Shown here: piece by piece, positions 1 to 64,000 of the stretch | Layout: every line of letters starts with the position of its first letter | Position numbering within the stretch: the first letter of the stretch is position 1 | NCBI GenBank assembly: GCA_028641055.1 | Contig: CM054058.1 | Coordinates: forward strand, 80,412,392 to 80,476,391 | Source of the DNA: Alopecurus myosuroides | Taxonomy: Eukaryota; Streptophyta; Magnoliopsida; Poales; Poaceae | Direction of reading: 5' to 3' | Length of the DNA: 64,000 bases | Notes under the pieces: model-generated | Databases searched by the model: none | Seen by the model: the letters and a program-made list of their open reading frames with translations, nothing else | What the model was told of the DNA's origin: nothing | Position numbers and translations under genes: made by a program

Positions 1-810
1 ATCAAAACTTACTATACCTCTATTTCATTTCGGCATGGCAGGAGTCCAAAAACAAAAGTACATGATATCAACCAAATGTAAATTTGTGTGCAATGTTGAA
101 AGCTTTCCTGTGATACACGTTTATAGCTAGCTCCCAACCAAACACTTGTCAAACGCAAAACTTTTAGCTCCCGTTATTGGGTCATGTTTATTAAGTGCAA
201 TGAAAAGTAAAGGTGTGCATTGAAACGTTCGTGAGAGTCCTATCCCAAATTCAGATCATGACAATTAATAAAGTGAATATCTTAATTTAGAACATAAATA
301 ACACTATAACATGGTTCACATACTCGGAATAGCTCTGAAGCTAATAGGTAGATATGGTGGACTCACTGGAAATACTTGGCTAAAGGGTGTTGGAAACAAG
401 TTTATACTTGTTGGAATTTTTACTTTTTTGGCTAGCAAGAGGGAGATAGTTGACCAGCTACTATGAATGCATTAGTGTCCATAGAACTACTCATTTCATG
501 ACAAACTAAGTAAACTAACAATTAACATCAAAAACATGAATAAGAGATAGCTCATGACAACACTATTGCAAATTTCTACACCTAAAACAGCATATAAATC
601 ATGCAACTATAAGTAGCTTTTATAATCAACTAAAGCATCCCTTTCCCAATAAATATAAAAGCATACAACTTAATTCAACCCATTATTCTAGTAGCTGATT
701 CTCATAAAGATAATTGTGGTGGTGGTCTCACAAATAAACTAAAAAAAAACTAGACGCTTCAAGTTTCTGCGATAAATGCTTTGCTTAGAAAAACAGAAAG
801 TAGACGTGTG

Positions 811-1044
811 CTAACCAAAAGAGTGTTGGTCCAGGGGGGTGTTCACCACATCCCCAAGCTTGTGGTTTTCACCACTCTTGGATCTCTCTTGGCGCAGCTC
901 CTCTATTCCCTGTGAAAAAACTTTACAAAACATGTTTCTCCCATTCTTTTTCTGTGGTGTGAGATTAGCAAGGACAAACAAAACGTATGCATGCTGTGCA
1001 AAATTCCAAAACAAATGCTCCATAAGATAGACAGTAAGGTTCAT
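811..1044 (-). CDS. Conserved 77-aa ORF of Athila-type element (B1 copy)
   Basis: This short ORF lies on the sense strand of the element, in the downstream half of the body. The same ORF recurs at 14,708-14,941 and 35,567-35,806, and broken at 40,732-40,970. Length and frame are kept, with scattered substitutions between B1 and the other subfamily. The protein has a moderately hydrophobic N-terminal half and a polar C-terminal half (NLTPQKKNGRNMFC, then SQGIEELR). It lies where Athila elements often carry extra or env-like ORFs, but I recognise no domain and it is too short to call env. The conserved frame suggests, but does not prove, that it was once translated. Confidence 0.4.
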   Translation of the reverse strand: MNLTVYLMEHLFWNFAQHAYVLFVLANLTPQKKNGRNMFCKVFSQGIEELRQERSKSGENHKLGDVVNTPLDQHSFG

Positions 1045-2593
1045 AATGTTGTATGTTCACTCTCTAGCTCGAAAAGATCAAGGAAATTCAAGTCCCAAAC
1101 CCAAAGAGTGCATCCAACAAAAGAAGGCAAAATCTGTCCAGAAAAGCAATAGCAGCAAAACGAACGTTTTCCCTAAGCTAGACTCGTCAAAAAATTAATC
1201 CAATTTTTGTGCTTACAGAGTACGAAAAGTTGCAGGATATACTAAAAAATTAGCTCAATCCTACTTACAGCTAAAAAAATGAAAAATCGTACGGTGAGCA
1301 GAATCGTGCTGAAGCAGAAATTCCAAGCACTAGGATAGCAACTTTTAAATCCAAATGGGTGAAACTTGACACTTTATTGAAAACTCCAGAAACTAAACTA
1401 AAGACTAAGTCTCTCGTTACAGCAAGAGGACACTAGGAAAAACCAACTAAGAACAACCGGGTTGCCTCCCGTAAAGCGCTTTATTGATAGCCGTATAGCT
1501 AGGCTTTTCTCTTAACATCATGATGGTTGGAGTGAGGTGGCTCGGCATCCCCAAGCTTGGATTCTTGTACTTATTTGATACATGTAGGGTGATCCCAGGG
1601 GTACATCCCCAAGCTTGATTGGTTGTCCCTCTTGATCTTTGTTCATCTCACCCAACTCTTCCTCCTGAAAAATTCTTCTTACACAAATCTCAACATAAAA
1701 CTTGATTAGAGGGGTTAGTGCCTCCATAAATAAAATCCACATAGGTACAGCAAAGACACATCATGAGTTGATTATAAATATTAAATATTGTTAATACAGT
1801 TGTGCATTGCTCCTTGATCAAAAGAACCACACAAAACACAAGTAATGAGAGCAATGCAAAATAAAGACATAATCTGCCAAAAACTTAACAGCCCGTAAAG
1901 AGTGAATTTTTAGAGGCACTTAAGTTGCTCAAATCAGAAAACTTAAAACTAATGAAATATGTAGTGATAACTAAATATTTCTGTCATAAATTACCAGGTC
2001 AAAATTCCACTTCTGTGATTTTAAACATTTTTCGCAGTGAAGTTCAGGAATCTGTTTTCTGGACAGCTAATTACTATTGTTTAATCCTATCTCTCATATA
2101 AGATTATTCTTGCCATTTATGATGAGAAATAAGACAGACATGTAATGTTACAGTAGTGAACTAATATTTTTATTGTTTTTAGATTTGGAAAAAGTTTTAA
2201 TGATAGAGACTTTGCAATGGTTTCATTGGCATGAACAACACATGTTCAAGGTCGACCCCAACTTCTCCATTACTCATCCTTCTCATTTACTTTCCCAAAA
2301 AAATTATAAAATGAAAATCTTAAACTAAATGATAGATAACAGTAGGTAAAGGTATTTTACATGTTGAAAAGACATAAATGTGTGCTCAAACCGAATAGGA
2401 AATTAAAGCATAAGGAACACACCAAAAAAATATTAAACAATTTATTTTTAAGTCTAACCCATTTCCTATGCACTGGCATTTTGTAATGAAACAAATAAAA
2501 GAAGCACATAATAGCAAGCATAGAAAGGTAGATCAAGTGCAACTTCAATACTTTCAGCATAAATAGGGGAAACTTAATATTGTTGAAATATGT

Positions 2594-3124
2594 TTAACCA
2601 TGTTTCCCTCTCTCATAATAATTTTCAGTAGCATCATGAATAGATTCAACAATATGAATATCACATAAAAAAATCTTATCATGAGCCACATGCATAAAAG
2701 AATCACTACTCTCCACATAAGTAAAATCCTCATTAGTGATAGTGGGAGTTAAACATTCATAATTTTCATTGCAATCATCATATATAGGAGGCATAGTATC
2801 ATCAAAGTGAATTTTCTCCTCCAAGCTTGGGGAACTAGAAATATCATGCTCATCAAAACCAACTTCCCCAAGCTTAAAACTTTCCATAGAATCAGCAAGC
2901 ATGTCATTTTTATCCTCAATAGTAGGGGGACTAAAAATATCATATTCATCAAGACAAACTTCCCCAAGCTCAAGGTTTTCCTTAGAAATAAAGGTGTTCA
3001 AAGAATTAGTACTACCACAAATATGATTGTTGTGCAAATAATTTTTCAATTTCTCCTCAAACACTTCATGTCCTAATTCAAGGTAGATATTATACAGTTC
3101 TAAAATTGTTTGGTTGTTTTCCAT
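2594..3124 (-). CDS. 176-aa acidic ORF just downstream of the B1 primer site
   Basis: This is the first ORF after the primer-binding site of B1, in the position usually held by gag. The protein is very acidic and contains a degenerate internal repeat: LGEVCLDEYDIFSPP at about residues 53-67 and LGEVGFDEHDISSSP at about 86-100. It has no zinc knuckle and no recognisable gag or protease domain. The B2/B3 bodies have a protease-like ORF at this place instead, so the two subfamilies differ in their first ORF. The start codon lies about 76 bases from the primer site. Function unknown. Confidence 0.45.
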   Translation of the reverse strand: MENNQTILELYNIYLELGHEVFEEKLKNYLHNNHICGSTNSLNTFISKENLELGEVCLDEYDIFSPPTIEDKNDMLADSMESFKLGEVGFDEHDISSSPSLEEKIHFDDTMPPIYDDCNENYECLTPTITNEDFTYVESSDSFMHVAHDKIFLCDIHIVESIHDATENYYERGKHG

Positions 3125-3199
3125 TTTATAATTTTTTTTGTGTTTTAGGTTTATATGTTATTATGCAATGCAAACAAGAATAAAATATTAGCACAACGC

Positions 3200-3217
3200 T
3201 CCCCGGCAACGGTGCCA
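3200..3217 (-). other. Primer-binding site, tRNA-Asp type (B1)
   Basis: On the minus strand the sequence starts TGGCACCGTTGCCGGGGA, 10 bases after the LTR end. It is complementary to the 3' end of plant tRNA-Asp with one mismatch, and is the usual primer site of Athila elements. Confidence 0.8.
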
Positions 3218-3227
3218 GAAAAGTGCC

Positions 3228-4651
3228 TGATGACTCCGAAGTGCAGGAGATCAATTGTAGTATCTTTCGATAAGTATTTGAGTGTCGAACCCACGAGGAG
3301 CTGAAGGTAAGCTATCTATTCTCTAAAGCCCTATAACCCTCTTATATGGCTGTTTATGCAAAGCAATAAGTTTGACTAAAAGGAACTAACTAATTAAAAG
3401 CAAGTGACGTGGAGTGTGGTTTGTCTAGTAACTAGTGAAGCAAGTTTAAAATGCAAGTAATCCTAGAGCAAGTTTCTAAAGAAAGTTTCTAAGCAAGTTT
3501 CACAAGTAGCAAGCAGCAAATATCTCAAGTATCTCAAGGGAGAAAGTGTTCTAGCAATAGGTGTTTCGTTCGTGTGGTTGTCACAATTAGTGAAGCACAT
3601 GTTTTAGTCTTAGTTGTTTCTTCTAGGAAGGAGCCATGAATAGGTATAGTCAAGTAAATGATCTACAACCCCTTATGATGGATCATGTGGCCAAGTAAAT
3701 GACTGCACAAGATTGATTAAGACATAAAGTCCCACCATAGCCTTACGTTCTAAGTTCCCCTATATATATCCCCCAATAACTTAACTTTGTGGCTCGGTCT
3801 CAGGTTACTGTCACTCCCAAGTCACCACCACTCCATTATGCTACCGGTGATCACCTTACATGCATTCCCCAACATATGCATGCACTCATATATTGTACAT
3901 AAAGACAATCATAGAAGATAGCAAACTTGTATCCAACCAATCAACGAATTATTTCACCATTGCCAAGAACAATTCACTACTCAAACATAGACGGGGAGAC
4001 ACAATACATCAAGGGAATATAGTATTGCATCATACATCGTGTTTGCCAAGAGATTACAGTGGAGAGATGGAGCTGATCTTGCTGTAGATGGTGATGATGA
4101 ACACGCCGGAGGGGGGTGGACCCCTCCGGGGGTGATCCCGGCGGCGTTTCCCCCCTCCGATCTTCTCCGGTGGTAGCCTTCTGTCTCTCTGTTTTGTGGT
4201 TTCGTCTCTCCGCGCTGCCTCCTTCTCGAAAAGGCCAGGGGACCCTTTATATAGTCGTTTTTAGGTCACGAGACACTCGGGAGAAGAAAGATCGACGGCA
4301 TCGGAGCCACGAGGGCAAAAGGGGGCCCCACACGCGGCCAAGGAATCTGGCCGCGTGGAGGGTCCTCTTTTCCACATGGTTGGCCTTTTGGCCCTCTACT
4401 TTGGCCCATGGTCTTTGTCTCGAAAATTCTGAACCGTGCTCTTTGGCCTTGCCCTTTTTGGAGTCCTGAAGCTCCCGGAAAGTCTGAAACACTAAAAAGT
4501 ACGTTTTCTGGAAAAACAGGGTTAGAACCAAAAGAAGGGGGATTGTTCAGAAAATCCCCCAAATCATTATAAAACATGAATATAAGTTGCTAATATGTAA
4601 TAAAAACAAGTAATAACATGCAAAGTTCATGTATGCATTTTACATGCATCA
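3228..4651 (-). repeat. LTR of B1 (5' LTR on minus strand), 1,424 bp
   Basis: On the plus strand it starts TGATGACTCCG and ends TGCATTTTACATGCATCA, so on the minus strand it runs TGATGCATG...GTCATCA. A TATA-like stretch (plus-strand ctttatatag, 4,245-4,254) is the likely promoter of the minus-strand transcript. It shares ends with the LTRs at 16,505, 32,145, 37,374 and 42,530 but is about 270 bp shorter and clearly diverged, so B1 belongs to a related subfamily. Confidence 0.85.
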
Positions 4652-4724
4652 CATGTCCTGGTCTATAGACTCGCGGGGGGTGGTCTTCCATGGAGAAGGT
4701 GATTGGCTGATCCGCCATGTTCAG

Positions 4725-7177
4725 TTACTCGGGTCTTGTTGGTGGGGTTTGCACAGCCATGTATAATTGCCGTGTGTTTGTCTTCTGAGCTCTGCGGGAT
4801 GGGCAGACTTTTTGTATCATCCCCAACAGTCTCGCCGGGTTCGGGTATGCGTTGGCTCCGGCGTTTGCTGCGGGTGGCGCAGGTAGTGCGGCTAGCACCG
4901 TTTTCTGATTTCCTGGCAGAGGCAGGGGTTGTGGTGGTTGGAACCCTTGGTGTCCTCCTCCCGGAAGTGGCGGGTAGCTTTGACTAGCTTCTGATCTACT
5001 TTTCTTCGAGAAGGCCTCGTGGATTTCAATGAACTTCCGGCAATCCTTGAGAAGGTGGGTTGCCTTAGTTTTGCCCGTGCACTTATCTGTAAATAGATGT
5101 AGCGAGCAGTATCCGTCGAGGTCCTCCTCGGGAGTTTTGTCTTCAGTGTTTGGTTTCCATTCGCGACTTCCTCGGCGTCCGCTATCGCGATTTCGCGTGA
5201 ATTCCACTGCTACCAGTTCTTCTCGGTCGTCGTGATCGTAGTACTTCCTTATTTTCTTTCGACCATGGCGGTCGTCCTCGGGTGCGGGCGAAGATGTCCT
5301 CTCGTTGCGTACTGATTCCTCTCCATTAGCCCATCTATCGGCTATGATCAGAAGCTCTCCAATAGTCTTGGGTGCGGCTCGTCCCAGTTCTTCTCTGAAA
5401 TCAGTTCGTCGAGCACCCTTTGCGAAGGCCTCAACCGCTACTTCTTCTGATATGTTTCCTGCGGTGTTCCTGAGCGTGGTCCATCGCTGGATGTATTCGC
5501 GAGTGGACTCGCCACTCTTTTGTTTGCAGGCTCGAAGTTCCTTGATGGTCGCCGGTCTTTTGTAGGTGGCTTGGAAATTTTTGCAAAAATCGAAGTGCAG
5601 ATCGTCCCATGATGCATAGTAGGACTTCGGTCTCGCTTCTAGCCAGCTACGCGCTGCTCCTACCAACTGTAGGTTGAGGTACTGCATAGCCGTGTTCTTG
5701 TTCCCACGTTGGCATTTTACTACCGTGAGGTAGTCGTTTAGCCATGACGAAGGTTCGAGTAAACCATCATACTTTGTTACTTCTCTGCTGAGCTTGAATC
5801 TCTTGGGTAAAGGCGCTTCGCGGATGCTGCGAGCAAAATACAGTGCGCCGCAGGTCTTGTCATCAGAAGAACCGGATGAGGAGTGCGCACGGTTCCTTGC
5901 TACTCTTTCTTTGTCCACTCTATTTTTCGCGATGTCCGACCGCGCGTTGTAACCGGGCTGATCGCGGTCGGTTTCTTTCCTTGGTTCCTTGCTGCGTTTT
6001 CACGAGTGGCTGCTGTGATGTCGCGAGCCAAGATCTCTATTTCTTGGGCTACCTTCGCTGCTGCTTCGTCTGTCATCGCGTCGCCGGGCTTCTTTTCCTC
6101 GACCATGGCGAGGCGATTTTTCTCTTCTGGGTGAAGCACTTCTATGCTTGCGCGACGCTTCCTTCTCCTTCTCCTTCTCCTTCTGTTCGGCAGCTTTCCT
6201 GCGATCATAGGAGGCAAGCCTTGAGGCTGCCATGCCTAATCCTTTCCGAACTTGCTTGTATTACTCTGCTCGGGGGTCATTTTCCCCTGGTTGATTCATC
6301 TGCATGTAGGTTTCTGCGGCTAAGACTGTGGCAGCAGGGGTTTGCGAATAGACGTTTCCTTCCTCGTCAACCCGCATGAGGGAAGGTCCGAGTGACCTGC
6401 TGATCTCGCCTAGGGACTCTTCGTCCATGGACGCCGTTCTTGACGCGTATCCCTTCCTTGCGGGTCGGGTTCCGACAGAAGGTGTTAGGGACAGCTCGGC
6501 TCGGCGTTGACTTGATTCATCTGCCAATTTTTTCCGATGAGCTAGATCTATCCGAGCTTCCTTGATCGCGGTGGCCACTCTCACAAGATGATAGTGGTAG
6601 GCGACCATGTCTTCGTGTGGGGCTCCGGCCGCAGGTGGCTTGCTCGTTCGGATGGCCTCCTTTGCTCGATCCCAAGCGTCTCGCGAGACGCCGATCTCGG
6701 CGTGTTCCCTTGCGCTGTGCTCTGTTTCTGGGGGGTGGTTGTTCCGATCCTGCCATGCAGACCTGAGCCATTCGTGGCTTGTGAGTCCTAGGCGTAACTC
6801 GGAAAGCTTTATTGACCTGAGAGGGTTCTTCTGTAGAGAGGGTATGGAAGTTGCTGGCGTTGAACCGGATGGACTCGCCGCTTTTCTCCAGGTAGGGCCG
6901 CGAGTCGACGGCTCCTGACTCACATCCCAATTCCTCAGGGAAGTGGAGGACCCCGTCTTTGTTGGTGTAGAATTTGAAGCTTCCGAACGTCAAAGTGATG
7001 CTCTTCTCCAGATCGCCGAATACCGGGCGTGATTCCGGCGAGTGAGGGGTGACCACGACAGATCCGATCCGAATAGGGTTGGTCGGAGTCGAGGTCGAGG
7101 GTCTCCAACGTGAGTTGGTTGATGAAGCCGAAGATGCCGGAGATCCAGCGCCCGCCGTTCCCACATACGGCGCCAAT
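4725..7177 (-). pseudogene. gag: Gypsy gag (Tat-like), broken by frameshifts
   Basis: Gag forms the capsid of the virus-like particle. Reading on the minus strand, coding potential moves through three frames (7,177-6,517, then 6,923-6,261, then 6,217-5,900) before a long 397-aa frame at 5,918-4,725, so several indels have broken it. The last frame holds the retrotransposon gag core: W-rich stretches (SSWLNDYL, ARSWLEARP), then DDLHFDFCKNFQATYKRP and STREYIQRWTTLRNT. A knuckle-like pattern follows (YCSLH...THLLKDCRKF, about residues 260-290) and then a proline-rich tail. After the stop, another frame from 4,718 reads ITFSMEDHPPRVYRPGH, like the lead-in to protease in Tat-type elements. Probably not functional. 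Confidence 0.75.
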
Positions 7178-7669
7178 TGTCGAATCTGCATCTCAACAAG
7201 TCCCTCGGGTGAACCCATAGGGTTTCGAATAGGAGAACTTGTGGACGCTGGTGACAATCATCGGCTAGACATGATGCACGATTTACCCAGGTTCGGGGCC
7301 CTCGTAGAGGTAAAACCCTTACTCCTGCCTCTATCGATCTGTATTATTGAATAGATCGGTTACAATGGGGATTGCTCAAGTCGAGAGTACGATCTCGAGC
7401 TCAAGGCTTGGTGGTGCGGTATTGCTTGGTCCTCTTCCGGTGGTTCTCCTGGCCTTATATAGGTGGCCAGGTCTCAAACCGTACCCGGGGAGGACTCGAA
7501 CTCTAAACCTATGTCGGTTACAAGTTTCCTATCTTAACCCGCAAGGCATTGCGGGTGGGCTTCGACTGGGCCTTCTAGAATAGTCCAAAGGCTTCCCGTC
7601 TTGGGCTTCAGTCTTGGGCCTAGGACCGGGTATCCTTATTCGCCGGGTCCAAGGTTCATCCCTTCGTCA
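7178..7669 (-). repeat. LTR of C1, 492 bp
   Basis: On the plus strand it starts TGTCGAATCTGC and ends CCCTTCGTCA. On the minus strand it is followed after one base by TTGGCGCCGTATGTGGG, a primer-like site. A TATA box reads ctatataagg on the minus strand (7,453-7,462). It is matched by an equally long copy at 23,954-24,445. Confidence 0.8.
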
Positions 7670-8275
7670 CTTGGGAGATGGATTTTTTGAAAATAGTAGA
7701 CCATGTTATGTGCATAAATAACCAAATTGTTCTCTCTGAAAAAGTTTTTATCCACCTCTTTAAAAAAACACAAGTTTTTGCCGATTTAGTTGGAAACAGG
7801 TCAAATTTGAACTACATGTGCATCGTAGTTTGCTCATGGTTTTAGGGGGAAAATCATTTATAGGTACACAACTACCTATTTCATCACAGATACACCAATA
7901 TTTTCTCAATATTCAACCCCTAGCTACGAATGGTCATGCCCCCCGTCCTGACATTTTCCTGAAATCGACATAGAAAATCCTAGAAAATTCAAAAAAACAC
8001 AAAATGATGCAATAACTTCGCGGGGTGTCATTATATATGTCCTAGTATCCACCAAAAATAATATACTTGGAATACGACAGTTGGGTTGAAATGATGTTCA
8101 TAGAAATGAGATATCTCCTCCGAAGATTCTAAGGTTTCGGGACAAATGACGAGTGTTATGGCCAAATCCATGGCATAGTTTGTTGGAATGTGCCCATATT
8201 ACACACAAAGATGCATCTTGGACACACGGACAATATTGACGGAGAAATGTTTTCTTTTCATTGAATAAACAAAAC
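7670..8275. mobile_element. CACTA-related fragment D, first copy
   Basis: This AT-rich, non-coding stretch of 606 bp is bounded by the C1 LTR and the L LTR. It is nearly identical to 24,446-25,051 and similar to the tandem units at 50,777-51,880, which lead to a CACTA terminus at 52,130. In those units the sequence runs on past ataaacaaac, so L inserted here after aacaaaac. Confidence 0.65.
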
Positions 8276-11200
8276 TGTAACAGGCCAATTTTTGGAAGAC
8301 ATGAATAACTTGTTTTCAGTTCCCAAAAATCAGGGCCAACAAAAACTTTTTGATATGTTTGACTTATGCTTGTGTTTTCATTTATATTTCTTGTTGTATG
8401 TGTTTGTGTTTGTTAACACCTGACATTAAAACCAATGATCATAACTTTCTTAAAACACAACCCTTATGATCAAGTCATGACAAGAAAGCTTATCATCTTC
8501 ATCCATCACCCTGTTTTGACAAAAACCTTTTTGAAAATGTTTTGATTTTAGAAGAAACCCAAAGGCCAAGTTTTGTGAACGACAAAAGATAATTTCCAAA
8601 ACTATATGAAAAGTATTTTGGAGCTAATCATCTCCAACCTGTTTTCAACCAAGATGTTTTTGCAAGTATTTCAAAAACTCCTTCTCACTTCCTTATTTTG
8701 CAAAAACAATAAGAGGGGACTATGTTACCCCTCTGTTTTACCTCAATTATATTCTGTTGGAAATAACAACTTTTGAGATGGACCTATTTACCAAACCCTC
8801 TTGTCATGGTATGTCTTGATCACTACCTATAATTAACACTTGAGAAGAATACCTGGAAATTAAATTGAAGAACTCATTTGGTTGAGTGATCTTGTGTGAC
8901 TTGTTATTTTAGCTACTTGTGGTGTGATCTTATCTTGTGTGTGCTTTGAAGTATTTATTTCTTCTTTTTGATTAATGTGTGTTGTTTTAATAAAATAAAA
9001 CCTATTAATAACAAGATCAAGCATCAATACCAAATTCCATCTCATGTCCATATCATCTTCTGTTTTCTTAAAAATCTCCAACTTTGGAGACAGGCTTCTA
9101 TGACAAATCTTGAACTAATCATCAATGCAGCATCATACATCTCATTGTCTATATACATGCTATGAATCCAAGTTGTTAATATGGTTATTTCAACGTTTCG
9201 GTGTCTTCTCTCAAAGTCCTTTAGAAAGGCATCCCTCAATATTGATCATATTCCTGTTATCTTGATGCATTTTCTCTGTGTTATTCAAAATCACTCCTTA
9301 TTGTTTTCAAGCCCAATCAACCAAACCTTTTCATCTTCATGACTTAGATATCACCTATTTGTGGTCCATTTATTTTTCAATGGCCATTTAATTATTTATC
9401 TCTCATGGTTTTTAGCCTATTAAATAAACCCCTGTTTTCACCCTTTTCCACTTGGAGCCTCAAATATTTTCAAAGGAGTTGTTTATTAAAAATCACTTTT
9501 GAGACTTATATTATGTACTCTCTCATCCCAACTTAAAAATATTTGTTTTAAAGGCATTTTACTATTTATTATTTTCCATTTTCCAAAAGGCCAGAAATGG
9601 ATTTTAAAATATTTTGTGAAGAAAAGTATTTCCTAAAATCTTGGAAAAATTAACCAACATGACTATGGTGATGTGGGATCATTTTATAGAAAAACATTTG
9701 GAATTTGTGTTGAAAATTTTGGAGAAAACATTTAAAAACAGATTCAGCACTTTTCTAAATTCAAAAATTTATGAAACATTTTTTTTATAAAAACTCTTGA
9801 GGCCACCATCCCTAGAATCCATTTTTGATTCTCTATTCAATGGACATGATTTTGCACGTATGTTCTATTCAAATTATTGGTGGAAACAATCAAAACCCTC
9901 CACTGGTTATTTTGGACATGGTTGGGTTCACACATGTCTTGATCAATTTTTGCACTCTCTCTACCTCTCTTCTGTTCTGGGAGATGAAAACCCCCTTCCT
10001 CACCCTCATAGACATGTTCGACCCTGTCATAACTCTCTCTCTCTCTCTCTCTAACTCAGCCAACAACTAAGGGACAAGGATGGTGATCACCCCTCCTTCT
10101 CACCCCCCACCTCCTATGTCCAAACCAGGAGCTTCCCTTGCGCCACGAGGCTCTCTATGCATCGTGTAAACTCCCTGGCATAACCCCTCCCCCTCTTCTT
10201 GTCTTCATCTTCCTTGCCCATGAGTAAAACTTGCCAAACCAAAAATCACAGATGTGGATATACTAATTTATAACCATCTCCAACTTGCAGATCCATGATT
10301 TGTGTTGTATTTTAGGAGAAATAAAATAAATCGTAGAAGAACTCATTAACACCTTTTATATAATAACTTGAGATTTATGTATCCAAAACATGCAAACTCA
10401 ATTGTTCTGAGTAGCCCTTCATAATGTCTATCTGTTGCATTTGGCCTTGTGTTGACTTGAGTTGCGGTGTGAAACTGACGTGCATGTTAGTTTTAGGCCA
10501 GAGAGCATTTCTGTGATTTGTTTAAGTTTATTGGTGATGAAGTTTGATGTGAATCCACTTGTGTTGGTTTTCTAGTGACTAGGAGAACCTTAAACTATAT
10601 TTTCATGATTTTAGGAGTTACAGAATAGGCTTGGTGCATTATTTAGTGTTTAGCCTATTTCTGCATATTATTGCTATGCCTTTATTAAATTGTGTGTTAT
10701 ATTGTTTTTTGTATAAAATTGATTCCTAGCATGTGTAGGGTATTAATTCATGTTTAGGATGTGTCTTGAGTGTTTCACTAGCATGATAGGGTTTGTGTGT
10801 GTAAACCAGGCTTGTTATAGTTTAAATCAAATAGGGTTGTTTCCTAGTAATAATAGGTTAAATTATGTTATTCTTCATATTGGTGTGATGAATTGATTAA
10901 ATGCTTTAGTATTGTTTTCCATAGAATACATACTGTTATTATAGCATATTATACTTGCTTGCATGCTTGAGTGAGCTCTAGATCAAATTGTCATGCTATG
11001 ATAGTTTTTGGTGATTTTTGTGCCATAAGTTGTTATTTGCATGCTTAATTTTTGAGGCATTGAGTAGATTTTTATTTTGACATTACTAGCATGTCTAGGT
11101 GTTGTTTCCACTGTTATTTGGATGCTATCTTATAGATCTATAAAGTTAGAATAAATATTGTATATTGATCTCTTGTGGTTATGCATGTATGCTTGTCTAA

Positions 11201-13030
11201 ATAGCCCTTTTCATGTCTAGCATTAATAGTTGTTTTGCTTCATGATTATTTTCATGCATTGAGTGATGCCATGATATGTTTGGTATTGTTTTGTCTCTAT
11301 TATTAGGTTGCTTAGCTACTGGTTTTACTATTTATCCATGATTAGAAAAGCATGTGTTACTATGAGCTTGTAATATTGCTTCTTATTATTTTCCTATGCA
11401 TGTGTATGTGTTCCTAGGTTGTTTTCTTGTTATTTTTCTCATCCTCATGAATTACCAGAGAGTCATTTAACCTTATTTGGGCATGATATGAGAGTTTCAC
11501 ACCCACTGGACTCATGCCATTTTGGTTGAGGATCCATAACATCTATTCTTGTGCTATTCATGTGTGTTGTATGTGCATGTTTTGCTTGATGGTGTGCACC
11601 CTAGTAATATTGTTTGTGAGTGTACTTGTTTGATGAAATGCTTGCTGCATGTTTAATTTTTTTCAAGTGATTTCCTTTTTTTTGTTCTGGTTGGGTGTTT
11701 TCCTTTTTAAGTTTACGACGTTAGATAACGAAGACAGTATTATTCCCCGGAGAGGTTTTTATTGCAACTCTTCTTTATTTCAAGACCAAGACCAAGACCA
11801 GTGCCAAGGCAAGACAGTCTAAATGCTTTCTGTTGTTTTACTTATCATTATCTATCATGCATGCTTTACTTCTGAAGTTTTACAAAAGTTGATTCAAAAA
11901 CTATTTCCTCAAGTGGACTATACCACTGTCTGCTTTATGTATCTAATATGCTATATCCACTATATAATCTTGGTGTTACCAAGCCCTTTAGATATTTTAG
12001 TATCATCTCTTAATCAACTTAAGTCCCTTAGTGGACCTTTTAACTTGATGTTTTTGGAAAAACAAAAGATTTGGAAAAACCCGAGGAAAGGTGGGACCTT
12101 GTCCAAGGGAGGTTTGTGAAGGAAGAAATGTTTTCGACTTGTTTTCCAAAAATGACACATAACCTAGTCTTCGCCGGACAACCAAGATGTGCTGCCACAT
12201 TACCCCAATATGGGAACGGGGTCTAGCTAAAATCTTGTTGGTGTTAGTGTGTGTCTACCTCAATGTGCTATAGGGGTCAGATCCCCTGAACCGAATTGTC
12301 GCCAGAAAGGAAAGAATGGGACATTCAGAGTGTGGGATTAAGTTCGCCACCAGGTGAAACAGTTGGGTCTCATGTCATGGAGTTATGTTGACAGGGGAAA
12401 CCGGATCGATACGGCTCACTCACTCGGTGCCGGGGAGAACAAACCCAATTGAAGAGGTAGCCATTTACTAGTACTTGCATAGTGGATAGTTAGGACCAGT
12501 TATCTGATGTTTGCATACTGTCTTGGATAGTCCGTGGTTGTTCACGGCCGATGTACTGGATCTTGTGGATTGTGTACACCTCTGCAGAGTAAAACTATTC
12601 AGAATAGCCGCGTCCTCGGATATGAACAGTTGAATGGCCATGTAGCTAGCATTGTGTCAATGTTTTCGAAAAGATGGAAAAGTATTTTGGAACGTGTACC
12701 CGGGAGGTACGTTGAAAGGGAATGAATGTACCTTTAAGGTACTAGAAAAATGATGATTTTGAAGATGTGATCTTCCAAGAGGTTTTGCAAAGAAAAACTT
12801 TCTTTTATTTAGAATGCTTTATCAAAACCTTGTGGACATGCAATATCTACAAGAGAAATAAAATATCTTTTGAAGTATCTTCTTCAACAAGAGCAACTAA
12901 AACTTGTGAAACCATGATGTGTCTTCAATTCATCATGGCTAGTTGAACCTTAATTACAGACTTCCTACCACCTATATATATACATACTTTCATGTTTAGC
13001 TTTCATTTGGAGTGTCTTGCGAGTACATTC
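8276..13030 (+). repeat. L-family 5' LTR, copy 1 (truncated, with internal deletion)
   Basis: It starts TGTAACAGGCCAATTTTTGG directly after CACTA DNA and aligns with 25,052-30,868. Two losses distinguish it. A 1,064-bp GC-rich segment is missing at about 10,226, and the last 386 bp of the LTR plus the L body start are missing at 13,030, where B sequence begins. It contains a CT-dinucleotide run near 10,030-10,051. A plus-strand TATA-like run (ctatatatatacat) lies near 12,972-12,985. Confidence 0.85.
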
Positions 13031-13053
13031 ATCTATGCATTTTACATGCATCA
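13031..13053 (-). repeat. 23-bp remnant of a B LTR
   Basis: Only the terminal bases of a B LTR remain (plus strand ATCTATGCATTTTACATGCA then TCA), joined directly to L sequence. L ends acattc here and the intact B LTR has aattc before this point, so the join shares attc. This is a deletion breakpoint, not an insertion border. Confidence 0.85.
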
Positions 13054-14707
13054 ACATCCCCAAGCTTAACCCATGCTCGTCCTCGAGTATGAAGGTGATA
13101 AAACTAAGATGGGTTTTGCATATTGAAACAATCATGGGATATCAAGGAGGATTATTCATGCTACATATAATCAAATGATTAATACTAGAAATGAGTAGGA
13201 ATATACAATTCATGTTGTAAGAAATATCAAATATGCAAGCAAAGATGCTTCATGAAAGTTCACAAAGTGTATAATGAAATAAAAGCACTATGGACCAAAT
13301 GCATACACAAAATGAAAAATAAAATCCTATATTGGTCAAAGAATAGCATAATGGAGAATAGAAAATATAGTGGACACTTTGGAGAAAATTGAGTAGAGGT
13401 AAAACATGATCAAGTCTTATTTAGCCTCTAGATTATTCAACTAAAATTACTAATTGAAATGTGGTATCCATTGATCTAGGACTCTCATTTCCCCTTTATC
13501 ACTAGCATCTTAAAATTGTGAGTATTGAAGTAATGAGAATGACAAGGTGGTTGAAAGCCTCATGCCCCAGGAGTGTGAAAACCTACTCCATGATTACTCA
13601 ACTTAAGATTCCTAATAAGCTTTGTAAAATCATAATAATTATTAATTACATCATAGAGAACCGCAAAGAGGTACCTATTGCCCCATTACATGGAAACAAG
13701 CCCATGTTACAATGACAAGATGAACAAACGGACTAGACTCATCATCCTTTTTATTTTCATTCACTATTATGCATAGCTTCTTATTTTATTATAGGATGTG
13801 TTGTAGAGTCACTCAAGCTGTAAGTAAATTTCCACCATGATAAAGCATGGCTTGGGTTAGCGGCCCAATGCGTTTCTCTAGTCATATAGATACTTACTCA
13901 TCAAAACTTACTATTCCTCTATTTCATTTCGGCATGGCAGGAGTCCAAAAAAAGTACATGATATCAACCAAATGTAATTTTTTTGTGCAATGTTGAAAGC
14001 TTTCCGGTGATACACGTTTATAGCTAGCTCCCAACCACACACTTTTCAAACGCAAAACTTGTGGCTCCCATTATTGGGTCATGTTTATTAGATGCATAAA
14101 AAGTAAAGTGTGCCTTCAAAAGTTCGTGAGAGTCCTATCCCAAGTTCAACCCATGACAATTAATAAAGTGAATATCTTAATTTAGAACATAAATAACACA
14201 ATAACATGGTGAACATACTCGGAATAGCAATGAATTTAATGGGAAGATATGGTGGACTCACTGGAAATACTTAGCTAAGGAGTGTTGGAAACAAGTTTTT
14301 ACTTGTTGGAATTTTTTAATTTTTGGGCTAGCAAGAGGGAGATAGTTGACCAGATACTATGCATGCATATGTCCATAGAACTACTCATTTCATGACAAAC
14401 TAAATAAACCAGCAATTAACATCAAGGACATGAATAAGAGATAGCTCAAGACAACATTATTGCAAATTTCTACACATAAAAAACCTATAAATCATGCAAA
14501 CATATGTAGCTCTTCAAATCAACCATGGCATCCCTATTCCAAGTCATAATACTAGCATCCAATACATTCCAACCCCAAACTCCAGTAGCTCAATCTCATA
14601 TAAAATGATGGTGGTGGTCTTATCAAAACAAAAATAAAAACAAAAATTAGACGCTTCAAGTCTCTACGATAAATGCTTTGCTTAGAAAAACAGAAAGTAG
14701 ACGTGTG

Positions 14708-14941
14708 CTAACCAAAAGAGTGTAGCTCCAGTGGGGTGTTCATCACATCCCCAAGATTATGGCTTTCACCATTCTTGGATGTCTTGAGGCGCAACTCCTC
14801 TATTCCCTGTGAAAAAACTTCACAAAACATGTTTCTCCCATTCTTTTTCTGTGGGGTGAGATTAGCAAGGACAATAAAATCACATGCTTGCTGTGCAAAA
14901 TTCCAAATCAAATGCTCCAGTAGATAGACAATAAGGTTCAT
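14708..14941 (-). CDS. Conserved 77-aa ORF (B2 copy)
   Basis: Same length and frame as the ORF in B1 at 811-1044, with conserved residues NLTPQKKNGRNMFC and FSQGIEELR and a conserved LELHSFG-like end. It lies in the downstream half of the element, on the element's sense strand. No domain is recognised. It is uninterrupted here and at 35,567, but frameshifted in the 40,732 copy. Confidence 0.4.
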   Translation of the reverse strand: MNLIVYLLEHLIWNFAQQACDFIVLANLTPQKKNGRNMFCEVFSQGIEELRLKTSKNGESHNLGDVMNTPLELHSFG

Positions 14942-15417
14942 TATGGTTTATGTTCGCTCTCTTGCTTGAAATAATCATGGAAATTCGATTCCCAATCCCA
15001 AAGAGTGCATAAAACAAAAGAAAGCAGAATCTGTCCAGAAAAGCAGCAGCAGCAAAACGAACGTTTTTTCCTAAGTTATACTCGTCAAAAAATTAAGCCA
15101 ATTTTTTTGCTTACAGAGGACGAAAAGTTGCAGAACGTACTAAAAAATTAGCTCAATCCGACATCCCAATAAAACACGTAAAATCATACGGTGAGCAGAC
15201 TCGTGCTGAAACAGAAATTTCGTGCACTAGGATAGCAACTTATAAGTCCAAATGGGTTTGACTTGACTCTTTATTGAAAACTCCAGAATTAAAACACAAA
15301 AACTATTCTCTTGAGACAGCAAGAGGACACTAGGAAAATCCAAACAAAAACAACCGGGTTGCCTCCCGTAAAGCGCTTTCTTTATAGCCATATAGCTAGG
15401 CTTTACTTACTTGATAA

Positions 15418-16152
15418 TCAAGAGGGATAAAGCTCATGAGGGAGCTTGTTCTTCATCGTGCCCCTCTTACTTGGGAAGTGCTCCATGCTTTTCTTGTGAT
15501 GGAACTGAAACTTGACATTCACTTCCTTGGAGTCTATGATTGCACCTGTAGTACGAAGAAAAGGTCTACCCAAAATAATAGGACTAGGGGATTTATCCCT
15601 CATATCCATAATAATGAAATCAACGGGTATGAAAGTCATGTGCAATTAAATCATAACATCTTTTAATTGTCCTACATCATGGTTAGTAGAGTTATCAGCA
15701 AGGACAAATTCACTTGAGCGCTTTTCTAAATTTTTTAGTTCTAGTAATTCATATAATTCTTTAGAGAGTACCGATACACTAGAACCTAGATCTAACATAG
15801 CATGTTGAATTTCTTTTCCATTTGAAACTAGCACCTTGGGGATCCATGCATCCCCAAGATTAGGAGGTATCATGGCCTCATTATTGTACCTAGAAATTTT
15901 TTCTTGCAAGATATGATTAGCAATATAAGATCCAAAACCAGGTTGATTAACATTTATAGTGGGCTCACTAGCAAATTTTTGTAGAGTAGCAATAAGTTCT
16001 TGCTAGCTACTTTTTTCTAAATCAAGCAATGGATCCTTAATTTCAGTAAGCATCATAATTTCCTCTACTTTACTCTCTAATTTTTCAACGGGAATATTTA
16101 TCTCTTGAGGGAAATTCCTAACACTGAATGGCCAATAAGTTCTCTGCTCCAT
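15418..16152 (-). pseudogene. Athila-type aspartic protease-like ORF, broken (B2)
   Basis: The ORF begins near 16,152, about 325 bases after the primer site. The protease part carries the retroviral-type active-site block AMLDLGSSVSVLS (D-[LS]-G-[SA] family pattern) and, about 70 residues later, the flap-side motif PIILGRPFLRTTGAIID. These are the hallmarks of Athila/Gypsy proteases, which cleave Gag-Pol. In this copy a TAG near 16,010 and a TAA near 15,654 interrupt the frame. The C-terminal end at 15,418 is a true stop, not followed by reverse transcriptase, so the family carries a stand-alone protease-like protein. Sister copies lie at 36,283-37,016 and 41,443-42,177. Confidence 0.75.
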
Positions 16153-16159
16153 TTTCCAA

Positions 16160-16476
16160 GTTTTTATGTAGTTTTTAATTTTTTATGCACAACAAAAGTA
16201 AAGTAACTAAGCAAATTCGAAATACTAAAATAATCTAGATAACTAAATGCAAAGCTAAAATGGAAACTAAAATAAAATATGCAAGACAAAACAAAAACAA
16301 GAACAAAAACAAAAACAAAAACAAGACAAGAAACAAAACAATCTACTTGAAAGAAGGTGGAGATAGAAAGGACGATACTCACGTAGGTGCAACCTCCCCA
16401 AGCTTAGGTGTTTGCACATCTTGTTGGTGATGAAGACTTCTTGTGAGCTCCATTGGACAACTCCTTCACCTATGGC
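16160..16476 (-). other. B2 leader between primer site and first ORF
   Basis: Non-coding leader. It includes an A-rich run of repeated aaaacaag/aaaacaaa units (about 16,285-16,340) whose length differs among the three B bodies. Confidence 0.6.
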
Positions 16477-16494
16477 TCCCCGGCAATGGCGCCA
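16477..16494 (-). other. Primer-binding site, tRNA-Asp type (B2)
   Basis: The minus strand reads TGGCGCCATTGCCGGGGA, complementary to the tRNA-Asp 3' end with one mismatch, 10 bases inside the LTR. The copies at 37,346-37,363 and 42,502-42,519 match tRNA-Asp perfectly. Confidence 0.85.
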
Positions 16495-16504
16495 GAAAAA
16501 CGCT

Positions 16505-18199
16505 TGATGGCTAGGTTTAGACTCGAAGTGCAGAGTGTGTAGCTAGTGGCAAGCCTTCTTCCCCACGAGGGTGACTCGAGGGTTTATATCGAACTCTTGG
16601 GGAGCCAGTATTTCAGCAGTTGTCTTCCAAGCTTTCTCCAGGATCCTGCAAACAAGTAGAGAATTTTGTGCCCTCAACCTCACCAAGTGGTTGTCAAGCA
16701 CAAGGTGTGAGACTTCTGAATTGCAATGCAAAACTGAAAGTAAATGTGCAATAATTAAATCTACTACTAAATGCAAATGAGAAAATAAATATGCAATGGA
16801 TTGTTTTTGTATTTTTGTGATGCAAGTGGTGATGGAGATGATGTAAATTCGAATTGGAGATGCAAGTAAAGTAAAGTGAAAGTAAAGTAAATTGCAGCAA
16901 AGTAACAAGAGTGTTTTCTTATAATTAAAATAGGACCGGGGTTCATGGTTTCACACTTGCATTCTCTCAAATAAAGTAGTAGACGGTGGACATAAAGAAT
17001 TACATGTGAGATTACAATAACATGTTTAACATTGAGTAATTTCATATGGGCATCATGTCCTAGCAGAGAGATCTCTACGGTCATATTGATCCCTCTTATA
17101 CTCCACCAAGATGCGAAATAAATCATAACACCTCGATAATTAAGGAAAAACCAGAGTATATCTTTAAGCAATGTGACATGAAGTTGAAGTAAGAACTTGC
17201 TAGATCTAGTCATGGAGATTGATTAGTGTCACTTCAAATCCCCGGTAACAAGGTACTCCTTTTTATCCCTAGTGAGGTAACTAAGAAAGGTTTAACAAAA
17301 CCTAAGTGGATCGCTGAACTTCTGTCACTTTCACAGCACTAGCAACCCCCCGTTACTCCAACTAATGCACGCATCACCCCACACACGCTCTCAAGAACTT
17401 GATTGATCAAAGCTAGCAAATAAAAACAGGGTACATAAGATACATCTACTCAAATAACTCAAGAGAAACAATTGCAATCTCAGATTCAATAACTCATAGA
17501 AAAGATCCACCACATAGGAATTACAACGGTGCCCGTAATCATGTGAGGCAGCTCATACGGATCTAATTAGTGAAGCACATAGAGAGAGAGATACAAGTGC
17601 TACTTCCACAAACCCATAGCCCTGGGGTGGACTACTCCCTCTTCATGGAGATGTCGATGGTGATGACGTTGGAGGGGTAGGAGATCACACCGGCAGCGCC
17701 CCGCCGGAGTTTTCCCCCTCCAATCTGGAACTCCAGGTCTCTGTTTTGGTGTTTCGGTGGCGCTCCTCTCCGTAAGGGTACGGGGGACCCTTTTTATAGT
17801 CGGTTTTAGGTCAAGACGGAGTCGGTAAGTCGAAGATGGAAGGAATTGGGGCCAAAAGGGGGCCTCTCACGCGGCCAAGGAATCTGGCCGCGTGGAGGGT
17901 CCTCTTTTGGGCCTCCTTGCCCAATTGTCGTGGATCCTTCGCCCGCAAGTCTTCTCCTTCCAAGAAAATGCCCCCCGCAGATTTTTGAGGTGATTTCGCG
18001 GAAGTTTGCCCCCTGAAACGTCAAAAATGTAGAAAACGGGGTTTCTGACAGGCAGGGTTAATTCCATAAAAGTTGGGAGACTTTGTAATTTAACCCCAAA
18101 ATACTATAAAACATTGAATTATACCCTTATATGATGCAATATGTAATAGCAAACCATGTGAAAATATGCAAATTTCATCTATGCATTTTACATGCATCA
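16505..18199 (-). repeat. B2 LTR (5' LTR on minus strand), 1,695 bp
   Basis: It starts TGATGGCTAGG and ends ATGCATCA on the plus strand. It is followed by CCCACATCCCTCGG, the same flank as the LTR ending at 44,224. A minus-strand TATA box (ctataaaaagg) lies at 17,789-17,799. It has the same length as the 42,530-44,224 LTR, to which it corresponds by duplication. Confidence 0.9.
17789..17799 (-). promoter_or_regulatory. TATA box of the B-family LTR promoter
   Basis: The minus strand reads CTATAAAAAGG inside the LTR. The same box is found in the LTRs near 33,429-33,439 and 38,660-38,670, and with a changed base near 43,814-43,824. It would drive transcription of the element toward lower coordinates. 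Confidence 0.55.
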
Positions 18200-18466
18200 C
18201 CCACATCCCTCGGTTTTTCCCCAACACCCCAGAAGCAGAAGAAGAATCATTTCAGAGCTACAAGTTTCACTGGAAATTAAAAGGGATACATGATTTAAGG
18301 GATACCATTACACCTGACAAATGAAAGTTTCAGAAAGTAAGATACAAGTCTGTTTCCAACACAGACCACTACAGCTACGCCGGTGTAGACACTAACATTG
18401 CCTAGCCCTCGCTGGCTGGAACCTAGTCTGACGGTGAGCCAGTCTCACCTGATGCCGAGAACCGAG

Positions 18467-18760
18467 TCAGGCGACGGCAAAGCCCCTCGAGTCTTCCTGG
18501 CCTGGTGCCACCAGCTTGGACCTCCACCACCGGAGCCACTGCTCGTCCTTCTTCCACCGCGGTCTCGCTCCTGGGCCAGACCACCAGTCGTAGATGCCCC
18601 AGACGGTGCAGACCACAGCTACCACGATCACCGTGACCCACCCCACCAGGCCACAGATGAAGAACAGCACGATGACGAAGTGCTCTAGGGGATTTGCTCG
18701 CTCCAGCAGGGTGACGTACTCCTTGAAGAAATCATCGATGAGCTGAGAAATGAAACCCAT
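18467..18760 (-). CDS. Antisense 97-aa putative membrane protein in L body
   Basis: This small ORF is read opposite to the retroelement. Residues 1-25 are amphipathic (MGFISQLIDDFFKEYV). Residues of about 26-60 are strongly hydrophobic (HFVIVLFFICGLVGW then VTVIVVAVVC), enough for one long or two short membrane spans. The C-terminal third is basic and Trp-rich (RPRWKKDEQWLRWW). A TATA box lies 32-42 bases upstream of the ATG and the leader would be only a few bases long. The second L body has the same ORF cut to 73 codons by a CAG-to-TAG change. I know no family for it. It may be a captured host fragment or a chance ORF. Confidence 0.4.
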   Translation of the reverse strand: MGFISQLIDDFFKEYVTLLERANPLEHFVIVLFFICGLVGWVTVIVVAVVCTVWGIYDWWSGPGARPRWKKDEQWLRWWRSKLVAPGQEDSRGFAVA

Positions 18761-18791
18761 TGTGTGGTGCGATTTAGAGAAACCTCGGTGA

Positions 18792-18802
18792 CCTTTTTAT
18801 AG
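18792..18802 (-). promoter_or_regulatory. TATA-like box upstream of the antisense ORF
   Basis: The minus strand reads CTATAAAAAGG, 32 bases before the ATG at 18,760, and is conserved at the matching place in copy 2 (near 44,817-44,827). The predicted start site would leave a very short leader. Confidence 0.35.
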
Positions 18803-19037
18803 CAGCAGGGGCAGAGCCCTCTTCTCCATCGAGCACTACGCGGGAAAAGTCGAAGAATCCAGCTGTAGTGCTTGCAAATGGCGCGAAATCACCGATGCAT
18901 CCCTCCACCAATTGGTCGAAGAATCGACACGTCGCACTCACAGCAGTCTTATGGCGAGGTGTCAGTCCACCATGAGCTCACAGTGGGCGGGACGCCCTGA
19001 TGCCAAGGGTGGGCGCACCAGGAGAGAAGGCCAGGCA

Positions 19038-19078
19038 AGAAGAAGAAGAATAAGACGAAGAAGAAGAAGAAGAAGAGA
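19038..19078 (+). repeat. GAA/AAG microsatellite in L body
   Basis: Imperfect run of agaagaag units. The copy-2 counterpart (about 45,062-45,097) is shorter. Confidence 0.8.
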
Positions 19079-19397
19079 GAAGGGCATCGACTACCAAGTG
19101 GACCTGGTCCCACACGTCCGTGTATGACTCCAGAAAACCCCGGGTGTACACGGATACTAACCCTTTTTCAAATTGTGGGAAAAATCTTGACAGGATCACT
19201 AATTGTTTGTAGCCTCTACCCCTACACAACTAGGTCTCTGTGGCCCCCTTGGTGAGTAGCCAGTCTTATCTTCAGGCTTGGAGAAATTGTTTTGGTTTTC
19301 CTAAAACCTGGAAAAAAAAAGAGTTTTGTGTTTTTTGTTTGTAAAGAAACCCCTCTTCCTTGTTTTCCCTTACGAATCTCGAGGACGAGATTCATTT

Positions 19398-19412
19398 TAA
19401 GGGGGGAAGAGC
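19398..19412 (+). other. Polypurine tract of L (copy 1)
   Basis: TAAGGGGGGAAGAGC lies immediately before the LTR start TGTAACAG. The copy at 45,418-45,431 has one G fewer. This is the plus-strand primer, consistent with L being on the plus strand. Confidence 0.8.
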
Positions 19413-22400
19413 TGTAACAGCCCAATTTTTGGAAGACAGGAAAAACTTGTTTTCAGTAACCCAAAAACCAGGGCCAACAAAAACTTTTTGATATGTTTGA
19501 CTTATGCTTGTGTTTTCATTTATATTTGCTTGTTGTATGTGTTTGTTAACACCTGACATTAAAACCAATGATCATAACTTTCTTAAAACACAACCCTTGT
19601 GATCAAGACATGACAAGAAAGCTTATCATATTCATCCATCACCCTCTTTTGACAAAAACCTTTTTGAAAATGTTTTGATTTTAGAAGAAATCCAAAGGCC
19701 AAGTTTTGAGAACAAAAAAAGATAATTTCCAAAACTATATGAAAAGTATCTTGGAGCTAATCATCTCCAACCTATTTTCAACCAAGATGTTTTTGCAAGT
19801 ATTACAAAAACTCCTTCTCACTTCCTTCTTTTGCAAAAACAATAAGAGGGGACTATGTTACCCCTGTGTTTTACCTCAATTATAATCTGCTGGAAATAAA
19901 AACTTTTGAGCTGAACCTCTTTACCAAAGTCATGGTATTTCTTGATCATTACCTATAACTAACACTTGAGAAAAACACCTGGAAATTAAATTGAAGAACT
20001 CGGTTGGTTGAGTGATCTTGTGTCACTTGTTATTTTATCTGCTTGTGGTGTGATCTTATCTTGTGAGTGCTCTGAAGTATTTATTTCTTCTTGTTGATTA
20101 ATGTGTGTTGTTTTAATAAAATAAAACCTATTAATAACAAGATCAATCATCAATACCATATTCCATCTCATGTCCATATCATCTTCAGTTTTCTTAAAAA
20201 TCTCCAACTTTGGAGACAGGCTTCTATGACAAATCTTGAACTAATCATCAATGCATCATCATACATCTCATTTTCTATATCCATGCTATGAATCCAAGTT
20301 GTTAATTTGGGTATTTCAACACTTTGGTATCTTCTCTCAAAGTCCTTTAGAAGGCATCCCTCAATATTGATCATATTCCTATTATCTTTATGCATTTTCT
20401 CTGTGTTACTCAAAATCACTCCTTACTGTTTTCAAGCCCAATAAACCTACCCTTGTCATATTCATGACTTAGATATCACCTATTTGTGGTCCATTTATTT
20501 TTCAATGGCCATTTAATTATTTATCTCTCATGGTTTTTAGCCTATTAGATAAACCCATGTTTTCACCCTTTTCCACTTGGAGCCTCAAATATTTTCAAAG
20601 GAGTTGTTTATTAAAAATCACTTTTGTGACTTCTATTATGTACTCTCTCATCCAAACTAAAAAATATTTGTTTTAAAGACATTTTACTATTTATTATTTT
20701 CTATTTTCCAAAAGGCCAGAAATGGATTTTAAATTATTTTGTGAAGAAAAGTATTTCCTAAAATCTTGGAAAAATTACGCAACATGCCTATGGTGATATG
20801 GGATAATTTTCTACAAAAACTTTTGGAAGTTGTGTTTAAAATTTTGGAGAAAACATTTAAAAATAGATTCAACACTTTATGAAATTCCAAAATTTTGTGA
20901 AACAAATATTTTTTTCAAAACTATTGATGCCACCATCCTTAGAATCCATTTTTGATTCTCTATCCAATGGACATGATTTTGCACATATGTTCTATTCAGA
21001 TTATTGGTGTAAACAATCAAAACCCTCCACTGGTTATTTTGGACATGGTTGGGTTCACACATGTCTTGATCAATTTTTGCACTCTCTCTAGCTCTCTTGT
21101 GTTCTGGGAGATGAAAAACCCCCTCCTCACCCTCCTAGACATGGTCTACCCAGTCATAACTCTCTCTCTCTCTAACATAGCCGACAACTAAGCGAAAAGG
21201 ATGGTGATCACCCCTCCTTCTCGCCCCCACCTCCTCTGTCCAAACCAGGAGCTTCCCTTGCGCCACGAGGCTCTCTATGCATCGTGTAAACTCCCTGGCA
21301 TAACCCCTCCCCATCTGCTTGTCTTCATCTTCCTTGCCCATGAGTTTTCCATGGCGCCCAGGACGCACGCGACACGTCCCTCGCGTTCCAACACCTGGGC
21401 CGCATGCCGCGCCTCCACCCCTTGTCTACTAGCTCCACTAGCCTCCCAGGAACACACCCGTGCCTCCCATTCCTCTCCTCGCGCTCTCCTTCCTCCTCTA
21501 ATCATTGTCGAACACCTGCGGGTGGGAGCTCGGAGCTCAGGCTCCCGCTCGCTACAAACCACCTCCTCCCTATCTAGATGTTCCTAGAGGACCTCCTGGT
21601 CATGCTCCACCACCCAGGCAACCCTTGCTTCTCCCTTGATGCCCGCACGCGAGCCGCCATGGTCGCCGTGTGCCATGTCCGCCGAGCGCTGACGCCGGGA
21701 AGATCAGAGGCATCCCATGGATCTTCATCGTACCTCCTAGCCCACACTCGTCCTCAATCAAACCCCAGAGCAAAAATCTCCCTCTTTTGCTCGGTCCACC
21801 ATGGAGATCGAGCTTGGGACGCCGCCGACGAGTCCCTCCCTAAGCCGTCGACTCGAGCTACCCCCGGTCGTGTCGTTTCCTTCCCTTCCTTCCTAGAGTG
21901 CACGCCTTTCTCTAGCCCCTCTCAATTTGAGTCCCTATTTCTTGCAGGAGCACCGCCCACCGTGACCCTGGTCCGCTGCCGCGAATCCTTGGTGGGCATC
22001 CCGCTCCTCTCGTTCCCGTCAAGATCCGATGGGGGAATCGGCTCCGCCTCATATCCTTTGACCCCCTGGCGCTGCTCGCACTTGCTGGCGCCCCATGGAA
22101 CCACCGGCGGAGAGCTCTCCGGCCATCTGTAGAGGGACAGGCGGACACCGCCGTGTTTCATTGTCGCCGCCGGCGCGAAAACGACGCGGTCAAATCTCCA
22201 CCGTCGGATCCCCATCTTACGGCAGGGTACCTCTTCGCCCAGGGCCTCTTTGACGGATGGGCCAGACGCGGCCCAAAGCTGGTCATTCGATTTTTCTACA
22301 CCGGCAGGAAAAGCTAACGGGCTGGCCCAACTCGCAGATCTGGCCCGTGTGATTTTTCTAGAAGGTTGTTTTTTTTCCTTTTTCCTGCAGATCTGTTTTC

Positions 22401-23742
22401 TCATGTTTTACTTAAAATGGAAATGAAAATGCAAATGCATAAAACTTGCCAAACCAAAAATCACATATGTAGATCTACTAATTTATAACCACTTCCAACT
22501 TGCAGATCCATGTTTTGTGATGTATTTTAGGAGAAATAAAATAAATGGCAGAAGCACTCATTAACACCTTTTATTTAATAACCTGAGATTTATGTATCCA
22601 AAACATGCGAACTCAACTGTTCTGAGTAACGCTTGATAATTTCTATCTGTTGCGGTTGGCCTTGTGTTGACTTTAGTTGTGGTGTGAAAATGACATGCAT
22701 GTTAGTTTTAGGCCAAAGACCATTTCTGTGATTTGTTTAATTTTATTGGTGATGAATTTTGATGTGAATCCACTTTGTGTTGGTTTGCTAGTGACGAGGA
22801 GCACCTTAAACTAGATTTTCATGATTTTAGGAGTTACAGAATAGGCTTGGTGCATTATTTAGTGTTTAGCCCTTTTCTGCATATTATTGCTATGCCTTTA
22901 TTAAATTGTGTGTTATATTGTTTTTGTTATAAAATTGATTCCTAGCATGTGTAGGGTATTAATTCATGTTTAGGATGTGTCTTGAGTGTTTCACTAGCAT
23001 GATAGGGTTTATGTGTGAAAACCAGGCTTGTTATAGTTTAAATCCCATAGGGTTGTTTCCTAGTAATAATAGGTTAAAATATGTTATTCTTCATATTGGT
23101 GTGATGAATTGATTAAATGATTTAGTATTGTTTTCCGTAGCATAGATACTGTTATTCTAGCATATTATACTTTCTTGCATGCTTGAGTGAGCTCTAGATC
23201 AAATTTTCATGCTATGATAGTTTTAGGTGATTTTTCTGCCATAAGTTGTTATTTGCATGCTTAATTTTTGAGGCATTGAGTAGATTGTTATTTTGGCATT
23301 ACTAGCATGTCTAGGTGTTGTTTCCTCTCTTATTTGGATGTTATCCTATAGATCTATCAAATTAGAATAAATCTTGTTTAATGATCTCTTATGGTTATGC
23401 ATGTATGCTTGTCTAAATAGCCCCTTTTCATGTCTAACATTAATAGTTGTTTTGCTCCATGATTATTTTCATGCATTGAGTGATGCCATGATATGTTTGA
23501 TATTTTTTTATCTCTGTTATTAGGTTGCTTAGCTACTGGTTATATTATTTATCCATGAATAGAAAAGCATGTGTTACTATGAGCTTGTAATATTGCTTCT
23601 TATTATTTTCCTATGCATGTGTATGTGTTCCGAGGTTGTTTTCTTGTTATTTTGCTCATCCTCATGAATTACCAGAGATTCATTTAACCTTATTTGGGCA
23701 TGATATGAGAGTGTCACACCCACTGGACTCATGCCATTTTGG
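19413..23742 (+). repeat. L-family 3' LTR, copy 1 (truncated by duplication junction)
   Basis: It starts TGTAACAGCCCAATTTTTGG, the 3'-LTR variant also seen at 45,432 (the 5' LTRs read TGTAACAGGCC). It aligns with 45,432-49,738 and breaks off after ccattttgg, where a 5-bp filler and element C follow. Roughly the last 1.9 kb of a full LTR is missing. Confidence 0.85.
21340..22305 (+). other. GC-rich island in L LTR (copy 1 3' LTR)
   Basis: About 1 kb of CpG-rich DNA in an otherwise AT-rich LTR. It is also present at 26,999-27,990 and 47,362-48,310 and is deleted from the 8,276 LTR. Open frames of about 110-320 codons occur, but their lengths differ between copies and no domain is recognised. 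It may contain the leader or captured genic DNA. Confidence 0.5.
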
Positions 23743-23747
23743 AGCTT
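23743..23747. other. 5-bp filler at segmental duplication junction
   Basis: The bases agctt match neither the continuing L LTR (ttgag) nor the corresponding C1 sequence upstream of 6,973. Left is L 3' LTR, right is C gag at its position 6,972. Confidence 0.7.
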
Positions 23748-23953
23748 ATTTGAAGCTTCCGAACGTCAAAGTGATGCTCTTCTCCAGATCGCCGAATACC
23801 GGGCGTGATTCCGACGAGTGAGGGGTGACCACGACAGATCCGATCCGAATAGGGTTGGTCGGAGTCGAGGTCGAGGGTCTCCAATGTGAGTTGGTTGATG
23901 AAGCCGAAGATGCCGGAGATCCAGCGCCCGTCGTTCCCATATAGGGCGCCAAT
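23748..23953 (-). pseudogene. gag: Truncated gag start of element C2
   Basis: Second copy of the first part of C gag. It is near-identical to 6,972-7,177 and ends at the duplication junction. Only the N-terminal 60-70 codons remain, with no capsid core. Reading frames continue through the primer region into the LTR, as in C1. Non-functional remnant. Confidence 0.7.
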
Positions 23954-24445
23954 TGTCGAATCTGCATCTCAACAAGTCCCTCGGGTGAACCCATAGGGTT
24001 TCGAATAGGAGAACTTGTGGACGCTGGTGACAATCGTCGGCTAGACATGAGGCACGATTTACCCAGGTTCGGGGCCCTCGTAGAGGTAAAACCCTTACTC
24101 CTGCCTCTATGGATCTGTATTATTGAATAGATCGGTTACAATGGGGATTGCTCAAGTCGAGAGTACGATCTCGAGCTCAAGGCTTGGTGGTGCGGTATTG
24201 CTTGGTCCTCTTCCGGTGGTTCTCCTGGCCTTATATAGGTGGCTAGGTCTCAAACCATACCCGGGGAGGACTCGAACTCTAAACCTATGTCGGTTACAAG
24301 TTTCCTATCTTAACCCGCAAGGCATTGCGGGTGGGCTTCGACTGGGCCTTCTAGAATAGTCCAAAGGCTTCCCGTCTTGGGCTTCAGTCTTGGGCCTAGG
24401 ACCGGGTATCCTTATTCGCCGGGTCCAAGGTTCATCCCTTCGTCA
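23954..24445 (-). repeat. LTR of C2, 492 bp
   Basis: Copy of the C1 LTR with the same ends and length and few substitutions. The TATA box lies at 24,229-24,238 on the minus strand. Confidence 0.8.
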
Positions 24446-25051
24446 CTTGGGATATGGATTTTTTGAAAATAGTAGACCATGTTATGTGCATAAATAACCA
24501 AATTGTTCTCTCTGAAAATGTTTTTATCCACCTCTTTAAAAAAACACAAGTTTTTGCCGATTTAGTTGGAAACGGGTCAAATTTGAACTACATGTGCATC
24601 GTAGTTTGCTCATGGTTTTAGGGGGAAAATCATTTATAGGTACACAACTACCTATTTCATCACAGATACACAAGTATTTTCTCAATATTCAACCGCTAGC
24701 TACGAATGGTCATGCCCCCCGTCTTGACATTTTCCTGAAATCGACATAGAAAATCCTAGAAAATTCAAAAAAACACAAAATGATGCAATACCTTCGCGGG
24801 ATGTCATTATATATGTCCTAGTATCCACCAAAAATAATATACTTGGAATACGACAGTTGGGTTGAAATGATGTTCATAGAAATGAGATATCTCCTCCGAA
24901 GATTCTAAGGTTTCGGGACAAATGACGAGTGTTATGGCCAAATCCATGGCATAGTTTGTTGGAATGTGCCCATATTACACATAAACATGCATCTTGGACA
25001 CACGGACAATATTGACGGAGAAATGTTTTCTTTTCATTGAATAAACAAAAC
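24446..25051. mobile_element. CACTA-related fragment D, second copy
   Basis: Same length (606 bp) as 7,670-8,275 and nearly identical to it. It lies between the C2 LTR and the second L 5' LTR. Confidence 0.65.
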
Positions 25052-28000
25052 TGTAACAGGCCAATTTTTGGAAGACATGAATAACTTGTTTTCAGTTCCC
25101 AAAAATCAGGGCCAACAAAAACTTTTTGATATGTTTGACTTATGCTTGTGTTTTCATTTATATTTTCTTGTTGTATGTGTTTGTGTTTGTTAACACCTGA
25201 CATTAAAACCAATGATCATAACTTTCTTAAAACACAACCCTTATGATCAAGTCATGACAAGAAATCTTATCATCTTCATCCATCACCCTGTTTTGACAAA
25301 AACCTTTTTGAAAATGTTTTGAGTTTAGAAGAAACCCAAAGGCCAAGTTTTGTGAACAACAAAAGATAATTTCAAAAACTATATGAAAAGTATTTTGGAG
25401 CTAATCATCTCCAACCTGTTTTCAACCAAGATGTTTTTGCAAGTATTTCAAAAACTCCTTCTCACTTCCTTCTTTTGCAAAAAAAATAAGAGGGGACTAT
25501 GTTACCCCTCTGTTTTACCTCAATTATATTCTGTTGGAAAGAACAACTTTTGATCTGGACCTATTTACCAAACCCTCTTGTCATGGTATGTCTTGATCAC
25601 TACCTATAATTAACACTTGAGAAGAATACCTGGAAATTAAATTGAAGAACTCATTTGGTTGAGTGATCTTGTGTGACTTGTTATTTTAGCTACTTGTGGT
25701 GTGATCTTATCTTGTGTGTGCTTTGAAGTATTTATTTCTTCTTGTTGATTAATGTGTGTTGTTTTAATAAAATAAAACCTATTAATAACAAGATCAATCA
25801 TCAATACCAAATTCCATCGCATGTCCATATCATCTTCTCTTTTCTTAAAAATCTCCAACTTTGGAGACAGGCTTCTATGACAAATCTTGAACTAATCATC
25901 AATGCATCATCATACATATCATTGTCTATATCCATGCTATGAATCCAAGTTGTTAATATGGTTATTTCAACGTTTCGGTGTCTTCTCTCAAAGTCCTTTA
26001 GAAGGCATCCCTCAATATTGATCATATTCCTGTTATCTTGATGCATTTTCTCTGTGTTATTCAAAATCACTCCTTATTGTTTTCAAGCCCAATCAACCAA
26101 ACCTTTTCATCTTCATGACTTAGATATCACATATTTGTGGTCCATTTATTTTTCAATGGCCATTTAATTATTTATCTCTCATGGTTTTTAGCCTATTAAA
26201 TAAACCCCTGTTTTCACCCTTTTCCACTTGGAGCCTCAAATATTTTCAAAGGAGTTGTTTATTAAAAATCACTTTTGAGACTTATATTATGTACTCTCTC
26301 ATCACAACTTAAAAATATTTGTTTTAAAGGCATTTTACTATTTATTATTTTCCATTTTCCAAAAGGCCAGAAATGGATTTTAAAATATTTTGTGAAGAAA
26401 AGTATTTCCTAAAATCTTGGAAAAATTAACCAACATGACTATGGTGATGTGGGATCATTTTATAGAAAAACATTTGGAAGTTGTGTTGAAAATTTTGGAG
26501 AAAACATTTAAAAACAGATTCAGCACTTTTCTAAATTCAAAAATTTATGAAACATTTTTTAAAAAAAACTCTTGAGGCCACCATCCCTAGAATCCATTTT
26601 TGATTATCTATTCAATGGACATGATTTTCCACATATGTTCTATTCAAATTATTGGTGGAAACAATCAAAACCATCCACTGGTTATTTTTGACATGGTTGG
26701 GTTCACACATGTCTTGATCAATTTTTGCACTCTCTCTACCTCTCTTCTGTTCTGGGAGATGAAAACCCCCTTCCTCACCCTCATAGACATGTTCGACCCT
26801 GTCATAACTCTCTCTCTCTCTCTAACTCAGCCAACAACTAAGGGACAAGGATGGTGATCACCCCTCCTTCTCACCCCCCCCCACCTCCTATGTCCAAACC
26901 AGGAGCTTCCCTTGCGCCACGAGGCTCTCTATGCATCGTGTAAACTCCCTGGCATAACCCCTCCCCCTCTTCTTGTCTTCATCTTCCTTGCCCATGAGCT
27001 GTCCATGGCGCCCAGGATGCACGCGACACGTCCCTCGCATTCCAACACCTGGGCCGCGTGCCACGCCTCCACCCCTTGTCTACTAGCTCCACTAGCCTCC
27101 CAGGAACACACCCGTGCCACTCATTCCTCTCCTCGCGCTCTCCTTCCTCCTCTAATCACTGTCGAACACCTGCGGGAAGGAGCTCGGAGCTCAGGCTCCC
27201 GCTCTCTACAAACCACCTCCTCCCTCTCGCTTTGGTCCTAGAGGACCTCCTGGTCATGCTCCACCACCCAGGCAACCCTTGCTTCTCCCTTGATGACCGC
27301 ACGCGAGCCGCCATGGTCGCCGTGTGCCATGTCCGCCGAGCGCCGACGCCAGGAAGATCAGAGGCATCCCATGGCTCTTCATCGTACCTCCTAGCCCACA
27401 CTCGTCCTCAATCAAACCCCGGAGCAAAAAGCCCCCTCGTTTGCTCAGTCCACCATGGAGATCGAGCTTGGGACGCCGCCGGCGAGTCCCTCCCCGAGCC
27501 GTCGACTCGAGCCACCCCCGGTCGTGCCATTTCCTTCCCTGCCTTCCTAGAGTGCACGCCTTGCTCTAGGCCCTCTCAATTTGAGTCTCTATTTCTTCCA
27601 GGAGAACCACCGACCATGACCTTGGTCTGCTGCCGGAGATCCTTGGTGGGCATCCCACTCCTCCCGTTCCCGTCAAAATCCGATGGAGGCATCGGCTCCG
27701 CCTCATCTCCTTTGACCCCCTGGTGCTGCTCTCGCTTGCTGGCGCCCCATGGAACCACCGGCGGCGAGCTCTCCGTCCATCTGTGGAGGGACATGCAGAC
27801 ACCACCGTGTGTCATGCATCTCCACCATCGGATCCCCATCCTACGACAGGGTACCTCTTCGCCTAGGGCCTCTTTGACGGATAGGCCAGACGCGGCCCAC
27901 TGCTGGTCATTCGATTTTTCTCCACCGGCGGGAAAAGCTAACGGGCTGGCCCAACTCGCAGATCTGGCCCGTGTGATTTTTCTGAATGTTGTTTTTTTTC

Positions 28001-31000
28001 CTTTTTCCTGTAGATCTGTTTTGTGATGTTTTACTTAAAATCGAAATGAAAATGCCAATGAGTAAAACTTGCCAAACCAAAAATCACATATCTGGATATA
28101 CTAATTTATAACCATCTCCAACTTGCAGATCCATGATTTGTGTTGTATTTTAGGAGAAATAAAATAAATCGTAGAAGAACTCATTAACACATTTTATATA
28201 ATAACTTGAGATTTATGTATCCAAAACATGCAAAATCAATTGTTCTGAGTAGCCCTTCATAATGTCTATCTGTTGCATTTGGCCTTGTGTTGACTTGAGT
28301 TGCGGTGTGAAACTGACGTGCATGTTAGTTTTAGGCCAGAGAGCATTTCTGTGATTTGTTTAAGTTTATTGGTGATGAAGTTTGATGTGAATCCACTTGT
28401 GTTGGTTTTCTAGTGACTAGGAGAACCTTAAACTATATTTTCATGATTTTAGGAGTTATAGAATAGGCTTGGTGCATTATTTAGTGTTTAGCCTATTTCT
28501 GCATATTATTGCTATGCCTTTATTAAATTGTGTGTTATATTGTTTTTTGTATAAAATTGATTCCTAGCATGTGTAGGGTATTAATTCATGTTTAGGATGT
28601 GTCTTGAGTGTTTCACTAGCATGATAGGGTTTGTGTGTGAAAACCAGGCTTGTTATAGTTTAAATCAAATAGGGTTGTTTCCTAGTAATAATAGGTTAAA
28701 TTATGTTATTCTTCATATTGGTGTGATGAATTGATTAAATGCTTTAGTATTGTTTTCCATAGAATAGATACTGTTATTATAGCATATTATACTTGCTTTC
28801 ATGCTTGAGTGAGATCTAGATCAAATTGTCATGCTATGATAGTTTTTGGTGATTTTTGTGCCATAAGTTGTTATTTGCATGCTTAATTTTTGAGGCATTG
28901 AGTAGATTTTTATTTTGACATTACTAGCATGTCTAGGTGTTGTTTCCACTGTTATTTGGATGCTATCTTATAGATATATAAAGTTAGAATAAATATTGTA
29001 TATTGATCTCTTGTGGTTATGCATGTATGCTTGTCTAAATAGCCCTTTTCATGTCTAGCATTAATAGTTGTTTTGCTTCATGATTATTTTCATGCATTGA
29101 GTGATGCCATGATATGTTTGGTATTTTTTTGTCTCTATTATTAGGTTGCTTAGCTACTGGTTTTACTATTTATCCATGATTAGAAAAGCATGTGTTACTA
29201 TGAGCTTGTAATATTGCTTCTTATTATTTTCCTATGCATGTGTATGTGTTCCTAGGTTGTTTTCTTGTTATTTTTCTCATCCTCATGAATTACCAGAGAG
29301 TCATTTAACCTTATTTGGGCATGATATGAGAGTTTCACACCCACTGGACTCATGCCATTTTGGTTGAGGATCCATAACATCTATTCTTGTGCTATTCATG
29401 TGTGTTGTATGTGCATGTTTTGCTTGATGGTGTGCACCCTAGTAATATTGTTTGTGAGTGTACTTGTTTGATGAAATGCTTGCTGCATGTTTAATTTTTG
29501 TCAAGTGATTGCCTTTTTTTTGTTCTGGTTGGGTGTTTTCCTTTTTAAGTTTACGACGTTAGATAACGAAGACGGTATTATTCCCCGGAGAGGTTTTTAT
29601 TGCAACTCTTCTTTATTTCAAGACCAAGACCAAGACCAGTGCCAAGGCAAGACAGTCTAAATGCTTTCTGTTGTTTTACTTATCATTATCTATCATGCAT
29701 GCTTTACTTCTGAAGTTTTACAAAAGTTGATTCAAAAACTATTTCCTCAAGTGGACTATACCACTGTCTGCTTTATGTATCTAATATGCTATATCCACTA
29801 TATAATCTTGGTGTTAACAAGCCCTTTAGATATTTTAGTATCATCTCTTAATCAACTTAAGTCCCTTAGTGGAACTTTTAACTTGATGTTTTTGGAAAAA
29901 CAAAAGATGTGGAAAAACCCGAGGAAAGGTGGGACCTTGTCCAAGGGAGGTTTGTGAAGGAAGAAATGTTTTCGACTTTTTTTCCAAAAATGACACATAA
30001 CCTAGTCTTCGCCGGACAACCAAGATGTGCTGCCACATTACCCCAATATGGGAACGGGGTCTAGCTAAAATCTTGTCGGTGTTAGTGTGTGTCTACCTCA
30101 ATGTGCTATAGGGGTTAGATCCCCTGAACCGAATTGTCGCCAGAAAGGAAAGAATGGGACATTCAGAGTGTGGGATTAAGTTCGCCACCAGGTGAAACAG
30201 TTGGCTCTCATGTCATGGAGGTATGTTGACAGGGGAAACCGGATCGATACGGCTCACTCACTTGGTGCCGGGGAGAACAAACCCAGTTGAAGAGGTAGCC
30301 ATTTACTAGTACTTGCATAGTGGATAGTTAGGACCAGTTATCTGATGTTTGCATACTGTCTTGGATAGTCCGTGGTTGTTCACGACCGATGTACTGGATC
30401 TTGTGGATTGTGTACACCTCTGCAGAGTAAAACTATTCAGAATAGCCGCGTCCTCGGATATGAACAGTTGAATGGCCATGTAGCTAGCATTGTGTCAATG
30501 TTTTCGAAAAGATGGAAAAGTATTTTGGAACGTGTACCTGGGAGGTACGTTGAAAGGGAATGAATGTACCTTTAAGGTACTAGAAAAATGATGATTTTAA
30601 AGATGTGATCTTCCAAGAGGTTTTGCAAAGAAAAACTTTCTTTTATTTAGAATGCTTTATCAAAACCTTGTGGACATGCAATATCTACAAGAGAAATAAA
30701 ATATCTTTTGAAGTATCTTCTTCAACAAGAGCAACTAAAACTTGTGAAACCATGATGTGTCTTCAATTCATCATGGCTAGTTGAACCTTAATTACAGACT
30801 TCCTACCACCTATATATATACATACTTTCATGTTTAGATTTCATCTGGAGTGTCTTGCGAGTACATTCCAATGTACTCACAATGTTTTCGTCCATGGCTA
30901 TTGTCTTAGCCAGACTTTGAGTAGAAACCCGGAGAACCCAAAAAAGATGGTGTCGCTGACGGCTGTGCGAACTAGGAACGTCTCCGAGTCAGTATCATGT

Positions 31001-31254
31001 AGGTAGTCAAGGCATGACTTGGGTTTACCACGAGTGTGTTTTGTAGACTTCGGCTGTTTTTAGTGTGTGTTCCTGCCCTGCGTGGCAGTTGTTCTCAATT
31101 GAGTCATGTGACCAGTTGTGTAAGTTGTGTATTCGTGTAGTGGATGTTGTAATCTGCAATGCCAACTCGAGTATGTTGTTCACGACTAACGGATCATGGG
31201 ATCGTGAATGTATGCATACTGGAGGTCTCGGACTGCTAGTCTGGGGTCCCCACA
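25052..31254 (+). repeat. L-family 5' LTR, copy 2, full length 6,203 bp
   Basis: It starts TGTAACAGGCC and ends GGGGTCCCCACA, with TG...CA termini. Four bases later lies the tRNA-Met primer site. It is the only complete L LTR in the window and is exceptionally long. Along it are an AT-rich part, a CT microsatellite (about 26,806-26,822), the GC-rich island (26,999-27,990), a long T-rich stretch and a TATA-like run (about 30,810-30,823). Confidence 0.85.
26999..27990 (+). other. GC-rich island in the full-length L LTR
   Basis: This is most of the segment absent from the first L LTR. The missing segment (26,999-28,062) is bounded by atgag at both ends in this copy. The longest open frame starts at 27,058 (322 codons), but the same frame is shorter in the other copies, so I do not call it a gene. 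Confidence 0.5.
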
Positions 31255-31258
31255 GAGT

Positions 31259-31271
31259 TGGTATCAGAGCC
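31259..31271 (+). other. Primer-binding site, tRNA-Met type (L)
   Basis: TGGTATCAGAGCC, complementary to the 3' end of initiator tRNA-Met, four bases after the LTR. With the tctcgaggacgagattc/polypurine end this fits a Tekay/Del chromovirus-derived family. Confidence 0.9.
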
Positions 31272-32139
31272 ATCCTGACTTTAGGAGACCTTAGTTTAGC
31301 ATGGACGTCGGATAGGAAACAAAAATATTTTGGTAAAAACTATATTACTACCTAAATTGTTTTTATCTAAGGAACCCTAAGCATGGTTTCCATTTTTCTC
31401 ATATTTTCGAAAAACTATTGCCTAGTTTATAAAACAGAAGTTTTGAAGCAAAACAGAGAAATTAGTAAACATACCTTTTTGCCTTTTATTTTCATGGCTC
31501 AAAATATTTTTTCAATAAATAAACATGAGTTTATGAAACTCTGGTTTTTATTTAAAGTTTTACCCAAATTTTTTTTTATCTTTTCTCCTTTTCGAAAATT
31601 GCCTACTTGACGATGTCCCAATAAGACCTTAGTAATCAACAACCTGAAGGAAAATAAATTTCCTCCTGAAGACCTCAACATCAGAGTGAATGTTACACTG
31701 ATACTGAAGACCTCTTACAACCTCCAACACTAAAGTTATCTCACCGTCAAGCCATTTTTTAATCCAAAACAAGATGAGGGAAATCCGCAAGATCAGAAGA
31801 CCCTGCCAAGTATCAAGCACAACAACGACAATCTACAATGATGTTAACAACATGAAGGCTTCAAGCACTCTGGTTGACTCAGACCCATAGGATTTGTCGG
31901 GTTTTGCTCAGTTGTTTCTATTGAGCTACCCGTTCTTCATCCATTCCAGACGTTTGCTGGTTCTTAAAGTACCTGGTTTGCTTTTCACTGAGTGTTGCTT
32001 GCTAAATTAATTGTGTTTGTTGGATTGCCTTGCTCTGTTCTGATTGAGTAGTTTTTCCACAACTATGTTTATCAGTATGAAAAACTTGCCTCTTTAATCT
32101 TTTTGCACCTGTGTTTTAATGTCTTAACAACTTAGTGCA

Positions 32140-32144
32140 CCCAC
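32140..32144. repeat. Left target-site duplication of B array (CCCAC)
   Basis: CCCAC directly precedes the first LTR base at 32,145 and is matched by CCCAC at 44,225-44,229 after the last LTR. The host sequence is the L body. Confidence 0.85.
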
Positions 32145-33838
32145 TGATGGCTAGGTTGAGACTCCAAGTGCAGAGTGTGTAGCTAGTGGCAAGCCTTCTT
32201 CCCCACGAGGGTGACTCGAGGGTTTATATCGAACTCTTGGGGAGCCAGTATTTCAGCAGTTGTCTTCCAAGCTTTCTCCAGGATCCTGCAAACAAGTAGA
32301 GAATTTTGTGCCCTCAACCTCACCAAGTGGTTGTCAAGCACAAGGTGTGAGACTTCTGAATTGCAATGCAAAACTGAAAGTAAATGTGCAATAATTAAAT
32401 CTACTACTAAATGCAAATGAGAAAATAAATATGCAATGGATTGTTTTTGTATTTTTGTGATGCAAGTGGTGATGGAGATGATGTAAATTCGAATTGGAGA
32501 TGCAAGTAAAGTAAAGTGCAAGTAAAGTAAATTGCAGCAAAGTAACAAGAGTGTTTTCTTATAATTAAAATAGGACCGGGGTTCATGGTTTCACACTTGC
32601 ATTCTCTCAAATAAAGTAGTAGACGGTGGACATAAAGAATTACATGTGAGATTACAATAACATGTTTAACATTGAGTAATTTCATATGGGCATCATGTCC
32701 TAGCATAGAAATCTCTACGGTCATATTGATCCCTCTTATACTCCACCAAGATGCGAAATAAATCATAACACCTCGATAATTAAGGAAAAACCAGAGTATA
32801 TCTTTAAGCAATGTGACATGAAGTTGAAGTAAGAACTTGCTAGATCTAGTCATGGAGATTGATTAGTGTCACTTCAAATCCCCGGTAACAAGGTACTCCT
32901 TTTTATCCCTAGTGAGGTAACTAAGAAAGGTTTAACAAAACCTAAGTGGATCGCTGAACTTCTGTCACTTTCACAGCACTAGCAACCCCCCGTTACTCCA
33001 ACTAATGCACCCATCACCCCACACACGCTCTCAAGAACTAGATTGATCAAAGCTAGCAAATAAGAACGGGGTACATAAGATACATCTACTCAAATAACTC
33101 AAGAGAAACAATTGCAATCTCAGATTCAATAACTCATAGAAAAGATCCACCACATAGGAATTACAACGGTGCCCGTGATCATGTGAGGCATCTCATACGG
33201 ATCTAATTAGTGAAGCACATAGAGAGAGAGATACAAGTGCTACTTCCACAAACCCATAGCCCTGGGGTGGACTACTCCCTCTTCATGGAGATGTCGATGG
33301 TGATGACGTTGGAGGGGTAGGAGATCACACTGGTGGCGCCCCGCCGGAGTTTTCCCCCTCCAATCTGGAACTCCAGGTCTCTGTTTTGGTGTTTCGGTGG
33401 CGCTCCTCTCCGTAATGGTACGGGGGACCCTTTTTATAGTCGGTTTTAGGTCAAGACGGAGTCGCTAAGTCGAAGATGGAAGGAATTGGGGCCAAAAGGG
33501 GGCCTCTCATGCGGCCAAGGAATCTGGCCGCGTGGAGGGTCCTCTTTTGGGCCTCCTTTCCCAATTCTCGTGGATCCTTCGCCCGCAAGTCTTCTCCTTC
33601 CAAGAAAATGACCCCCGCAGATTTTCAGGTGATTTCGCGGAAGTTTGCCCCCTGAAACGTCAAAAATATAGAAAACGAGGTTTCTGACAGGCAGGGTTAA
33701 TTCCATAAAAGTTGGGGGACTTTGTAATTTAACCCCAAAATACTATAAAACATTGAATTATACCCTTATATGATGCAATATGTAATAGAAAACCATGTGA
33801 AAATATGCAAAATTCATCTATGCATTTTACATGCATCA
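32145..33838 (-). repeat. B array LTR 1 (outermost 3' LTR), 1,694 bp
   Basis: TGATGGCTAGG...TGCATCA on the plus strand. It is followed by the polypurine tract (minus strand AAGCTTGGGGATG) of the first body, as expected for a 3' LTR of a minus-strand element. Confidence 0.9.
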
Positions 33839-34237
33839 ACATCCCCAAGCTTAACCCATGCTCGTCCTCGAGTATGAAGGTGATAAAACTAAGATGGGTT
33901 TTGCATATTGAAACAATCATGGGATATCAAGGAGGATTATTCATGCTACATATAATCAAATGATTAATACTAGAAATGAGTAGCAATATACAATTCATGT
34001 TGTAAGAAATATCAAATATGCAAGCAAAGATGCTTCATGAAAGTTCACAAAGTGTATAATGAAATAAAAGCACTATGGACCAAATACATACACAAAATGA
34101 AAAATAAAATCCTATATTGGTCAAAGAATAGCATAATGGAGAATAGAAACTATAGTGGACACTTTGGAGAAAATTGAGTAGAGGTAAAACATGATCAAGT
34201 CTTATTTAGCCTCTAGATTATTCAACTAAAATTACTA

Positions 34238-34319
34238 CTCCCTCCGTCCACTTTTATAAGTCCCACTTGTTACCATTTCAATGCTAAAAAGTGGGCCTTA
34301 TAAAAGTGGACGGAGGGAG
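34238..34319. mobile_element. Stowaway-like MITE, 82 bp
   Basis: The terminal inverted repeats are 23 bp and perfect, beginning CTCCCTCCGTCC. They are flanked by TA (34,236-34,237 and 34,320-34,321), the Tc1/mariner target duplication. The other two B bodies have the empty site attactaattg at this place (about 13,452 and 39,472). Confidence 0.95.
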
Positions 34320-35566
34320 TAATTGAAATGTGTTATCCATTGATCTAGGACTCTCATTTCCCCTTTATCACTAGCATCTTAAAATTGTGAGTATTGAAGT
34401 AATGAGAATGACAACGTGGTTAAAAGCCTCATGCCCCGTGAGTGTGAAAACCTACTCCATGATTACTCAACTTAAGATTCCTAATAAGCTTTGTAAAATC
34501 ATAATAAGTATTAATGACATCATAGAGAACCGCAAAGAGGTACCTATTGCCCCATTACATGGAAACAAGCCCATGTTACAATGACAAGATGAACAAACGG
34601 ACTAGACTCGTCATCCTTTTATTTTCATTCAATATTATGCATAGCTTCTTATTTTATTATAGGATGTGTTGTAGAGTCACTCAAGTTGTAAGTAAATTTC
34701 CACCATGATAAAGCATGGCTTGGGTTAGCAGCCCAATGCGTTTCTCTAGTCATATAGATACTTACTCATCAAAACTTACTATTCCTCTATTTCATTTCGG
34801 CATGGCAGGAGTCCAAAAAAAAGTACATGATATCAACCAAATGTAAATTTTTTGTGCAATGTTGAAAGCTTTCCGGTGATACACGTTTATAGATAGCTCC
34901 CAACCACACACTTGTCAAACGCAAAACTTGTGGCTCCCATTATTGGGTCATGTTTATTAGATGCATAAAAAGTAAAGTGTGCCTTCAAAAGTTCGTGAGA
35001 GTCCTATCCCAAGTTCAACCCATGACAATTAATAAAGTGAATATCTTAATTTAGAACATAAATAACACAATAACATGGTGAACATACTCGGAATAGCAAT
35101 GAAGCTAATGGGAAGATATGGTGGACTCACTGGAAATACTTAGCTAAGGAGTGTTGGAAACAAGTTTTTACTTGTTGGAATTTTTAAATTTTCGGGCTAG
35201 CAAGAGGGAGATAGTTGACCAGCTACTACGCATGCATATGTCCATAGAACTACTCATTTCATGACAAACTAAATAAACCAGCAATTAACATCAAGGACAT
35301 GAATAAGAGATAGCTCAAGACAACATTATTGCAAATTTCTACACATAAAAAGCCTATAAATCATGCAAACATATGTAGCTCTTCAAATCAACCATGGCAT
35401 CCCTATTCCAAGTCATAATACTTGCATCCAATACATTCCAACCCCAAACTCCAGTAGCTCAATCTCATATAAAATGATGGTGGTGGTCTTATCAAAACAA
35501 AAAAACTAGACGCTTCAAGTCTCTACGATAAATGCTTTGCTTAGAAAAACAGAAAGTAGACGTGTG

Positions 35567-35806
35567 CTAACCAAAAGAGTGTAGCTCCAGTGGGGTGTTC
35601 GTGTTCATCACATCCCCAAGATTATGGCTTTCACCATTCTTGGATGTCTTGAGGCGCAACTCCTCTATTCCCTGTGAAAAAACTTCACAAAACATGTTTC
35701 TCCCATTCTTTTTCTGTGGGGTGAGATTAGCAAGGACAAACAAATCACATGCTTGCTGTGCAAAATTCCAAATCAAATGCTCCAGTAGATAGACAATAAG
35801 GTTCAT
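35567..35806 (-). CDS. Conserved 79-aa ORF (B array body a)
   Basis: Same ORF as at 14,708 and 811, with two extra residues near the C-terminus from a 6-bp direct repeat (gtgttc). The frame is kept by the in-frame insertion. No domain is recognised. Confidence 0.4.
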   Translation of the reverse strand: MNLIVYLLEHLIWNFAQQACDLFVLANLTPQKKNGRNMFCEVFSQGIEELRLKTSKNGESHNLGDVMNTNTPLELHSFG

Positions 35807-36282
35807 TATGTTTTATTTTCACTCTCTTGCTTGAAAGAATCATGGAAATTCGATTCCCAAGCCCAAAGAGTGCATAAAACAAAAGAAGGCAGAATCTGTC
35901 CAGAAAAGCAGCAGTAGCAAAACGAACGTTTTTCCCTAAGCTAGACTCGTCAAAAAATTAAACCAATTTTTGTGCTTACAGAGGACGAAAAGTTGCAGAA
36001 CGTACTAAAAAATTAGCTCAATCCGACATCCCAATAAAACACGTAAAATCATACGGTGAGCATACTCGTGCTGAAACAGAAATTTCATGCACTAGGATAG
36101 CAACTTATAAGTCCAAATGGGTTTGATTTGACTCTTTATTGAAAACTCCAGAATTAAAACACAAAAACTATTCTCTTGATACAGCAAGAGGACACTAGGA
36201 AAATCCAAACAAAAACAACCGGGTTGCCTCCCGTAAAGCGCTTTCTTTATAGCCATATAGCTAGGCTTTATTTACTTGATAA

Positions 36283-37016
36283 TCAAGAGGGATAAAGCTC
36301 ATGAGGGAGCTTGTTCTTCATCGTGCCCCTCTTCCTTGGGAAGTGCTCCATGCTTTTCTTGTGATGGAACTGAAACTTGACATTCCCTTCCTTGGAGTCT
36401 ATGATTGCACCTGTAGTACGAAGAAAAGGTCTACCCAAAATAATAGGACTAGGGGATTTATCCCCCATATCCATAATAATGAAATCAACGGGTACGAAAG
36501 TCATGTGCAATTCAATCATAACATCTTTTAATTGTCCTACATCATGGTTCGTAGAGTTATCAGCAAGGACAAATTCACTTGAGCACTTTTCTAAATTTTC
36601 TAGTTCTAGCAATTCATATAATTCTTTAGAGAGTACCGATACACTAGAACCTAGATCTAACATAGCATGTTGAATTTCTTTTCCATTTGAAACTAGCACC
36701 TTGGGGATCCATGCATCCCCAAGATTAGGAGGTATCATGGCCTCATTCTTGTACCTAGAAATTTTTTCTTGCAAGACATGATTGGCAATATAAGATCCAA
36801 AGCCAGGTTGATTAACATTTATAGTGGGATCACTAGCAAATTTTTGTAGAGTAGCAATAAGTTCTTGCTAGCTACTTTTTCTAAATCAAGCAATGGATCC
36901 TTAATTTCAGTAAGCATCATAATTTCCTCTACTTTACTCTCTAATTTTTCAACGGGAATATTTATCTCTTGAGGGAAATTCGTAACACTGAATGGACAAT
37001 AAGTTCTCTGCTCCAT
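36283..37016 (-). pseudogene. Athila-type protease-like ORF, frameshifted (body a)
   Basis: The protease part (36,283-36,774, 163 residues) is open. It carries AMLDLGSSVSVLS and, later, PIILGRPFLRTTGAIID. The upstream part from 37,016 reads in another frame because one T is missing from a T run near 36,879, and the TAG shared with B2 is also present. The product would be a stand-alone retroviral-type aspartic protease domain without reverse transcriptase. It is probably inactive as a full protein, though the protease segment itself is intact. Confidence 0.75.
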
Positions 37017-37345
37017 TTTCCAAGTTTTTATGTAGTTTTTAATTTTTTATGCACAACAAACGTAAAGTAACTAAGCAAATTAGAAATACTAAAATAATCT
37101 AGATAACTAAATGCAAAGCTAAAATGGAAACTAAAATAAAATATGCAAGACAAAACAAAAACAAGAACAAAAACAAAACAAGAACAAAAACAAGACAAGA
37201 AACAAAACAATCTACTTGAAAGAAGGTGGAGATAGAAAGGACGGTACTCATGTAGGTGCAACCTCCCCAAGCTTAGGTGTTTGCACATCTTGTTGGTGAT
37301 GAAGACTTCTTGTGAGCTCCATTGGACAACTCCTTCACCTATGGC

Positions 37346-37363
37346 TCCCCGGCAACGGCGCCA
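37346..37363 (-). other. Primer-binding site, tRNA-Asp (body a)
   Basis: The minus strand TGGCGCCGTTGCCGGGGA is a perfect complement to the plant tRNA-Asp 3' end, 10 bases from the LTR at 37,374. Confidence 0.9.
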
Positions 37364-37373
37364 AAAAAACGCT

Positions 37374-39078
37374 TGATGGCTAGGTTGAGACTCCAAGTGC
37401 AGAGTGTGTAGCTAGTGGCAAGCCTTCTTCCCCACGAGGGTGACTCGAGGGTTTATATCGAACTCTTGGGGAGCCAGTATTTCAGCAGTTGTCTTCCAAG
37501 CTTTCTCCAGGATCCTGCAAACAAGTAGAGAATTTTGTGCCCTCAACCTCACCAAGTGGTTGTCAAGCACAAGGTGTGAGACTTCTGAATTGCAATGCAA
37601 AACTGAAAGTAAATGTGAAATAATTAAATCTACTACTAAATGCAAATGAGAAAATAAATATGCAATGGATTGTTTTTGTATTTTTGTGATGCAAGTGGTG
37701 ATGGAGATGATGTAAATTCGAATTGGAGATGCAAGTAAAGTAAAGTGCAAGTAAAGTAAATTGCAGCAAAGTAACAAGAGTGTTTTCTTATAATTAAAAT
37801 AGGACCGGGGTTCATGGTTTCACACTTGCATTCTCTCAAATAAAGTGGTAGACGGTGGACATAAAGAATTACATGTGAGATTACAATAACATGTTTAACA
37901 TTGAGTAATTTCATATGGGCATCACGTCCTAGCATAGAAGATCTCTACGGTCATATTGATCCCTCTTATACTCCACCAAGATGCGAAATAAATCATAACA
38001 CCTCGATAATTAAGGAAAAACCAGAGTATATCTTTAAGCAATGTGACATGAAGTTGAAGTAAGAACTTGCTAGATCTAGTCATGGAGATTGATTAGTGTC
38101 ACTTCAAATCCCCGGTAACAAGGTACTCCTTTTTATCCCTAGTGAGGTAACTAAGAAAGGTTTAACAAAACCTAAGTGGATCGCTGAACTTCTGTCACTT
38201 TCACAGCACTAGCCACCCCCCGTTACTCCAACTAATGCACCCATCACCCCACACACGCTCTCAAGAACTAGATTGATCAAAGCTAGCAAATAAGAACGGG
38301 GTACATAAGATACATCTACTCAAATAACTCAAGAGAAACAATTGCAATCTCAGATTCAATAACTCATAGAAAAGATCCACCACATAGGAATTACAACGGT
38401 GCCCGTAATCATGTGAGGCAGCTCATACGGATCTAATTAGTGAAGCACATAGAGAGAGAGATACAAGTGCTACTTCCACAAACCCATAGCCCTGGGGTGG
38501 ACTACTCCCTCTTCATGGAGATGTCGATGGAGATGACGTTGGAGGGGTAGGAGATCACACTGGCGGCGCCCCGCCGGAGTTTTCCCCCTCCAATCTGGAA
38601 CTCCAGGTCTCTGTTTTCGGTGTTTCGGTGGCGCTCCTCTCCGTAATGGTACGGGGGACCCTTTTTATAGTCGGTTTTAGGTCAAGACGGAGTCGGTAAG
38701 TCGAAGATGGAAGGAATTGGGGCCACAGGGGCCAAAAGGGGGCCTCTCATGCGGCCAAGGAATCTGGCCGCGTGGAGGGTCCTCTTTTGGGCCTCCTTTC
38801 CCAATTCTCGTGGATCCTTCGCCCGCAAGTCTTCTCCTTCCAAGAAAATGACCCCCGCAGATTTTCAGGTGATTTCGCGGAAGTTTGCCCCCTGAAACGT
38901 CAAAAATATAGAAAACGAGGTTTCTGACAGGCAGGGTTAATTCCATAAAAGTTGGGGGACTTTGTAATTTAACCCCAAAATACTATAAAACATTGAATTA
39001 TACCCTTATATGATGCAATATGTAATAGAAAACCATGTGAAAATATGCAAAATTCATCTATGCATTTTACATGCATCA
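37374..39078 (-). repeat. B array LTR 2 (shared middle LTR), 1,705 bp
   Basis: It serves as 5' LTR of body a and 3' LTR of body b. A private 9-bp addition (ggccacagg near 38,721-38,730) helps explain its greater length. It is flanked by the primer site on the left and a polypurine tract on the right, with no target duplication between. Confidence 0.9.
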
Positions 39079-40731
39079 ACATCCCCAAGCTTAACCCATG
39101 CTCGTCCTCGAGTATGAAGGTGATAAAACTAAGATGGGTTTTGCATATTGAAACAATCATGGGATACCAAGGAGGATTATTCATGCTACATATAATCAAA
39201 TGATTAATACTAGAAATGAGTAGCAATATACAATTCATGTTGTAAGAAATATCAAATATGCAAGCAAAGATGCTTCATGAAAGTTCACAAAGTGTATAAT
39301 GAAATAAAAGCACTATGGACCAAATACATACACAAAATGAAAAATAAAATCCTATATTGGTCAAAGAATAGCATAATGGAGAATAGAAAATATTGTGGAC
39401 ACTTTGGAGAAAATTGAGTAGAGGTAATACATGATCAAGTCTTATTTAGCCTCTAGATTATTCAACTAAAATTACTAATTGAAATGTGGTATCCATTGAT
39501 CTAGGACTCTCATTTCCCCTTTATCACTAGCATCTTAAAATTGTGAGTATTGAAGTAATGAGAATGACAACGTGGTTGAAAGCCTCATGCCCCGTGAGTG
39601 TGAAAACCTACTCCATGATTACTCAACTTAAGATTCCTAATAAGCTTTGTAAAATCATAATAAGTATTAATGACATCATAGAGAACCGCAAAGAGGTACC
39701 TATTGCCCCATTACATGGAAACAAGCCCATGTTACAATGACAAGATGAACAAACGGACTAGACTCGTCATCCTTTTATTTTCATTCACTATTATGCATAG
39801 CTTCTTATTTTATTATAGGATGTGTTGTAGAGTCACTCAAGCTGTAAGTAAATTTCCACCATGATAAAGCATGGCTTGGGTTAGCGGCCCAATGCGTTTC
39901 TCTAGTCATATAGATACTTACTCATCAAAACTTACTATTCCTCTATTTCATTTCGGCATGGCAGGAGTCCAAAAAAAGTACATGATATCAACCAAATGTA
40001 ATTTTTTTGTGCAATGTTGAAAGCTTTCCGGTGATACACATTTATAGCTAGCTCCCAACCACACACTTGTCAAACGCAAAACTTGTGGCTCCCATTATTG
40101 GGTCATGTTTATTAGATGCATAAAAAGTAAAGTGTGCCTTCAAAAGTTCGTGAGAGTCCTATCCCAAGTTCAACCCATGACAATTAATAAAGTGAATATC
40201 TTAATTTAGAACATAAATAACACAATAACATGGTGAACATACTCGGAATAGCAATGAAGCTAATGGGAAGATATGGTGGACTCACTGGAAATACTTAGCT
40301 AAGGAGTGTTGGAAACAAGTTTTTACTTGTTGGAATTTTTTAATTTTTGGGCTAGCAAGAGGGAGATAGTTGACCAGATACTATGCATGCATATGTCCAT
40401 AGAACTACTCATTTCATGACAAACTAAATAAACCAGCAATTAACATCAAGGACATGAATAAGAGATAGCTCAAGACAACATTATTGCAAATTTCTACACA
40501 TAAAAAGCCTATAAATCATGCAAACATATGTAGCTCTTCAAATCAACCATGGCATCCCTATTCCAAGTCATAATACTAGCATCCAATACATTCCAACCCC
40601 AAACTCCAGTAGATCAATCTCATATAAAATGATGGTGGTGGTCTTATCAAAACAAAAATAAAAACAAAAACTAGACGCTTCAAGTCTCTACGATAAATGC
40701 TTTGCTTAGAAAAACAGAAAGTAGACGTGTG

Positions 40732-40970
40732 CTAACCAAAAGAGTGTAGCTCCAGTGGGGTGTTCATCACATCCCCAAGATTATGGCTTTCACCATTCTT
40801 GGATGTCTTGAGGCGCAACTCCTCTATTCCCTGTGAAAAAACTTCACAAAACATGTTTCTCCCATTCTTTTTTCTGTGGGGTGAGATTAGCAAGGACAAA
40901 CAAATCACATGCTTGATGTGCAAAATTCCAAATCAAATGCTCCAGTAGATAGACAATAAGGTTCATTATG
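40732..40970 (-). pseudogene. Conserved 77-aa ORF, frameshifted (body b)
   Basis: One extra T in a T run near 40,866 shifts the frame, so the C-terminal part (from KKNGRNMFC) stays open but is joined to an unrelated N-terminus. Intact relatives lie at 14,708 and 35,567. Confidence 0.5.
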
Positions 40971-41442
40971 TTTTATGTTCGCTCTGTTGCTTGAAAGAAT
41001 CATGGAAATTCGATTCCCAATCCCAAAGAGTGCATAAAACAAAAGAAGGCGGAATCTGTCCAGAAAAGCAGCAGCAGCAAAACGAACGTTTTTTCCTAAG
41101 CTAGACTCGTCAAAAAATTAAGCCAATTTTTGTGCTTACAGAGGACGAAAAGTTGCATAACGTACTAAAAAATTAGCTCAATCCGACAGCCCAATAAAAC
41201 ACGTAAAATCATACGGTGAGCAGACTCGTGCTGAAACAGAAATTTCATGCACTAGGATAGCAACTTATAAGTCCAAATGGGTTTGACTTGACTCTTTATT
41301 GAAAACTCCAGAATTAAAACACAAAAACTATTCTCTTGAGACAGCAAGAGGACACTAGGAAAATCCAAACAAAAACAACCGGGTTGCCTCCCGTAAAGCG
41401 CTTTCTTTATAGCCATATAGCTAGGCTTTACTTACTTGATAA

Positions 41443-42177
41443 TCAAGAGGGATAAAGCTCATGAGGGAGCTTGTTCTTCATCGTGCCCCTCTTCCTTGGG
41501 AAGTGCTCCATGCTTTTCTTGTGATGGAACTGAAACTTGACATTCCCTTCCTTGGAGTCTATGATTGCACCTGTAGTACGAAGAAAAGGTCTACCCAAAA
41601 TAATAGGACTAGGGGATTTATCCCCCATATCCATAATAATGAAATCAACGGGTACGAAAGTCATGTGCAATTCAATCATAACATCTTTTAATTGTCCTAC
41701 ATCATGGTTAGTAGAGTTATCAGCAAGGACAAATTCACTTGAGCGCTTTTCTAAATTTTCTAGTTCTAGCAATTCATATAATTCTTTAGAGAGTACCGAT
41801 ACACTAGAACCTAGATCTAACATAGCATGTTGAATTTATTTTCCATTTGAAACTAGCACCTTGGGGATCCATGCATCCCCAAGATTAGGAGGTATCATTG
41901 CCTCATTCTTGTACCTAGCAATTTTTTCTTGCAAGATATGATTAGCAATATAAGATCCAAAGCCAGGTTGATTAACATTTATAGTGGGATCACGAGCAAA
42001 TTTTTGTAGAGTAGCAATAAGTTCTTGCAAGCTACTTTTTTCTAAATCAAGCAATGGATCCTTAATTTCAGTAAGCGTCATAATTTCCTCTACTTTACTC
42101 TCTAATTTTTCAACGGGAATATTTATCTCTTGAGGGAAATTCCTAACACTGAATGGCCAATAAGTTCTCTGCTCCAT
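41443..42177 (-). pseudogene. Athila-type protease-like ORF with one stop (body b)
   Basis: This is the best preserved copy upstream. The frame is open from the ATG at 42,177, about 325 bases after the primer site, through a region rich in charged residues (VEKLESKVEEI, DPLLDLEKSS). A GAA-to-TAA change at about 41,837 stops it just before the active-site block MLDLGSSVSVLS. The rest is open to 41,443 and holds PIILGRPFLRTTGAIID. Comparison of the three copies shows the family ORF is about 245 codons, shorter than any gag-pol and lacking reverse transcriptase, RNase H and integrase. Confidence 0.75.
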
Positions 42178-42501
42178 TTTCCAAGTTTTTATGTAGTTTT
42201 TAATTTTTTATGCACAACAAAAGTAAAGTAACTAAGCAAATTCGAAATACTAAAATAATCTAGATAACTAAATGCAAAGCTAAAATGGAAACTAAAATAA
42301 AATATGCAAGACAAAACAAAAACAAGAACAAAAACAAGAACAAAAACAAGACAAGAAACAAAACAATCTAATTGAAAGAAGGTGGAGATAGAAAGGACGA
42401 TACTCACGTAGGTGCAACCTCCCCAAGCTTAGGTGTTTGCACATCTTGTTGGTGATGAAGACTTCTTGTGAGCTCCATTGGACAACTCCTTCACCTATGG
42501 C

Positions 42502-42519
42502 TCCCCGGCAACGGCGCCA
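42502..42519 (-). other. Primer-binding site, tRNA-Asp (body b)
   Basis: Perfect complement to the tRNA-Asp 3' end on the minus strand, 10 bases from the LTR at 42,530. Confidence 0.9.
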
Positions 42520-42529
42520 GAAAAATGCT

Positions 42530-44224
42530 TGATGGCTAGGTTGAGACTCCAAGTGCAGAGTGTGTAGCTAGTGGCAAGCCTTCTTCCCCACGAGGGTGAC
42601 TCGAGGGTTTATATCGAACTCTTGGGGAGCCAGTATTTCAGCAGTTGTCTTCCAAGCTTTCTCCAGGATCCTGCAAACAAGTAGAGAATTTTGTGCCCTC
42701 AACCTCACCAAGTGGTTGTCAAACACAAGGTGTGAGACTTCTGAATTGCAATGCAAAACTGAAAGTAAATGTGCAATAATTAAATCTACTACTAAATGCA
42801 AATGAGAAAATAAATATGCAATGGATTGTTTTTGTATTTTTGTGATGCAAGTGGTGATGGAGATGATGTAAATTCGAATTGGAGATGCAAGTAAAGTAAA
42901 GTGCAAGTAAAGTAAATTGCAGCAAAGTAACAAGAGTGTTTTCTTATAATTAAAATAGGACCGGGGTTCATGGTTTCACACTTGCATTCTCTCAAATAAA
43001 GTAGTAGACGGTGGACATAAAGAATTACATGTGAGATTACAATAACATGTTTAACATTGAGTAATTTCATATGGGCATCATGTCCTAGCATAGAGATCTC
43101 TACGGTCATATTGATCCCTCTTATACTCCACCAAGATGCGAAATAAATCATAACACCTCGATAATTAGGGAAAAACCAGAGTATATCTTTAAGCAATGTG
43201 ACATGAAGTTGAAGTAAGAACTTGCTAGATCTAGTCATGGAGATTGATTAGTGTCACTTCAAATCCCCGGTAACAAGGTACTCCTTTTTATCCCTAGTGA
43301 GGTAACTAAGAAAGGTTTAACAAAACCTAAGTGGATCGCTGAACTTCTGTCACTTTCACAGCACTAGCAACCCCCCGTTACTCCAACTAATGCACCCATC
43401 ACCCCACACACGCTCTCAAGAACTAGATTGATAAAAGCTAGCAAATAAGAACGGGGTACATAAGATACATCTACTCAAATAACTCAAGAGAAACAATTGC
43501 AATCTCAGATTCAATAACTCATAGAAAAGATCCACCACATAGGAATTACAACGGTGCCCGTAATCATGTGAGGCATCTCATACGGATCTAATTAGTGAAG
43601 CACATAGAGAGAGAGATACAAGTGCTACTTCCACAAACCCATAGCCCTGGGGTGGACTACTCCCTCTTCATGGAGATGTCGATGGTGATGACGTTGGAGG
43701 GGTAGGAGATCACACCGGCGGCGCCCCTCCGGAGTTTTCCCCCTCCAATCTGGAACTCCAGGTCTCTGTTTCGGTGTTTCGGTGGCGCTCCTCTCCGTAA
43801 GGGTACGGGGGACCGTTTTTATAGTCGGTTTTAGGTCAAGACGGAGTCGGTAAGTCGAAGATGGAAGGAATTGGGGCCAAAAGGGGGCCTCTCACACGGC
43901 CAAGGAATCTGGCCGCGTGGAGGGTCCTCTTTTGGGCCTCCTTGCCCAATTATCGTGGATCCTTCGCTCGCAAGTCTTCTCCTTCCAAGAAAATGACCCC
44001 CGCAGATTTTTCAGGTGATTTCGCGGAAGTTTGCCCCCTGAAACGTCAAAAATGTAGAAAACGGGGTTTCTGACAGGCAGGGTTAATTCCATAAAAGTTG
44101 GGGGACTTTGTAATTTAACCCCAAAATACTATAAAACATTGAATTATACCCTTATATGATGCAATATGTAATAGAAAACCATGTGAAAATATGCAAAATT
44201 CATCTATGCATTTTACATGCATCA
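42530..44224 (-). repeat. B array LTR 3 (outermost 5' LTR), 1,695 bp
   Basis: It ends TGCATCA and is followed by the right target duplication CCCAC (44,225-44,229) and the L body. It corresponds to the B2 LTR at 16,505-18,199 in length and flank. Confidence 0.9.
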
Positions 44225-45431
44225 CCCACATCCCTCGGTTTTTCCCCAACACCCCAGAAGCAGAAGAAGAACCATTTCAGAGCTACAAGTTTCACTGGAA
44301 CTTAAAAGGGATACATGATTTGAGGGATACCATTACACCTGACAAATGAAAGTTTCAGAAAGTAAGATACAAGTCTGTTTCCAACACAGACCACTACAGC
44401 TACGCCGGTGTAGACACTAACATTGCCTAGCCCTCGCTGGCTGGAACCTAGTCTGACGGTGAGCCAGTCTCACCTGATGCCGAGAACCGAGTCAGGCGAC
44501 GGCAAAGCCCCTCGAGTCTTCCTGGCCTGGTGCCACCAGCTTGGACCTCCACCACCGGAGCCACTACTCGTCCTTCTTCCACCGCGGTCTCGCTCCTGGG
44601 CCAGACCACCAGTCGTAGATGCCCCAGACGATGCAGACCACAGCTACCACGATCACCGTGACCCACCCCACCACGCCACAGATGAAGAACAGCACGATGA
44701 CGAAGTGCTCTAGGGGATTTGCTCGCTCCAGCAGGGTGACGTACTCCTTGAAGAAATCATCGATGAGCTGAGAAATGAAACCCATTGTGTGGTGCGATTT
44801 AGAGAAACCTCGGTGACCTTTTTATAGCAGCAGGGGAAGAGCCCTCTTCTCCATCGAGCACTACGCGGGAAAAGTCGAAGAATCCAGCTGTAGTGCTTGC
44901 AAATGGCGCGAAATCACCGATGCATCCCTCCACCAATTGGTCGAAGAATCGACACGTCGCACTCACAGCAGTCTTATGGCGAGGTGTCAGTCCACCATGA
45001 GCTCACAGTGGGCGGGACGCCCTGATGCCAAGGGTGGGCGCACCAGGATGGAAGGCCAGGCAAGAAGAAGAATAAGACGAAGAAGAAGAAGAAGAGAGAA
45101 GGGCATCGACTACCAAGTGGACCTGGTCCCACACGTCGGTGTATGACTCCAGAAAAACCCCGGGTGTACATGGCTACTAACCCTTTTTCAAATTGTGGGA
45201 AAAATCTTGACAAGATCACTAATTGTTTGTAGCCTCTACCCCTACACAACTAGGTCTCTGTGGCCCCCTTGGTGAGTAGCCAGTCTTATCTTCAGGCTTG
45301 GAGAAATTGTTTTGGTTTTCCTAAAACCTGAAAAAAAAAAGAGTTTTGTGTTTTTTGTTTGTAAAGAAACCCCTCTTCCTTGTTTTCCCTTACGAATCTC
45401 GAGGACGAGATTCATTTTAAGGGGGAAGAGC
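44225..45431 (+). mobile_element. L-family body, 3' part (copy 2)
   Basis: Continuation of the L body after the B array, nearly identical to 18,200-19,412. It ends with the polypurine tract before the second 3' LTR. It contains the broken antisense ORF and a GAA run near 45,062-45,097. Confidence 0.8.
44564..44785 (-). pseudogene. Antisense membrane-protein ORF, truncated by a stop (copy 2)
   Basis: Counterpart of 18,467-18,760. It keeps the N-terminus MGFISQLIDDFF, the hydrophobic core and the upstream TATA box, but ends at KKDE because CAG became TAG. A few conservative changes occur in the hydrophobic part (ICGVVGW, VCIVWG). It would encode 73 residues. Confidence 0.4.
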
Positions 45432-48400
45432 TGTAACAGCCCAATTTTTGGAAGACATGAAAAACTTGTTTTCAGTAACCCAAAAACCAGGGCCAACAAA
45501 AACTTTTTGATATGTTTGACTTATGCTTGTGTTTTCATTTATATTTGCTTGTTGTATGTGTTTGTTAACACCTGGCATTAAAACCAATGATCATAACTTT
45601 CTTAAAACACAACCCTTGTGATCAAGTCATGACAAGAAAGCTTATCATCTTCATCCATCACCCTCTTTTGACAAAAACCTTTTTGAAAATGTTTTGATTT
45701 TAGAAGAAATCCAAAGGCCAAGTTTTGAGAACAAAAAAAGATAATTTCCAAAACTATATGAAAAGTATCTTGGAGCTAATCATCTCCAACCTATTTTCAA
45801 CCAAGATGTTTTTGCAGTATTACAAAAACTCCTTCTCACTTCCTTCTTTTGCAAAAACAATAAGAGGGGACTATGTTACCCCTGTGTTTTACCTCAATTA
45901 TAATCTGCTGGAAATAAAAACTTTTGAGCTGAACCTCTTTACCAAAGTCATGGTATTTATTGATCATTACCTATAACTAACACTTGAGAAAAACACCTGG
46001 AAATTAAATTGAAGAACTCGGTTGGTTGAGTGATCTTGTGTCACTTGTTATTTTATCTTCTTGTGGTGTGATCTTATCTTGTGAGTGCTCTGAAGTATTT
46101 ATTTCTTCTTGTTGATTAATGTGTGTTGTTTTAATAAAATAAAACCTATTAATAACAAGATCAATCATCAATACCATATTCCATCTCATGTCCATATCAT
46201 CTTCAGTTTTCTTAAAAATCTCCAACTTTGGAGACAGGCTTCTATGACAAATCTTGAACTAATCATCAATGCATCATCATACATCTCATTTTCTATATCC
46301 ATGCTATGAATCCAAGTTGTTAATTTGGGTATTTCAACACTTTGGTATCTTCTCTCAAAGTCCTTTAGAAGGCATCCCTCAATATTGATCATATTCCTAT
46401 TATCTTTATGCATTTTCTCTGTGTTACTCAAAATCACTCCTTACTGTTTTCAAGCCCAATAAACCTACCCTTGTCATATTCATGACTTAGATATCACCTA
46501 TTTGTGGTCCATTTATTTTTCAATGGCCATTTAATTATTTATCTCTCATGGTTTTTAGCCTATTAAATAAACCCATGTTTTCACCCTTTTCTACTTGGAG
46601 CCTCAAATATTTTCAAAGGAGTTGTTTATTAAAAATCACTTTTGTGACTTCTATTATGTACTCTCTCATCCAAACTAAAAAATATTTGTTTTAAAGGCAT
46701 TTTACTATTTATTATTTTCTATTTTCCAAAAGGCCACAAATGGATTTTAAATTATTTTGTGAAGAAAAGTATTTCCTAAAATCTTGGAAAAATTACGCAA
46801 CATGCCTATGGTGATATGGGATCATTTTCTACAAAAACTTTTGGAAGTTGTGTTTAAAATTTTGGAGAAAACATTTAAAAATAGATTCAACACTTTATGA
46901 AATTCCAAAATTTTGTGAAACAAATATTTTTTTCAAAACTATTGATGCCACCATCCTTAGAATCCATTTTTGATTATCTATCCAATGGACATGATTTTGC
47001 ACATATGTTCTATTCAAATTATTGGTGTAAACAATCAAAACCCTCCACTGGTTATTTTGGACATGGTTGGGTTCACACATGTCTTGATCAATTTTTGCAC
47101 TCTCTCTAGCTCTCTTGTGTTCTGGGAGATGAAAAACCCCCTCCTCACTCTCCTAGACATGGTCTACCCAGTCATAACTCTCTCTCTAACACAGCCGACA
47201 ACTAAGGGAAAAGGATGGTGATCACCCCTCCTTCTCGCCCCCCACCTCCTCTGTCCAAACCAGGAGCTTCCCTTGCGCCACGAGGCTCTCTATGCATCGT
47301 GTAAACTCCCTGGCATAACCCCTCCCCATCTGCTTGTCTTCATCTTCCTTGCCCATGAGTTTTCCATGGCGCCCAGGACGCACGCGACACGTCCCTCGCG
47401 TTCCAACACCTGGGCCGCATGCCGCGCCTCCACCCCTTGTCTACTAGCTCCACTAGCCTCCCAGGAACACACCCGTGCCTCCCATTCCTCTCCTCGCGCT
47501 CTCCTTCCTCCTCTAATCATTGTCGAACACCTGCGGGTGGGAGCTCGGAGCTCAGGCTCCCGCTCGCTACAAACCACCTCCTCCCTATCTAGATGTTCGT
47601 AGAGGACCTCCTGGTCATGCTCCACCACCCAGGCAACCCTTGCTTCTCCCTTGATGCCCGCACGCGAGCCGCCATGGTCGCCGTGTGCCATGTCCGCCGA
47701 GCGCTGACGCCGGGAAGATCAGAGGCATCCCATGGATCTTCATCGTACCTCCTAGCCCACACTCGTCCTCAATCAAACCCCGGAGCAAAAATCTCCCTCT
47801 TTTGCTCGGTCCACCATGGAGATCGAGCTTGGGACGCCGCCGGCGAGTCCCTCCCTGAGCCGTCGACTCGAGCTACCCCCGGTCGTGTCGTTTCCTTCCC
47901 TTCCTTCCTAGAGTGCACGCCTTTCTCTAGCCCCTCTCAATTTGAGTCCCTATTTCTTGCAGGAGCACCGCCGACCGTGACCCTGGTCTGCTGCCGCGAA
48001 TCCTTGGTGGGCATCCCGCTCCTCCCGTTCCCGTCAAGATCCGATGGAGGAATCGGCTCCGCCTCATCTCCTTTGATACCCTGGCGCTGTTCGCACTTGC
48101 TGGCGCCCCATGGAACCACCGGCGGAGAGCTCTCCGGCCATCTGTAGAGGGACAGGCGGACACCGCCGGCGCGAAAACGACGCGGTCAAATCTCCACCGT
48201 CGGATCCCCATCCTACGGAATGGTACCTCTTCGCCCAGGGCCTCTTTGACGGATGGGCCAGACGCGGCCCAAAGCTGGTCATTCGATTTTTCTCCACCGG
48301 CGGGAAAAGCTAACAGGCTGGCCCAACTCGGAGATCCTGCCCGTGTGATTTTTCTAGAAGGTTGTTTTTTTTCCTTTTTCCTGCAGATCTGTTTTCTCAT

Positions 48401-50643
48401 GTTTTACTTAAAATGGAAATGAAAATGCAAATGCGTAAAACTTGCCAAACCAAAAATCACATATGTAGATCTACTAATTTATAACCACTTCCAACTTGCA
48501 GATCCATGTTTTGTGATGTATTTTAGGAGAAATCAAATAAATGGCAGAAGCACTCATTAACACCTTTTATTTAATAACCTGAGATTTATGTATCCAAAAC
48601 ATGCGAACTCAACTGTTCTGAGTAACGCTTGATAATTTCTATCTGTTGCGGTTGGCCTTGTGTTGACTTTAGTTGTGGTGTGAAAATGACATGCATGTTA
48701 GTTTTAGGCCAGAGACCATTTCTGTGATTTGTTTAATTTTATTGGTGATGAATTTTGATGTGAATCCACTTTGTGTTGGTTTGCTAGTGACGAGGAGCAC
48801 CTTAAACTAGATTTTCATGATTTTAGGAGTTACAGAATAGGCTTGGTGCATTATTTAGTGTTTAGCCCTTTTCTGCATATTATTGCTATGCCTTTATTAA
48901 ATTGTGTGTTATATTGTTTTTGTTATAAAATTGATTCCTAGCATGTGTAGGGTATTAATTCATGTTTAGGATGTGTCTTGAGTGTTTCACTAGCATGATA
49001 GGGTTTATGTGTGAAAACCAGGCTTGTTATACTTTAAATCCCATAGGGTTGTTTCCTAGTAATAATAGGTTAAAATATGTTATTCTTCATATTGGTGTGA
49101 TGAATTGATTAAATGCTTTAGTATTGTTTTCTGTAGCATAGATACTGTTATTCTAGCATATTATACTTTCTTGCATGCTTGAGTGAGCTCTAGATCAAAT
49201 TTTCATGCTATGATAGTTTTAGGTGATTTTCCTGCCATAAGTTGTTATTTGCATGCTTAATTTTTGAGGCATTGAGTAGATTGTTATTTTGGCATTACTA
49301 GCATGTCTAGGTGTTGTTTCCTCTCTTATTTGGGTGTTATCCTATAGATCTATCAAATTATAATAAATCTTGTTTAATGATCTCTTATGGTTATGCATGT
49401 ATGCTTGTCTAAATAGCCCCTTTTCATGTCTAACATTAATAGTTGTTTTGCTCCATGATTATTTTCATGCATTGAGTGATGCCATGATATGTTTGATATT
49501 TTTTTATCTCTGTTATTAGGTTGCTTAGCTACTGGTTATATTAGTTATCCATGAATAGAAAAGCATGTGTTACTATGAGCTTGTAATATTGCTTCTTATT
49601 ATTTTCCTATGCATGTGTATGTGTTCCGAGGTTGTTTTCTTGTTATTTTGCTCATCCTCATGAATTACCAGAGAGTCATTTAACCTTATTTGGGCATGAT
49701 ATGAGAGTGTCACACCCACTGGACTCATGCCATTTTGGTTGAGGATCCATAACATCTATTCTAGTGCTATTCATGTGTGTTGTCTATGCATGTTTTTCTT
49801 GATGGTGTGCACCCTAGTAATATTATTTGTGAGTGTACTTGTTTGATGAAATTCTTGCTGTATGTTTACTTTTTGTCAAGTGCTTGCCTTTGCTTGGTTC
49901 TGATTGGGTGTTTTCCTTTTTGAGTTTACGATGTTAGATAACGAAGACGGTATTATTCCCCGGAGAGGTTTTATTGCAACTCTTGTTTATTTCAAGAGCA
50001 AGACCAAGACCAGTGCCAAGGAAAGCCACTCTAAATGCTTGTTATTGTTTTACTTATCATTATCTATCATGCATGAATTAGTTCTGAAGTTTTACAAAAG
50101 TTGATTCAAAAACTATTTCCTCTAGTGGACTATACCACTATCTGTTTTATGTATCTAATATGCTATATCCGCTATATAATCTTGGTGTTACCAAGCCCTT
50201 TAGATATTTCAGTATCATCTCTTAATCAACTTAAGTCCCTTAGTGGACCTTTTAACTCGATGTTTTTGGAAAAACAAAAGCTTTGGAAAAACCCGAGGAA
50301 AGGTGGGACCTTGTCCAAGGGAGGTTTGTGAAGGAGGAAATGTTTTCGACTTGTTTTCCAAAAATGACACATAACCTAGTTTTCGCCGGACAACCACGCC
50401 GTGCTGCCACATTACCCCAATATGGGAACGGGGTATAGATAAAAGCTTGTCGGTGTTAGTCCATGTCTACCTCAATATGCTATAGGGGGTAGAGTCCCCT
50501 GAACCAAATTTTCGCAAAAATGGAAAGAATGGGACATTCAGAGTGTGGGATTAAGTTTGCCACTGGTTGCAACAGTTGGGTCTCCTGTCATAGCGGTGTG
50601 TTGTCAGGGGAAACCAGATCGATACGGCTGACTCACTCGGTGC
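45432..50643 (+). repeat. L-family 3' LTR, copy 2 (last ~990 bp missing)
   Basis: It starts TGTAACAGCCC after the polypurine tract and follows the full LTR up to actcactcggtgc, matching 5' LTR position 30,268. It then switches to LINE sequence. It includes the GC-rich island (about 47,362-48,310). Confidence 0.85.
47362..48310 (+). other. GC-rich island in L LTR (copy 2 3' LTR)
   Basis: Third copy of the GC-rich segment. It lacks about 20 bp (near 48,167) relative to 22,152-22,175. Frame lengths differ from the other copies, arguing against a conserved protein. Confidence 0.5.
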
Positions 50644-50776
50644 TATGCAATGTTATTTATAAGATAGTGTCGAAGGTGATGGCTATGCGTCTGAGAACGA
50701 TCCTAGAGGAAATAATTTCGGAGGAGCAGAGCGCTTTTGTACCCAGAAGATTAATTACAGACAATGTTATGGCCAA
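50644..50776 (+). pseudogene. LINE reverse-transcriptase fragment
   Basis: About 130 bp read in one frame as [17 protein letters not shown], then [16 protein letters not shown]. This is the conserved block of plant L1-type non-LTR reverse transcriptases (consensus SLCNVIYKI..., QSAFVPGRLITDN). No other part of a LINE is present. It sits exactly between the broken L LTR and CACTA DNA, so it is filler at a repair junction and not a LINE insertion with a tail. Confidence 0.8.
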
Positions 50777-52130
50777 ATGACGAGTGTTATGGCCAAATCC
50801 ATGGCATAGTTTGTTGGAATGTGACCATATTCCACACAAACATGCATCTTGGCCGCACGGACAATGTTGACAGAGAAATGTTTCCTTTTCAGTGAATAAA
50901 CAAACAATTTTTCATTTTCTGAGTGCGAAAAATGGTTTTTTTGTGCAGGACCACCCACAAATATGTTTCAAAACTTGGGAGATGCATTTTTTGAAAATAG
51001 TAGACCATGTTATATGCATAAATAAATAAATTGTTTCTCTGAAAATGTTGGTATCTACCTCTTTTGAAAAACACAAGTTTCTACCGATTCAGTTGGAAAC
51101 AGGTCAAATCTGAACTACACGTGCATCGTACTTTTCTCATAATTTTTACACAAAATAATATATAGGTACACACTTATTTTATCATAGATACACCAAGAGT
51201 TTCTCAATATTCAATGCCTAGCTACGAACGGTCATGCACATTTTCTTGAAATCGACATAGAAAATTCTAGAAAATTCAAAAAATGATGCAAGACCTTCGC
51301 GTGGTGTCATTATATATGTCCTGTATACACCAAAAATAATAAACTTGGAATACGACAGTTGGGTTGAAATGGTGTTCATAGAAATGAGCTATCTCCTCCG
51401 AAGATTCTAGTGTTTCGGGCCAGATGACGAGTGTTATGGCCAAATCCATGGCATAGTTTGTTGGAATGTGCTCATAGTTTGTTGGACAATGTTGCCGGAG
51501 AAATGTTTCCTTTTCATTGGATAAACAAACCATTTTTCATTTTCCGAGTGCGAAATTTTTTTTTTTAAGGGCCACCCACAAATATGTTGCAACACTTGGG
51601 AGATGAATTTTTTTTTTGGATAAATACTAGACCATGTTATATGCATAAATAACCAAATTGTTTCCTCTGAAAATGTTTCTATCCACCTCTTTTGAAAAAC
51701 ACAAGTTTCTGCCGATTCAGCTCGAAACGGGTCAAATTCGAACTAGAGACGCATCGTAGTTTGCTCATGATACTTGGGAAAAAAATAATTTTTAGGTACA
51801 CAACTACCTATTTCAGACACCAAGAATTTCTCAACACTAAACCCCTAACTACAAACGGTCATGCCCCAGAGCCCTTTTCGACGAAACCGTTGACCCTTTA
51901 TTGTTAATTCCATTCTTAATCATGATTTTTTTTTGAAGAAAGTAGCTTGAAAAATATGCATGATGATGTAGATATGTTTCTCCTTTTCAAAACGAGCTAA
52001 AGAACGTCGAAATCCGAATTCGTATGCGTAGGTAAATTTCCTTTTTTTTTGCATTTTGGATTAGCATGTCCTGGTCTACGCCGACAGCCATGACCTTTCC
52101 CCGTCGGCGTGTTGCGGCTCTCCCGTAGTG
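50777..52130. mobile_element. CACTA transposon terminal region with tandem subunits
   Basis: It contains at least two degenerate tandem units of about 600 bp (starting with gacgagtgttatggcc near 50,780 and 51,426), similar to the D fragments at 7,670 and 24,446. It ends at a terminal inverted repeat (52,091-52,130). Non-coding. No transposase reading is visible. Confidence 0.7.
52091..52130 (-). repeat. CACTA terminal inverted repeat
   Basis: On the minus strand it begins CACTACGGGAGAGCCGCAAC and continues with cgccgacgggg, a typical grass CACTA end. The expected 3-bp target duplication would start with atc at 52,131. The partner end was not found in the window. Confidence 0.8.
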
Positions 52131-53439
52131 ATCAACTATTCATTTACACACCTTTTTCATGGTATTCTCGTTCACCTCGTGTGGAATGTTATCAGCTTGT
52201 GTTTGTCCTCAATACGTGCCAATCGAGAAAGACTATCATCATTTGGATAACATTTATCAAACTCTGGCACACAACTTGTGGATCTGAGTTTGAGAAGCCA
52301 AGTCACAGACTGATTTTGCCCTCTTATCTATCCTCTATTTTAGATCCAACATAGCATATCGTCTCATATTTTGAACTAAAAAATTAAAATTGTTAGAATC
52401 TTTTTAGTAAATCGTAAATACTATGTTTTGTATTATGAGAAAATTCCATTCCATTTGGATAAATAATTTGGCACCTCAAGCTACTTCTAGAGCTACATCC
52501 CGTACCATCGTGAGTATGTTTTAATGTCTAGGTGAAAACCCAACCTCCTTTGGAGTGGCGAAAACAACCTTCTTAAGGCGTCGCCTTTGGAGTTTTTTGC
52601 CCTTGTAGTGTTACATGTTTCGCGACAGTTGTGCACGGTTGTTTTGATTTGATCTATTATCTATCGCTCTGGACTTTGCCTTAACATTGATGCTAAGCAA
52701 AAGAAAAGAGAAGATATGCTATACTACTCCTAATGTTTTGATTTAATTGTCGCGAGGGTACCGAAATCAATGGACAAAATTACAAATAGAAGCTCTAAAT
52801 CCAGGGCACTAACACCTCACCGCCGCCGGTGCAACTCCACCGCTTCGGCACCTCCACACCTCCTCCAGCACCTCCAGGACCCCGCTGCTGGTAGAGGTCC
52901 TTTTCTAAACTACTTCTCATTTTCTTTTCTCAATCTAGATCTAGAGCTAATTTGTCACCCAAACACCTTCCAAAGTCGAGTGGAATAAGGCTCTCCCAAA
53001 CACCTTAGTTTTTTTCCCGCCATCAACTTTTTTCTAGGCTAATTACAATTGTTTTCCACCGTACGGTTGCAAAAAATTTGCTGAGAAAAAAAACCTGGTA
53101 TGCACCAGCTGTCCGGCTAATAAACCCCAAATCTACGGAGCAACTGGTGTAGGTGTTGCCTAACGATGACGCTAATGCTCTCGAGATGTTGTTGCAAAAC
53201 TCTATCCATTACTAGTATCACCACATCGGTGTATATGCACCAATTTATCAAATGTAATATGCGTGTGTAGCAATTCAGAGAGAGCTGAGATTTCTTTAAT
53301 ACTAGTGTATATGCTTTAATTTATCAAGTACCCAAACCACCCCCTATTTGAATTATGACGGGAGAGAACGGGATAAGCAGTGAAAACGTTGTAAGTCCCA
53401 CGTCTATTGGATGCTTTCAACCCGTACAACCCTATTTTG
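52131..53439. other. Intergenic DNA without recognised gene
   Basis: AT-rich, lower-copy DNA right of the CACTA end. Short ORFs only. A short proline-rich reading at 52,770-52,988 has no recognised domain. Confidence 0.5.
52560..52610 (-). repeat. Possible second CACTA-like terminus
   Basis: The minus strand starts CACTACAAGGGCAAAAAACT and is followed by a palindrome (aaggcgacgcctt). It resembles CACTA ends, but no partner end or target duplication was found. Confidence 0.3.
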
Positions 53440-54540
53440 TCATATTTTGGAATGTATTTTTTTAAGCCCGAAACAAGTTAGAGAGTTTTGATTAGACCAA
53501 GATTAGTAACTTTAGGGATTTTAGATTTAGCTAATGGACTTACACAAGCCCTAGCACCCGAAGTCAACATCCGCGACCTTCAGCACGAGCACCACCATAG
53601 CCACGCTGGCGGTTAGCACCACCGCGTCTGACGCACAGGACGCAAAGTGCCTGCGAGCACGATGCTACCTATCGCCAAGCCCCGGGGAGTTGAGTAAAGG
53701 AACACAAGATGCAAGATCAAGGCAAGATATCGAGCAACCCATAGACGGGGAAAGAAAAGAGTAACGGGTGAAATCATTGTCAAAATATGACATGTGGGCT
53801 AGATATGTCATCGAGTTGAGATAGACTGGGATTAGGAAGTTTGGTGTGCCAACTTCATGGATTTACGATTCCTCTACCCTCTATGAGTTATTTGGGATGT
53901 ATATTTTTAACCCGGAAACTAGAGTTTTGGTTAGATCGAGATTAGTAAGTTTAGGGATTTTCGATTTCGCTAATGGACTACACATATCCGCAACCCTTCG
54001 CACAAGCACCATCATAGCCACACGACAGTTAGCACCACCGTGTCTGACGCACAGCACCTGCGAGCACGACGCTACCTATCGCCAAGGCCAGGGGAGCCGA
54101 GTGAGGGAACACATGATGCGAGGCAAGATCCCGAGCAACCCATATATGGGAAAGAACAAGAGTAAGGAGTGAAAATGTTGTCAAAATATGACACGTGGGC
54201 CAGATATGTCATCGAATTGAGATAGACTGAGATTAGGAAGTTCGGTGTGCCAACTTCTTGGATTTATGATTCTGCTACCCTCTACGAGTTAAATGGTCAG
54301 AATGGACTTTACTCAGGGCCCGACACCCAAAGAAACATTCGTCACCCTATGCACAAGCACCACCAAAGCCGCACAGGCAATCGGCACCACCGTGTCTGAC
54401 GCACAGGACGTAGGGCACCTGCGAGCACAGCGCTACCTATCGCCAAGACCGGGGACACGAGGCAAGGGCACGGATGCAAGATCGAGGCCAGATACCAGAG
54501 CAACCCATAGCTGGACCATCAAGAAGCAAAGAGTGCATTG
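53440..54540 (+). repeat. Three degenerate tandem repeats of about 360-410 bp
   Basis: The marker ctacctatcgccaag occurs at 53,665, 54,072 and 54,433. The shared order is gattagtaa..ttagggattt, the gcaccacc..gtctgacgcacag block, ctgcgagcac, then gagcaacccata. The third unit is shorter. ORFs across the units are not conserved. Confidence 0.8.
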
Positions 54541-55374
54541 GGAATGAGTGGAAACGATGTAAGTGGATGAACAAAGAAGGTTAGGAGAGAGGGCACGGAA
54601 GGAGAAGGCACAAGACGTAGCACCCAGCTAGGAGGAGAAAGGCCGTTGTGTGGTCATATAGGAATTGAAACAATGGGTGCTGCCATTCACACTCTTCAAA
54701 AAGGGGAAAAGAGACCATGACTAGTTACAATCTAGAGTACAATACAACAAAAGGTTGAATCTTAATTTTCATTTTATGATTTTATTTTTTTAGATTTTCT
54801 ATACGTCTCTATCTTTTTCAAGTCTAAATGCTAAATTAGGGTGTAAATGTGTTGATATTTTCTCAAATCAAATTTATTCCCGGCATCTCAACTCCACTAA
54901 TCATAAGCCACGAGGACCCTAGAAAATCAAACACATTTCTCTAAAAGAATGCATATATAACTCTAGAATGCAAGGCCAACTCTAATGGGGTAAAGGAGGG
55001 CGGCTACACCAAAGCATTCTACATTTTATGATTACAAATAATTCTTCACCAAAAGTTATGTAAGGGATACCAAAGAGTAAGTATAATCACAATATGGTTG
55101 ATAAGCCATACGTAATAATGAACCAGCAAGAGGTCAGATGTTTTGTCTAGTAGAGATCAAACTAAGCACAAGATTAAATTGAAAAGGTAGAAAATTAATA
55201 CTTTGAAGTAAAAAATAATAATGAGCTAAATTGCCAAAATAAATGATTTATTACAAATGAGTTCAGATTTACATTACAAATATGAATGGGTACTGTAACC
55301 TGATGGCCCTCCAAAATTACAGTAATTAATATGAAACTTGGCAAGAAAAGGCATTTGCTCTAAACGTCAATTGT
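54541..55374. other. AT-rich stretch; contains 3' tail of the RNase H-like remnant
   Basis: No ORF of note. On the minus strand, the part below 55,374 would be the 3' untranslated tail, with an aataaa signal near 55,240. Confidence 0.4.
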
Positions 55375-55508
55375 TTAGAAACTACCAAGATCATTGACAT
55401 AATCTCTCCACCAAGAAAAGTAGGAAGTGTAGTAAACCATGCCAGCCCACCTAGCTAGCGCATCCACAACACCATTGCCTCCCCCCACCCAAATTTTCAA
55501 TTTTACCA
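55375..55508 (-). pseudogene. RNase H-like C-terminal fragment
   Basis: One minus-strand frame reads GGGNGVVDALARWAG followed by an aromatic tail ending WWRDYVNDLGSF and a stop at 55,375. The GN-VADALARWA pattern is typical of the last helix of RNase H-like domains carried by plant LINEs and related host genes. Only about 40 residues are recognisable and upstream sequence is not clearly coding. Confidence 0.4.
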
Positions 55509-55701
55509 TCAAGTTCTAGCTATAAACAACGAAAACAACACTTCAAAATTCCAAAATGTGGCTAAAGCACCTATACTGATTCAATAGATCCACCCATGAA
55601 AATATTGAGAAGTGTACTGAATTTATGGTTATAAATAAATATTAAGCTCACCTTTTGCTGCGATGTCTGCTTCTCCCTTGTAATTTATAATTTCGCCATG
55701 C

Positions 55702-55984
55702 TTGAGACTTTGTGTTGAAAACTCGTGAGAGCTTAGAAGGTAGTCTAAAATATGCTACCTTTTCCACATTAGAAATGCAAGGATCTGATAGAGGAATTAA
55801 TAAAATAAATTAACAAAAGAAAGTAAAAGAACAAGACTATTACTGTTGAGACTTTGTGTTTGGAAACTCGTGAGAGCTTAGAAGGTAGTCTAAAATATGC
55901 TACCTTTTCCACATTAGAAGTGCAAGGATCTGATAGAGGAATAAATAAAATAAATTAACAAAAAAAAGTAAAAGACTATAACTG
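55702..55984 (+). repeat. Tandem duplication, period 144 bp
   Basis: Two copies of a unit starting ttgagactttgtgtt (55,702 and 55,846) containing cgtgagagcttagaaggtag. They differ by a few substitutions and short indels, so the duplication is recent. Confidence 0.9.
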
Positions 55985-56581
55985 TTGAGTGAATTGTGCC
56001 TTGTTTGTCTGAAGTCTCTGAACTAAGCATCATAGCTGCCATGTAAAATGTATGTCAACTCATAGCTAGCTTAATACAGTTTCCTAGGTCGACCAAAGCT
56101 ACGCCTCATCCAGGGACTAGCCAAAAACTAGCCACAGAATAGAAAAGGTTGAAAAACTTAAAGTTGTGCACTATCTCAACATCTTCCCAATAACATGAAG
56201 TAGTTTGTTTAAAAACAAAAGTAATATGAATCTCGGATGGCGTCCTTGGAATTTCTTTTCCAATAGAAGGAAACCTGGGAGAGAAGCCCTATGTATGAGG
56301 TTTTTAACAATTTGATTGAAAAAAAATGAGGTCCAATTTTATTTTCCGTTACCTAGAGAAGTGAAAAGGTCGTATGGTGTTAGATGACAACATTCATATT
56401 TCACTATTCACCAACAATTTTGAATATAATTAATAAAAGATTTCAAGACCACCATCTTCCCCAAGTCAGTAGAATGTTGGTGACATAGAATTTATAATCA
56501 CCTGTGTTGTTGTCTAGGAATAGGAATATAATTATAATACCTTCCTTGCAGAATCCTATACAGAATCTGGATGCTAACTAC

Positions 56582-57197
56582 CTTCCTTGCTCAGTCAGTA
56601 GAATGTTGCCACCCTTAATATCTCTATCAACTTTGAAAAAATTTGTGCAAATAAGCAAGACCCTACAGCAGAAAATATGCAAGTAATAAATATAAAACAT
56701 CTGAAGAAGAGAGCAATAGGGCAGCCCATGTTTTTTTCTTAAGTCTAGGCTAACTGTAGCATGTGTTCTAGCCTAATAGAGTATTTAAAAGAACTAGTGG
56801 CGCTAACATGGAATGGAATTTAATTAGCAATTTAAGACCGTGTGCATTTTTGTAAGAAGAATAAATAAACCTTTTAGTACTTCTCGACATATATAAGCTC
56901 TTTGTGGTTCATCAAGAGGGTCCTCCGTGACTCCATCAATTCAGCAACGCTTCCACCACCATATTACTCCATAATTAACTATCTGCATATAGAAACTCAC
57001 ATAAGTCGCAGTTTAATGAGCTGACAAGTAGGCACATGCTGCCATGTTAAAATAGCAGCTATTATGCAACATTTATAAGAAAATACATATTTTTAAGGTT
57101 ACTGAGTTTACCCAAATCCAAAGTAGCGGACAACATTTGGATGGCTGCATTGCAGTAGCATCTCGATTTCTCCCCGTATATCTTCGTATCCTTCTTC
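56582..57197 (-). pseudogene. SIK1-like STE20/MAP4K kinase pseudogene (three exons)
   Basis: Three blocks with plant-type splice borders match successive parts of the SIK1/MAP4K kinase domain of plants, a Hippo-like Ser/Thr kinase. Block 57,112-57,197 reads EEGYEDIRGEIEML then HPNVVRYFG (the alphaC region). Block 56,871-56,982 holds GGGSVAEL and EDPLDEPQRAYICRE. Block 56,582-56,662 holds GLAYLH, then the catalytic loop as VDRDIKGGNILLTEQG. Defects: the codons for YC in MEYCGGG read TAA TAT, one base is lost before VTEDP, one base is gained before the catalytic loop, and His of HRD is Asp. The exon between the first two blocks (SYQGEEYLW part) is missing. A dead fragment of a host gene. Confidence 0.75.
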
Positions 57198-58071
57198 CTG
57201 GTAAAAAAACCATGAAGCTTTGAAGTTTAGATAAACGCAAAGTCCAGAAAACAAATAACTTTCATTTGTGTGAGTACATAAAATTTCAAGAGAGCAACTA
57301 GGAGGCACGGTCCCTATGTGACATGGGGAGGGCAACCCCCATGCCCAACCCCCACTAATTTTATTTTATTTTTCTGGTTCTGTTTCTTTTTAACAAGCTC
57401 TTTAATTTTCTTATGCTTTTTAACTTCAAGGCATACATAGGGCACATCGGCCGCTATTGGTTGCACCTAGTCACCTTAAATAATATTTTACATTTTAAGT
57501 ATATAACGAAAAGAAATACTTACAGAGGGGTTAGATGCATATTAACCTTTGTTTATTACGCAACAAAAACAATGAACTATTTTGCTTTTTCATTTTAGAA
57601 GGACAATTCTTTCATTTGGAGAGGACTAATAGCACCATCTAGTGGCTGAAATAAGCATGCACATAGTGTTGTCTCGAGGAAAATGAAAGCTCATATAAAA
57701 CCTTCAAACTGGTGCCATGTGTACAAAAAAAAAAGTAACCAGTTTTAGGCCTGCATTAATCTTAATACGACTCCTAGTGTAAGGACATGCACAATGTTGA
57801 CCAAGTTCAGTTTCAAACTCGGTGTCTCCAAGACAACCATTCTGATAAAAGTGATGAATGTAAATATTACTTCTAGGAAGTATCAGCATTTTCTCAAGAT
57901 TTATCCAATCATTTAAGGCCATATCCATGGTAACATCATTTATGGTTTATGTATTTGACGATAAAATTGAAACAAAGTTGCATAAAAGGACATGAAAAAA
58001 GGACATGCAGAACTGGTGCCAATGCCCCAAAATTATGCATAAAAGGACATGAAAAAAGGAGACAAACTCAC
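57198..58071. other. Region between SR45-like and kinase-like exons
   Basis: Intron-like, AT-rich. A 74-codon minus-strand ORF (57,704-57,928) has no recognised domain. If the two fragments were one transcript, this would be its intron. Confidence 0.4.
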
Positions 58072-58159
58072 CAAATATCTCTTTCAAATGAGCCTCATTA
58101 ACAATCCTGGATAGATGATCAACATGCAGAACAACCGACCCAGGAGCGGCTATAATTTC
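58072..58159 (-). pseudogene. SR45-like RRM exon fragment
   Basis: An 88-bp open block bounded by tttcag (acceptor) and gtgagt (donor) reads PGSVVLHVDHLSRIVNEAHL then KEIFG. This is the start of the RNA-recognition motif of the plant splicing factor SR45, where RNP2 is VLHVDxLSRNVNEAHLKEIFG. Asn of SRNV is Ile here. No other RRM exon (RNP1, GYVEF) is visible below it before the kinase fragment. Ser/Pro/Lys-rich readings near 58,905-58,960 could be an upstream RS-like part but are weak. A partial second copy of the exon start lies in the tandem repeat at 58,250. Most likely a captured or relic exon. Confidence 0.7.
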
Positions 58160-58388
58160 CTGAAATAGATATCACCAATTCAATATTGCATGCACAACAA
58201 GAGAGCATAATAGATGATAAGTATATGTTGTCTCTTTATTATAAATAGGATAGATGATCACCATGCAGAACAACCGACCCAGGAGCGGCTGTAATTTCCT
58301 GAAATAGATATCACCAATTCAATATTGCATGTACAACAAGAGAGCATAATACATGATAAGTGTATGTTGTCCCTTTATTATAAATGAA
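58111..58388 (+). repeat. Tandem duplication (139 bp) covering half the SR45-like exon
   Basis: Units start atagatgatc at 58,111 and 58,250. Each includes gcagaacaaccgacccagga, the splice acceptor and upstream intron. The second copy has only the first half of the exon. Confidence 0.9.
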
Positions 58389-58470
58389 AAATCACGTTTG
58401 ATTATATAATGAAATGTGTAACTCCTTGTATCCGAAACAAAAAAAAAAGCGCAACAACTCTTATACATGT

Positions 58471-58657
58471 GAAACCAAGACCTAAAAAAAAGATCCTTGG
58501 GCACTAGCACCCAGGACTTTCCTTTGGTAGAAAGAAGCCCACCCGGGTGAGGCACCAGAAATTCGCTCCCGATGGGAGTCAAACTCTGGGCGCAGGGATT
58601 TGTCACTACTCCCCTTGCCACTAGGCTACACCCTAGTTCTCGAAACCGAGACCTAAA
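58471..58657 (-). mobile_element. tRNA-derived SINE with 16-bp target duplication
   Basis: The SINE body is 58,487-58,641 on the minus strand. An A box TAGCCTAGTGG (58,618-58,628) and B box AGTTTGACTCC (58,575-58,585) form an RNA polymerase III promoter. The 3' end is a T run. The body is flanked by gaaaccaagacctaaa (58,471-58,486) and gaaaccgagacctaaa (58,642-58,657), which differ at one base. It resembles the Au-type SINEs of grasses in box layout. Confidence 0.85.
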
Positions 58658-59433
58658 CGTCCCACAAAAATACAGGAAAACCTGGTAAAAAGCTATGAAG
58701 CATAAGTAAGAACCATGCACTAGATTTGTACTGTCAAATGGCATCCCATAAACATCTGTTCTTGAGTAACAACTTTGTGCAAGAAAAATGATAAAAAGTT
58801 CAACAACATGCGTAAATACACAAGCATCAATGTGTCAGCGGCAGAATAAAAAAATTAGATCCGACGCCAGCTTATACCTAGGAAGTGAAACTTTTTCAGG
58901 GGGGCCGACGCTGAATGGTCTTTCCTTGATGGCAAACCTTTTTTAGGAGGTGGTGATGGTGATCAACCTTTCTATGCTCCAGGTTAACTGGACAGATAAC
59001 AATTGCCATAAATAAATGTGGACATGTGAAATAGAAATAACATAAAAAAAAACTCAATAAAATTTGAGCTATCTTAGTAAATACCGCAAGCACAGCAAGT
59101 AACCAGGTGAATTTGGATATGAGAAAATTCAGTGCACTTTTTACTTTTAATGTAATTACTGCAACATCATTGACAAATATATAAGTACTATTTGAGCCCT
59201 AAACAGAAGTACAAAAGAAAAAATATAGGAGGGAAGATCTCATGCCTTACTTCACATCTGTTGGAGATTCGAAATTACTGGCTTCCATTTAGGATTGAGA
59301 TCAATCAAAATATGCGTTCTGCAATCAGAAGTATAGTGAAGGGCATGAACAACTTCCATGACTTTGTAATACGCAACAAACTTAGATTTGGTTATGATTT
59401 ACAAAAGCATGTGGTTCAGTTAGTAGTACCATG
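58658..59433. other. Non-coding stretch
   Basis: AT-rich. It contains a minus-strand Ser/Pro/Lys-rich reading (about 58,905-58,960) of uncertain meaning. No gene called. Confidence 0.4.
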
Positions 59434-59579
59434 GTAGGAACCAGTGGCGGTGGCAGGATACCAGACTGCCCCGGGCCGCCTTCAACGCTACAATAGCTAC
59501 AGTATAGCCTGAGCGCCATTGTCGTGCCCCGGGCCATGGCCAGGGTGGCCTGGGGCCTATCCCCGCCCCTGGTAGGAAC
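59434..59579. mobile_element. hAT-like MITE, 130 bp, with 8-bp target duplication
   Basis: The body is 59,442-59,571, with ends CAGTGGCGGTGG and, inverted, CAGGGGCGGGGA. It is flanked by gtaggaac on both sides (59,434-59,441 and 59,572-59,579). CAGNGGCGG ends and an 8-bp duplication are hallmarks of hAT elements. The body is GC-rich and non-coding. Confidence 0.9.
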
Positions 59580-59746
59580 TAATACTATGGAACAGATGAG
59601 AGGATAAACTCTGAAATAAGTGGAAGAAAATCTAAAAGAAAATTAATGCTTAGCACTACCATAAGAATGTGAGAAAGCACCTACAATTCAGTATGAAAAA
59701 AAGGGTAACTGGTAACGTACACCTATTACTCACTAAGTAAGATGTT

Positions 59747-59830
59747 GGAACAAGAAAGTTTTGAGGACACAGATACATTTCAAAGCACGTACAAGAAAGT
59801 TTCGAGGACACAGATACATTTCAAAGCATG
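59747..59830 (+). repeat. Short direct duplication (about 43 bp)
   Basis: Two neighbouring copies share caagaaagtttYgaggacac and agatacatttcaaagca. Confidence 0.8.
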
Positions 59831-60123
59831 TACCCTCAGATGCCAACTTTCTTCTAGATTAATAACAATGACTTTGGGTTCAAGAAAAATCTATGATCAC
59901 TTCCAGCAGCACATGCTAGTTACAGAACGAGATAACATTCTTCGAAATTCAACTAGTTCCATAAGATCCATACTTATGCAGTACCATGATCTTTGTCAAC
60001 AACTTAAGAAAATTTATGTTTGCACGTCAAACATGTAACTGCGGAAAATTCCCTAACATAATCATCAAGCATATGCAGCAACCAACCAAAGGAAACTAGC
60101 AGGGTTGGAGCGAGTTAGATTAC

Positions 60124-60300
60124 CTCTGACGCCCTATTTGATGGCAATGTGTGTCCATCCTGATCCTGGGACACCATGTGCTGGAGGTCGCCCTTGGCCT
60201 CTCCAGCGACATCAGACCCCGCCACCACCACAGGAGAACCAGGTGGGGTCAATCCCTCCTTCCTCCTAGTCGAAGTAGAGGTGCAGGTCCTAGTGCCGTC
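60124..60300 (-). CDS. Candidate 59-codon exon, unknown protein
   Basis: A minus-strand block of exactly 59 codons without a stop, bounded by ttggtag (acceptor) and gaggtaatc (donor). It is much more GC-rich than its surroundings. The reading is Thr/Arg-rich first (TSTSTRRKEGLTPPGSP) and acidic later (DVAGEAKGDLQ). It lies on the same strand as the SR45- and kinase-like remnants and about 2 kb upstream of the former. I recognise no family. It could be an exon of the same relic gene or an independent captured fragment. Confidence 0.35.
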
Positions 60301-60715
60301 CTACCAACACAGTGAAATCAGCTGCAGTACTACTACTACTATATATATATGTTGAATGAATGACTGTGACTGACGTAGTAGTCTATCAGGTGCTTCCCGA
60401 AAACAACACTTGAAACACATACAAAAACATGTGTGATCACGGATTTATATCTGTAACGGCATAACTAGCTCCATGAAGACGGACAGTTGTAACTGGCATC
60501 CGCTAGACCGGGGGCGGGGGGAGGCTGGAGCAGGAGAGCACATGGACATGCGTCGGTGGGTACAACCACATTTCTTCAAGCTGATAGGAAATTTAGAACT
60601 ACAACTTCATGCTAATTATTCCTCATTGATAAATATACAACTATGTGGCAGCGCAGAAAAGATAAGCAAGTAAATTCCAAATTTTAACATGGAGCATTAA
60701 ATGCCAAGGTAAAGC

Positions 60716-61016
60716 ATTTGATGAACTAACTTGAAAGAAACATTCGCAAGACCCACATATATATAATTTTTTCTCCGAAATGAACAGCTTTGAGATTATT
60801 TTTTACTGATAAAGAATTTGATGAACTAACTTGAAACAAAAATTCACAATAACAACCACATATTTATAATTTTTTCTCCGAAATGAACAGCTTTCAGATT
60901 ATTTTTTACTGATAAAGAATTTGATGAACTAACTTGAAACAAACATTCACAATAACAACCACATATTTATAATTTTTTCTCCGAAATGAACAGCTTTCAG
61001 ATTATTTTTTACTGGT
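60716..61016 (+). repeat. Three tandem repeats of about 100-103 bp
   Basis: Units begin atttgatgaactaacttg at 60,716, 60,816 and 60,919 and end attattttttact. Units two and three are almost identical. The first is more diverged. Non-coding. Confidence 0.95.
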
Positions 61017-61215
61017 TTTAACTCTGAAATATGATCATGAAATCGGTTGATGTACAAGTATTTAAAATGGTGAATCAACAAGACAACAACATCAAAACAT
61101 GGTGAACGAAGGTTTGTGGCTGCTGTAGTACTCCATCAGGATTTGATCCATTATGTGCTTTGCCAGAACGAGAATTGGAACACATTAAAAAACAATTGAC
61201 ATGAGAGATTTATAC

Positions 61216-61310
61216 CTATCAAAGGAAGAACCAGGTCGATGAAGACAGGCGTCAGGTGCTCTAGAAGCAAACCTGGGTCGTCAGTTAGGCCGAGGGTCCC
61301 CTGGATATGT
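61216..61310 (-). CDS. Candidate 95-bp exon, unknown protein
   Basis: Minus-strand block between gcttcag (acceptor) and ataggtata (donor). One frame is open and reads HIQGTLGLTDDPGLLLEHLT, continuing in a hydrophobic end. No family recognised. Its phases do not join directly to the exon at 60,124, so it may belong to another gene. Confidence 0.3.
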
Positions 61311-62067
61311 CTGAAGCAATCCGTAACATAAATCCCAACTGCAGATGATTAGTGCCATTCTTTTAAGTGTGTTATTTGAAACAATATCACACGCATAAAA
61401 GTACAGCTAGCAATGAGAGAAACAGAGCAGACAGGTAGTAAAACAGAGAGAAGATAAAAATGGGCCTAAAGGATGGATCATAAGTTGACACAGAAAAAAT
61501 TAATCCTCTTGTTCAGCAGCATGTTGTAGTTGACAGGATTCAATCTTCCATTACCGCGCAAAGTCAGTTTGGGGGGTACTTTGCACGAAATAGGTGACAT
61601 ATAAAAATATTCTTACATGAGAATCGACACAAAACTTATCGATTTGGGATGCTACAATATTTTAGAAGAAAAGTTGGAGAAGCCAAAGGATCCCACATCT
61701 CATGCACATAAAGGTCAATTAATTCGACATGGCGTTTGTGTCAGCTAATTGACTTACATGACAGGCGAGGATCCTTCCCTGCCAGATTGAATGTGTAAGT
61801 GCAAAGTGTGCTGCCACTTCGGGTTGCTGTAGCGTGGATGCCGTCGTCGATAGCACTGGCAGCTCTCCCTTGTCACTTGTGATCTGCCAATGGCACGTGG
61901 TTGAGCTCTCTGGCAAGAAGAGAAATACAAGGTTGGAACCAAGCACTCAGTTCAATCCTCAAATGATTTTTACAAGAACTAAAATTTCCTATGGAAAATA
62001 AAAACATAGCAAGGTAGTGAAGTAAATACGTAAAGAAGCATGACATGTACAGAATACATGAACTTAC
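61311..62067. other. Intron-like region of the right-edge gene
   Basis: Mostly AT-rich. A GC-richer minus-strand block at 61,758-61,918, between gccag and gtaagt, is open in two frames, so its coding frame cannot be fixed. It may be a further exon. Confidence 0.35.
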
Positions 62068-62573
62068 TGTAATGGATTGTGAGAATGCAAACTTTGTGCA
62101 CAACGGCTCGCTGGAAATAGGGATGCTAACAACCATGTTGAAATGCCTAATGAAAATCTCCATGGTGTTGTTTTCAACCCTTCCACGGGGTTTAAGAGAT
62201 TCACGGAAGCTTGGATATGTGACATGGTAATTGCCGTAGTCGATAAAAGGTGGCCTATGGAAACACAAAAAATGTGTTATCAATGTACATATGTGAACGG
62301 AAAATGCATGGGAAAAGATGGTAGGTAATTTTTCATCTAACAAAAACATGAAAACTGCGTGGAAAGCAAAGAATAAGTTTAGATGGTACCCTTCTTCATT
62401 GCCGACGGAATACTGGATGCACCTTCTAAGGATGTATGTGGTGTAGAGATCCTTTGCTTCATCGGTAATCTTAACTCTCTTTTGTTTAGCACCGATGTCT
62501 TTTCCCAAAAAGGCTCTTTTCTTCCTGTTTTTCTTCTCTTGAGTTTGTGTGCCATCACAATAACACCTTTTGA
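62068..62573 (-). CDS. Two downstream exons of an Ulp1-like transposon-associated gene (tentative)
   Basis: Exon 62,390 to about 62,573 ends with a phase-2 GG donor. Exon 62,068-62,254 starts after ccatag with G, so the frame continues without a break (GG|G). The reading is KRVKITDEAKDLYTTYILRR in the first exon and PFIDYGNYHVTYPSFRESLK, PRGRVENNTMEIFI in the second. The block xYGxYHVTYxxxxESLKPRGxVxNxxME resembles the region before the catalytic domain in Ulp1-like cysteine-protease proteins often carried by grass DNA transposons. The catalytic domain itself is not seen, so the assignment is from memory of the family and tentative. The start of the upper exon is uncertain, since two frames are open there. 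Confidence 0.4.
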
Positions 62574-62639
62574 TGTAAAAAGTTCTATGTTACGTAGCAT
62601 CGTGTGTGTGAAATCTCAACGGGCATAAAATAATTCAAG

Positions 62640-63174
62640 ACAACTGAAAATATCAAGTTGAGTGAAGCTGGGAGCTAATGTTGAGAAGCATTGTCCAGAA
62701 ATGGGTTTAGATATGGCACAAAGGGAAAAAGCAGTAAAAATCAATTTTAGAAGCATAGCATTTTATGGAAGCATGGTGCATGAATGGGGTTAGTCAAAAA
62801 TTCTTGCAAGAGTTTAAAGCATAGCATTTTTTGGAAGCATAGAAATAGTCTGAATTGGAAAACAGTAATTAAGGTTCAGATTTGCAAAATAGTCTGAATT
62901 GGAAAACAGTAATTTTTGGAAGCATAGCAATAGTATGAATTGGGAGCTAATGTTGAGAAGCATGTAAATTTTAGAAGCATGTAACTTTTTGGAAGCATAG
63001 CATAAATGGGTTCAGATTTGTTACAGGGGATAGCAGGAAAACAGCAATTTTAGAAGCATGTAATTTTTTGGAAGCATGGTGCATGAATGGGTTCAGTCAC
63101 AAAATCTTGCAAGAATTTAAAGCATACCAATTTTTGGAAGCATAGCAATAGTCTGAATTGGAAAACAGTAATTA
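62640..63174 (+). repeat. Short interspersed direct repeats in an intron-like region
   Basis: The words ttttggaagcatag and gtctgaattggaaaacagta recur many times in changing order, with variants such as ttttagaagcatg. The pattern suggests repeated slippage or local duplications. No ORF. Confidence 0.8.
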
Positions 63175-64000
63175 TCAGGCTAGATGTATAGTACCAGGAG
63201 ACTCAGGTTGATCAGCGTGAGGACTTGCTGTTGTCATAACACCAGATTCAACTTCGAGTGTTGTCTGATTCGGTAGTTTCATCCTAGAATTTGATTCCAC
63301 ATTACTGGGAGGGGCCACATCTGGTGCATTACCTGTTATGAAAAGTAGGCCATTATCAAAAACATATACATGGACAAAATGGCAAAAGGTCGTGGAAATT
63401 GTAAAGGAAACATATGCTAAAAACCATTGAAGTAAGCAATAGTTACCTTGAGGGGTATTTGTTGTGTTAGAAGCACCTAGTGGGGAAGTGTTACTGAACT
63501 CTGCAATATGCTGCGTCCAAGTTTGCCCTTCCAGAAGGTCAAATGTAGGACACTCAATGTCATCTCCGAGACGCGGTTGTCTCATTGTTTCATGCTGTTT
63601 TGATGAAGATGGTTCCTTCCTACTCTCTCTTCTGGCAGAATTTTTCTCTACCTCAGCTGCTATCCTCATGGCCTCATCCCAAAATTGTGTTCCCGGTGCT
63701 TCCATCGAGCACGGATGATCAGCAATATGCTTGTCTTTCTGCATAGTTGATGGTGGAACATCTTCATGTGGTGTAACAGTGGTGGTGGCAGCTCTGGGTG
63801 GTGAGCCAACGGGCGGGGAAGATGTGCTAGGCATAGAGAACCCATCTGGAAGTGTGGACTGAGTCTTCATAGCTTCAAACACGTCAGAAGCAAAAGCTGC
63901 CATGTGCTTCGAGTGCATCTTTGTTAACCTGGTTGTATGCTTTTGAACCTCTTTTAGCCACAGAGATGTGTGCTTCTCAAAAATTGGTTTCATGAATTCT
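63175..64000 (-). CDS. Upstream exons of the right-edge gene, Ser/Pro-rich protein (partial)
   Basis: Two minus-strand exons. The first (63,447-64,000, open to the window edge) reads a Lys/His-rich helical part (KEVQKHTTRLTKMHSKHMAA), then Ser/Pro/Thr-rich linker (STSSPPVGSPPRAATTTV) and a stretch ending DDIECPTFDLLEGQTW. It ends CAA G|gtaact. After an intron of about 114 bp, an acceptor cataacag leads to GTAATGCACC, giving an unbroken Gly codon. The second exon either stops at TGA near 63,175 or is spliced at a gtacta donor near 63,194 into the exons at 62,573 and below. The N-terminal composition matches linker regions of transposon-associated proteins in grasses. No catalytic motif seen. 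Confidence 0.45.
   Translation of the reverse strand, partial: EFMKPIFEKHTSLWLKEVQKHTTRLTKMHSKHMAAFASDVFEAMKTQSTLPDGFSMPSTSSPPVGSPPRAATTTVTPHEDVPPSTMQKDKHIADHPCSMEAPGTQFWDEAMRIAAEVEKNSARRESRKEPSSSKQHETMRQPRLGDDIECPTFDLLEGQTWTQHIAEFSNTSPLGASNTTNTPQGNYCLLQWFLAYVSFTISTTFCHFVHVYVFDNGLLFITGNAPDVAPPSNVESNSRMKLPNQTTLEVESGVMTTASPHADQPESPGTIHLA

Follow-up and report, generated by a model that had tools for sequence, protein, structure and literature searches.

In maize centromere 10, a 22.7-kb adjacent segmental duplication has been described, which its authors attribute to double-strand break repair via alternative end joining (PMC4806543). The locus analysed here lies in a stretch of 64,000 nucleotides of Alopecurus myosuroides DNA (the window) and resembles the maize case in that tens of kilobases of nested and partial LTR retrotransposons appear to have been doubled next to themselves, with a start in the coding sequence of an element, an end within an LTR and later changes affecting one copy. 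The two cases differ at the joint, which is a 5-nt match between the ends in maize and a 5-nt filler here, and in the later changes, since the maize downstream copy gained insertions whereas here the upstream copy lost sequence (PMC4806543). A literature search under the phrase 'tandem segmental duplication' combined with nested LTR retrotransposon gave no match; the maize precedent surfaced under other wording. At locus 5B6 of wild emmer, a ∼460-kb stretch of TE-rich DNA has likewise been copied in tandem in a cereal, but it is far larger and contains genes; the same paper also describes microhomology deletions and templated insertions (PMC7156093). The tandem duplications at maize p1/p2 similarly show joints made by end joining, in which the filler derives from neighbouring sequence, although these are gene clusters and their fillers are longer (9, 13 and 50 bp, with a wider range quoted for other loci; PMC2686159, PMC3014980).

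Layout and extent of the duplication

Two copies of a block of nested elements, U1 and U2, lie adjacent to each other in the same orientation and with the same order of parts, head to tail. They meet at the only novel junction of the locus. The components are as follows.

4725..7669, minus strand: element C, an LTR retrotransposon, with a gag ORF (4,725-5,999), PBS-like sequence and a 5' LTR (7,178-7,669); the duplication starts inside it at 6,972
6972..23742, plus strand: U1, the left copy, 16,771 bp, without two stretches that U2 retains
7670..8275, no strand assigned: fragment D, between C and L, 606 bp
8276..12425, plus strand: 5' LTR of L in U1, ∼4.15 kb, without 1,064 bp at 10,224/10,225; end approximate
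13027..18199, minus strand: N remnant in U1, one LTR and internal region, the other LTR reduced to ∼27 bp; a single TSD copy, CCCAC, at 18,200-18,204
19413..23742, plus strand: 3' LTR of L in U1, truncated by the duplication junction
23743..23747, plus strand: filler AGCTT, 5 bp, at the sole novel junction, as compared with both native edges
23748..49738, plus strand: U2, the right and fuller copy, 25,991 bp
25052..30263, plus strand: 5' LTR of L in U2, ∼5.2 kb, beginning TGTAACAG; end approximate
26999..28062, no strand assigned: U2 stretch absent in U1, 1,064 bp, retained in each 3' LTR of L; 5-bp microhomology ATGAG
30869..39055, no strand assigned: U2 stretch absent in U1, 8,187 bp, 4-bp microhomology ATTC; spans part of the L interior, one N TSD and the left side of N
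32145..44224, minus strand: N array in U2, LTR-int-LTR-int-LTR, with LTRs at 32,145-33,838, 37,374-39,078 and 42,530-44,224
34238..34319, no strand assigned: MITE, 82 bp, confined to the left N unit; an inverted repeat with CTCCCTCCGTCC ends and a TA duplication
45432..50643, plus strand: 3' LTR of L in U2, extending beyond 49,738, where the duplication ends; right end approximate

Both outer edges are native: on the left, two ORFs of C (6,261-6,989 and 6,517-7,257) cross position 6,972, and on the right an LTR of L extends beyond 49,738. About 26 kb of nested elements has very probably been duplicated once, in tandem, within repeat-rich plant DNA. The original prediction had placed C, D and the start of L twice with an equal spacing of 16,776 bp, and self-BLAST agrees (6,972-10,224 matches 23,748-26,998; 98.25%, E = 0), the exact left edge of the block being 6,972 rather than 6,973. 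This offset holds at the left end only; it is 17,838 for the block 10,215-13,030 and 26,025 for the block 13,027-23,742. The shifts arise because U1 lacks 1,064 and 8,187 bp that are present in U2, and, as the offset rises to 26,025, the duplicated unit is ∼26 kb; the present 16,776-bp spacing would itself be a consequence of the losses. The predicted lengths stand in both copies, with 492 bp for the LTR of C (7,178-7,669 in U1 and 23,954-24,445 in U2) and 606 bp for D (606 ungapped alignment columns). U1 does stop within the 3' LTR of L at 23,742, as confirmed by self-BLAST, and the matching LTR of U2 runs past 49,738 as had been claimed, reaching ∼50,643. The ∼26-kb unit, the two losses in U1, the tandem LTR array of N in U2 and the 5-bp filler were absent from that earlier account.

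U1 and U2 differ at 220 of 16,708 aligned columns (1.32%), evenly across nine components (chi-square p = 0.59), compared with a divergence of 6.7% between the 5' and 3' LTRs of L within U2. Using an assumed rate, the age of the duplication is estimated at ∼0.5 million years, whereas the maize centromere event is dated to ∼121,000 years (PMC4806543).

The nested elements and their relative ages

The gag ORF of C matches PF03732 (E = 7.2e-15), and its 492-bp LTR has TG..CA termini and lies next to TTGGCGCCGT. Sequence related to D is found again at 50,771-51,867. The original prediction had labelled D a CACTA fragment, for which no confirmation was obtained. The string CACTA is absent from both strands of D, as scanned in U1, although D may be an internal fragment. 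The only ORF of at least 80 aa that touches D in U1 (8,098-8,412) extends into L. C and L appear to have inserted into D-type sequence, with a target duplication established for neither.

In U2, the 3' LTR of L is preceded by a purine-rich tract and a reverse-transcriptase-like fragment adjoins its right end. The L interior outside N (∼3.1 kb) has no ORF of at least 150 aa and one antisense ORF of 109 aa. Large retrotransposon derivatives (LARDs) combine very long LTRs with an internal region without large ORFs; with its LTRs of ∼5.2 kb and its interior without large ORFs, L corresponds to a LARD as judged by structure alone. The four LTRs of L were compared over 3,223 columns. Among 161 informative sites, 160 pair 5' with 5' and 3' with 3' LTRs across the copies, one pairs LTRs within a copy and none is crossed, a pattern recovered in 1000 of 1000 bootstraps and with equal counts in two tallies. 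Because the LTRs pair by position across the copies, L was already in place before the duplication. Failure of the LTRs of one element to cluster is elsewhere described as an indication of recombination (PMC2672092).

N lay inside L before the duplication. In U2 it is a tandem LTR retrotransposon, LTR-int-LTR-int-LTR, with a single TSD pair, CCCAC, at its outer ends (32,140-32,144 and 44,225-44,229) and an aspartyl protease domain at 36,283-36,867 (E = 1.3e-06). A reading of N as bounded by ends of 27 bp was dropped in view of its 1,695-bp LTRs and its two flanking copies of CCCAC. The 82-bp MITE, which we take from its ends to be of the Stowaway type, is missing from the right N unit of U2, where its site is empty. 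The array resembles a tandem LTR retrotransposon of rice, in which two internal regions likewise have a common internal LTR and one TSD pair (given as 5 nt in the text and 4 bp in the legend); unlike the rice case, the N array sits inside another element and was later duplicated, with one copy truncated (PMC11899658).

The array, and not merely a single N, probably predates the duplication. With Na and Nb denoting the N units of U2 and N1 the N of U1, outgroup-polarised sites support an array older than the duplication by 5:0:0 in the strict count, which we rely upon, and by 7:1:0 when three-state sites are included, and the N LTR patterns do so by 6:1:0. Six of eight internal indels are peculiar to Na and, although unpolarised, favour the same order. 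The raw internal-region distances (1.51% for both Na-Nb and Nb-N1) give no ordering of array and duplication. Singletons are more numerous in N1 than in Nb (48 versus 26, p = 0.014), so unequal rates or gene conversion blur the picture for N.

Origin of the junction and of the losses

The breakpoints fall inside elements, in the leader of C and in the 3' LTR of L, which are unrelated sequences, and BLAST with ±500 bp around each breakpoint gave no match between them. Since the breakpoints are internal and without detected common homology, unequal crossing-over (NAHR) involving LTRs or further dispersed repeats is a very unlikely source of the tandem copy, even though direct repeats abound in the area and may have given rise to the N array in this way; nor is homologous exchange expected to leave filler bases. 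The filler AGCTT occurs again 6 bp into the sequence to the right of the junction; such templating within 20 bp has a chance of ∼4% in direct orientation or 8% on either strand and is weak evidence alone. The most likely origins of the joint are replication slippage across a break and alternative end joining of the polymerase-theta-like kind, because no homology was detected between the joined ends and the 5 bp of filler between them may be templated. Another reading, in which C inserted into the LTR of L and the 5 bp represent its target duplication, was rejected, as the U2 edge at 23,748 is internal to C (LTR 23,954-24,445) and is no C terminus.

An assembly artefact, in which two haplotypes ∼1.3% apart or a mis-joined contig were placed end to end, is an unlikely explanation as judged from the assembled bases. 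In our judgement, the 1.32% divergence and large indels could suit two alleles, but the joint has five bases that are present at that place in neither native edge, the window contains no Ns and an overlap-based false join needs sequence common to both sides, of which none was found at the joint. That the elements of U1 and U2 inserted independently, at equivalent positions, has nothing in its favour beyond the usual repetitiveness of such families, and is effectively refuted by the positional pairing of the L LTRs, by CCCAC on the right side of N in both copies and by the identical boundaries of C, D and L. The prediction of one large duplication of already nested elements rather than independent insertions is borne out by the LTR patterns (160:1:0), the homogeneous divergence (p = 0.59) and the one novel junction. 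For similar nested pairs elsewhere, segmental duplication was excluded by the authors (PMC6911290).

Both losses are on the U1 side. The 1,064 bp were lost from U1, because both 3' LTRs of L contain them; for the second loss, U2 has two copies of CCCAC and U1 has one. The microhomologies have random-pair P values of 0.007 (5 bp) and 0.02 (4 bp). U1 might instead have been born without the 1,064 and 8,187 bp in a single complex replicative event, through MMBIR-like template switching akin to germline chromoanasynthesis. We consider this possible but doubtful. Each of the three joints shows either short homology or filler, and U1 is the copy with both losses, as such an event would have it; however, new substitutions are not clearly more numerous in U1 (the L LTRs have 25 singletons in U1 versus 35 in U2, p = 0.25; adding N brings the counts to 73 versus 61, p = 0.34; N by itself has more in U1, 48 versus 26, p = 0.014) and two separate losses within one copy are not unlikely. 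The single event differs from a tandem duplication with subsequent losses in the timing of the losses alone.

Proposed history and significance

For the duplication of an already nested block, the order of events may be reconstructed as follows. C and the 5-kb-LTR element L would have settled in D-type sequence, after which N would have inserted into the L interior and probably turned into the LTR-int-LTR-int-LTR array. The segment from inside the C 5' region to inside the L 3' LTR would then have been doubled head to tail. Either afterwards or at its birth, U1 would have been shortened at short microhomologies, by 1,064 bp at one place and by as much as 8,187 bp at the other.

The duplication appears to be a clear but ordinary case of a known type of genome change and does not overturn current understanding. 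It offers a base-resolved case of nested retrotransposon blocks growing through DNA repair and not transposition. Duplicated copies of this kind inflate element counts, as L in U1 and L in U2 represent one insertion, which is revealed by the pairing of LTRs across the copies, and the apparent length of a duplicated unit may conceal later losses.

Extent of the duplication and its joint

Self-comparison of the window resolved the tandem duplication into three successive blocks: 6,972–10,224 pairs with 23,748–26,998 (98.25% identity, offset 16,776), 10,215–13,030 with 28,053–30,868 (offset 17,838) and 13,027–23,742 with 39,052–49,738 (offset 26,025). The repeated unit therefore comprises the left copy, U1, and the right, fuller copy, U2, as listed below. 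The 16,776 bp offset of the original prediction holds for the left block and is confined to the first 3.25 kb; the predicted equality of lengths between copies was borne out, both for the LTR of the minus-strand gag-bearing retrotransposon C (492 bp) and for the fragment D (606 aligned columns) that separates C from the long-LTR element L.

Features of the duplicated region
6,972–23,742: U1, left copy (self-comparison of the window)
23,748–49,738: U2, right copy (self-comparison of the window)
26,999–28,062: U2 stretch of 1,064 bp absent in U1, ATGAG at both ends
30,869–39,055: U2 stretch of 8,187 bp absent in U1, ATTC at both ends
32,145–44,224, minus strand: array of the LTR element N in U2, LTR-int-LTR-int-LTR, LTR ~1,695 bp

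Both outer edges are native, with two C reading frames crossing 6,972 (...GGTGTAGA|ATTTGAAGCTTCC) and the L LTR extending beyond 49,738 (...GCCATTTTGG|TTGAGGATCC). The single novel joint, ...GCCATTTTGG-AGCTT-ATTTGAAGCTTCC, lies in direct orientation, as a simple tandem duplication would leave it. No match between the two breakpoints emerged when the ±500 bp on either side of each were compared by BLAST. The 5 bp filler AGCTT recurs 6 bp into the right-hand side of the joint; as the chance of this within 20 bp is ~4% (direct) or ~8% (either strand), it gives a mere hint that the filler may have been copied from nearby sequence.

Order of the nested insertions

The terminal repeats of L (~5.2 kb) differ by 6.7% within U2. 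Across the four L LTRs, 160 sites pair 5′ with 5′ and 3′ with 3′ between copies, one pairs within a copy and none is crossed (3,223 ungapped columns, 1000/1000 bootstraps; identical counts over 3,224 columns in a separate run). These counts indicate that L was already present when the block was duplicated, in agreement with the prediction of an already nested block, and disfavour independent insertion of the same elements. The 1,064 bp stretch occurs, small gaps aside, in both 3′ LTRs of L, and the 8,187 bp stretch takes in one N TSD and apparently part of the L interior; both differences are thus losses by U1, not gains by U2.

N encodes an aspartyl protease fragment. Its array in U2 (units Na and Nb) is bordered by CCCAC on the left and right, and U1 retains one unit (N1), one CCCAC and ~27 bp of the other LTR. 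With the N-related sequence at 1–1,507 as outgroup, sites favour Nb with N1 by 5:0:0 (7:1:0 counting three-state sites), and the N LTR patterns bearing on an array older than the duplication are 6:1:0. Six of eight internal-region indels, a MITE among them, are peculiar to Na and unpolarized. The raw distance is 1.51% for both Na–Nb and Nb–N1, so that the array likely came before the duplication, with little time separating the two. Should the array instead have formed in U2 after the duplication, U1 would have lost ~3 kb, not 8.2 kb.

The MITE, an 82 bp element (34,238–34,319) with CTCCCTCCGTCC ends and a TA duplication, lies in one N unit, the other having an empty site; a MITE of this kind points to a grass host. 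Over the first 1.5 kb of a further N-like element (1–4,652) identity to N is ~87%, and LTR-like matches occur near 4,313–4,654. Within the L interior, a 109-residue antisense frame (18,467–18,796; shorter in U2, 44,564–44,821) has a weak DUF308 match (E = 0.013) and no other. At the right end of the L 3′ LTR no L target duplication was seen; an ORF there (50,493–50,780) matches reverse transcriptase (RVT_1) weakly (E = 2.9e-05, below the curated cut-off). Farther right lie several diverged D-like copies (50,771–51,867) and short tandem repeats with units of ~145, 139, 41 and 103 bp (55,702–61,014). A weak protein-kinase match on the minus strand at 57,108–57,365 (E = 0.06, below cut-off) may mark an exon of a genuine gene beside the repeats.

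Divergence and substitution bias

U1 and U2 differ at 220 of 16,708 columns (1.32%), and this divergence is homogeneous (p = 0.59) among the nine components into which C, D, L and N were divided. At 1.3e-8 substitutions per site per year, which we take to be the rate, the duplication would date to roughly 0.5 million years and L to roughly 2.7 million years.

Transversion excess is uncommon in plant repeat DNA. Between the L 5′ LTRs (8,276–12,425 versus 25,052–30,263) there are 7 transitions and 42 transversions, 34 of the 49 substitutions being C/A or G/T, whereas C plus the L interior shows 24 and 12 (Fisher p = 9e-7, for a grouping picked after the data were seen). GC and CpG content shift the same way and may explain part of the excess, which partly follows low CpG content. 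Ti/Tv is 0.62 between the LTRs of L itself, below 1 in N, 0.68 between the left N relative and N1, 0.67–1.0 among D copies and mixed in local repeats (2.0–3.0 in three, 0.12 and 0.53 in two others).

Origin of the duplication

The joint, which lacks homology, carries filler and links points inside two elements, is most likely the product of alternative end joining or of replication slippage at a break. Unequal crossing-over as the source of the tandem copy is disfavoured. The joint carries bases belonging to neither native edge and the window contains no Ns, which makes an assembly artefact unlikely. That one event produced the duplication together with both U1 losses appears improbable: U1 shows no clear excess of substitutions, with 25 in its L LTRs against 35 in U2; the counts are 73 (U1) versus 61 (U2) for L LTRs pooled with N and 48 versus 26 for N alone (p = 0.014).

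PMC4806543, on maize centromere 10, describes a 22.7 kb adjacent duplication of nested elements, starting in coding sequence, ending in an LTR and attributed to alternative end joining. For wheat, PMC7156093 reports a ~460 kb TE-rich tandem repeat and also templated insertions. The N array resembles the tandem LTR arrays that are relatively abundant in rice, as outlined in PMC11899658. Given these published maize, wheat and rice cases, the U1/U2 duplication is a further example of an already known type of change.
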